Source: Stichopus chloronotus
Taxonomy: Eukaryota; Echinodermata; Holothuroidea; Aspidochirotida; Stichopodidae
Direction of reading: 5' to 3'
Assembly: GCA_021234535.1 (NCBI GenBank)
Contig: CM037843.1
Location: 16,213,911-16,277,910, forward strand
DNA: 64,000 nucleotides
The notes under the pieces were generated by a model. That model made no database searches and had not been told where the DNA came from. It was given only the letters and a program-made list of their open reading frames with translations. Shown here one piece after another: positions 1 to 64,000 of this stretch (position 1 is its first letter; the number at the start of each line of letters is the position of its first letter). The position numbers and the translations under genes are program-made.

Positions 1-1446
1 TAGGGACTCCAACAGATTGGACCAGAAGAATTATATCTCAAGCTAAGTTATCATATGGTCTTGTCCATGCATTGGATGGAATGTACTGTTACTGCACATC
101 TGCAGGTGTACTTACATTAATTTACATTACAGTAAATCACAACAATGCCTGCCTAACTTTAGGGCATACATATAAAACTAGTATAGTTTACACTTTGAGG
201 ATCAGCACGTATGAACACTCATTGAGGGTTCCTTTACCCCTTGATATTACGCACCTAAGGATTTAATCGATGAAACTAAGTTGGTTAAAATTCAACACTC
301 TCATTTAGATGGGGTTTTAGTACAAGAAGTGCCTCTCAAATGTAATGATATGAAAAGATTTTCTGTGCTGTCATTTTTCATTTAAAAATCAAACACAAAC
401 TGAACCCAAGTTTTCTGCTGTTAGAAGTATTTTTACGCACTTAAATCGACATATTGCAACTTTTGTGGAGTCCTACTGTCTGTAAGCAAAGTCAAATGGC
501 AGAGTAGCATAGACCATGACGTATATGTATCATGTAAACTTATATATAGTGGGTGGATCATCATTTTAGAGACATGGTGGTATTTTGAGGTGTATTCTGG
601 GTTGTTTCGTTGAAGTTACACTTCAAGTTAGGACACAAAGCCTAGCTTATAGGCAAGGGTAGAAAAACCTTTTCAAAGGACCAGAAGTCTGACAGGCTTC
701 ATCAGCAACACACTATGTATTAAGGAATTATGTCATTCTGCTTTCTTTCAATAAAATAGGTTAGGTTGACTGAAGAAAGTTTCAGCAATAGCAAGGGGTG
801 CATCTTTCTGGGGATGTGTCATTCTAGGTGTATGCTTAGTAGTAGTACTATACTTGTCAAAGTTATTGGTACAGCCTGGGTAATTCTTCACAAGATAAAG
901 AAAGCAACAACATATTGTTGGATTTTTTTAATCATTTGAATAACTTAAGAAACAACTTAAAAGTTCATAACAACAGTACTACCTGTACACTTCTGTGTGA
1001 TTAACAGTAAATAAGACAACACTAATTACTGATGTCGCAATACGTACGTAATAGAGTATTTCGCAAAACTAGTCCCAACGATTACAGGATACAGTCGATG
1101 GACGGTGCAATTGGCAAATGATACTCACACTAACTGCCTGACTTGAAACTATGACCAAAACATTTTCTGTCCGATGTATATGTACAATTCGACACAGGTT
1201 CTAAAATTGGGTTCTAAAGATTCTGTTCAGCAATCATAAGTCCAAATGAGCAAAAGCGGGCCAGCTTCAGCGTCACAGTGCTGCCCCAGTACTACTAATA
1301 ACGCTACTACTAGGGTAACGTATACATATATACGGAAATACATCCGATGAATCAAGTCCGAATTCCTTTCCACAGTACAAAGTCCGATTTCCTTTCACAG
1401 TACAATGTTACACTGAAGCCTTTTGTACAGTAAGAGGGGCGTGTGT
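1..1446. other. left flank, no recognisable gene
   Basis: AT-rich sequence left of the large transposon. Open frames are short (64 codons at most) and resemble nothing I know. I saw no terminal repeats, tandem array or RNA gene. It should be continuous with the sequence from 38884 onward in a chromosome that lacks the insertion. Confidence 0.5.
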
Positions 1447-1454
1447 ACTTATCC
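1447..1454. repeat. left 8-bp target-site duplication ACTTATCC
   Basis: Identical to 38876-38883 and directly abuts the left terminal inverted repeat. The match stops exactly at the element ends on both sides, as expected for a target-site duplication made on integration. Confidence 0.85.
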
Positions 1455-1518
1455 CAGTAGAGGCTACAGCGCTTACACACGTTAATCCCAGACTTGTGAC
1501 AGTCAATTCTGTTGAAAA
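1455..1518 (+). repeat. left terminal inverted repeat of the giant element
   Basis: Begins CAGTAGAGGCTACAGCGCTT and runs through GTTAATCCC and TTGTGACA into the first 234-bp unit. It pairs with the reverse complement of 38821-38875. The first 31 aligned positions show about 24 identities; further in, small indels are needed. Confidence 0.8.
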
Positions 1519-4500
1519 ATTTCGAAAAAAATTCTAAGTCCCAGCTCCGTGAGGGGTGCCCGCTTTCCCATCAAATATCACAAAATGTAACCAGGGAATA
1601 GCCCCTTCTCTTAATTAAGTCTTAAAGAGGGTGTATACGAGAATGTCCGCACAAAATTTCGGGGGTCAAATCCATCAGTAAGAGGGGTCCACGGGCCCGA
1701 GAGACATACTAACTTTGCTAATTTTACCCCCATTGACTTTGCACGTAAAAGATTTTCGAAAAAAATTCTAAGTCCCAGCTCCGTGAGGGGTGCCCGCTTT
1801 CCCATCAAATATCACAAAATGTAACCAGGGAATAGCCCCTTCTCTTAATTAAGTCTTAAAGAGGGTGTATACGAGAATGTCCGCACAAAATTTCGGGGGT
1901 CAAATCCATCAGTAAGAGGGGTCCACGGGCCCGAGAGACATACTAACTTTGCTAATTTTACCCCCATTGACTTTGCACGTAAAAGATTTTCGAAAAAAAT
2001 TCTAAGTCCCAGCTCCGTGAGGGGTGCCCGCTTTCCCATCAAATATCACAAAATGTAACCAGGGAATAGCCCCTTCTCTTAATTAAGTCTTAAAGAGGGT
2101 GTATACGAGAATGTCCGCACAAAATTTCGGGGGTCAAATCCATCAGTAAGAGGGGTCCACGGGCCCGAGAGACATACTAACTTTGCTAATTTTACCCCCA
2201 TTGACTTTGCACGTAAAAGATTTTCGAAAAAAATTCTAAGTCCCAGCTCCGTGAGGGGTGCCCGCTTTCCCATCAAATATCACAAAATGTAACCAGGGAA
2301 TAGCCCCTTCTCTTAATTAAGTCTTAAAGAGGGTGTATACGAGAATGTCCGCACAAAATTTCGGGGGTCAAATCCATCAGTAAGAGGGGTCCACGGGCCC
2401 GAGAGACATACTAACTTTGCTAATTTTACCCCCATTGACTTTGCACGTAAAAGATTTTCGAAAAAAATTCTAAGTCCCAGCTCCGTGAGGGGTGCCCGCT
2501 TTCCCATCAAATATCACAAAATGTAACCAGGGAATAGCCCCTTCTCTTAATTAAGTCTTAAAGAGGGTGTATACGAGAATGTCCGCACAAAATTTCGGGG
2601 GTCAAATCCATCAGTAAGAGGGGTCCACGGGCCCGAGAGACATACTAACTTTGCTAATTTTACCCCCATTGACTTTGCACGTAAAAGATTTTCGAAAAAA
2701 ATTCTAAGTCCCAGCTCCGTGAGGGGTGCCCGCTTTCCCATCAAATATCACAAAATGTAACCAGGGAATAGCCCCTTCTCTTAATTAAGTCTTAAAGAGG
2801 GTGTATACGAGAATGTCCGCACAAAATTTCGGGGGTCAAATCCATCAGTAAGAGGGGTCCACGGGCCCGAGAGACATACTAACTTTGCTAATTTTACCCC
2901 CATTGACTTTGCACGTAAAAGATTTTCGAAAAAAATTCTAAGTCCCAGCTCCGTGAGGGGTGCCCGCTTTCCCATCAAATATCACAAAATGTAACCAGGG
3001 AATAGCCCCTTCTCTTAATTAAGTCTTAAAGAGGGTGTATACGAGAATGTCCGCACAAAATTTCGGGGGTCAAATCCATCAGTAAGTGGGGTCCACGGGC
3101 CCGAGAGACATACTAACTTTGCTAATTTTACCCCCATTGACTTTGCACGTAAAAGATTTTCGAAAAAAATTCTAAGTCCCAGCTCCGTGAGGGGTGCCCG
3201 CTTTCCCATCAAATATCACAAAATGTAACCAGGGAATAGCCCCTTCTCTTAATTAAGTCTTAAAGAGGGTGTATACGAGAATGTCCGCACAAAATTTCGG
3301 GGGTCAAATCCATCAGTAAGAGGGGTCCACGGGCCCGAGAGACATACTAACTTTGCTAATTTTACCCCCATTGACTTTGCACGTAAAAGATTTTCGAAAA
3401 AAATTCTAAGTCCCAGCTCCGTGAGGGGTGCCCGCTTTCCCATCAAATATCACAAAATGTAACCAGGGAATAGCCCCTTCTCTTAATTAAGTCTTAAAGA
3501 GGGTGTATACGAGAATGTCCGCACAAAATTTCGGGGGTCAAATCCATCAGTAAGAGGGGTCCACGGGCCCGAGAGACATACTAACTTTGCTAATTTTACC
3601 CCCATTGACTTTGCACGTAAAAGATTTTCGAAAAAAATTCTAAGTCCCAGCTCCGTGAGGGGTGCCCGCTTTCCCATCAAATATCACAAAATGTAACCAG
3701 GGAATAGCCCCTTCTCTTAATTAAGTCTTAAAGAGGGTGTATACGAGAATGTCCGCACAAAATTTCGGGGGTCAAATCCATCAGTAAGAGGGGTCCACGG
3801 GCCCGAGAGACATACTAACTTTGCTAATTTTACCCCCATTGACTTTGCACGTAAAAGATTTTCGAAAAAAATTCTAAGTCCCAGCTCCGTGAGGGGTGCC
3901 CGCTTTCCCATCAAATATCACAAAATGTAACCAGGGAATAGCCCCTTCTCTTAATTAAGTCTTAAAGAGGGTGTATACGAGAATGTCCGCACAAAATTTC
4001 GGGGGTCATATCCATCAGTAAGTGGGGTCCACGGGCCCCAGAGACATACTAACTTTGCTAATTTTACCCCCATTGACTTTGCACGTGAAAGATTTTTGAA
4101 AAAAAATTCTAAGTCCCAGCTCCGTGAGGGGTGCCCGCTTTCCCATCAAATATCACAAAATGTAACCAGGGAATAGCCCCTTCTCTTAATTAAGTCTTAA
4201 AGAGGGTGTATACGAGAATGTCCGCACAAAATTTCGGGGGTCAAATCCATCAGTAAGAGGGGTCCACGGGCCCGAGAGACATACTAACTTTGCTAATTTT
4301 ACCCCCATTGACTTTGCACGTAAAAGATTTTCGAAAAAAATTCTAAGTCCCAGCTCCGTGAGGGGTGCCCGCTTTCCCATCAAATATCACAAAATGTAAC
4401 CAGGGAATAGCCCCTTCTCTTAATTAAGTCTTAAAGAGGGTGTATACGAGAATGTCCGCACAAAATTTCGGGGGTCAAATCCATCAGTAAGAGGGGTCCA

Positions 4501-7500
4501 CGGGGGCCCGAGAGACATACTAACTTTGCTAATTTTACCCCCATTGACTTTGCACGTAAAAGATTTTCGAAAAAAATTCTAAGTCCCAGCTCCGTGAGGG
4601 GTGCCCGCTTTCCCATCAAATATCACAAAATGTAACCAGGGAATAGCCCCTTCTCTTAATTAAGTCTTAAAGAGGGTGTATACGAGAATGTCCGCACAAA
4701 ATTTCGGGGGTCAAATCCATCAGTAAGTGGGGTCCACGGGCCCGAGAGACATACTAACTTTGCTAATTTTACCCCCATTGACTTTGCACGTAAAAGATTT
4801 TCGAAAAAAATTCTAAGTCCCAGCTCCGTGAGGGGTGCCCGCTTTCCCATCAAATATCACAAAATGTAACCAGGGAATAGCCCCTTCTCTTAATTAAGTC
4901 TTAAAGAGGGTGTATACGAGAATGTCCGCACAAAATTTCGGGGGTCAAATCCATCAGTAAGAGGGGTCCACGGGCCCGAGAGACATACTAACTTTGCTAA
5001 TTTTACCCCCATTGACTTTGCACGTAAAAGATTTTCGAAAAAAATTCTAAGTCCCAGCTCCGTGAGGGGTGCCCGCTTTCCCATCAAATATCACAAAATG
5101 TAACCAGGGAATAGCCCCTTCTCTTAATTAAGTCTTAAAGAGGGTGTATACGAGAATGTCCGCACAAAATTTCGGGGGTCAAATCCATCAGTAAGAGGGG
5201 TCCACGGGCCCGAGAGACATACTAACTTTGCTAATTTTACCCCCATTGACTTTGCACGTAAAAGATTTTCGAAAAAAATTCTAAGTCCCAGCTCCGTGAG
5301 GGGTGCCCGCTTTCCCATCAAATATCACAAAATGTAACCAGGGAATAGCCCCTTCTCTTAATTAAGTCTTAAAGAGGGTGTATACGAGAATGTCCGCACA
5401 AAATTTCGGGGGTCAAATCCATCAGTAAGAGGGGTCCACGGGCCCGAGAGACATACTAACTTTGCTAATTTTACCCCCATTGACTTTGCACGTAAAAGAT
5501 TTTCGAAAAAAATTCTAAGTCCCAGCTCCGTGAGGGGTGCCCGCTTTCCCATCAAATATCACAAAATGTAACCAGGGAATAGCCCCTTCTCTTAATTAAG
5601 TCTTAAAGAGGGTGTATACGAGAATGTCCGCACAAAATTTCGGGGGTCAAATCCATCAGTAAGAGGGGTCCACGGGCCCGAGAGACATACTAACTTTGCT
5701 AATTTTACCCCCATTGACTTTGCACGTAAAAGATTTTCGAAAAAAATTCTAAGTCCCAGCTCCGTGAGGGGTGCCCGCTTTCCCATCAAATATCACAAAA
5801 TGTAACCAGGGAATAGCCCCTTCTCTTAATTAAGTCTTAAAGAGGGTGTATACGAGAATGTCCGCACAAAATTTCGGGGGTCAAATCCATCAGTAAGAGG
5901 GGTCCACGGGCCCGAGAGACATACTAACTTTGCTAATTTTACCCCCATTGACTTTGCACGTAAAAGATTTTCGAAAAAAATTCTAAGTCCCAGCTCCGTG
6001 AGGGGTGCCCGCTTTCCCATCAAATATCACAAAATGTAACCAGGGAATAGCCCCTTCTCTTAATTAAGTCTTAAAGAGGGTGTATACGAGAATGTCCGCA
6101 CAAAATTTCGGGGGTCAAATCCATCAGTAAGAGGGGTCCACGGGCCCGAGAGACATACTAACTTTGCTAATTTTACCCCCATTGACTTTGCACGTAAAAG
6201 ATTTTCGAACAAAATTCTAAGTCCCAGCTCCGTGAGGGGTGCCCGCTTTCCCATCAAATATCACAAAATGTAACCAGGGAATAGCCCCTTCTCTTAATTA
6301 AGTCTTAAAGAGGGTGTATACGAGAATGTCCACACAAAATTTCGGGGGTCAAATCCATCAGTAAGTGGGGTCCACGGGCCCGAGAGACATACTAACTTTG
6401 CTAATTTTACCCCCATTGACTTTGCACGTAAAAGATTTTCGAAAAAAATTCTAAGTCCCAGCTCCGTGAGGGGTGCCCGCTTTCCCATCAAATATCACAA
6501 AATGTAACCAGGGAATAGCCCCTTCTCTTAATTAAGTCTTAAAGAGGGTGTATACGAGAATGTCCGCACAAAATTTCGGGGGTCAAATCCATCAGTAAGA
6601 GGGGTCCACGGGCCCGAGAGACATACTAACTTTGCTAATTTTACCCCCATTGACTTTGCACGTAAACGATTTTCGAAAAAAATTCTAAGTCCCAGCTCCG
6701 TGAGGGGTGCCCGCTTTCCCATCAAATATCACAAAATGTAACCAGGGAATAGCCCCTTCTCTTAATTAAGTCTTAAAGAGGGTGTATACGAGAATGTCCG
6801 CACAAAATTTCGGGGGTCAAATCCATCAGTAAGAGGGGTCCACGGGCCCGAGAGACATACTAACTTTGCTAATTTTACCCCCATTGACTTTGCACGTAAA
6901 AGATTTTCGAAAAAAATTCTAAGTCCCAGCTCCGTGAGGGGTGCCCGCTTTCCCATCAAATATCACAAAATGTAACCAGGGAATAGCCCCTTCTCTTAAT
7001 TAAGTCTTAAAGAGGGTGTATACGAGAATGTCCGCACAAAATTTCGGGGGTCAAATCCATCAGTAAGAGGGGTCCACGGGCCCGAGAGACATACTAACTT
7101 TGCTAATTTTACCCCCATTGACTTTGCACGTAAAAGATTTTCGAAAAAAATTCTAAGTCCCAGCTCCGTGAGGGGTGCCCGCTTTCCCATCAAATATCAC
7201 AAAATGTAACCAGGGAATAGCCCCTTCTCTTAATTAAGTCTTAAAGAGGGTGTATACGAGAATGTCCGCACAAAATTTCGGGGGTCAAATCCATCAGTAA
7301 GAGGGGTCCACGGGCCCGAGAGACATACTAACTTTGCTAATTTTACCCCCATTGACTTTGCACGTAAAAGATTTTCGAAAAAAATTCTAAGTCCCAGCTC
7401 CGTGAGGGGTGCCCGCTTTCCCATCAAATATCACAAAATGTAACCAGGGAATAGCCCCTTCTCTTAATTAAGTCTTAAAGAGGGTGTATACGAGAATGTC

Positions 7501-8307
7501 CACACAAAATTTCGGGGGTCAAATCCATCAGTAAGAGGGGTCCACGGGCCCGAGAGACATACTAACTTTGCTAATTTTACCCCCATTGACTTTGCACGTA
7601 AAAGATTTTCGAAAAAAATTCTAAGTCCCAGCTCCGTGAGGGGTGCCCGCTTTCCCATCAAATATCACAAAATGTAACCAGGGAATAGCCCCTTCTCTTA
7701 ATTAAGTCTTAAAGAGGGTGTATACGAGAATGTCCACACAAAATTTCGGGGGTCAAATCCATCAGTAAGTGGGGTCCACGGGCCCGAGAGACATTACTAA
7801 CTTTGCTAATTTTACCCCCATTGACTTTGCACGTAAAAGATTTTCGAAAAAAATTCTAAGTCCCAGCTCCGTGAGGGGTGCCCGCTTTCCCATCAAATAT
7901 CACAAAATGTAACCAGGGAATAGCCCCTTCTCTTAATTAAGTCTTAAAGAGGGTGTATACGAGAATGTCCACACAAAATTTCGGGGGTCAAATCCATCAG
8001 TACGTGGGGTCCACGGGCCCGAGAGACATTACTAACTTTGCTAATTTTACCCCCATTGACTTTGCACGTAAAAGATTTTCGAAAAAAATTCTAAGTCCCA
8101 GCTCCGTGAGGGGTGCCCGCTTTCCCATCAAATATCACAAAATGTAACCAGGGAATAGCCCCTTCTCTTAATTAAGTCTTAAAGAGGGTGTATACGAGAA
8201 TGTCCACACAAAATTTCGGGGGTCAAATCCATCAGTAAGTGGGGTCCACGGGCCCGAGAGACATACTAACTTTGCTAATTTTACCCCCATTGACTTTGCA
8301 CGTGAAA
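1519..8307 (-). repeat. left subterminal array, about 29 copies of a 234-bp unit
   Basis: The landmark TTCGAAAAAAATTCTAAG recurs every 234 bp from 1521 to 8078; 28 periods account for 6552 bp and single-base indels for 5 more. Copies are almost identical. Variants include a diverged unit near 3951-4184, a 2-bp insertion near 4505, and 1-bp insertions near 7796 and 8030. A G-to-A change (gtccgcac to gtccacac) clusters in units near 7500-8206, with one more near 6330. The unit contains the palindromes CTTAATTAAG, TTTTCGAAAA and CGGGCCCG. It is reversed relative to the array at 35205-38820. A 65-codon frame in each unit is judged non-coding. A likely role is transposase binding at the element ends. 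Confidence 0.95.
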
Positions 8308-9790
8308 CTTTTCGTTGTCAAATCCATGGATAAGTGTCTCCTTTAAGATTAATCTTTACCGTTTAAACGTAAAGATATTTTATCCTATTGTACATAAAAA
8401 ATATATAAATTTAAAAGACACTTTGGACATACCTGTCCTTTTTCAACGCTTTACGGGAAGTGACAGGTCACGCAATGTATGAAGTAGTCGTGTGGTTTCA
8501 AACCCTTGGGAGGACGCTCAAAGGAAAACCAAAGTTATTACAGATGAGTCACTTTTTTAGTCTTGTATTGGTACATGGGTAGATTATAGAATGATGGTTT
8601 TGGTCCTGGGAATTGCTTGGTTACGGAAATTTGTTGATTTTGAAAAATGTGTTTTCTTTTTTTTAGGCCTGCATTGTGAACTTAAACTTTCGACCTACAT
8701 AGTAGTCTTTCTGGCTTGGGTAAAATCTTCGGTAACAGGAGCCAATGTGGTTAAAAGAAATGTTAACATCCCTTTTGCACTGTCGTGGTCTTAACAAGTA
8801 CATACAACGTTGGAGCAGTTTCTAACAAGTCTCGGTGCCGTAGAGAGGTGCATTTACACGGTGCCTATTCTGAAACAATAAGAAAATATACAGAAACGCA
8901 ATAAAAGAAAGTCAAACTGGGAGGTTTGTTACTTCATTCAATTTTCATGTAAAACAAATGATATCAAAACCAGTTTGTAGTTTAAACACCTTAACTTGAA
9001 TATATCTAAAAGGCTTCAAACTATGACCTCGTGTGATCTTTAGCCATCATGAGAAAAAAAAAAGATACCAGGTAGCACCGTACATCATCAAGAGGTATGG
9101 TGCTTATACATGCCTACAGTTTGTAATAGAGCCATATGACATAAAAGGAATACATTAGCATTAAATGACATGTAAGTGTTTTATATTCGCAATCTTATTT
9201 GTATAGTCTTTATTCAATGGATGATAAGGTCACTTTCATTTGTGTCAAATCGCCACAATCTTGGTAATGCGATTTTCAATACAAAGGTCCACTTCCTATG
9301 CAACTAGGGCCTTTGTATATACATATATCTCTATGGTTGTGTTCCAACCATCAGCAATTGTGAATGTACAGCAGACTGAGATAGTCCAATTCTGCAAGTT
9401 TGGTGCATATCGGTATAATGTACTAATGATTTGCATGTATTGTACGGAAACAGGGGGGAACATCTGACTTGGAGCGTGTGATTTCTTGCTTCAGTTCCTT
9501 GGGGTTTGATCAAACTTTATGGTTAAATAAAACAACTTTACAATTTTTTTTTTGTTCCATATTCAAACCCAATATTTGGTCTCAGTATGATGTGATTTAA
9601 TGTGATAGAACTCTGAAAATCACACATGCTTAAACTTGCATGGACGAAGAAGATGGACATTGAAGAAATCCTCCTCAGTGATGTATCTATTTTCTTTTAA
9701 ATGTAACCAATCACAGGTTTGGGATGATTCGGTTGTATTACCTGTGATTTCCATTGCGGTGATTGGTCAGTTGTTTGACTTGAACCCGTC
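8308..9790. other. spacer between left array and gene promoter
   Basis: The first bases look like a decayed fragment of the 234-bp unit ('tcaaatccatggataagtg' near 8319-8337). Beyond that I see only short open frames and no further repeats. It presumably holds upstream regulatory sequence for the gene starting at 9918. Confidence 0.4.
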
Positions 9791-9793
9791 ATG

Positions 9794-9800
9794 TATAAAG
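9794..9800 (+). promoter_or_regulatory. putative TATA box (TATAAAG)
   Basis: TATAAAG lies about 120 bp upstream of the proposed start codon at 9918. That would place transcription initiation near 9825 with a 5' leader of roughly 90 bases. It is a single motif, so it is suggestive only. Confidence 0.4.
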
Positions 9801-9917
9801 AAGGTACTATACGGCATTGCCAACAGTTCTCTTTTGAACTTGAATCTTAACTCAATAAAGCACGATTTAGTTGCACATTTTTGCATCATTTAATTGATAA
9901 AATCCATTTCGCGTAAC

Positions 9918-10088
9918 ATGTCACGTCGTGTTGAAAACATCGGATCATCGACAGGGAGGTGTCGAAAAAGGATTGTTCCTGATTTCAATCGGCGTGGAAC
10001 CGGGAAAAGAGGAAAAGTCCGAAGTTATCCGTTTGGTATCAACGGGAAGCAGAATCTCTCTCGAATGATCCAGGAGAAAGGTGACAGA
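9918..10088 (+). CDS. exon 1: basic N-terminal segment
   Basis: ATG at 9918 opens 57 codons rich in Arg and Lys (MSRRVENIGSS..., RRGTGKRGKVR), resembling a nuclear localisation signal. It ends AGA before the donor GTGAGT in phase 0, matching exon 2. The ATG is preceded by a TATA-like box. No domain is recognised. Part of the 9918-32284 gene. Confidence 0.6.
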
Positions 10089-13000
10089 GTGAGTAACGCA
10101 CTGTTATATTTAGTTATTTTCATATCAGCAAGGGTACATCAGAATTAATGAACATTTTCATTTTGGATAAAGAAGGGGAGAGGCATAGCACTAAATGTTT
10201 GTCGTAATGGCAGATGCCCCTTCCCCACAGGTAGACCTATATAAGATAAACGTGGTTGGGAACTAGTTTCATTATAATCCAGACTACTGTTTTTACGATT
10301 CTTATGTTTGGGGATTTATAGTTGATCTATTTAATGAGTTATGTTCCAGTGGTACGTAGGCTACATGCCCCGTTTCTGGTAGTCCCGTCCCTCACTCACT
10401 TTTTTATGTAATGCACTGCAAGAATAGGGCTAACTAATCTACCCTTGTTTCTATTTCTTCGTTTTAGTGGGCTCTCAGTGACCTATCGGAGATGTGTGTT
10501 TTTATTCAAATATGATACGATTGGTAGCTTAAGAGATTAGCTTAGGCCTTTATGTGGGGGGGGGGGGGGGTAGGGCAAAAAGAGTTTAAAAATCGTTTGT
10601 CCACCCCTCACCACCTCAACCACCTTAACCACAGAGTGTAACTGTACCCTCCTTGTAGGCACCAACTTAGAGATCTAACTTAGACCTATTTTAACTTTAG
10701 TGCTCACCAGCTCACTACATTCGAACCATTTGTAAAGAATAATTCATAATTCAGGCAATTGTAAAAATATTCTAAAAAAATGCCAGAATAATACGACACT
10801 AAACGTCTGTTCTGAGTCTTCGTGTATATATACGGATCATTTGAAACCACCAAATGATTTAATAGGGGATCCAGCATATAATCTTTTATTCACACACGGA
10901 CGAGGGCTTCTAACATTTACTATTGTAGTATTCAATTTGAGTGAATTGCAATAATGATTCTTTCCAATAATTCTTAGCATAGTCCATGAAGTCACTATAC
11001 AATCAACCAACCATCCACTCGAGGTAGAGATGTCATATTAAGACCCCATATTTGATGTATTAATAAACAGTGACTTTGACATTCCTATTTGAAAGTTGCA
11101 ATATTATCTCTCGGAAAAGTTGCAAGCCGGCAAACTAGCGGACGGCGACGATTTTTTCTTATATCGAGGTTGATAAGATTGGTAATAAACACACTCTGTA
11201 CGTACAGCGGGACGGCCACAGTTTCTTTGGTCGCGAGAGTGGCCATATCCCCTATTTTCAATAGGCTCAAGCAAATCTCCTATAATTGTATTGGGCTAGT
11301 GGGAAATTGGGCTTGCTTTTTTTTTTTTTACTACAAAAAAAAAAAGCAGCGGCAGTATTCAGTCGACCAGTCTATCACTCCAACAAAAAAAAAAAAGCTT
11401 CCTTCTCTTGAAGTCTTACATTTTATGCATGACGTTATGTGACGTGACAGGGTTTTGTAAAAGATGTCATTTTTCAAGCGTGACATCTCAACATTTACAC
11501 GCTATCAAAAGATTCCAATTATGGAAACATTTGGCCAAAACATAAGCAATAACACTGTTGTTGACCACTTCTTCGGGCAGGCATGTGTACAAGTAGGACC
11601 CATCTTATGAAAGGTCTATAAATGTGTTTCCAACACCTCGTGAAATTATCTATTGTTACATGGAAACGTTGTAAAACCACTCAGTTATTATCAAAATAGA
11701 AGGAAAATCTCCTATTCACTAATATCAGACAGTTTTGTACCATTAGACTTCGTAAATGAGTCAGGTACTCAGCAAATATAAGACGAAGCAGTTCCGTCCG
11801 CAAATACACATGCATGTCAGGACTATTAACACGAAAGTTGGCAAGTTGGCGACCATTGGCTACTACTCGTATGTGTATAGGCTAGATGCAAGACATTTGT
11901 ACAGTAAAATCGCTGTATCTTACATTGTTGATTATAGGCGATTGTGTCAATGAAACTTTGTAATTTTGGTGTTACGGAAAGCTTATGTTGTCATTTGCAA
12001 ATATCGTCTGTAAAATATCTAATTGAATCATGAAATGAGTCATGTACAAAGTTTGAAGAAGTGTTGGAGACGTGGGAAATAACAGTCTCTCTTCGATTGG
12101 TATTTGTCTTTAAATGTCGTACAAAATACCTAAAACCCCTTTCATTTTCAAAGAAACATGAGATCAACGTGTCCATCTTCCTTGCTATATTGGAAAATAG
12201 AAAGCCTCATTTTGCATAATTCAAAAACAGTTGGCCATCACATGCCAGTCTAGTTCCGCGACATGCCTTCGTTGGGACTTTCGAAATTAGACGACAATGT
12301 AAGAGAATGGGTCACGTGAGCTAATTAACGCGGCTGTTGCGGATAGATTGTTCCCCCAGGACGAAGAGACAATGAAGAAACATGTTTTTAGTCTTCGGAA
12401 AAATGTACTGATAAGACGTTTAATTCGTCTTGTGATTTTATTATCTCAATGTCGCTATGAACATACACCGATAGCTTACCAAAAAAAAAAAAAAAAAATG
12501 ATCATAAAAATTGTCAGTAATGTACTTTCTTTAGGACGATAGAATATGAAAGAGAGATTTGTCTCTTTCGAACGTCATGGACAGTTTCATTGATGCATAA
12601 TAGGGAATAGACAGGTTTACATTACAAATGACGCTAGTCACAAGGACGTAATGTGTGCCGACTTGATCAGTACGGTGATATTAACGTTCCTCTAGTCATG
12701 TCATTTCCTTCCATATACAAGTTGATCGGTGATCTAGCAATCTATACCTAACCAGACTACTAACGTAATTTATTTGTAATCTTTGTATAACATTCATAAA
12801 CAATTGTTGATACCTAATACTTGTCTTGGTGCTTTAATCAATTTGCTCACGAACATTACGGTGATTAGGATCAATTGTGAGAAGATCGGGCAGATCGGAC
12901 AAAACCCGACGGACGGTGCCAGAGACGTAGCCTCACAGGCTATTGTAAAAACTGTAAGGGGAAATAGTTCCTACTGTAGTGCAAAATTGACGGCGAGGAG

Positions 13001-16000
13001 AGATTTTAAACCAGTGTGATCGAGGCACCCCCCTGTATGGGATCCACGGGGCAAACCCAATAAGCTCTAAGTTTTTAGTATATTACTACTTATAACAATT
13101 AAGTGCGGGACTTCTTAAAGCAGAAATGCAAGTAGTGATGTAGTCAATTAGAGGGGGCAGGGGAATGTTGCCTCACACTGACTCGCACAAACATTCCGGG
13201 GGATTTGGGGAAATAATGCTTCTTTTCCCATTTCTCAAAATATTTTTTTTTCTATGATAATGAATTGTGAGAAATTCACATACATAATTCATATTTTAAC
13301 AATATATTTCCCCGGATTTCGTGTGTTGCTCCGGCATAAAGCATGCCTGAGTTCCAGTGAGACGCCCATCGCCAGAAAGTAAACTCGTTAGTGTCATTAT
13401 GATCGGGGCAGTGCAGTGCATGAATACGAAATCTTTCGTGAGTGAAGCTATACAACTACGGAACCATATACAACTAACACTGGTTGGCACTTTTTATGAC
13501 CTTAAGTAAAAGTAGAATATTTCACAGGCAGTGCACAAGCAAAGTACAAATAGGAATATTATACTTAAAAACAGGAATTCCGGGATATATATTCAGTTCA
13601 AATTAGAGATGAAATGTAGGATATTTCTGCATCTAGTTCACCCTACATAATCAGAGAGTTTCCAAGGGGCCATCCCTCAGGATGGCCATCAGTGATCATA
13701 TTAAATTCTCCATCATATCACGTTTTCACAATTATATACAGTTTCAGACAGTGACCTCGGTTATGTGAGAGAGGGACGAGTAGGCAGTCTGATAAGGAAG
13801 GGAATATAAAAAAAAAGTGTTCCTCATGAAGGGGTGGATCAATCCGATCAAATGCCACTTGGTATCATCTTTACTGCACCTTTAAATTAAAAACAGTTGT
13901 GTCGTTACAGGGGGCTGCGAAAGTGCGAAGTACTATGTCCGGCTGTCTGAGTAGCTGTTACAATTTCCTAATTCGATTTTGAATTTGTAAATTTTGATCA
14001 GAGGCGTGTGCTCTTCAACTTGTTTCGTAAGAAAGGAAGCTCAACCGACAGCACAAGGTCCAATTCTGACAATCCTCTAGACAGCACAGCATTCTCTTAT
14101 TACGTACATCGTCGATCGTAGCACCTAGTCATCACAGAATTTTCATAATATGCTAAAATATGTCTCGAGAAAACCCTTTTCTGCATGATAGAATATGAGG
14201 TGATATCGACTCATACCATCATGGTTAAAGTTTGTTCCTTCGATGAAACCTTATCGTATATGATACCATGTGAGTATTGGCTGATCGTAGTAGCATATTT
14301 ATGAATAATGCATGAAGCTGTCTCGAACGTCAGTCAATCCTCTCATGATGTCGTACATGTTTATCCCTTTTCGACTGGTATTTACCTCAACCATAATGGT
14401 ACATCTGGCTATCACGTCAGGTTCTCGAGATATTATTTTATCACATTATGGATTTCATGTGAGGACTAGGTGCCAACGTAACTTATCATACAATGCACTA
14501 CAATCGTTACTGATTGTTCCTGTGGTGATCGAGAGGGATACGGTACTCCTTTAATCTAGGTTTATATAGTCTTCATTTCGAACAAGTAACATTTCGTTAC
14601 TTTCCGTCTCTGAAAGTGGCGTTTCCTCACATTATTGTCAAGGGAATATACGGGAGCAAATATCAAGCAATTTCATGATGATATCGATGTTATGTCCTCT
14701 ATTTTGTGGGGTACGATTACACATTTACTTTGTCTTACAATGGATGAGATTTTGAGACGTGCCATTTTGAACGATCGCTCAAGTATTTCGGGCCAAAAAA
14801 AGTAAATAAATAAAATAAAATATTTTGTACGTTCACACTAATCTATTGCGATTCAATGCGTAAATTGTCGTCTAAAGACGTCCCTCTCTTGACAAATTCC
14901 TTCATACGACTCCTTGATACGACTTAAAGACATTGTTCTGTAGGTATATAGTAACTGAAGACGTTACACAAGAAATTTTTGAACAGTAATTCACACATTG
15001 AAGTATTGTGATACGTGGACAACGAACGGTTTCTTTCTTTTTTTTTTAATTTAACAGCTTGTTCTCATATTTGGCGATTCTCAACTTCGACCAATTGTGG
15101 ATGGAATTGTTCGCGTTAGAGCGCCGCGGTGCAGATTGGAGGTAAATTGTACTCCCGGTGCCGTGTTTACTGACATCAGCAAGGTAAGGAGCTCTTCCAT
15201 GACTTAAGTTAAATGCTTGTCATGTTGATGTTTTCTTTCAAAAAAGGAAGCAAAAGTACTTGTAGAATGAATTTGTAAATAGCTCTATTTGGTTCTGTAG
15301 GGAAGTTAGTGAGATGAAAAAAGTATCGATTACATGAATGTGAAGAGAATAGGTAGTGGTCATTGTAGATAGCGTAAGGGGAGGGGGGGGGTAGCGGTTT
15401 CGTGCGTAAGGATGTTGCTCTTATTGCAACGACAAAAAAAAAATATGAATACAAATTGCCTGCATGCCAAGTATTTAAGAAAAGGACTCGTGTATGTTAG
15501 GACACAGGGTATGTACCTGCCTCCCACTCACCCACCTTCAGTTTACATCTTCAATTTCCACGGAGCTGGAAATGATGTTTAGCATGTCTACGTTACATGT
15601 AAAGTCCAAATTTACTTTGCTTTGGATAACTGATCTGCCGACCAAAAATATTTGATATCAGATAGGAACAGAGATCAATTTGACTCTAAATACAATACTG
15701 AACAGAAGTCATGAAAAAGGTTTCAGCTTACCAAAATATTGCATACAGTACAACAAACATGAGGTTTACACCAGGGCAATTTTGTTAGACTGTTGCATGT
15801 TCAATTGTCTGTCGGTCAGCATTTTCATTATCCAACCAGAATATATAGATTCTATCAAGACATGGTAGCAGAAGAGAAGCAAGAGCAGTTCGCAATTACA
15901 GCACTGCTGCTGCTGTATGAGTTGTATACGGTTCCTTAGTTGCCAACTTTCATCATGAAACCATGATTTATATTCTTGGAAATCAAAAGAAAGAGAAAGA

Positions 16001-19000
16001 GAAAAGACGAGATACGTACTTTACACATGTTGATTGCTTACATCTTTTTTTTTCTTTCAGGAAGTAACAAATTACGGTGGGAGTAGGCCATCTGTCGTTT
16101 TCCTATCCGTGGGTACCAACAATCTTTCCAAAACAGTTCCAATGGTTGAGAAAGACATGGGTGATTTTCGAACGCTTGTTGGTTCAGCCAAGGAGAAGTT
16201 TCCTGGGGTACCGGTAAGTTCCTGTAACGCAGTGTATGTCATAATCCAAAATGGCAAGTTTGAAAGTTACATAAATGATATTTTCCACAGCCTTCTGCAT
16301 AAACTAAACTTCACATGGTTGGTGGTTAAAAGTGTTGAGAGTTTTAATCTAATTAATTCGCTTGACGATGTAACGTGTATTATTATGACAAATTGGCATA
16401 ATATTCATCGTGGATATCAAACTCATGTTTGCTAAGCAACGCAATGATTTCTCTTTTTTTTTTTTATATGGTCACCTCTCCAGATATCCCCACACAAATT
16501 CATGTTTACCGTTTAACAAAATCAAGATCTATCTATCTTCCTTCCTTCTATCTTCCTTCCATCTTCCTTCCTTCTATGCGTTTTACAAGTGACTCATGTT
16601 CACAATTGCTTTGAATGGGGAATTGTGGTTCTGTCATAGATCATTTTTATGGAAGTAGCACCGCGTCTGGACGTTTTCCAAAGTCGTGTCTTTGATTTTA
16701 ACAATCGGCTACACGGCCTGTCAAAGGACCTGGGTGTGCGCTTCATCCACTGGTGTGAACCTGGGATCATCTGTCGAGACCGTGTTGCTCGGGAAATGTT
16801 ATGCGGTGACGGGGTGCATCTGAGTCTGGATGGAATGAACGTCATGACGAAGGCCATGCGTGACATCATCGCGGCCCACCCTGTTCCCGGGAGACAGAAA
16901 GGTATGTCGAGGACTGTGTATTATAGTTTTAATGGTGTGTGTTTCTAGGCAAATCATTTCACTATCCTGGATTTCTCAGCAGTGTCTTTTCATATGCCGT
17001 TTGAGAAGTCCTTACTATGTCCATCGTCTCTGTATTTTCAATGGGCTGTGTAAACTAAGGAGGCAGTGTCCATTTCGCTTACTAAATACCGTATTTCCTG
17101 TTCTTAAAGAACCAGGTTTAAGTCGGACGGCGAATCCGAATGGCAGATGGAGGTGTAGCATGTTCCCCAAACAAAAAACATATGGGTTAACATGGACCAT
17201 TATATCTAATCATGCAACACGGTTTTTTTTTTTCCCTACATATTTGGCTTGACAATGTGAAAGGTTTTCCAAGATTGCGATAGTGGAACCCTGTGCAGTT
17301 TCCAACATTTTCGGGTTTAACTGCAGAATGACCATATTATCCATGAATTATACTGTGCAAAGTGACAGTTTTTCTACAAATAGTTTGTTTCAATTGTGAG
17401 TTGTTTTTTTTTTTCATGTTACTGCTATGGTAGTCAGTGCCTTTGACTGATCAGCATTCACATGGACAAAGGGGGCTTTATTACCATTCATTTATGTTTT
17501 CATTATTTAAAGCATGCTGCTGGATGAGTGTTATTCAATTCTCAAAAAAGGTAATTTGTCTCACAAACTAATTAGTTTATCAATATTCGGATGTATTGAT
17601 TATAATTGCAATAAGAAATTCACCTGTGCTCCTATTAGTCACTCACGTTCTGTCTCTGTGGCAGTCAGGTCGGAGAGTGCTGGACGGTTTGCTATTTAGA
17701 CACTAACTCCCTGTTTGAAAACGCACAAACACACTCAGCAACATGACTGCATAGGTTCTGATATACACAGACGGGGGTTGATGTGATACAAGAATCATAA
17801 CGAATTAGACATGTCTCTTTCATTTTTAAATCTACGCACTAAGTGGTGGTAGAGCTCATGTGGCAGTATGGAGAGAAAATGTCTGTTTCTCTCTTCAGGA
17901 GGTTCCTTGGTTTCAATTTTTATCAGATTTGTCTGAAACTGAGGTGGAGGGTCCCTGCAAGCATGGCAACAGATATTGTAATTTTGCAGAGGAGGATTGA
18001 CTCCGATAGTTTAGAAATATTGACAATTTTCTGCCATTTCAGAGTTGTGCTGTTCCATTTATAGATCAAACTGTAACATGCTCATTGTTCACAATGTACC
18101 ATGCATGTGTCTGATGTGACTATTTGGAGGGAGTATATTTATTACTGATATCGGAGGGAATCTCTCCACTAAGAAGGAAAGAAAGAAAAAATACATGACA
18201 AATATGTTTGTGGTGACAATGACACACACTTCAACTTCCCAGCAGACTTCTTGGTTAATAATGAATCCATGCACATTTGGAGAAATTTGCAATACAAGAG
18301 GAACTTCAAGGTTTTTTTCTTTCTTTTTTCTTGTTTTAAGCTCTCAGTCACTACGTGTGTGAGGTATTAGAGTGAGGCTGATGCCATCAAGTTTTTGATT
18401 CCTTGCCGTAGGCAGGGGAATCTATGCAGTCCTGATGTCGTGTGTGTGTGTGACGGTTGCTCGTAAACACTCTATCTCAAGAAGGGTAACTCTGAGTAAT
18501 TTCATTTTTGGCATGTAGGTTGCCCATATTGAGTAGATGATCCCTATTGTTTTTGCTGTCCAAATCTTGCATATTAATGAGGTTATGGGGTAAAACATAA
18601 AAAATGTTAAAACTGCCATAGTTCCTTATCCGTGGGTCAGATTTGTTTTAAACTTTATAAGGTTGTCTGTTCTTAACAGGTTCACGACCCTGTGAAATTT
18701 AATGCTTATCAATAGAGAGGAAGGGATAATTTTTCACTATGAAACAATAATAATAGCCTGAACACCATTATTGTGGTTATTATAAACTACCGTACAAATG
18801 CATATGGGGCTACATTGTGCAATTTCAGTTTTTGATTCTGTCGCACACAGTTAACTCAACGGGATTGCTCCCTACAGTACTGCATTTGTAACTTAGTGAG
18901 TAACTTCTAGTGTGAGGGGCCTCGATAAGTTGTCCAGAGAGATAGTCTTGGTATGGGGGTCATGGGGTCAGATAGACAAGGTGGCATTCATGCATTGGAA

Positions 19001-22000
19001 TGTTAATGGGTTTATAAAAAAAAATGAAGAAAATAAAAAAACCATCTGTTCTGTCATTTATTTGGATAATATCAATATCCAGAGGAACAGCTGGTAGCAG
19101 AACAAGGTTACTTAACAATCAAATTGGAGTACTTTCAATCATATTTCACAATGTCGGAAAGGATGGAGGAAGCAAAAATATTGAGGAGGAATCATAACTT
19201 AGGGTCAACTTACGAGGACTATGAGTGTGTTAAAAGCTTCTTGTAACAAGGAAGAAATTATCGCAGAGTCGATAAAGGAAAATTTGCAAAAGGCAGAGCA
19301 CCAATTTGAGGCAATGGAAGAGGTTCATGCTGATCTGGCTGGGCTGTTGTCTGATGAAGCATTTGAGCAAGCAGAAAGCTGGATGTTGGAATGCCAAAAG
19401 CATTATACTGAGGAGAGGGAGGAAGCATTGAAAAAGTTGCAGGAGGAAATTGAGTTTCAAATTAGCGTTGGAATTACCTAAGGCAGAAATTCCACCATAC
19501 GATGGAGACCCAAGAACATTCTGGTCGTTTATGAAGAATTTTGAGGTAAATATGGCAGACAAGCTGAGTTCAGATGAGGTAAGGTTGAGGTATTTGATTC
19601 AACTAACAACAGGCAAGACTAGAAGCAGCATTGATTACTTGTGTGTTTCTTGGAGCTCAGAGATAATGTTGACTGATTTCATACCGTACTCATACTGTAC
19701 TTGATGTGTGGGTTGTATGGCCTAGGTAGGTGATCCCTATTGCTTTTGGTGGACATCAAATGTCGCAGTCATTTTAGGTCACCAAAATAGAGGTCATTTT
19801 GGGTTAAAGGCTTGTGGTGTATCAAGAAAAATAACTGCAGTTGATCTTATACTTGTCATGTGAATAATTCATGTTTGTTGTAATACAACCATGTAGCAAG
19901 GAATCACAAAGCCTTTTGGCTTTCTGGTTATAAAAGCATTGTGTTTCTTCAGTTTTTATTCTTTGCCGAAGGCGAAAAAAAACTTTTGTAGGTTAGGCAG
20001 AAAAGAAGATGGACGTGAATAGAATGTATACAGAAATTACCAAAGCACCACCAGGATGCAATGATTGGGGCATGTTTTGTTTATACGTCATCGATATCAT
20101 GTATTAAGCCTAGCGGGAGGGCAAAAGCCCATTATGCGCACTGCGCGCAGGACTACCTAAGCAGAGCGCCACCACGAGTTGGCGAGGAGCGTAGAACAAA
20201 AAATATTTGATTTTACAACCACCCATCCCGATGTTCGGAAACGGTGCTTCCCAGGTATTCTAAGCTTCATCTACCCAGCACTGAAACAGGACTCTCAGGT
20301 CCGCAATCTATCAATTAATGAGAAAAACATCATTCTTTTGAAAACTAGTATTAATTAAATTGCCCTCATCTAGAATATTTATGCTATCATAGTTTACCAA
20401 AAACTTAATTCAACAGTTTGTACTTTCTTACGATAACATGTTTTTTCTTTTGTTTTGTCTATTTGTCTGTTTATTTGTCTGTCTGTTTGTCTATCTATTT
20501 GTCTCTCTGTCTGTCTGTTAAGAAATTTTTATGATTCTTGAATATGATGTTGAAGACATAAACTTTTAAGCAAATATAAACTAAGAAGAAATCAACTATA
20601 AAATCAGTCACATTAAAGACGATTGTTCTATATAAGCTTAAACTTCGTTAACATGATAATTGACATTCGAAACGTTGGGGGGGGGGGGGGGGAATGAGGT
20701 AACGTTCGTCAGTAGTTTCTGTCGGCTCCGAAAGAAACACCAAGTACACAATCAACGGAAGTAACAAAGCAAATGAACACTGTGTGGGGCATTTTTGGGA
20801 TATGTAAATATGTCTAATATTGGTATATGAATATATACATTGGTCACACAGAGAGCATTTATATCAGTGTAGCGACTACATTAGTCACTAACCAAAACTG
20901 TGGGCAATATTTGTTACAATGTCCCCTAAACCATTAAAAAAAAGAGAGCCAAAACCTCTCTTTTACGAAATGGAAGGTGGTAGACATTTCGTATTATGTC
21001 CCCAACTTATGAAAATGCAAATGTGGGGAGTGGGAACGTATCCGTTCGTCCCCCCCCCCCCCTCCCTCCGGGCTGACGCCCATGATCTAAATATCCTTTC
21101 TTTTCTACACAGGCAAACTAGCGAGGCCTCAAATGCCCCCTAATGCTACGAACGGTGTGGCGAAGAAAGGAGCCAAAGCCTCAAATCGGAATATGAAACG
21201 GTATTTATGTTTGTTCATAATCATTGAGGTGGTATTTGGGTGTATAGGTTGACACCGTTTCCGCTTGTTTTGTGTACAATTTGAATCGATTAACTGCAAC
21301 TTTTATAAGTATATTTAAAATATTTATATATATATATATATACATGTATGTATGTATATATATATATATATATATACACACACAAATACTGTAATGAATA
21401 CTCAAACAGTAGCGGCATGTGTACTGCAGAAGTACCACACTACGACGGTGGCATAAAATGCAAGGGCCAATCAATTCATCGTATACAAAAGGTTCAGGTT
21501 TGGCCAGTCACACTGATGCGTCAATGAAGGACATCTTTGTATTTATACGACGGCTAAAGTATCCATTTGAATAAGCAGTATAGAAGGCGGCAACAGAATA
21601 TACTAACATTCTGTGCCACCATCACACTCAGGTGATTGTGGGGAACAAAGGTCTCTTTCAAAGATAAAACAGTTGAAAAGGATAACTGGTCTCATAGTAG
21701 GCATGTAGAATGCTCTTGTTGCCTAGAAGCTCTCATTTTTTGGCACTGTATATAGATATCAAACGTCTTTGAAGATAAAATTTGTCATAAAATAGACATC
21801 TCCGACAAGACGTATAACGAGGAGGGATCTCATACTTGCCCAGCAGGTGAATTATGTTTGTTGTAATTTATGTACACGCAACAAAAATCATTACACACTT
21901 CTGATTGAAATTATCAAAATTTAATTTCTCTTCAGCGATTGTGTGATGATTGAAGTGGCCGGAGTCTTGGTTGCAGTCAAAGCCAGACAGCTGGTCTATC

Positions 22001-25000
22001 GTGCCCCTGACAATAAGTCCCACTCTAATGCGACGGTCAAACTTCAAAGTAAGATGACTTCATCTCGAGTGCCAAAAAGAAAGGTTTGTTCACAACCCTC
22101 ATAAGTTTACCTTACATATTCCATGATTAGCTGTTACGTTCTGTACTTCTAAAAAAAAAATAGTTACGCTAGCGCAGAAGGGTCCCGATATGCATTCTTT
22201 TCGCCATATCAGCAATAAAAAACACACGAAAAATAATAACCAGGCGTCCTCGCTGCCCTTACTTTCTCCTCGTCAAAATTTCTGATGAACCACTTTCGAG
22301 ACCCATATGAAATATCAGTCAGCCGGCCTACGTCACATGTTTTACCATGGAGCTATTAGGCTTGTATAACACTATGTTGCAACAGTTACAAGGCGCTTTG
22401 TACCGACGTTTGCATGTAGACTTTCAGGAGCCAAGTTATGAACAGATGTCTTGCATGCCTAGACTAACATAAAACATCGACAATGCAGTCAGGTAACCAT
22501 AAACCCACCGTACATATCATTGAATAATATTGAAGAGATACCACGTGGGGTGTGGAGACTTTTGGAGTCCAATGGGGACCTTGTATCACTGGTCCTGGAA
22601 CAGCAGATTGCACAAGATCGTTTTTGCCGACAGCCGATGAATTCTGACATTTATGCAATCCGAATCATATGCCAACGCTCAACACATTAGTTTTATTCAG
22701 TTTCCAGTACTCGACTGAGAGTGGTCCCCAAACGTTTGTGTAGACATTTTCACATATGCCCCCTAAATAACAGAAGGTGTTATTTCTTGGTTACATTTTG
22801 TGATGCATGCCGGGAATCATGCCCTCTCAAGAAGCTGGGTTTTTTTTTTTTTTCAAAATTGTTTCACAAGCAAAATCGATCTGAGTAAAATTAACAAAAG
22901 TTACACTTCTTGAGCCCGTGGATCCTACGTAATGATTGATTTGCCCCCCCCCCCCTTTTTGTTTTTGTGGAGTTCTTTGTGTATTCCCCCATAAAGACTA
23001 AATGAAGAAACATGCCTGTTCCCTGGTTAAATTTGCGATATACGCTGGGAAACCAGACTTTTCTCAGGGATCTGGAAATAAATTCTGTTTTCAACAAGGT
23101 TTTACATCCTCAAGTCTAGTGTAACTAGCCGTCTTCGGTGATGTGTGTGAGGAAGAGGAGGAAGGGGCCAGGGAGAGAGATGGGATAGTCGAGGAATGAA
23201 ACTGTCGACAAGAGGAATTAAAGTTTGAAATGTCTATTTCCAAAACGCAACATAAAAATGTGATGCGCCTGAATCGCGCATTACATGAATTTGTTGGGGC
23301 TTAATAGTAACAAGGAATAACGATTCTCTAACACGTACAATAACAATACATCTTGTCACTAAATATTTGTTAGCGCACGAAATCTGAGGGGAGGCTCGGT
23401 CATCGCAACAGAAGCCCACGAGGCTGACGCCTGAACCTCGCAGTTGAACCTCGGCGGGGTTGAACGGCAGCACAGATGAACCTTCGGAACTCCCATTTGG
23501 GAGCTTTGAGCGGAACCTTCGATCGAAATTCCTAATTTCTTGTTTTCAAGAACTTACGTACGCAAACAATTTTCTGCATAAAACAACATTAAACCCCATA
23601 CAAACGATAAGCCTTCCCAAGTCTACAACGACATGACCAATCAAATTCATCAAAGCGACATGTCTACGACAGACTCTGCACGATTTCGTTTTAATAATAA
23701 AATTAGAGGAAACAGCCTGGAAATGCTCAGCATCTCCCTAGAGCGCCAAATATGTACATCAAGAGATAACTAACCGGGGTAGTACTAATTATAGTATGGC
23801 CTATGCAACAAAACGCACCGTGAAATGAATTGTGGTTTCGATGATTTCATTATAAGAATTATTTTCTGAATCTAACATATTTTGTTGTGTAACCTCTGTT
23901 GGTCCTAAATGAATTTTGACCTCCAACAAAATCTATAGGAGTCTTGTACATATGTGCGGTGCACCTACATACTAGTTCAAGCTTAAATTCTTGAGATACA
24001 GTGCTTACAAGATTTTCACAATTTGACCCCTTTTGACCCCAAATGATCTTTGGCATCCACCAAAATCAATAGGGTTCTCTTACTTGTGCGGTTCATCTAT
24101 ACCGAGTATGACATTTGTCCGTACTTCTCTTTACCTGTACTCAATGTGGTACATCTACACCCACCCACCTACATACACATATTGTGCAGTAGTTAAGGTC
24201 ACATCTTTTCGACCCCCTCCCAGTCTGCAGGAAACGCACTTTTCGGGTGTCCTTGAGTTGCATGCACGCAACCTTGAAATATCATATCTGCCATACCTTA
24301 ATTCATACGAAAAGCAAAATCAATCTATTAAAAATGGTAATGCATATCAGGTCAGTAGGTTGAGGTGAGACAAGGATCGCAGTGGGTTTTTAACGGTTTT
24401 AAACAGTTAGACGCACTCTTAGTCAACGCCGATAGGTTCACACGAACACTAAAATTTTACAGCGTTTCCCTACATACGAGACATATAAAAGTTTTTCTTG
24501 ACAAGCGAATAGTTCAATGTAACATGTTGATATTCTTCTCTGAAATATTGATATATGTTTCTAACATATTTATTTTCCATTGGCATGTTGATGTGAAACT
24601 GTAACATGTTTGATATTTATCCAGCATATTGATTTGTTATTCCTAACATTTTGAAACACATCGCGCTCCATAGTAAAACAATACACACATTGATAATGAA
24701 AAACATTTTTCAGTGAACGTGTAGAGTGCGTGTAAAGTCATTAATAATTTTCAGTCTGATTTGCATTCACAGATTCAGCGACAACCAGAATTTAATTCGC
24801 AAGAAGAAGAGGATAAATTCTGGAAATCTGCCCAGATCTTTGGCGGTGGAAAAGAAACGGACGAGGTGAATGCTGAAAAATATATTTATACTGTAATTTG
24901 TTACTAGAGGTGGACGCTAACTTAATTAGCTACTTGTGCACATCTTGATTGAATAACAGAATTACACTTTGCAGCGAAAGGAAAGTGTGGTGAAATTAAG

Positions 25001-28000
25001 CATATAGCAGGGTGTCGTTGTTACATGGTTCTGACTCAAAACAGTTGTGATATTATTTTTATTAGGTTGAAGAGGCAGCCTCACTACCAAACTTTGCGAC
25101 AGCCACTGTACCATCCCCTTACAATAACAACGATGGAACTGAGAGGTAATTGTATGCGAGGGATTTAACTGGTGGTAGTTGCGAAACAAAGTTCGCCCCG
25201 AATCATTGATTTTATACATCAATTTGTGTTGAAGCATCTTCCTTTCATCTGTATTACACACATGCACGCAGCTCATTTGTCTCCAGTAAGGAGAAAAGCT
25301 GTAAGCAACCAACATGAGAATGCTAAAATGGAACCTTTGCACATTGTCCCATCAATCTCAAACGTAATATAGCTGTTCCACCTTGACGGAGAAACTTGCC
25401 CCTGCAATTATACAAATGGTAAATGACAGCAACAGCTACAACAGTGTAAAAGCTGTGGGAGACCGCATGTAATGACCTAAGCTACACATGTGCTCAACTT
25501 ACCGTATAGCATTTCTGTAACTGCATTGTTTTGGGTAGCCTTACATGTAGAGGTTCCCACATGACAGCATTCACCTGTCGTACGGATGAATTTCCATTTT
25601 TGTGCTACCCAACCTTGCGAAGCATTATAGTAGAAGATTGCCACTTAAATTGTGCCCATAGCACCAACAATGGTAAATCAGAGACTCTGAGCATGATATA
25701 GCTTAAAGGGGAAATCAGGGTTTATTTTACAATTCCCCGCCGGTATCATACAATGAGTTATCACTAACAAATATGATCAAAATTATCCCAAAACATGTGG
25801 ACAATTTCGAGAAACGAGTAAATTCGCAACAACAAAAAGAAAAAAAATCGGTGAAGAACTGCGAAAGTCTGTAACATCCATATTCATCGAATCAAATATG
25901 AGTATTCAATACTATCGCCTTTTCAAGGTATGAGGAGGTGTGACTGAACACTTTCATACGTAGAATACGTATGTTGTATGTATCATCAATTGTCACTAAA
26001 CTCTTTTTACTTAGCATTGCGCAAACGCACGAACCGTAAACGCGAACCGTAAACATTTGGTTATGTTTATTCATATAGCGTCATCTCAGTCTTACGCTGT
26101 GATCGGTCGTCGTATAGGAAAGGCTGTCTTGTCTTGTACATGAACGTTTATTTTTTGTACCCGACAAATATTAAGAGTTCTCATTCAACAGTAATTAACG
26201 CAATAATTACCGTTTCTTCTAACTTCAAACACCTCCCCAACGTCACTATATTTCGGTGAACAATCAGTTTAGAAAGAAAAATCAACTAAAGGTGAATTTT
26301 CTCAGTCAAACCCTGATTCCCCCTTTTAACCAATGACATTTGACTTTAATATTTGCATTTGCAGTTACTGGGTTCCATTGGGGAAAGAAGAGGCGTGGAT
26401 CACAGATGTTGCAAAGAATGCGATTTTCAGCAAAGATCGGCAGGAATGTGACCTGTGCCCCGGCAAGTACTTTAAACGAAATTCAGAGTTAAAACGGCAT
26501 CTACGTAAATTACATTTACATGGGGGTATCAAAGTTGGGAAGTTTTGGTCTGTGTTGTGTAAGAGATGCAAACATAATGGAAGTAATGAATATATAGGCT
26601 ATCATTACCATTGTTACTTTTGTAAAAAAGTGATAAGAAGGAAAATTGATTTCACGTCTCATGCTAGTATTTGCTATAAGGAAGAGCTTACCTGTGATGG
26701 AAAGAATGATGTGAGAAGTAGTGAAGGCATAAAAGACCATGACGTTGTAGACGACGATCACAAAGATAATGCCGATGATAGCGAGGTTTTGGTAAGTCTG
26801 GATAGCAGTGGTAGTGATGATAACAGTGAGGAAGAAGGAGATCCCAAAGGCCAAGGTTGCAAAGAAGTTAACAGGCCAGCAAATGCTGGGGGAAATGACG
26901 TGGATAAAGTCAAGAAAGGTAAGGTAGGGGTAGAAAGTACTGAGAGCTTAGACAGCCAAGACAATGATCAGATAGAGGATGTTTACAACAAAGAAGGTAG
27001 TGACGTCGATAGCGGCAGTGAAGGTAATTTTAAGAAAGGTAAGATAAAAATAGGAAATCCTGACACCGTGGACAGCCAAGACACTGACATGGAAGAGGAA
27101 GGTGGGAGCGAAGGAGGATATGATGTAGAAAGCGGAAGTAGAAGTAATGCTAAGAAAGGTAAGATTCAAACTGGAAGTCCTGACACCATGGACAACCGAG
27201 GCATTGACATGGAAGAGGAAGTTGAGAGCGAAGGAGGATATGACTTTGAAAGCGGAAGTATAGGTAATGCTAAGAAAGGTAAGATTCAGATTGGAAGTCC
27301 TGACGCCATGGACAGCCAAGACACTGGCAGGGAAGAGGAAGTTGAGAGAGAAGGAAGATATGATGTAGAAAGCGGAAGTAGAAGTAATGTTAAGAAAGTT
27401 AAGATTCCAATTGGAAGTCCTGGCACCATGGACAGCCAAGACACTGGCAGGGAAGAGGAAGTTGAGAGCGAAGGAGGAGATGACGTTGAAAGCGTAAGTA
27501 GAGGTAATGCTAAGAAAGGTGAGATTCAAAGTGGAAGTCCTGACACCGTAGACAGCCAAGACACTGACAGGGAAGAGGAAGTTGAGAGCGAAGCAGGAGA
27601 TGACGCGTTTAGTGGCAGCAGAGGTAATGTCAAGAAAGGTAAGATACAAACAGGAGACCCTGACACCTTTGCCACCCAAGGCACTGACATGGAAGAGGAA
27701 GTTGAGAGCGAAGGAGGAGATGACGTTGAAAGCGTAAGTAGAGGTAATGTTAGGAAAGGTAAGATTCAAATTGGAAGTCCTTGCACCACGGACAGCCAAG
27801 ACACTGGCAGGGAAGAGGAAGTTGAGAGCGAAGGAGGAGATGACGTTGAAAGCGTAAGTAGAGGTAATGTTAGGAAAGGTAAGATTCAAATTGGAAGTCC
27901 TGGCACCATGGACAGCCAAGACACTGGCAGGGAAGAGGAAGTTGAGAGCGAAGGAGGAGATGACGTTGAAAGCGTAAGTAGAGGTAATGTTAGGAAAGGT

Positions 28001-31000
28001 AAGATTCAAAGTGGAAGTCCTGGCACCTTGGGCAGTGAAGACACTGACAGGGAAGAGGAAGTTGAGAGCGAAGCAGGAGAAGACGCGGTTAGTGGCAGTA
28101 GAGGTAATGTTACGAAAGGTAAGATACAAACAGGAAATCCTGGCACCTTGGACAGCCAAGGCACTGACAGACAAGAGGATGTTGAGAGCGAAGGAGGAGA
28201 TGACGTCCATAGTGGCAGTAGAGGTAATGTTAAGAAAGGTAAGCTACAAAGAGGAAGCCCTGACACAGTGGACATCCAAGACACTGACAGGGAAAATGAT
28301 GTTGACAGCGAAGAAGTAAATGAAGTGGATAGCGGAAAAAGAAATAAAGTAAAAAGGGGTAAGATAGAGAAAGTTAGGACAATTCGTCGAAAGTACTTGA
28401 GACAAAAGTGTTCTGAGTGTGGGCTAATTATGTTAAAAGTGAATCTGAAGAGACATCTAAGATCCAAACATGGCTTAAGTATGTGTAATAACGGTGTATG
28501 TGTTGATCACGTTGACTCCATCTTCTTCGTTCGGAAAACTGCCAGAGGTGTTGATTATCCACTTCATGTGCAAAGGAAACTACATGACGCGAACCCAATA
28601 GTTTTTTGTGAACAAAAGCAGTGCATGATTGACATTAATGTTGCAAGGAACAGCAAGTATAGATCATATCAATGTGAACACTTACAAAAAGTAGACTCAT
28701 GCACACTTAGTCCGAAGATAGTCTCCTTATCTGATATGTCGCTAAAGGAATTGTCATATGATGGACAACATAAACTTTTGTCTGCAACTACTCTAAAAAA
28801 GGTGGCAGATTTATGCAAAGAATCCACAAAGCATGGTAAACATCTGATAGTAGCATTCCCAAGCACTAAAACCCGATATCAACACTTCTCGGTTTTTAAT
28901 AATAGCCGGGAGTATTACGCTCGACTAGGCAGATGTGTTGTTACATACGATAATGTCAGTAACTCGTTACATTGTAGCTGCTGCAAACAAGGTAGGTCAT
29001 GTGTACATAAAGCTGTATGTTTGTGGTACCTCAAAGAGTGTAATTGTCTTGCAAATATAAATCTAAATGAAGATAGTTACTCTGTCGACGACGTTTTGTA
29101 TCCACCAGTAGATGAAGTTAAAATAAAATCAATGTGCTCCTATTTGAAGAGACACAAAAGCATTCCATGGCCCATTCCATCTGCATACATAAATATTGCT
29201 GGCACTTATCCATCTGAATTTATTCCTTCAGAAACACATTGCTCGGCATGTGGACACCGATTGTCAGGACCAATAAAGATATCCGACAAAGCCACTCTGT
29301 TAACATCCAGAGGACTACTTCGTGGAATCCAGACATATTGTAAAGTTTGCTTGCAGTGCGAATTACCGTACAGATACCAAGAAAGTTCTGAAGGTGTTCA
29401 CAACTACAACGACATATTTTTGGTGTCTATACAAATGCTTGATCGTTTGGAGAAAGGACTTGAATGTTCCATTGCCCTTGGACGACACACGGACCTTATT
29501 AATAAGCAGTTAAATACTGATATAAGACCACAGAATATAATTAATAGTTTCCTGCATTTCCAAGCACTTTGTGCACGGTCTTACCCCTTCCATTGTGTAG
29601 TTTGTGGATATCATCCAGAGGTAGTAATATTAGACGTCGACAAAAAGGGCGCGTTCCATTGTGACATAGCAGAGTTGGAACTACCCGAAGAAACAGATGG
29701 ACATGACAAAGTGGATTGTGATCAGTTTTGGGCAGATGTGGAATTAAATTTATTGGCCACTGGTTTATTAGGTCACTCCCAGAAGAATCCGTTTGACATT
29801 GTGCCATCATATACATATTGGTCTCCATATATTGGAAGAAACACGAGAAATTCTAACACCATCCTGAACACAGAACACAAAAAGATTCACAGAGGAACCG
29901 GTCTCTTGGAAGATGACGCGCGTGAGTTTACTCAGGAAAGACTTATCGAGTTACTGCATGGTAGTAATCTTCCCTACATTAGACAAATTGGACGGGACAT
30001 TGGTATCAGAGGTACATCTAAAATGTCCAAATTGGACATAATCAGGAAAATCAGAGACACTTTGATTAGGGACAAGACGAAGTTCAACAAAATATTTTCT
30101 AAAATGCAGGGCTGTACTGGAGGTTGGGGCTCAATGGTTTGTCCACACGGTGTAGTTTATGCAACAAAATTTCTGGTTCGTGCGGAAAGTCCACGTGACA
30201 TCGTGGATTTACTTATGTCTATGGAACATCTGCCGAATATTGTTATTGTGGATATGGCCCACATGGTTGTTGCCCACGGTAACAAGAGGTTTCCTGATAT
30301 GTTTCATCCGAATGAAGGAATGCTTGCTGAGCCATCTGCTTATACTATTAGGTTGGTAAAAACAAACAATTTTCAGAAGAGTCTGCCATGGCTTGAAGAG
30401 GGGATAAGTGCTGATGACGTTGACAACAGTCAGGTCCACCCAGTTACCGGCAGCGCAGAGCACTACTGCCTTTTTGATAGACTGCATGAAAAGAATACCA
30501 ACGCAGAATTTGAAGTCCTTCGCAGGGTTCAGTTTGTTCCTGAGTTGTTCGGAAAGGTGAACACACAAGCACAAGAACAACTGCATAGTGAAATTAATAA
30601 GAGCAATTATTTTTTAACCCAGATGTCACCTGTGAAGCATATATTCTTATTTAGGAGCATATTAGACCTGAGGAACAGAGCATTAAATCAAAAGCAATTA
30701 CAAAGCCTGCAAAAGGCCATGGGACACCCACTGACATTTAATTCTCTTGGGAAAGTTATAATGGATATCGGAATTTCCCCTACACCAGACTCACATAACC
30801 ACAAGTTTGATCGGGATGATGACGCAACTGACAATCGGAGAGACCTCGACAGAAAGGAAAAACAAAATGAAAATAACCATAGAGGTGAATCAATAAGACC
30901 ACAACCAGACAGACCTACAGACCTCAAAAATGATGAAGAAGCAAACATGAAGAGAAAGCGTAAGCCTTTGAGCGAGGCAACTTCAAGTAAGGGAGGTAAA

Positions 31001-32284
31001 AGATCAAGAAAAGGAAAGAAAAAAACAAGTCAACCGAATAAATGGATACCCCGTCTTGGGCTCACTGACAACGATAGGCAGATACTGCTTGATCGAACAT
31101 GGCTGAATGACCTTATAATAAATGCAGGGCAGAAATTACTCAAGGAAAAGTGTGGTGTTGGAGGGTTGCAAGACACATTGCTCACGCGATCAGTTGGGTT
31201 TGTTCCAGAATCTTGTGAATTTGTACAAATAGTCCACATACGAAATTCACATTGGGTAGTCCTGAGTAACATTGGAATGTCCTCTCCAAATGTGTCATTA
31301 TTCGACAGCAAGTTACCTGGTAGATTCTCATATCCGTTAGAAATTGTTGAAGCTGCAGCTAGCCTTTTGCACACTAAAGAAAGACAAATGTTTATTCACA
31401 TAATGAATGTAAATCAACAAAGTGACGGCTCTTCCTGTGGAGTTTATGCGCTTGCTTTCGCCGCATCGCTTTGCGCTGGTCAAGACCCGACTAAGATAAA
31501 CTATGACGAGCACAGCATGTGGCAAGGTCTCCTAAGTAATCTATCAAATGGGCAGATGATACCGTTCGGCATACGATCTTCGGACCGATCTGGGAGAAGG
31601 AGACTACGTGTTTTGACAGAAAAGATCTATTGCACGTGTAGGAGACCTGATGACGGAAGGAAAATGCACCATTGCGCAGTATGTAAAGAATGGTTTCACG
31701 AGGCATGCGTAGATCGCGTAACTAGAAGAGATTTTTACTGCTTACACTGTCGGGGTAGGTTAAGTAAGATAACAGTTGCAGAAAGCAAGGAGAGAATGTA
31801 CAACATCAAGTCGGCAGCTGATTTACTAGCATTTGGACGCTATTATGGGGTTCACAAGTGGCAGGCTCCCGCGGAGGAAATATATAACTTGGTTAATAGA
31901 GTTGCCTTAAACAGTACGTTTCCGGCCGCGAGTGAAAAGTTAGTGGTAGTAGAAAACCTACCCGAACATTTAAAAACTACTATTAAAGGATTAACAATGT
32001 CACGACAGGGGGTTGTTGGTGATTTTGACTTCATTTTACTCTATGGAAGGGTGCATCTGACATGTATAACATTGTACGAAACTCTTGTACATGAAATGGC
32101 CCATGCAAAAGCAGCCTTTGATGGTTATGGCTCAAATACTCACGGGGATTACTACAGGAAGGTAGGTAAGAAAATGATTAAGTCATTAAATAAACACTGT
32201 TCTGCGGCCCCGATAAAAGACATCGTAAATCTCAAACTAAAGGATAATATTTTAAACGCATTTGCCGTGGAACATTTCACGTGA
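9918..32284 (+). CDS. SGNH hydrolase-zinc finger-KDZ transposase-Ulp1-PHD-SprT fusion protein, 9 exons
   Basis: Proposed join: 9918-10088, 15058-15183, 16061-16213, 16640-16901, 21113-21200, 21936-22083, 24773-24865, 25066-25145, 26365-32284 (7041 nt, 2346 codons plus stop). Every junction has an AG acceptor and GT donor, and phases agree throughout (0,0,0,1,2,0,0,2). Exon 8 ends with AG and exon 9 supplies the T of the AGT serine codon. Order of parts: basic N-terminus (1-57); SGNH hydrolase (58-237; Ser65, Asp207, His210); acidic linker; C2H2-type fingers (from 402); 40-residue repeats (about 552-1032); third finger; SWIM-like and CxC clusters; KDZ-like core (Asp1464, Asp1670, Glu1778); Ulp1 protease (His2003, Asp2021, Gln2059, Cys2065); PHD (about 2130-2169); SprT-like (His2283, Glu2284, His2287, His2300). 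It is the only recognisable gene in the element and presumably mobilises it. The first intron (5 kb) is the least certain join. The ATG at 26333 lies upstream of the acceptor and is probably not used. Confidence 0.8.
10089..15057 (+). other. intron 1 (5.0 kb)
   Basis: Runs from GTGAGT to a pyrimidine-rich tract ending in AACAG. It contains a 14-G run near 10557 and several A or T runs. Open frames up to 117 codons (11089-11442) are interrupted by homopolymers and resemble nothing known. An unrecognised small exon cannot be excluded. Confidence 0.5.
15058..16901 (+). CDS. exons 2-4: SGNH/GDSL-type hydrolase module
   Basis: Exon 2 (15058-15183) encodes LIFGDSQLRP, the block I nucleophile motif with Ser65, followed by a Gly-containing segment. 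Exon 3 (16061-16213) encodes VVFLSVGTNNL, the block III Gly/Asn motif. Exon 4 (16640-16901) encodes GDGVHLS, the block V Asp-x-x-His pair (Asp207, His210). The strand-loop order and spacing fit a compact SGNH esterase/lipase fold of about 180 residues with all catalytic residues present. Acceptors are preceded by strong pyrimidine tracts in exons 2 and 3. Substrate is unknown. SGNH domains are known in ORF1 of some CR1/L2-type retrotransposons, but I know of no established fusion to a KDZ transposase. Confidence 0.8.
18394..19927 (+). mobile_element. Helitron-like non-autonomous element, copy A
   Basis: The left end is TTTTTGATTCCTTGCC plus a self-complementary GCC...GGC. The right end has GCAAGGAATCA, then the hairpin AAAGCC-TTTT-GGCTTT immediately followed by CTGG. 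A 3' hairpin followed by CTRR is the Helitron signature. The interior has minisatellite-type sequence (18460-18560, 19715-19860) also found in copy B. The boundary and class are inferred from the match with copy B at 57494-59827. It sits in intron 4 of the large gene. Confidence 0.45.
19151..19704 (+). pseudogene. BEL/Pao-type LTR-retrotransposon gag relic
   Basis: Three overlapping reading frames together resemble a retrotransposon gag N-terminus: MSERMEEAKILRRNHNL (frame of 19151), a coiled-coil-like Glu/Lys-rich stretch (19221-19481), then ELPKAEIPPYDGDPRTFWSF with LSSDEVRLRYLIQLTTGK (19450-19650). The last is the typical start of the DUF1759/Pao-gag region. Frameshifts and stops separate the parts and no protease or polymerase follows, so it is dead. 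It lies inside Helitron-like copy A, as a captured fragment or an older insertion. Confidence 0.6.
21113..25145 (+). CDS. exons 5-8: linker between hydrolase and zinc-finger/transposase part
   Basis: Exon 5 (21113-21200) starts GKLARPQMPP and is basic. Exon 6 (21936-22083) encodes VMIEVAGVLVAVKARQLVYR, then a charged tail. Exon 7 (24773-24865) encodes an acidic stretch (SQEEEDKFWKSAQIF). Exon 8 (25066-25145) ends PYNNNDGTE plus two bases of a split codon. Each has a clean acceptor and donor, and their phases chain only in this order. No domain is recognised. The segment probably links the N-terminal hydrolase to the DNA-binding part. Confidence 0.7.
21325..21376. repeat. TA-rich microsatellite in intron 5
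   Basis: Alternating TA runs interrupted by 'catgtatgtatg', able to fold back on itself. It lies in intron 5 (21201-21935), which otherwise shows nothing. Confidence 0.8.
22732..23070 (+). repeat. diverged internal copy (about 1.4 units) of the 234-bp repeat
   Basis: Alignable by eye to the right-array orientation: 'gacatttt', 'ggttacattttgtgat', 'gaagctgggttttttt', 'gagcccgtggatcc', 'atgattgatttgccccc', then a second 'ccctggttaaatttgcga'. Many substitutions and a poly-C expansion separate it from the arrays. It is an old copy not touched by array homogenisation. Confidence 0.75.
23870..24240 (-). repeat. minisatellite-family fragment
   Basis: Contains 'tttgacctccaacaaaatctataggagtcttgtac' and 'ttgaccccttttgaccccaaatgatctttggcatccacc', the reverse complement of the unit seen at 57600-58270. 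About two to three diverged units. Confidence 0.6.
25707..26325. mobile_element. TTAA-flanked MITE in intron 8
   Basis: Flanked by TTAA at 25703-25706 and 26326-26329. The left end AGGGGAAATCAGGGTTT and the reverse complement of the right end (AAGGGGGAATCAGGGTTT) form a terminal inverted repeat of about 17 bp with one indel. The 619-bp interior has no coding potential. TTAA targets suggest a piggyBac- or Kolobok-type parent. It fills most of intron 8 (25146-26364), ending 39 bp before exon 9. Confidence 0.7.
26365..32284 (+). CDS. exon 9: zinc fingers, charged repeats, KDZ core, Ulp1, PHD, SprT
   Basis: One uninterrupted 5.9-kb exon encodes 1973 residues with stop TGA at 32282-32284. The acceptor TTTGCAG at 26358-26364 lies inside the open frame and restores the split serine codon from exon 8. 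The absence of stops or frameshifts over this length, with every catalytic motif kept, indicates a recently functional gene. Apart from the internal 120-bp repeats there is no sign of degradation. Confidence 0.85.
26444..26700 (+). other. zinc fingers 1 and 2 (C2H2 and C2HC-like)
   Basis: CDLCPGKYFKRNSELKRHLRKLH is split by a C-x2-C (Cys402, Cys405) and H-x4-H (His419, His424) arrangement, a standard C2H2 finger. It is followed by LCKRC and then HCYFCKKVI...SHASIC, which looks like a second, atypical C2HC finger. A DNA-binding role, perhaps at the 234-bp repeats, is inferred. Confidence 0.7.
26900..28375 (+). repeat. 12 in-frame 120-bp repeats (40-residue charged repeats)
   Basis: The codons for a KKGKIQ-like motif recur every 120 bp at 26902, 27022, 27142 and so on to 28342. 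Each 40-residue unit has a basic patch (KKGKIQ), then G-S-P-x-T-x-DSQDT, then a Glu-rich acidic run (REEEVESEGGDDVES). Central units are nearly identical and edge units are diverged, which suggests repeat expansion. Because 120 is a multiple of three, the antisense strand is also open here; that frame is treated as an artefact. Function is unknown; an extended, disordered, charge-alternating region is likely. Confidence 0.9.
28403..29370 (+). other. third C2H2 finger, SWIM-like and CxC cysteine clusters
   Basis: KCSECGLIMLKVNLKRHLRSKH near 28403-28470 is a second clear C2H2 finger. At 28973-29020 LHCSCCKQGRSCVHKAVC has the CxC...CxH pattern of SWIM fingers. Around 29240-29370 HCSACG is followed about 40 residues later by YCKVCLQC, a paired-cysteine cluster like the 'CxC' clusters associated with KDZ transposases, and like vertebrate HMGXB3-type proteins as far as I recall. 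The family assignment is from memory. Confidence 0.6.
29560..30690 (+). other. KDZ-type transposase core (RNase H-like), with SAP-like segment
   Basis: A Cys pair and Pro-rich turn (FHCVVCGYHPEVVILDVDKKG) place an Asp (residue 1464) at the end of a hydrophobic strand. A second Asp (1670) ends the strand NIVIVDMAH. A Glu (1778) sits in QAQEQLHSE, followed by helices (NYFLTQMSPVKHIFLFRS). This D...D...E layout with the preceding cysteine motif matches the KDZ transposase family. Within it, near 29930-30075, LPYIRQIGRDIGIRG...SKLDIIRKIRDTL looks like a SAP-type DNA-binding helix pair. The triad assignment is by eye. Confidence 0.65.
31050..31570 (+). other. Ulp1/SENP-like cysteine protease domain (C48)
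   Basis: WLNDLIINAGQKLL at the start matches the substrate-binding region of Ulp1-family proteases. The catalytic set is present: His2003 in NSHWVVLSN, Asp2021 in VSLFDSK, Gln2059 and Cys2065 in QQSDGSSCGVYALAFA. The family cleaves SUMO or ubiquitin-like proteins or viral/transposon polyproteins. Here it could process the fusion protein or remove host SUMO; both are inferences. A basic linker (MKRKRKP, KGGKRSRKGKKK) precedes it. Confidence 0.85.
31628..31755 (+). other. PHD finger
   Basis: YCTCRRP...HHCAVCKEWFHEACV...FYCLHC gives a C4-H-C3 ligand pattern with the Trp typical of methyl-lysine-reading PHD fingers (KEWFH). It suggests chromatin binding, perhaps for target-site choice. It lies directly between the protease and the SprT-like domain. 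Confidence 0.85.
31800..32281 (+). other. SprT-like zinc metallopeptidase domain (C-terminus)
   Basis: ETLVHEMAHAKAAFDGYGSNTHGDYYRKVG contains HExxH (His2283, Glu2284, His2287) and a third His (2300) followed by Gly, the arrangement of SprT/Spartan-type proteases. The upstream segment (LLAFGRYYGVHKW...NSTFPAASEKLVVVENLP) fits the N-terminal part of the fold. SprT/Spartan proteins cleave DNA-protein crosslinks. A role in releasing bound transposase or repairing transposition intermediates is speculative. Confidence 0.7.
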
Positions 32285-33640
32285 CCTACAGCAGTGTGAT
32301 TTGTCTAAGCCTGATTTTATCTGAATATGGAAGCTTAGACAGGTCTGATGTTTGGTATGTGGATTCACTGCACTGAGTGCAGGAATCCTATTGATTTAGG
32401 TCGAGGTCAATTAGCAGTAAAATTGTAAAGCGTTGTAAAGATAATATCGCAAGTAGAGAAGCTTGTACAAATTAGATACTTGGTGTATATGTGTCCCACA
32501 TATAGTGCAAAATGCCTATTCTTAATGCTGAAGGTCAAGGGTCGTGTGGTGCAACGAGGAGTCTAGTTGGGAAAACCCTGTGAACGATCAAAGGGAAATT
32601 TCGACAAATGTGGTTTTTACGTGCAAAAGTACAAGAAGAAGATTGCTATGTGTGGAAGTCAAAAGTCATTTGAGGTCAACATATTTCAAATTCTGTAAAC
32701 TGTGTAAACACGATATTTAAGAAATGGATGAATGTGTCGTATGTAATATGTATATGTACCACGGTAAGAACAATACCCTATTCTTTTAGGTAGAGGTGAA
32801 AGGTAGTTTGTGGTCAACAGTTGTAGGATGGTGAACACCTTGTGAACATGATATCCCAAATAGAGAAGCCGGAATTGATCTTTCATATGTTATGTAGGTG
32901 AAGTGGTGTATTGACAGCAAGAAACTTTCATGTTTGATGGAGACCATTTTTGACAAGAAGAGTCGATTTGTCAATATTCTCAGGATGTGCATGTGGACAT
33001 CTATACTACTATGTAGCATGCATTTGTGCATGTTGAGATATAATGTGCCTATCAGTTATCAACGTAGGTCACCAGATATCGTTGTTTACAATGTCGTTGT
33101 TAGATCTGAAATGGTGAAATCATAAGTTAATGTAATATCACAAAAAAAAAGGCATGTGGCCGTATGCGTTATGTCATATTCATAAAAATTCTAATGATGA
33201 AGTCTTCAAAACCACGCTGCGTTCATTTCTTTGTGATTTTGTTCGGGTTTTAGAAAGAACGTGTGCTACTTTTTGATTATATGTTAGACAGGTAAGTGGT
33301 AAATCTGAAAAAAAAAAATGCAAAGTAGGCAACAATGAATCGGGTTGCTCCGATGATACCCTCCAAGAGAATTGGATAATACGTTCGTAAGCAGCTGCAC
33401 ACGCATGCACCAAGCTTATAAACGGGGGACCTACAGCTATGCATTTCAGATTTTTTTTTTTCACGAGAACCCATCATATGTAGTGTGGAAAAATACACCC
33501 TTCTATCATACGGCATACCCAAGGTAAAACCATACTGCACAAATGCATCTTGGTTTTGATGAAATCATCACGAGGAATTATTTTGATGAATGTTGCTTCT
33601 CGAGGTATTGTGTTTTTAAGGTTATCACTATTTACATCTG
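32285..33640. other. region downstream of the large gene
   Basis: Contains diverged minisatellite-family units in forward orientation at about 32390-32900 ('aagaagattgctatg', 'tttgaggtcaacatatttcaaattctg', 'gtaaacacgatatttaagaa'). No clear AATAAA polyadenylation signal was seen close to the stop codon. No gene recognised. Confidence 0.5.
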
Positions 33641-34800
33641 TTGATCCTAAACGACCTTTGACCTCCACCTAAACGTTAAGGCTTCTCGTGCTTCATAAGC
33701 TTCATTTACCAGTATGACATACATGTGCAACTTATACCTAGTGACATATTGTGCTTACAAAATTTCACAACGTGATTCTGCAGAGTGACAAAGGATATTT
33801 GACCTCCACCAAAAGCAATGGGGCCTTTTGTGCTCAATAACGGTCACGCACATAACTTAAAACGAGATTTGTAAAAGCTTTCCATATTGAGATGTTGTGC
33901 TTTCATTTTTTTCACTGTTTGACCATGTTGACCCATAAATGACCTTTGACCTCCACTCACAAAGATTATTCTTGTCCTTCATTATGCACAGAAACACACC
34001 AAATATGACATCGATAAAAGTTTTCCTTCTTGGAATATTGCGTTTACAATGTTTTTAATATATAAGCTCTGACGATCTGAAATGACCTTTGACCTTCAGC
34101 GAAGCAATAGGCTTCTTGCACTACATATGTTACACCAAAAAAAATCAAATATGAGATCAATGAAAGATTCCTTTCTTGAGATGTCACGTGTACAAAGTTT
34201 ATAATATTTGACCCGTTGATCCCAAATGACCTTTGACCCTAATTACAGTGATGGGCTTCTTGACCTCGATTAGATTCATCCATAAACTAAACATGAGATA
34301 TGTACAAGATTTCCTTCTTAGAATATCATGATTTCACTATGTGACCCCTGTGGACCCTGATTGACCTTTGGCCCCCACCAAAAGCAATTGGCTTCTTGTA
34401 CTAAGTATGGTACACGTAAAGACCATATATGAGATCTGTACATGCTCCCCTTCTTTAGATATCGTGTTTACAGTGTTTTCACTACTTTGCCAATGTTCCC
34501 AATTAAACTTTGACCTCCACCAAAAACTATAGTCTCCATTAAACTCCTTGTGCTAAATATGGTACACCCACATACCAAATATCAGATCTGTACATCCTTT
34601 CCATCCAAACATTGACCTCTATCAAAATCAATGGGCTTTTGTATTCGGTAAGGCTCACCAACATACTAAATATGAGATTTGTACAAGCTTCACATATTAA
34701 GATATTGTGTTTACGGTGTTTTTACTTTTACGCTATTAACCCGAAAATGACCTTTAACCATTGGCAAAAACAATAGGCTGCTTGTCCCTCGTAAGATACA
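33640..34800 (-). repeat. minisatellite array, diverged units of roughly 115-125 bp
   Basis: About nine or ten diverged units carrying 'gacctttgacctccaccaaaa..caataggcttcttg...' and 'gatattgtgtttacaa'. They are the reverse complement of the family at 57600-58270 and 32390-32900, so opposite orientations flank 32.9-33.6 kb. It lies between the gene and the right 234-bp array. Confidence 0.75.
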
Positions 34801-35204
34801 CTTCAGTGAATCAATCACTTCAATAAATAAACTGCATTTTCATTTTATTTTCCTATCTATTCTACTAAGAAAACTTTTTCTTCTTAATTCTCATGGCAAA
34901 ATATTAGGTGAATATTTTTGTAAATGCCTCAAGATGAATAAATAAACGAAAAAGAAAAAAAAAAATACTTTCGCTTTGTAGCTTTTTTGCACTGATTTTA
35001 TATCTTTCTATCAAAGTCGACGAGGGGTAAGGTATCAAAATGCATTAATATTTCTAATGCCGGTTAATTCAAATTTCAACATTACATTTTGTGATAATTG
35101 AAGGGAAACAATTAATACAAAGGAAGTAAGTCTCGTGGGATCTACGTATCAGTAGATTTGCCGAGGCAAAAAAGAAAAAAATGTGGGTCAACATTTAAGT
35201 ATAT

Positions 35205-38200
35205 ACCCCCCCCCCCCGAAATTTAGTGTGGACATTTTCGTATACCCCCTCTTTAATACTTAATGAAGAAAAGAGGCTATTCCTAGGTTACATTTCGTGA
35301 AATTTGTTTTTTTAATTTTTTCACGTGCAAAAGTCAATAGGGGTAAAATTGACAAAATTAGTAAGTCTCTCCGTGGGCCCCACTTATCGATGGATATGAC
35401 CTACGACAGTTGGTGTGGACATTTCGTATACACTCTCTTCAAGACTTTATGGAGAAAAGGGGCTATTCCCTGGTTACATTTTGTGATATTTGATGGGAAA
35501 GCGGGCACCCCTCACGGAGCTGGGACTTAGAATTTTTTTCGAAAATCTTTTACGTGCAAAGTCAATGGGGGTAAAATTAGCAAAGTTAGTATGTCTCTCG
35601 GGCCCGTGGACCCCTCTTACTGATGGATTTGACCCCCGAAATTTTGTGCGGACATTCTCGTATACACCCTCTTTAAGACTTAATTAAGAGAAGGGGCTAT
35701 TCCCTGGTTACATTTTGTGATATTTGATGGGAAAGCGGGCACCCATCACGGAGCTGGGACTTAGAATTTTTTTCGAAAATCTTTTACGTGCAAAGTCAAT
35801 GGGGGTAAAATTAGCAAAGTTAGTATGTCTCTCGGGCCCGTGGACCCCTCTTACTGATGGATTTGACCCCCGAAATTTTGTGCGGACATTCTCGTATACA
35901 CCCTCTTTAAGACTTAATTAAGAGAAGGGGCTATTCCCTGGTTACATTTTGTGATATTTGATGGGAAAGCGGGCACCCCTCACGGAGCTGGGACTTAGAA
36001 TTTTTTTCGAAAATCTTTTACGTGCAAAGTCAATGGGGGTAAAATTAGCAAAGTTAGTATGTCTCTCGGGCCCGTGGACCCCTCTTACTGATGGATTTGA
36101 CCCCCGAAATTTTGTGCGGACATTCTCGTATACACCCTCTTTAAGACTTAATTAAGAGAAGGGGCTATTCCCTGGTTACATTTTGTGATATTTGATGGGA
36201 AAGCGGGCACCCCTCACGGAGCTGGGACTTAGAATTTTTTTCGAAAATCTTTTACGTGCAAAGTCAATGGGGGTAAAATTAGCAAAGTTAGTATGTCTCT
36301 CGGGCCCGTGGACCCCACTTACTGATGGATTTGACCCCCGAAATTTTGTGCGGACATTCTCGTATACACCCTCTTTAAGACTTAATTAAGAGAAGGGGCT
36401 ATTCCCTGGTTACATTTTGTGATATTTGATGGGAAAGCGGGCACCCCTCACGGAGCTGGGACTTAGAATTTTTTTCGAAAATCTTTTACGTGCAAAGTCA
36501 ATGGGGGTAAAATTAGCAAAGTTAGTATGTCTCTCGGGCCCGTGGACCCCTCTTACTGATGGATTTGACCCCCGAAATTTTGTGCGGACATTCTCGTATA
36601 CACCCTCTTTAAGACTTAATTAAGAGAAGGGGCTATTCCCTGGTTACATTTTGTGATATTTGATGGGAAAGCGGGCACCCCTCACGGAGCTGGGACTTAG
36701 AATTTTTTTCGAAAATCTTTTACGTGCAAAGTCAATGGGGGTAAAATTAGCAAAGTTAGTATGTCTCTCGGGCCCGTGGACCCCTCTTACTGATGGATTT
36801 GACCCCCGAAATTTTGTGCGGACATTCTCGTATACACCCTCTTTAAGACTTAATTAAGAGAAGGGGCTATTCCCTGGTTACATTTTGTGATATTTGATGG
36901 GAAAGCGGGCACCCCTCACGGAGCTGGGACTTAGAATTTTTTTCGAAAATCTTTTACGTGCAAAGTCAATGGGGGTAAAATTAGCAAAGTTAGTATGTCT
37001 CTCGGGCCCGTGGACCCCTCTTACTGATGGATTTGACCCCCGAAATTTTGTGCGGACATTCTCGTATACACCCTCTTTAAGACTTAATTAAGAGAAGGGG
37101 CTATTCCCTGGTTACATTTTGTGATATTTGATGGGAAAGCGGGCACCCCTCACGGAGCTGGGACTTAGAATTTTTTTCGAAAATCTGTTACGTGCAAAGT
37201 CAATGGGGGTAAAATTAGCAAAGTTAGTATGTCTCTCGGGCCCGTGGACCCCTCTTACTGATGAATTTGACCCCCGAAATTTTGTGCGGACATTCTCGTA
37301 TACACCCTCTTTAAGACTTAATTAAGAGAAGGGGCTATTCCCTGGTTACATTTTGTGATATTTGATGGGAAAGCGGGCACCCCTCACGGAGCTGGGACTT
37401 AGAATTTTTTTCGAAAATCTGTTACGTGCAAAGTCAATGGGGGTAAAATTAGCAAAGTTAGTATGTCTCTCGGGCCCGTGGACCCCTCTTACTGATGAAT
37501 TTGACCCCCGAAATTTTGTGCGGACATTCTCGTATACACCCTCTTTAAGACTTAATTAAGAGAAGGGGCTATTCCCTGGTTACATTTTGTGATATTTGAT
37601 GGGAAAGCGGGCACCCCTCACGGAGCTGGGACTTAGAATTTTTTTCGAAAATCTTTTACGTGCAAAGTCAATGGGGGTAAAATTAGCAAAGTTAGTATGT
37701 CTCTCGGGCCCGTGGACCCCACTTACTGATGGATTTGACCCCCGAAATTTTGTGCGGACATTCTCGTATACACCCTCTTTAAGACTTAATTAAGAGAAGG
37801 GGCTATTCCCTGGTTACATTTTGTGATATTTGATGGGAAAGAGGGCACCCCTCACGGAGCTGGGACTTAGAATTTTTTTCGAAAATCTTTTACGTGCAAA
37901 GTCAATGGGGGTAAAATTAGCAAAGTTAGTATGTCTCTCGGGCCCGTGGACCCCACTTACTGATGGATTTGACCCCCGAAATTTTGTGTGGACATTCTCG
38001 TATACACCCTCTTTAAGACTTAATTAAGAGAAGGGGCTATTCCCTGGTTACATTTTGTGATATTTGATGGGAAAGCGGGCACCCCTCACGGAGCTGGGAC
38101 TTAGAATTTTTTTCGAAAATCTTTTACGTGCAAAGTCAATGGGGGTAAAATTAGCAAAGTTAGTATGTCTCTCGGGCCCGTGGACCCCTCTTACTGATGA

Positions 38201-38820
38201 ATTTGACCCCCGAAATTTTGTGTGGACATTCTCGTATACACCCTCTTTAAGACTTAATTAAGAGAAGGGGCTATTCCCTGGTTACATTTTGTGATATTTG
38301 ATGGGAAAGCGGGCACCCCTCACGGAGCTGGGACTTAGAATTTTTTTCGAAAATCTTTTACGTGCAAAGTCAATGGGGGTAAAATTAGCAAAGTTAGTAT
38401 GTCTCTCGGGCCCGTGGACCCCACTTACTGATGGATTTGACCCCCGAAATTTTGTGTGGACATTCTCGTATACACCCTCTTTAAGACTTAATTAAGAGAA
38501 GGGGCTATTCCCTGGTTACATTTTGTGATATTTGATGGGAAAGCGGGCACCCCTCACGGAGCTGGGACTTAGAATTTTTTTCGAAAATCTTTTACGTGCA
38601 AAGTCAATGGGGGTAAAATTAGCAAAGTTAGTATGTCTCTCGGGCCCGTGGACCCCTCTTACTGATGGATTTGACCCCCGAAATTTTGTGCGGACATTCT
38701 CGTATACACCCTCTTTAAGACTTAATTAAGAGAAGGGGCTATTCCCTGGTTACATTTTGTGATATTTGATGGGAAAGCGGGCACCCCTCACGGAGCTGGG
38801 ACTTAGAATTTTTTTCGAAA
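35205..38820 (+). repeat. right subterminal array, about 15 copies of the 234-bp unit
   Basis: TTCGAAA recurs from 35538 to 38814, exactly 14 periods of 234 bp with no net indel. At the inner edge 35205-35460 is a clearly diverged unit with a C run. The sequence is the reverse complement of the left array, and both arrays stop at the same phase (ttcgaaa) toward the element ends. Variants include C-to-T (gtgcgg to gtgtgg) in units near 37988, 38221 and 38455, and the pair gaatctg/gatgaatttg in consecutive units near 37190-37500. Confidence 0.95.
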
Positions 38821-38875
38821 TTTGTCACAACATTCTTTCGGGATTTAACCTACGCAAGCGCTGTAGCCCCTTCTC
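38821..38875 (-). repeat. right terminal inverted repeat of the giant element
   Basis: The reverse complement begins GAGAAGGGGCTACAGCGCTT and continues through GGTTAAATCCC and TTGTGACA into the 234-bp array, mirroring 1455-1518. Confidence 0.8.
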
Positions 38876-38883
38876 ACTTATCC
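38876..38883. repeat. right 8-bp target-site duplication ACTTATCC
   Basis: Exact copy of 1447-1454, directly outside the right terminal inverted repeat. Confidence 0.85.
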
Positions 38884-39059
38884 GGCAGCTAGCGGAGATT
38901 TAATTCGCATGGTAGAAAGGTTTCATAACATGAATGGAAAGTGGTGGTGTGGGAACATAGGAATGGACATTCTTAGTTTTGAAAATGGTGCGTTTGGGTG
39001 GGTGGGTGGATGTGTGTGGGGGGGGGGGGGATTGAATGACCCCCAAAATACGTTTAATT

Positions 39060-39560
39060 TACATCTTTTAGAACATCCACTAAAATAGCGCAGTCTGGTC
39101 AATTTCATGGTCCTGATTGCAAATCTGATGTTTTTAACTGAACAAAAGGGATGCAAAAGGCACTCAAGAACGCCGTCAATAGACGTGATTTTCACATTTA
39201 AATCACATATTGAGTACATCGATGAAACTTTGCAAGTAGATTCTTTGCATGCCCTGAAAACACATGGGCGAAATTTGTGCCAAAGGCACTTCAGAACACC
39301 CGAAAGGGTGCTGTTTTGAGCACATTTAAAGTACATATGTGTACATCGATGAAACTCCAGAGGTACATTCCTTACATACCACTGATAATAGATCAGCGTT
39401 TCTAAAGTGTTCAAATCGGTGCAAAAGGCTCTTACGAACTCATGGAAAAGGGCGCTGTTTTTTGCACATTTAAAGCATATAGACCTATTGAGTACATCGA
39501 TGAAGCTTCGCATTTCAATTGCTGAGTACCCGTAAAAACAGATCAGCATTTCTTAAGTGT
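39060..39560. repeat. minisatellite, about 3 units of 130-150 bp
   Basis: 'gtacatcgatgaa[ag]ct' recurs near 39216, 39344 and 39493, each preceded by 'cacatttaaa' and 'ggcgctgtttt'-like sequence. A further single 'tgtgtacatcgatgaaactc' is near 39965. Units are moderately diverged. Confidence 0.65.
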
Positions 39561-39569
39561 CCAGATAAA

Positions 39570-44476
<4,907 letters not shown>

Positions 44477-44484
44477 GTTAAAGT

Positions 44485-45067
44485 CAAGGGCGGATTCAAG
44501 GGGGGGGGGGGACAACTGGGGGAAGTTTGCCCCTATGACCAATTTGGCGCCCCTAAATACAGGAAAAATGCGCCCCCGTTTCCTAAGAAATTCAGTTAAA
44601 CTACCACTTGCTTGCTGTTAATATTGGCAGGCTATATTTATCTCACATTTACTTATTAAATTCACAAGTATCAATTTATAATTTTAAAAAGTATAATTTT
44701 AGTATCAATAACCGCTCTAATTACCATCTCTGTTTACTACATTAACTGTACGTCTCTTGTGTGTTAGCATATCGAAACACACATTCTGATATTTACACAA
44801 TGATAGAAAAGAAAATTTTATAGTGAAGCAATTGATCATGCGCCAGAAAATGAAAATCTTGGCCTGCATTGACCGTCGAAAGTGTCAATGTAATAGTGCT
44901 AAACCATCCAAATGCAAGGGCGCCCTAATTTATGATGGTACCATGCACGTACGGCTCGTTATTGTGTTAAAAATAGACAGCAGACATTATTGTATTAGTC
45001 AGAGATGCTGCCCCCCTTTTCAAACTGCCCCCCCCCCCCCATGAGCTAGAGGCTGGATCCGCCCTTG
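44485..45067. mobile_element. hAT-type MITE
   Basis: Perfect 8-bp duplication GTTAAAGT at 44477-44484 and 45068-45075. Terminal inverted repeats CAAGGGCGGATTC (left) and CAAGGGCGGATCC (right, reverse complement), 12 of 13 identical. The 583-bp interior has G and C runs just inside each end and no coding potential. The 8-bp duplication and C-A-G-G-type ends fit a non-autonomous hAT element. Confidence 0.8.
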
Positions 45068-45075
45068 GTTAAAGT

Positions 45076-46576
45076 GATGAGAAAGCCCTGCGGATAAACT
45101 TCCAGAAAACCCCATGAAATGTACGTGGTTCGGCCTTTTTTCCGAGTGGGTGATAGGCCTGGGTATCCGCAATCGTTGCTTCCATGTGGTGTGCAATATA
45201 TCGCCATTGTGTTTAATGAGGTGTCACAGAATCGTGTAGGCCTACTGCTTCACTGCTTTTTAGTGGGTACAACATGACGTCCTGCTATAGAATCATTCTG
45301 CTGTCATGTTGCATTTCAGTGGTGAAACACAGCTTCTTCCCGTTTCGCATTTCCCCTACCCCACCCAATATTTTTCGATTTCTGTAGTGCCCTTTTCGTG
45401 AAGACTGCCATGCCCTCCTTTATAAAATTCTAGATCTGCTCCTGATAACCGAGGCTGTCCGAAACTGTCATGGTGGGTAGCCAGATCTCAGGTTGAAAAA
45501 TGATAGCCAATCGGAATTTGGGACCTTGATTCACAGCCCCTAAATATATGGCCCTGCTACGACTCTGTCTGGTGAGAAATATAGGTGAGTGGGAGGGGTT
45601 CTACCTCACATCTAGAAATTTTGATAATTCAGATGCTTGAAATGAATGCAAAATGTTGCCACGTAGAGAAGATTCCTTAATTGTTGTATTTGGAATATGG
45701 CTGTGGCGTAGGCTATATTGTCAACTTTTCCCTGCTAACGGAAGGGACTAAGACTTTTTATGGACTCTCCCTATTTCAGCCTGGGGAGGTAATTTTTATT
45801 GGCCGAGGGGGAGTTCAGGGGAGTGACGCGATCGTAATTTACCGGTTTTTGTTTCCTAGCTGCAGCCAAATTCTTAACCATTCACGTGACTTCTCTCAAT
45901 ATTCACATCCTAATCGAACGTGCAGCCACAAACAATGGAATCTGTCAGTCCCGGAGTTCCGACCAAACAATGCCCAGGGAGTGAATGACCTGAAAACTGT
46001 ATATGAGTCGAGGTCCCTTGGAGCTCAAGGCTACAAAATTCAAGGATATATCAGTTCCTGCTCTGGTTGCTGGCGCTGCCAAGAAAAACCTTGCATAAGT
46101 TCCTCAACAAGGTTAATTACAGCTTAAGTTGGTTATTGCAAGTGAATCAAAGAGAGCGCGAGCGATCAATGTTCGCCCCTCGCAAGTTGCAGTGTACTCG
46201 CAGTTGGGCATTGGTGACGAAACACATGCGAAGAATCTTTTACGTCTTGACGATCGTATTAACGAGTACGTGCCTCTGACAACATCATAGTTGTCAGTCT
46301 CAGCAAGATAAATATTTTCTAGTTTCAATCATGGCACAATTGATAGTCCTACGTTACTTGCGTTTGTGGACAGAAATTCATGGCATGGATCTCGATGCGT
46401 TTAGCTATGCGATTTAATTTGACCTGCAACATTAGAAGCTTTCATCGTGTTTTGACTGCGTGGTCAGTTAATGAAGGGTATGCACCGTCACTAGTTGTTT
46501 GCTCATTGAAGCCTACGTACACAGTACTTTCGGTTGTTCAATTGCACAGTATTAAACTGAATTGCACTGAGTGAGA
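45076..46576. other. upstream region of the amine-oxidase gene
   Basis: An open frame of 148 codons at 45681-46127 has no recognisable domain and is not called. The region just before 46577 should contain the promoter and 5' leader of the flavin amine oxidase, but no convincing motif was identified. Confidence 0.4.
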
Positions 46577-46772
46577 ATGGAAACTGGAGGTGAAAAAGTA
46601 TCCACGCAGACGATGGCAGGACCATCAACGACGAGGGTCGCCGTAATTGGAGCTGGGGTGTCTGGCTTGGCTGCTGCACAGAAGCTGTTTCTTGACAAAC
46701 AAAATGCATTTGATGTGAACATTTATGAGGGTACTAATAGAATCGGTGGAAGAATAAACACCTGTAAATTTG
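46577..46772 (+). CDS. spermine/polyamine oxidase-like flavin amine oxidase, first exon
   Basis: ATG at 46577 opens 65 codons plus one base. TRVAVIGAGVSGLAAAQKL (Gly25, Gly27, Gly30) and VNIYEGTNRIGGRI (Glu51) form the FAD-binding Rossmann motif and the RxGGR signature of flavin amine oxidases. Donor GTAAGT follows CKFG in phase 1. The next recognisable exon starts at 63127 in the matching phase; the protein would read NTCKFG then KGHVERGAAWIHG, as in the spermine oxidase/PAOX family. The family oxidises spermine or acetylated polyamines, producing hydrogen peroxide and an aminoaldehyde. Confidence 0.85.
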
Positions 46773-47492
46773 GTAAGTACTTCGGTGGTATCCCCGTTCA
46801 AGACTTTGGGCCACATATACACAACTGTAGCCTCGGATGGATACATGTTCAGATTCCTTTCCTCACTGGAATAGGAAATACAGGTATTTCCAATGAATCT
46901 CTCCAGGCACTGGAAATGTGATCACATGCCCTGAAACGTAGGAGTTAGGGCCATAGGACTACTGTAGTCTAGGTAACCGTGCCAGGCCATAGTATATGAC
47001 TTATCATACAAGTCCAAGTCTGGATTACTTTCCTGCAGTTTAGCATCTGACCTAGTATTCGTTATGGGATTCATCACTGATCCCACCAGCAATACTGTTG
47101 ATGGAGTCTGAATAAAAGGGACAGGCGTGCTTGCCTGGCTTATGTAAAGTAGGGTTCCTTTTTGCAGATTGGATAGATCTGGTCCTTCAAATGACTCACG
47201 GAAGTGACAGTGGTACTAGTCAGGTTGTTCTATTTAGAGATCATATTTTTCCAATATCCAATCCCTACTGTACAGCTTGATTTTTACCTTGTGACCTCTC
47301 GTTCTGCTTTCATTGGATGGTGTAAACAATTACAGATCGAGCAGCTCTTTTCTAATCTTTGCATGTGCTTCAATGAGATTAGCTCAATATTTTCTCATTA
47401 CCAAGGATGACATGGAAGGAGTTCCTCAATATCAGCAATATGCCTTTTAAAATAATTATCGCAGCCACTCAAACAGTGTCAACTCTAAGCCT

Positions 47493-47889
47493 GGTCTCAC
47501 TTACCCCGCACTCAGGGTCACACCGTGTTACCTCACGCTCGAGTAATGTGAGAAGGCGGGTTTACTCAGGGTCGGTGTTCAAATTTCGATCCACCTCCAA
47601 ATGCAGGGTTCTGCGGTTTTAAACAACGTGTTTATGGTAATAAATCAAGACAACATGTGTTTTACGACACAGCTGCCGGTACTTCCGGTTCAGGGGGTGC
47701 ACATCACAACAAGAGGCTAGCGGTACCGCACTTCGCGTGAAATATTTGACCTCGTTTCTATGGTAGCACAACCAATTCAATTTTGCTCGGGGTACGTGAG
47801 AACACACGCTGGAAAACACGGTGTTAACCTGCGGTTTTGTCCTTTTGTAAACACGGGGTTCCAGTGCCTGTCACGGGGTACGTGAGACC
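47493..47889. mobile_element. MITE with 6-bp target duplication
   Basis: Direct repeat AAGCCT at 47487-47492 and 47890-47895. Terminal inverted repeats GGTCTCACTTACCCCG (left) and GGTCTCACGTACCCCG (right, reverse complement), 15 of 16 identical. The interior is 397 bp, has internal partial repeats of the same motif and is non-coding. The superfamily is not assigned. Confidence 0.7.
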
Positions 47890-49559
47890 AAGCCTTTTGC
47901 CTTTCCTTTAACAGACTTGATCCCAGAGGACCCTGCAGTCTCCACTCCCTCAGACGGTAGTGGAGCCAGTGGTAGAGATGACATAATACTACCAGCGGTT
48001 TAAAGCTGGTTAGCATGTACATTTAATTTGCAGACCTCATTGTTTTTCTTTATGACAATTAACCTTGGTTTAAACTGTGAAAACACCATGTGTTACGTGT
48101 ACGTGTTATGTCCTATCATGTCATGTTTTTACTTCATAGCCTAATTTGATAAGAATTGTAAATTTATGCATTGATTATTGTGATCACAAGACTGTACGTT
48201 CTGCATTATCAAAAGCAAAGCATTTTCTATCTTGTTTTACATACAGTACAAGGCAACTTCTGTGAAAAGGGCTCGATCTTGGTATCTGGGATGCACATCA
48301 CTCCTTGCACTGCATCCCTCCTCTTGATTCATTAGAGATGACAATTACAGTAATATGAGTAGGTGACCATGCACAACTGCTTAGTGAGCATGCAGATCTA
48401 CAGTACCAAGTCATGAACCCACATTTGACAGGTATCACCATAATCACCAACAGACCATCTCCTGCTCACCCAGGCTTATCTGCATGTCTGAATTTCCATC
48501 ACCTTTAAAAATCTCCCACATTGTATAGTTTTTTCTGAGAAAAAAATGATTTTTTGCTTTTTAGTGTGAAATTCATTTTGTTGAACATAATTGTAAGAAA
48601 AATTGAACTCAAAACTGTGAAGATCAGAACTTAGTAAAAACCTACATGTTACAGTAAGTATGCCAGCTGGCTAAAGACAATGTTACCTGGATGCAATCAC
48701 GCAAGTGAGTACTGTATCTTCTGCCAACTTTAAAGAGGTCAAGTAGGCTCAATGGAAAGTGGTTTTTCTAAATATTTGGACAAATTGATATTCAATTCAG
48801 AGAAGGTGGTTAACAGACATGTTTATGGTTACTTCTGCACTTTTTGTACATGAAAGTGTTGACCCGATATGGTTACATTGGCAATTGCCGATAACCGATT
48901 GGCCAAAGTTGGGCCCGATACCTATACCGATAACAATAAATGCATTTAACAACAAGAGGGCAATCCACGGAGTTGCGTATCTCATCGCCAACATGCATTA
49001 ATTTAAATACAGGGCATGCACACAGGGATTTGTATTAGTTTACTGCAACCACATCTCAAAGAGACCTAGTTCAGGGAACTGGTTGTAAATGAGTGGCAAA
49101 CATTCTGCAAACATAAGATGGTGGTAAGCATTTCAATACTGATATCTACTGTAAGGTAGCAAACTTCAGGTTATAGCCTGGTGTTACTAGGCTCAAGTAA
49201 CGATAACTAATGGCTCAAAAGTATCTGTGCATATTATGTCACATAACACAATTATAACATTTCGTTATTCCATATAGTAGGCTTAGTGGTTAGAGTTAGG
49301 GGCAGGATATAAAAGCATGCATCCCTCTATGGGTATTTGCACATAAGTCTCCTCTTTACCTGTGCGGGACCTGTTTTCTGGCTAAAATTATTGTTTGAGT
49401 TAAAAATAATGTTCTCATAAAAGACATTATCCACAGGGGCCAGTTCTGCTAAAGATGTTTTGGCTAAAGTTAAAAAGGTGGTGTCTATTGACCCATATGC
49501 TGGCTCTAAGTTTGTTACCAAACAATCATACAATTTCACCAGCTTACTGTTAGAGTAAT

Positions 49560-50010
49560 ATACTGTATCTTCATTATTGTGTTCATAGGAACGGAATGCA
49601 AAATTTTGCGTATTAAATGCTTAATTAGCTCCCAAGATATGGTGGAAATACAAATTTTGGGGTAAAATTGGCTTTTTTTTTAAAAAAATCAGCAAATTTC
49701 ACTCTCTGTAATACAAAAGTGATATACAGTACCTTGAATATTACATTCTCAAGTAAGTCCTTGCAAAATTTTGCATTAAATGCTCAAATACTTCTCAAGA
49801 TATGCTGGAAATACCAATTATGAAGCAAAATTTGACTCGATTTACCATACAACTAATACATCTCACACATATTGGCATCATGCACAACCTTACCAAGTTT
49901 CAACTTAATCGCTCATATGCTTTTCAAACTATTCTGGAAAAACCACAATTTGGACAGGTCCGGACGCACACACGCACTCACACACGCACACACGCATTGG
50001 CATGGACATG
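49560..50010. repeat. interspersed repeat with CA-rich tail
   Basis: Three diverged units carry 'ttaatagctc..caagatatgctggaaatacca', the last followed by 'ggacaggtccggacgcacacacgcactcacacacgcac'. It looks like a dispersed minisatellite-type repeat ending in a microsatellite. The class is unknown. Confidence 0.4.
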
Positions 50011-53000
50011 TTTTCATTTATACCACCCAACAGGACCCTCCTGTACCCATGGTCACTCTACCATGGGGTACCCATGCCCATGCACTCCAAGCATTTCCAT
50101 GGCAACCGTTCTCCCATGGATGCACAGTGCAATATATAGCTCCACCAGCCAAGTGACTACAATATCTCATCTAGCCCCTATAGGACGATGAGATAATAAT
50201 GCTGACACCAATATCTTACTGATAATGCCATTATCAGCCAATACTGATCCTCTCACCAATAATCGGCTCGATACTGGTCCAGGCATGTTAATGAGCATAC
50301 ATAACTTTGACCACACATCCCACTAATTTTTGTAGAAATATCAGAAATGTAGTTACCTCGGTTGTTCCTAAACAATAGGTAGTGTAAGTGCACCCTAAAG
50401 GAATAGCCCAAGTGATTTAGAATCCCTATTAGGAAACTTTGTTGAAATTAAGGACAGTCAGCCAAACTGATTTGCATAGCGATCAAGATGGGCTTTATTG
50501 GAGGCTTAAAATAGTGATATTCAAGGGTTGAAGTTGCAAAAGGATGGCTTTGGTAGAACTGGGATGGCTGCAGGGCTGTTAGTTTTACTCTCATGTTTTC
50601 ATGGCTAGGTACAGTATAATGGTATCTTTTAGATACATTCTTCAAGATTGGCAAATTCCATTATTTTTTGCAATTGTGGGAAATTGGTGACTGTAGTTTT
50701 TGTCATGCTCATTTTTGTTGACCACTCTATGCGTTCCACTTACAAGCTGCCAAATGATATTGATTGGTAATCTGTGCACGCACAAAAGAAAATAGGACTG
50801 TGCGATACTACTTCATTTGCTAATAATGAACTTACCAATGTGTGTGTGATGGTATTAACATAGCCAACAATGATGACTGTGTTGGCCTGTGCCGCAAAAA
50901 CAAACAAGGACATTTTTTGACTAATATCACAGAGACCTTACAATCTGCAACAAAAGCAACAAAGGTTAGCAGTATATGAGGTCATACAAAAGGCTCAAGG
51001 AAATTATACGACATAATTAACTCTGTACTTCTGTGCCTTATCACTGTCTGCCAGCTTAAACAAATCCCGGTGAAACTTATATGCATTCAGAAAAAGAAAA
51101 CAAACTTCCTTCCATTGCGACATAAGACTGTTAAATTTCTCGGAATTGTCAGGTTCCAGTTTAAAGTGATTGCGTGTGTACTGAAAAACAAAAAGATAAG
51201 ATTACGTTTGATCTTAACTTTTTCTTTATTTTTAGATGTACACGCAAGGTTGTACATGAACGGACTGTATGTCTTTCAATGAAGGAAAATGACAGTAACT
51301 ACTTTGAAAAGCAACGGGATTGGCATAAAAACAGTAAAAAACAGAAATCATATATGAAAATTAACGGTTCTTACTATAACCGCCTACATGATGAATATGC
51401 ATCAGTACATGTCTCACTAGTGTATCAAAAACATACTACTCAAGTCGTCGCTCCTTGGTAGGTATCGGGAATTGTAGCATTTGGTGAAAGGAAACACTGT
51501 ATTTACAAATAACCAACGAACTGATCACAACCTTGCCCGTGGTGTCAGTGATCCTGAGTTGTAACTGAATATTTAATACTAGTATACTTCCTATTGGCTT
51601 GCTCAAAGAAGCACACCGTTGATTTGAATGGAAACTGTCAGCCACACTGCATTATCGTAATCTACACTTTTTGTCGTTATGTTTGCAGAATTTGAAATCG
51701 TATGGTCAAAATTAACCAACTGAAACCTATTTATTTTCCCAGATTGTCTGAATGGTGTAATTTAAAGCCTTACCAAACTTTTGGAGATGAAATTTCAATG
51801 TTTTTACTTTTTGCCTGGGCACGTAATCACTTTAAGTATTAGAAGGAAGCCTAAACGTAGTTCTACTGAGTCTTGCTGCTCTTGCACTATAGTTGGCTCC
51901 ATAAAAGGAAAAAAAAATATGCAGTGTCTGTAAACAAAAATATCCATGTTGATTTCAAAAGTTTGTACTACAGTATTTATTCCGAGATTGGGAGGTGTGC
52001 ACACTGCAGTACCCATTTGATAGGGTGCATAGCTACACAAACAGCAGCTACTTGACTCTGCCATAACCCTCCCCCCTTTTTTTCATTTTTCTGTAACTAA
52101 AGGTTGTTCACATAGACATTCCATTGAATAATTGTTGAAAAGTCATAGTAAACCTGTGATCTGTGGAGACTAATTTTAAGCTCAGATATGGCTAATGTCC
52201 ATGCAACAATTCTACCATTCAGCCAGTTTCATAAAAATTTACAAGTCAGCTTCAATCTCCTTTAGTACTAGTATTCATTTTGTGGTACCCTACATATAAA
52301 GGCTATTGGTATGTTAGTCACAAACAGCACATGCTGAAGTTTTCAATGTAATGGCCATCCTTTATGCCCACCAGTGTCCCAAAAGTATAAAGTGTCATGC
52401 ACTATTGGTACAACTTGAGCCACTCACTAGGTTGCCACAATACCACCCTGGGGTTACATGCTAGACATCCCCTCCCCCCAAAAAAGTCTGGACTTAAGTA
52501 AGATTTGCGGCCATTTAACCTGTCCTTTTGTCACGTGTAACCTTACATAAGGCACAGAAACACTACTCCTTACTTCCTGAATTGCAACGGCCTACAGGGG
52601 TACACTCACTGTGTTAAGTCACTAAGTCGACTACTAATGTTTATTGTAGGCCTAAGTTAGTTCTAAGTGACAAGTGAAGACTAGGACTACTGTACATTAG
52701 GTTAGCTCTTCATGTAGTGTAAGTGAGGCCTAGGTTGCACGAAGTTGTTGTTATGATTAGGAGAGAAGAGCAAATGTTAGAGCTCAGTGCTATTTAAGAC
52801 AAGAAATGATGTGTAACAATTATCTTAGTATATTTTAAAATACACTTTCATGTTTACTGTGAGACGTGATTCGCATGAATTGCATAAAGATTAAAGGGAA
52901 TGGAAATAAGCGGGTTACACGTATGGCTACACAGACCTTCATGCATTACACTACACTGTGGCCTATCCTGTATATGTATTCGAACCACAAATTTGTACAT

Positions 53001-56000
53001 TAATGTACAGATCTGTGGTTTGCCATGAGTGTAATTTGAAGGGTCCATCACACTGAAAAAGTCACCAGCAGAGCAGTAACAGGACAAAAGGGTCCTATAG
53101 CTTTCTGTAAGATGGAATGATGGGGAACTGGCAAATGATCTCCAAATTTTCAAACATAATTACGTAAACTAATGTAGGACAAGGGAAAGATAAAACAACT
53201 TGAACATTTCCTCGTAGTCATACAAAGACAAACAAGACCCATCTTTGGGGCCACAGTTGCCTCGAATGTAGTTGCAAAGATGTGCATGAACTGGTACCTT
53301 CATCTTTTCTTTTGTACGTAATTCCCATCACTTCTTAGTTTGCTAAAACAGTCGTTGGATTATCTCTGTTTAACTTAAGATTTCATGTGCATCGTGTCTT
53401 TTGTACCAACATTACCAACCACTTTATCTATTTCAATGGCGAACATACGAGTCTCAAACACCAGCATGTATGCTGCTGCGCTCGACTTTGTCCAGTTACG
53501 TCACACGCTTGGTTCAAGCCACGCCTCCATTTTCACACAGTCAATTGAAAATACAATTTTTGCCGTAAAGTGGTATTTTGCAAATGGATTTTCTCAGCAA
53601 TGCCGAGGACGCTCCGAAAATTCAGAGCGTGTGTTCAACAGAACAACTAAGAGTTTCAGCTCACTCCAAATTAGATGAAAATGTGTTTGCCTCTGACTAA
53701 GACCTTTAATGTGAAAGCTAGCTGAGAATAAGCTCACATATGATGTCACATCCTGTTGTTGGTGCTCTCGTAATGTTACTGAATATATGTAGTTTATTGT
53801 CTGTGGAAGCCATTGTCCCAAGATTACAATCAGGAAACTGCGACCCAAAGACAATTGTATCAATAACTTCCCTACCCTAGCTGTATTGTATTCTGAATCT
53901 CACGTAAAATGTTTATTTCACTTACCTTGACAGGAGGTAATTCCAGTTCTAGATTGAGCAAATAGGTACATGGTATACACTCCTAGGGAAATTGTGTAAC
54001 TTTTTTTTATGTTTAAAATTTGAAGGTACAGTAAATTGTGCTGCTTTTTTGTGCACATATACGGTGCGCATTGCATGCACGTTTTTTTTTAAGAAATGTA
54101 CCTTCGTAACTGGGAGGTTCGATGGTTTGATCGTTAGCCAGGTCTCAGTGAGATGGGTTTGTTGGTACTGTACGATGTGAAGTTTTTGATGTATAATCCA
54201 CAGGCTTCCTCCACACTTTAGAAACGGGATTGCTTAGCATTACAAAATAACTTTCCTTCAACACCTGAATTTTCATGGCCCTTAAGTCTGAATATAAAGT
54301 TGCAAAGAAACATGCAAGTAGGACATTGGCAGTGAAAGTTAGATGAAAATTACAAACAACACCTGCTCCTTCTAAACTTTGTATCCTGTACAACATTAAT
54401 TTTCTCTCCCTGCTTTCAAACTCCATGGCCCATCTTAATCCCCATGTTTACCGTTTCCTTGGAGTCCTTTTACACTCCTTCCTTTCACTTCCTCCTCTCA
54501 TTTTGTCCTTTCCTAAAAGAGGAAAGAGAAAGGCTAGCAAAGATAATTCATTGATGCACCGCGTACATCAGAAGACACTAATGATTTTATACTTGTTTAA
54601 AGGGAGGCATGCAGATGCCATATTTTTTTTTTACAATACTTTTTGAGGTACATATAAACTGAATTATACAGCATTGGTACTCAGTGGACTACTGCTCTAC
54701 AGGTGTGTCATTTTCTTATGAAACGGTTTGACTGCAAACATGCTCAATATAGTAAAGAAGAAAAGTAAAACTAGAGCATGTTCCATCATTTTGTATTGCC
54801 TGATATAAAAGGGCACTTGCAGTAGTCAAATGTACAGTACATACTGTGGGGTATGTTGTTGTGCAGTACCTGCAAAATGGGTTGAATGTTTGCCTTGACC
54901 CTGAGGTCCTTCCAGGTGTGACTGACATTATCTGTGTGAGTTGCCAATGGTTGCCACCAACATTTTTGGGATCCCTACAGGGTAACTGTTTCCCTGTTGA
55001 ACTCTGCAGGCTTCGTTGTGTCATTTATAAATTGTATGTAGTATAGTTAAAACTGTTGAACACCAACATACCTATAATACAGATTACAGTACCATACAGT
55101 GTTTGGGACCATTTCAATCTGAATGACACAATTTAGCTGATTAATACCTGTCACATCGTTTCTAATCTGTTCACAGTTCCGCTCTTCGGTGAAAATGAAT
55201 ATACTTTATGGGTGTGTAAATGCTACCTGACCGAACAGTACTGCACTTTTTTTTTAATGTTGCATGTAGTACCGATGTGCAGTGGTTTCATTTTTCATCC
55301 CGCAGATGAGACCTGATCGTGCTGAGGAAACTAGATATGGTTATGATAACATGCAGGTCAGCAATTCAGTGTGTTCATCAATGTTATCTGCATTTTGCAT
55401 CAGGTAGCTGTTTCTACAGTGACTGTACAGTCTGACGCATGTTGCAGTAGAAATATATACAAATGGAAGGGGTAGTCCAAGTGTTTGCACACGGGTGCTT
55501 GTACAAAATAACCAACGACATCAGGGCTCATACGGTACTATTTACATCGTATGTGTTTCAAAATTCAGCATGTATACCTAAGAACACTTCATTGTCTCGA
55601 CTGTAGGTGGTTTACTGTACATGGTAATACAGTAGACTATTAACATGCAAAGCAAAATGTTTTGTGACTCCACAACAAACTCAAAATCTAATGGAAATCA
55701 TGTTTTCGGGCGCTCGCCGGTACTGGACTATGGACTGCCGGTGTCTACGTTTGAATTTCAGACCTGATTTAAACACTAGATGGAATTACTTTTTATTTAG
55801 GGCAATACCAGTACCTTTCCCTGTATCAGTGCCAGTATATCAGTACTATACTGTAGTACTGGTACTGTCCTCAGTTCATGTGCGCATTTCTACAATGTTA
55901 ACTTGAGAAATACAGTCATAAACTCATCCAGTCAAACATGTATCCAAAATCACCCATCCACCTTCAGTCTTTAGCGTAAGTTAAAGTAAAAGTATTCATG

Positions 56001-57599
56001 ATGTTAAACTTGGCCTTATTTCTTATGCACGCTTGATATTTTTTAAGTTATAAGAAGAGACATGTTAATGCGTCCCCACAATATTCTACGTTCCGCCTAT
56101 CCTATGTTCCATATCAATTGGAAAAGTATAAGCTTATGCCTGCAAATACACTCTGTCCACAGAGTGACTTTGGATCGCACAAGTAGCTTGCATTTCTACA
56201 ATTAATATAAATGTTTACTCATAAAAGCAGAGAAATCTTGAGAAACAAATTTTAGCAAAATATTGACGTACAGTACGTATCAAGCTGTTTTGTTAAAAGT
56301 TGACAAAATTACATAGGCTGACATACTTTATCTCCAAGCTTCATTCCTAAAGTTATGTAGTACATATACCAATCTTGGTGCACTGCCAAACTTCACGCAT
56401 CCCTGCAAAATAAGCCCGAAAATACAATGGTGTAAGCAGCTTGATAAAGTTTTGACTATCATACCTTGTAATGACTTAAAGAAAGCTGAAACACTGTTTA
56501 GTTCATCACCCTTGCCTGATTAGTCAACTTTATGTTGCTGTATTTGCACAGGAGATCTGGTACTGTAGGCTTGGCTGAAAGCATCCTATTCTCAGTTGCC
56601 GCCTGATGTTACAAATTTCCAAATCATGAATTTGACCATTCACTGGATTTCTTCATGACCATATTTGCTGCTAGCTTATTCACAGGTAATTACTATAGGT
56701 TTGCACACAGGGTTTGCTTAAAAAGACATTTGTCATGTAATGATTTTCTCACAAATATTAGTAAGGTGTGCGAAGTTTGGCAGGTTTACATCTTATCGTT
56801 AAAAACTCAAGCAAATGTTGGTTAAAATAACAGATTTCCAGGTGCAATTCCTACCAGATTGGGTCAAATTATAGTAAAAGAAACTTCAGACTTGCTAAAA
56901 CAAGATTATTTGATTTATAGGATATTTTAATTTCAAGCAGCTAGAAATTCCAAGGTTTTTATGTTAGATGCGCAAAGGTTTATACATCCATGGTACCAAT
57001 GTCAGGCACCTAGGCACTGTAATGTTACTGCGCTAGGTGAATTAGCAAGCCGACAGAACACTTCAGCAGTGTTGTAAATTATGCTACAAAACTTTACACG
57101 GTTGGTACAGAGTAGTCCTAACACCTAAAACTAGCTAAAAACTTATTGCTTTAGATAAATATACTGCCGATATGTTACGAATTAATACGGTAAAATCCTG
57201 GCCCTTTTATAGGCCTGTCATCAAGGTAAGTCCTATTGAATCTTGCCTGTCACTGAAACTAGAGTAGCTCAGAGTCATAGAAATAAATACACCAGAATGA
57301 CATCAAGCCAGGAGCAACAAGTTTAGGACACATTGGGTACATATGTATGGAAAGGAGCACAACTGTTGTGCCTTTACTACAGTGCAAGGATGGTGCCAAT
57401 TGTGTTTGACTTCAGTGTGTGAATAGCTATCCTCTAGTTCACATATTTCTGCATGATGTTGAAGTACGTACCGTAGTTTGCAAGAATACTGCTATTTTTG
57501 ATTCCTTGCCAAAGGCAGGCAAGGAATCTATGCGATGGTGATGTCGTGTGGATGCGTGTGTGTGTGCGTGTGCGTATGTATGTGTGTGTGTGACGCCTG

Positions 57600-58290
57600 C
57601 TTGTAAACACGATATCTCAAGAAGCATAACTCTGAGTGATCTCATACTTGGCATGTAAATTGCCCTTATTGAGTAGATGATCCCTATTGTTTTTGGTGGA
57701 GGTCAAAAGGTAAATACCTTGAAAATTGCTTGTAAACATGATATCTCCAGAAGTGTAACTCTGAGTGATCTCATACTTGGCATGAAGGTTGCCCTTATTG
57801 AGTAGATGATCCTATTGTTTTTGGTGGAGGTCAAAGGTCATTTGGGGTCAACAGGGGTCAAATTGTGAAAACCTTTTAAACACGATATCTCAAGAAAGGA
57901 AGCTTGTAGAAATCTCATGTTTGGTATGTAGTTGCACCATGTTGAGTAGAGGAACCCTATTGTTTTCAGTGGAGGTCAAAGGTCATTTTGGGTCAACAGG
58001 GTTCAAATTGTGAAAACCATGTAAACACGATATCTCAAGAAGAGAAGCTTGAGCAGATGTCATACGAAGTGGGTAGGTGTATCTTATTGAGTACAAGGGT
58101 TACACAGAGGTCAAAAGGTAAATACCTTGAAAATTGCTTGTAAAACATGGTATCTCCAGAACGATAAATGTGAGAGATCTCATAGTTAGCGTGTGGATTG
58201 CCCCTTATCGAGTAGATGATCCCTATTTTTTTTGGCAGAGGTGAAAGGTCATTTGGGGTCATGGGAGGTCAAAATGTGAAAAACTTGAAT
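57600..58290 (+). repeat. minisatellite, units of roughly 115-140 bp
   Basis: Five to six units with 'taaacacgatatctcaagaag', 'gatctcatacttggcatgta', 'ttgagtagatgatccctattgtttttggtggaggtcaaaggtcatttgg'. Spacing varies through truncated units. The same family occurs at 18460-18560, 23870-24240, 32390-32900 and 33640-34800. Confidence 0.8.
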
Positions 58291-58797
58291 CTACAATATT
58301 AAAGAACGGTCCTTCTTGTGAATTTTATACTTGTAATGTAGAATCCTCTGTTGATTTGAGAACTTCTTTTAGGACATACCAACATAGTCCTCTTCGGTAA
58401 CCATAAAGAAAAGATGAAGACAACATTAATTCGGTATCAAAGATTATTATTTGGCAAACTTATGCCACTGTCCTCTTAAGGACATGTGAGCATGCATGAA
58501 TTGTAAATTGGAATTGATTACATATACCACTGGTTGTTAGCTTTATAAAAACTTAAAAAGAACTAATTACTGATCATTTGGATCAAATACCCTTGAGTGT
58601 GCATGAACTGTGATTGCTTAATTGAATGAATCAAATTGTAACTGACCCACCTCTGTGGAAATTGGTCACTGTTATCTGACACAGTTGACTGCCAGTAGAA
58701 ACCACAATGTCCAGAATAAATCATACAGTCTGTTGAGCCAGGTGCTCAATGGACTTAACCATTTACTGTATAAACAGTGTCTCTATTTAGCCCTTAA

Positions 58798-59140
58798 AGG
58801 GAAATAGGACGTTTGTTTTACAGAAAACAACCATATTTTTAAAACCATTATTTGTGGACATAGAATGATAGATTATTCAAAATAACGAATTACAGTAGCC
58901 CTATTTTCAAGGAATAAGATTCTTACAGATCAGAAATTTAGTTATTTGTTGCTCAACAATAATTTGTTCACCCAAACTTTTTAAAATTCAAATGATGCAT
59001 CCGTTACTCATCACATGCATAATGTTTTGAGGAGATGAAACTTTGACAGATATTTATTGATGAGACTGAATGGTTTAACAATGGTTAAAGCGAATTTCTT
59101 TGTACGCCATCTTGGTGTATTCTAAACGCCCTATTTCACT
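58798..59140. mobile_element. TTAA-type MITE, copy 1
   Basis: Left TTAA at 58794-58797, element AGGGAAATAGGAC... to ...GCCCTATTTCACT, then TTAC (a decayed TTAA). About 70-75% similar by eye to 62497-62840 along its whole length. 343 bp, non-coding. Its ends resemble, but differ from, the MITE at 25707-26325. Confidence 0.65.
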
Positions 59141-62100
59141 TTACAGTAGTTCAGGTAAGCTTTAAACAAATGACTACTGTGTATCAAACCAGGGAAACTT
59201 GTACTGTGTGTTGTGTCTTTAAATAGACTAAAGGCAAAATTGCAAGTCATGCTAGATTCTGGTTTAATAGGGTTATCAGTTTTTGCTAATTTCCAAGGAC
59301 CTCATAGCCATTGGGAAGGGCATCACGCCAAAAAATCAAATACGAAAGAGCTGCCACCAATAGCTGTAACTCGACAAAATAAAGTGCTATAATTTTGATT
59401 AAATAAACATGTTTACCTTTTTATCAAGTTATTAGACACGACAAAATATAATTTGTTCCCCTGCAGCATCATATCCGTTTGGGAGTTTTCTCATGTTTGT
59501 ACAGGTCAAAGATTATTTGGGGTGACAAAAGGTCAAAATCTTGTATACATGATATTTAAGGGTGCTAAATGTGAGGGATCTTATACTTAGTTTGTGAATT
59601 GTTCATATTAGCATGTTGATGGCCATATAGGGTAGGTGATCCCTATTGTTTTTAGTGGAAGTGAAAGGTCATTTGGGTCACGACGATTTCAAAAGGTTTC
59701 GACCTTACTAAGATGGTATCTCAAGTAGGATAACTGTGTGGGATCTCATGCTTGTCATGTGGGCGATTCATGTTGTTACAATATATATCATGAGGCAAGG
59801 AATCACTAAAGCCTTTTGGCTTTCTAGTTTTTAATATCGTTCTCCTAATCAAATTAATTCTAGACTGTATGTGCCAAAAAGCATTTGTGGACACATACCA
59901 TGGATCTTTCTGATGTAATTTTACAAGGAACAGGTGTTTTGGATTTTAGTTAGCCTGAAGTACATGTTATGTCCAGTAGATCGATGCTGTTTACATCGAG
60001 TCTTGAAGTGTCATGTACGAAATAGACTAATATTGAGATTTTTTAGCTGGCGTTATTTGTGTAAGGCTCAGAGAATGGTTGTTGGCTACAATGAAACAAT
60101 TTCTTTTAGGTTTTTTAATACTTTTTTTGGCTGGATCATATTTTAAGATAATTTTGAGATCAGACATGTTAGAATTAACATCACATTTGAAGGATAATTT
60201 TTGGTAATTTTTTGAAATTGTACCTATTTTGATAAATTAAGTCAGTACCAGACAGATTTGTAAGGAACTGGGTGGAGTACCGGTAGTAGTAACAGAAAAT
60301 TTAAAGTGGTACCGAGTAGAACCACCGCCTCCCAGAATACCGGTACTTGAGTACCAGAATACCACTCCAGTCCTCCTTTTCAGTCAGTTTCCTTCATGAG
60401 TGCACTTTTCTAGATTTGATACCAGATCACAACACATCAGGCCCACTGTTATTAAAAACAGGAGGAACAGTAATGTAGGTAGTAGATGTTGTTAGAAAGA
60501 CTTTTCATAACTTTTTGCATAGATGGCTTTTACTCCAAATGACCCAACGTATCAATTATTCAAACGTTACAAGTGGAAACTGCAGAAAACATTGAGTTGA
60601 TATCGGTGAAGATTGCAGTGATTTTTAAGTATACAAACACACGACAATACTCACAATCAGCATAATTAATCAAGTTTCACATCCAATAGTTATATGAAAA
60701 CTGTCAATTTTTTCGAATTTTTGACCGGTACTTGCCCTGATTGTGTGCATGTGAATGTACTAATGTGAAACTGCTGGTCACAAAGTTTCAAAAACCAAAT
60801 TTAATCGTTGGTTACTCACTCATATATGTTCCAACGTATGTAAAACTTTGGGATCATTTTAGTTTGACTGTTTGTCATTAGTATGTGAAGGAAACTTGAC
60901 CGGTTTAGAAAAATTGAGTGAATTTCACAAAACAACTCAATGAGCCTCTTTAAAAACAAATACTCATCATCCCAGACAGTTTCAGTTCTCCCAACCACTA
61001 ACTCTAGTCCCTCCCACAGCATGTCTGAAATAACTGCACATGGCGTAGTCAAAACAATGGATCCGTGTGTATGCTGTGTAATATGAGCTACCTGCATCTT
61101 TTAAATTGGCTGTCAATCAAAGACTAGAATCAGCAGAAAATGTTGTCTTCCCCAAGCCAAACATAAAGCATGGGATGATGGGGTGATGAGTTTGTCACAA
61201 GCCCTTCATGATAAGACTGAAAGTATAGTTTAAAAAATAACGTTTTTTTGTTTGTGGTTCTGATCAACTGGCCTACTGGGTTTAGGTAATCTACAGTACA
61301 TCATCCACAGTACAGATCTAATATTAAAAGTAATCTAGTATTATCATTATCTTTTTAATTAAAAATATCTCAAGAGCAGTGAAATCGTAACATCACATAA
61401 GCTGCTTTTAATTTTAAATTGTTTGAAGAGTACTCATATGATGGATACGGGCCCGCGCAAAATTAAGCTCGTCAAATAATTTCATTGATTGCAGTATTCA
61501 CATGTACAGACGCTGTTGCTCAAGATTGCAGTAAATCATTTAAGATGAGTCAGACAAAAATAAATGTAATAATAGGTACAGTAAATTATTGTACTTAATA
61601 GTCTGTGCAGTATACAAGATGTAGCAATAGCTCTCTCCTTGGGTGACGTACAATATTTGATGCAGATTTGCCTGTGGCACTCTGTGCTATGTTAAGGAGA
61701 AGGGACAGCAATGTTTGATTTTTGCTATCACATCTTCGCTGATAAACTTAGATAAAGCTGAGGACAAAACTTTGTACTAACTTTCATAACTTTCAAGCAT
61801 TTTGAGCCTATTGAATACTGCACATCATAGACAAATACCCCTTACTTACACGATGGCAATAGGTAGACAAGCCAGCTCAACGCCGACCCAAAATCATTTT
61901 GCACCGTGCCCTCTATGCCCTAGCTGATGTGTCTCATTAGCGAGGGGTTAGTATAGTCACTGGTATGAATACCCGCACCAGTGAGTTGTGGGGAATACAT
62001 CGTTTACAGTAAACTTGATAATTCTGCACATAATCACATAGCAGTATAACTTGCTGACTGGTTTTGACCCTCAGAAGCTCTCAATAAAGTTGGCTGTTGC

Positions 62101-62496
62101 TTTTTTTTTAATATTGTATAATTTGTTGTCACTCTTATTGAAGAGACTCATTGGATAAGTGTACCTAAAGACTACGCATGCACAGTATACTGTAGTAAGT
62201 GTTCTACCAGTATGTATAATTTTCTCACATGTAATTATATGTCGATATTCAAAAGCACTTTCTGACTGGTAGTATAATGTACATACCAACAGATAAGTAA
62301 AGCATTGTTTATTTACATGGTGTACTCTCGAATCAGGACAGCTGATAAAGATAGGTTGGAATTCATCCTTTGTTTGATACATGCACCTACGGCATTTCCA
62401 CACATCTATAGTGTATACTTAAACATGCGTCCTTCAATTTTGTTTGTTTTTTTTTCTTATAATGATCAATGTTGCCAGGTCACTTTTACATTTTAA

Positions 62497-62840
62497 GGGA
62501 ATAAGGCATTTGTTTTACAAAAAAAAATAACATTCTTAAAGCCACTATTTGTGGACACAGAATGATAGATAATTCAAAATAAGGAAAAACAAGTCTCCTC
62601 AAGAAGTAAGTTTCTCACAGATAGAAATTTAGTTATTTGTTGCTCAAGAAATAATTTGTTGATCCAATCTTTTAAAAAAGTCCTTTGATGCATGTTCTGT
62701 AACTCATCTGAGGCATGACTTTCTAAACAGCTGAAGCTTTTGTACATGTTTATTGATGAGCTTGAATGGTTTGCAATGATGAAAGCTTTTTTCTTTTTGC
62801 ATGCCATGTTTTCCAGTGCATTATAAATATCCTATTTCCC
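62497..62840. mobile_element. TTAA-type MITE, copy 2
   Basis: Left TTAA at 62493-62496 followed by GGGAATAAGGC; right end CCTATTTCCC then TTTA. Shares 'atttgtggacacagaatgatagat', 'gaaatttagttatttgttgctcaa' and 'ttattgatgag' with copy 1 in the same order. 344 bp. Confidence 0.65.
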
Positions 62841-63126
62841 TTTAGAGTCCCTTGTACAGTACAATAACTGTAAAAAGTATTTCATTCAAGCTCGTATAGC
62901 TTGACTTGACATTGCTATTTGACGCTACTGCCTTCCAGGTTAGTGGCTGGTTTATATTATTAGCATCTGTTACGTGGGAATTTTACTTAAGTCGGCAAAG
63001 TGGCAAAACCATCTTAAATTACACTCTTTTACACTCTTTAGGAGTGAGTTTGTCAATTTATTTTGATGCAGATTGTATATAGGTATATATGATAAAGCTT
63101 TCTTGTTTTTTTTGATCGCCACACAG

Positions 63127-63749
63127 GTAAAGGTCACGTGGAGAGAGGAGCCGCATGGATTCATGGATGCTCTCCAGAGACACCCACTCTACCATATTGC
63201 CATCCATAATAAGCTCGGCGCGGTGAAATCAGAAGGTACCCAAATTCGTCATGTCCGACATTCCGCAGATGACGACGAAAGGAGAATTGGTTCCCTTGGG
63301 AGACAGATCTCAACTTCAAGATGTCTTCTATAATCTCTTGGAAGGGACGGGGAAGGTGAGGGCGGATGATACGGGCAGTGGGAGCACGACACCACTCAAC
63401 GGTATCCGCCAAACGAACTCAAATGAGCGGAGCGTGGGCGGTTACGTCTTTGGCATGCTGAAGAGTTCCTTGGACAAACTTTGTCAGGAAGATGAGGAAA
63501 GAAGGAAACTCTTCCTCAGCGTCCTCCGACAATTGGTCTCTGAAGAGTTAATCAGCAATGGATGCTCCAGCCTCTTTGACCTCGACTTGGATGACTTTGA
63601 CAGTTACAAGGACTTGCCCGGTGGGGATTTCCCCCTCCCTGCCGGTTACGGGTCTCTCTTAGATAGCATCCTCATGGATATCCCAGAGAGTAAACTTCAT
63701 CTCAATAAGAGTGTGACAAAGATAGAATGGATGGAGAACAGTCCTGTGG
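63127..63749 (+). CDS. spermine/polyamine oxidase-like flavin amine oxidase, second exon, two apparent frameshifts
   Basis: In the phase set by exon 1 the exon starts KGHVERGAAWIHG, the FAD-site motif with the WIHG of spermine/polyamine oxidases. Frame then shifts by one base near 63166 (HPLYHIAIHNKLGAVKSE continues the family pattern) and again near 63232 (KVPKFVMSDIPQMTTKGELVPLGD onward). After that the frame stays open to the donor GTATGT at 63750 and includes FPLPAGYGSLLDSI and LHLNKSVTKIEW, the conserved central region of the family. Two single-base shifts within 70 bp could be assembly errors or mean a pseudogene. The long clean third part favours assembly errors or a very recent lesion. 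The gene continues beyond the window. Confidence 0.75.
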
Positions 63750-64000
63750 GTATGTACAGTGTATCTGAAAGGAGGATATGATTTTTACTTCACTCCTCAC
63801 TTACCTGTCTGAGTACAACAATTGCACACTCCCATCTACTGTGCCAAGAGTACTGGTAACCTTGTAGCAGAAACCAGGAGGAACAAGGACATGAGAACCA
63901 GTACATGAATAAACTTGGATTGAAAAATTAGTAGAACCTCCATACTCCTGGCACATCAGAATGGCAAAATGCAAAGGCGGAACTAGTATCAGGCTCAATG

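Follow-up and report, generated by a model that had tools for sequence, protein, structure and literature searches.

A 37-kb DNA transposon with inverted tandem-array ends and a core found in both orientations in the holothurian Stichopus chloronotus

A segment of 37,421 bp (positions 1455-38875) in the window, i.e. the whole 64-kb stretch of S. chloronotus DNA that was analysed (C15:16213911-16277910), is very probably a DNA transposon whose insertion produced an 8-bp duplication and whose movement is likely due to a predicted DDE-type transposase that it encodes. We classify it as a cut-and-paste transposon with terminal inverted repeats (TIRs) and foldback-type ends, and regard it as an array-ended lineage of CxC4 type whose core can invert. 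In a first-pass annotation, a complete DNA transposon of 37 kb had been proposed here, and this proposal is borne out by empty sites, other genomic copies and their 8-bp duplications. The features of the element are compiled in Table 1.

Table 1. Positions of element features within the window.
Feature	Position	Strand	Remarks
Left 8-bp target-site duplication, ACTTATCC	1447..1454		Single copy at both empty sites
Left terminus, CAGTAGAGGCTACAGCGCTT	1455..1474	+	Start base supported by genomic left-end matches
Left array, 234-bp units, 29 (29.0 copies)	1520..8314	+	Tandem Repeats Finder
SGNH/GDSL hydrolase, predicted exon 1, from ATG	9918..10088	+	GT donor, phase 0
SGNH hydrolase, predicted exon 2 (FGDSQ)	15058..15183	+	
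SGNH hydrolase, predicted exon 3 (GTNN)	16061..16213	+	
SGNH hydrolase, predicted exon 4 (GDGVH)	16640..16901	+	45% to P0001
Array-unit copy inside core, degenerate (69%)	22764..23075	-	E 9e-26
ORF of 1,984 aa, from stop to stop; multidomain protein, transposase-like	26330..32284	+	
Acidic coding repeat, in frame, 120 bp (40 aa), 11.6 copies	26951..28337	+	
CxC4 cysteine cluster, residues 962-1042	29213..29455	+	Pfam PF18717, E 7.7e-8, above cut-off
DDE-like core, candidates D1102, D1308, E1416	29633..30577	+	Inferred from conserved columns; fold model poor
Ulp1/SENP-type cysteine protease (H1641, D1659, Q, C1703)	31232..31495	+	Pfam below cut-off; PDB profile SENP1 3.4e-9; Foldseek
PHD finger	31622..31753	+	PDB profile PHF2, Spp1, BPTF
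SprT-like metalloprotease motif HEMAH...H	32069..32182	+	Pfam PF10263, below cut-off in window
Degenerate inner unit (87%) adjoining right array	35213..35306	-	
Right array, inverted, 234-bp units, 15 (15.0 copies)	35314..38820	-	Tandem Repeats Finder
Right terminus, minus strand reads GAGAAGGGGCTACAGCGCTT	38856..38875	-	Genomic right-end matches
Right 8-bp target-site duplication, ACTTATCC	38876..38883		

The octamer ACTTATCC is present on both sides of the element, as reported in the first-pass annotation. The terminal inverted repeats that had been described at equal distance from the duplications were found to share the core GGCTACAGCGCTT (1462-1474; reverse complement at 38856-38868), which lies 7 bp inward from either element end and has no further exact copies in the window. 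The outer seven bases of the two termini agree at four of seven positions (CAGTAGA and GAGAAGG). In 64 kb of random sequence, an exact 8-mer accompanied by an equally spaced inverted 13-mer would be expected approximately 0.0005 times.

For an empty-site search, the two flanks of the window were joined with one ACTTATCC left in, and the window's own assembly (719 Mb, 267 contigs) was searched. A 102-bp joined-flank string was complete and identical (102/102) at C102:1407-1508 and C13:2087320-2087421; the four matches in total comprised these two intact sites and the two halves at the window. Since two other loci thus carry the joined flanks without interruption and with one ACTTATCC, the insertion of 1455-38875 is directly evident. 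Joined flanks of 1,001 bp were 100% identical at C102 and 99.9% at C13 (one gap, no mismatch). In addition, C102 contains two pieces of 957 and 500 bp which are 100% identical to the flanks of the window; the second piece is shifted by 50 bp and an indel must therefore lie between the two. The start of the window directly follows an assembly gap (the preceding 100 bases are N), and contig C102 starts at the same base as the window while C13 continues further. Contig C102 might represent the second allele of the window locus; alternatively, window, C102 and C13 may be recent duplicates. The near-absence of differences between flanks and empty sites suggests that the insertion is recent.

Genome searches with the left 84 bp and the right 78 bp of the element revealed further copies of the ends, for which a search had been recommended in the first-pass annotation, with at least 38 matches for the left and at least 32 for the right end (both counts are lower bounds). 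Apart from those of the window, 33 of 37 left ends start at the base corresponding to position 1455 or at most 6 bases outside it, and 30 of 31 right ends stop at the counterpart of 38875 or at most 8 bases beyond. Twenty-five left ends, that of the window included, were paired with right ends, and 13 left-end matches were unpaired. The 8-bp duplication is perfect (8/8) in 22 paired copies, matches at 7/8 positions in two and is absent from one (C7:22.1); among the 24 copies with at least 7/8 agreement, 22 have a pyrimidine as the last base of the duplication. A preference for palindromic targets was rejected, since the flank symmetry of 0.320 (versus 0.286) was reached by 154 of 2,000 shuffles and was not significant. 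Paired copies range in length from 106 bp (C4) to 37.4 kb, with 11 below 7 kb, 11 between 8.5 and 10.4 kb and three above 20 kb (22.6, 26.6 and 37.4 kb). The earlier designation as a giant element thus holds for the window copy (37,421 bp) but not for its kind, as 22 of the 25 paired copies do not exceed 10.4 kb.

The oppositely oriented 234-bp arrays noted in the first-pass annotation were confirmed on both sides. Their majority units are identical (0/234 differences), and this sequence is matched exactly by 18 of the 29 units on the left and six of the 15 on the right. Unit variants at positions 120 and 154 are present in both arrays, and on each side divergence is greatest in the innermost unit. 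Copy C6:7.90 is 22.6 kb long and has 22+43 units; C21:1.27 measures 10.4 kb, with 5-7 units per side in the truncated stretch that was counted. This approximately twofold length difference between copies whose cores are 99.4% identical (aligned part) indicates that array growth is fast. In copy C2:7.56, nine of the 12 left units and three of the five right ones carry a variant C52G, which is not among the variants listed for the window. Homogenisation of left and right arrays as a rule was rejected: the distance between them was below the between-element mean in only three of 13 copies (window, C2:7.56 and C15:45.29). Exchange between left and right arrays is therefore not a general feature.

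The transposase-like gene that had been placed between the arrays corresponds to an intact 1,984-aa ORF with a CxC4 cluster and a DDE-like core. Of its Pfam matches CxC4 scored above the cut-off, and SprT-like and Peptidase_C48 below. Eight related proteins were found at E<=0.001, the best of which, from Holothuria leucospilota, is 61% identical over the searched region. In the nine aligned proteins the candidate catalytic columns are occupied by D1 in eight (P0008 being the one without), by D2 in nine and by E in nine. This conservation of D, D and E columns may reflect an RNase-H-like DDE core, but the AlphaFold model was poor (pLDDT 43) and was not used. The characteristic residues of the Ulp1, PHD (cysteines and histidine) and HExxH...H motifs are kept in five of five aligned proteins shown, and PF10263 matched five of nine aligned proteins, window included, at E<=1. 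A profile search of the PDB with the C-terminal part retrieved SENP1/Ulp1 and PHD fingers; Foldseek with the C-terminal model (pLDDT 63.5) yielded four matches at E<=0.001, three to Ulp1/SENP5 and one to the same broad fold. When residues 683-1984 (1,302 aa) were used in a genome search, 53 matching stretches were obtained with 36 of 191 candidates scored, and among these the window copy was the only one spanning the query without a stop. The literature search for such a domain combination listed nothing but a plant RNA-seq study from which the term KDZ is absent.

Upstream of this ORF, four joined predicted exons of an SGNH hydrolase score above the Pfam cut-off for Lipase_GDSL_2; GT donors are present in all of them and AG acceptors in exons 2-4. 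Four genomic matches were found for the last exon, two in copies of the window element and two on the same strand as transposase relatives, 3.2 and 7.0 kb upstream of them. Further, the H. leucospilota protein contains an SGNH part and a transposase part within a single gene model. These four matches and the joint gene model indicate that the two parts travel together in the cases found.

The same design with a different unit was found near transposase relatives of approximately 56-67% identity, which defines a second family. Its copy C15:30910226-30919514 has inverted arrays of 229-bp units and is bordered by AACATTCA on both sides; the left end begins with CAGAAGAGGCTACAGCGCTTACACC, and the right end carries GTCTACAGCGCTA (2/13 changed). 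The left terminal core is the same as that of the first family. A second copy, C15:5240146-5248242, has GATTAATC on both sides, and a third, C13:21.8, possesses both ends and the arrays with no matching duplication. Inspection of the DNA around four transposase relatives thus revealed the design in three (C15:30.91, C15:5.24 and C13:21.8); around the fourth, C5:4.26, neither arrays nor termini were found within the 20 kb examined. Eight genomic matches were obtained for the left end of the second family, and the genome search gave no match for the SGNH exon in it. The 229-bp and the 234-bp unit were not accepted as homologous (score 20.5; shuffles with a mean of 8.6 and values up to 29.5). Both families have long inverted ends composed of tandem repeats, the structural trait of foldback-type elements.

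Membership in KDZ/Zisupton, as suggested in the first-pass annotation, was only partly upheld: the CxC4 cluster and the 8-bp duplications agree with it, but the KDZ transposase model PF18758 matched none of the nine aligned proteins at E<=1. The element is close to KDZ/Zisupton without being a clean member. It could still be a canonical but giant KDZ (Zisupton/Dileera) element that owes its size solely to array growth and intron-rich cargo, a tenable though on balance improbable reading. It would fit the TIRs, the 8-bp duplications, which are likewise reported for Zisupton and Dileera (PMC12730594), and the CxC clusters, with CxC4 above cut-off in the window and, at E<=1, CxC4 in five and CxC7 in one of the nine aligned proteins, window included. 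It is opposed by PF18758, which did find six matches at three other loci in the genome search (11 candidates scored). Because the KDZ model fails here yet matches elsewhere, we class the element as the array-ended CxC4-type lineage named above.

We consider it very unlikely that another, unseen transposase alone moves the elements and that the 1,984-aa ORF is cargo. Most mapped copies are devoid of most of the ORF and its catalysis is only predicted, as such a reading would have it, but the same kind of ORF resides inside array-ended elements of two families, and no other transposase was detected by Pfam in 63 of the 118 interior ORFs of at least 60 aa. Mutator transposase in particular gave no Pfam match in the large ORF or in these 63 of 118. 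A virus-derived giant element of the Maverick/Polinton or Teratorn type is highly improbable: size and extra genes would be in line with it, but array-built ends and 8-bp duplications are not, and no viral replication (polymerase) or capsid genes were found in the large ORF and the 63 of 118 interior ORFs of at least 60 aa that were scanned. Weak Pfam matches to Pox_C7_F8A (0.0018), PIF1 (0.026) and an arterivirus NSP11 domain (0.023) were taken as chance. Kinship to viral contigs was rejected as well; among 40 pattern matches none was a relative by tblastn.

As left and right termini differ, the orientation of the core within a copy of this array-ended transposon can be read. Seventeen of the 25 paired copies were mapped in addition to the window copy; two short ones were without core match, seven short or other copies were unmapped, and 16 were scored. 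Several copies matched segment 32583-33385 partly in one direction and partly in the other; it was scored by its best match. The core was inverted relative to the ends in four of the 16 scored copies (C2:7.56, C12:28.07, C15:45.29 and C6:22.63). In the second family, two of seven left ends have a nearby transposase match on the opposite strand (C15:5.24 and C11:25.66), a count that leaves out the eighth left end with no listed transposase. The core of C2:7.56 (at 7.56 Mb), which is without 21371-29158, is 99.3-99.5% identical to that of the window, and the divergent innermost units moved together with it; the exchange point must therefore lie inside the arrays. Copies C12:28.07 and C15:45.29 are sisters (support 1.000), both with flipped cores and with different perfect duplications. 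They are best read as the products of one inversion followed by movement, and a flipped form was thus probably mobile. By parsimony there were at least three separate inversions, namely in C2:7.56, in the C12/C15 ancestor and, once or more, in the second family.

Inverted repeats are known to cause trouble for assemblers, and the window itself adjoins an assembly gap. The flipped cores might hence be artefacts of assembling long inverted arrays, or they might mark lineages founded in opposite orientations rather than recombination; we regard both as unlikely. The flipped copies C12:28.07 and C15:45.29 have only 2-3 counted units per side. The sister relationship of these two copies, the close similarity of the C2:7.56 core to that of the window with its inner junction units moved along, and the presence of flips in two families likewise speak against this view.

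In the mechanism proposed for this transposon, the 1,984-aa protein would recognise the 20-bp termini and probably also repeated sites in the 234-bp units; it would then pair the two ends, excise the element and join it to staggered cuts in the target. Recombination between the inverted arrays would turn the core round while the termini stay, and unequal exchange between arrays would lengthen or shorten them. Speculatively, the Ulp1-type and SprT-like protease domains could trim away SUMO or protein bound to the DNA once the element has integrated, and the SGNH hydrolase could be a co-mobilised partner. We also offer, tentatively and with considerable doubt, a more far-reaching proposal: a new cut-and-paste superfamily whose ends are expandable inverted satellite arrays with a double role. 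They would multiply the landing sites of the transposase and, as arms for recombination, would flip the gene-bearing core time and again. Both of its isomers would be mobile, and a single giant protein would clear itself off the DNA after integration by means of its own SUMO and SprT-type DNA-protein-crosslink proteases.

Array-ended (foldback) elements can be hard to place when their coding partners are missing, Tetris being a published example (PMC4079207). The present material comprises two families of coding elements with array-built ends, together with empty sites and dozens of copies. It makes directly testable what the terminal arrays do in transposition, how fast they grow and how transposon cores are inverted. 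In addition, the protein unites a transposase-like core with Ulp1-type, PHD and SprT-like domains. The listed titles and abstract openings of the literature searched, which mostly excludes subscription papers, contain no description of this element.

With KDZ elements (PMC12730594), the window element shares a CxC4-type cluster, DDE-like residues and 8-bp duplications. Unlike them, it has a very large protein with Ulp1-type, PHD and SprT-like domains, no match to PF18758, array-built ends, a core in both orientations and SGNH exons. Tetris, a foldback element of Drosophila virilis, resembles it in having long inverted ends with tandem repeats (approximately 220 bp), duplications of 8-10 bp and array growth; Tetris is described as non-autonomous, with no conserved ORFs and its transposase not found (PMC4079207), whereas a coding element is present here and a flipped core is seen. 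According to the same source most foldback elements seem to be Mutator (PMC4079207), unlike the present one, whose own ORF is CxC4-type. Galileo of Drosophila also has long repeat-bearing inverted ends, and binding sites of its THAP domain were identified in their repeats (PMC3688188); its transposase belongs to another superfamily (P). Teratorn, a piggyBac-herpesvirus fusion of medaka, is likewise a giant DNA element with long inverted repeats, and its two subtypes, which differ by an 80-kb middle inversion, provide a precedent for inverted cores (PMC6431247). It differs in transposase type and in its viral genes, none of which were found in the ORFs scanned here. Finally, an SGNH hydrolase gene has reportedly been captured by a Helitron in platyfish (PMC4021074), likewise a DNA transposon carrying such a hydrolase; that element is of a different transposon class, and in the holothurian there are four places where SGNH exons precede transposase relatives.

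The smallest copy (L027) matched in 8/8 positions of its duplication. It was placed at the exact centre of a palindrome, with all 12 of the 12 scored arm positions matching.

At the window start, a run of N directly precedes position 1, and this position is exactly the same base as the first base of contig C102, which may represent the other allele of the locus.

Features of the element, the window and related loci in the S. chloronotus genome, with one database protein (P0009)
Feature	Position	Description
L027	C4:272036-272536	106-bp copy with both termini, without array
N run	C15:16213811-16213910	precedes window
C102	starts at window's first base	36.7 kb; carries empty site (joined flanks without element)
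Stray array unit	window 22764-23075	single degenerate (69%) stretch of 234-bp unit
Coding minisatellite	window 26951-28337	120-bp unit, in frame
~145-bp repeat	window 33600-34800, 23890-24080, 18440-18560 and 57600-58300	degenerate
P0009		Lytechinus variegatus LOC121414325; 33% to joined SGNH exons
KDZ loci	C22:13173607, C17:18314490, C5:28094484	canonical KDZ domain

Deep in the core, the stray array unit has the orientation of the right array and is possibly a remnant of an older end or of a nested insertion. The repeat of roughly 145 bp is common to the core and the right flank of the element; by eye, a similar repeat was also seen near a copy of the second family (L073).

The minisatellite lies inside the 1,984-aa transposase-like ORF and encodes 11.6 acidic repeats of 40 aa. 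With respect to the four predicted SGNH hydrolase exons upstream, the sole database relative found by the search with the joined exons was the protein P0009. The canonical KDZ domain was matched at three loci of the genome; the pattern of matching pieces is nearly identical across them, and they apparently constitute a separate KDZ family.
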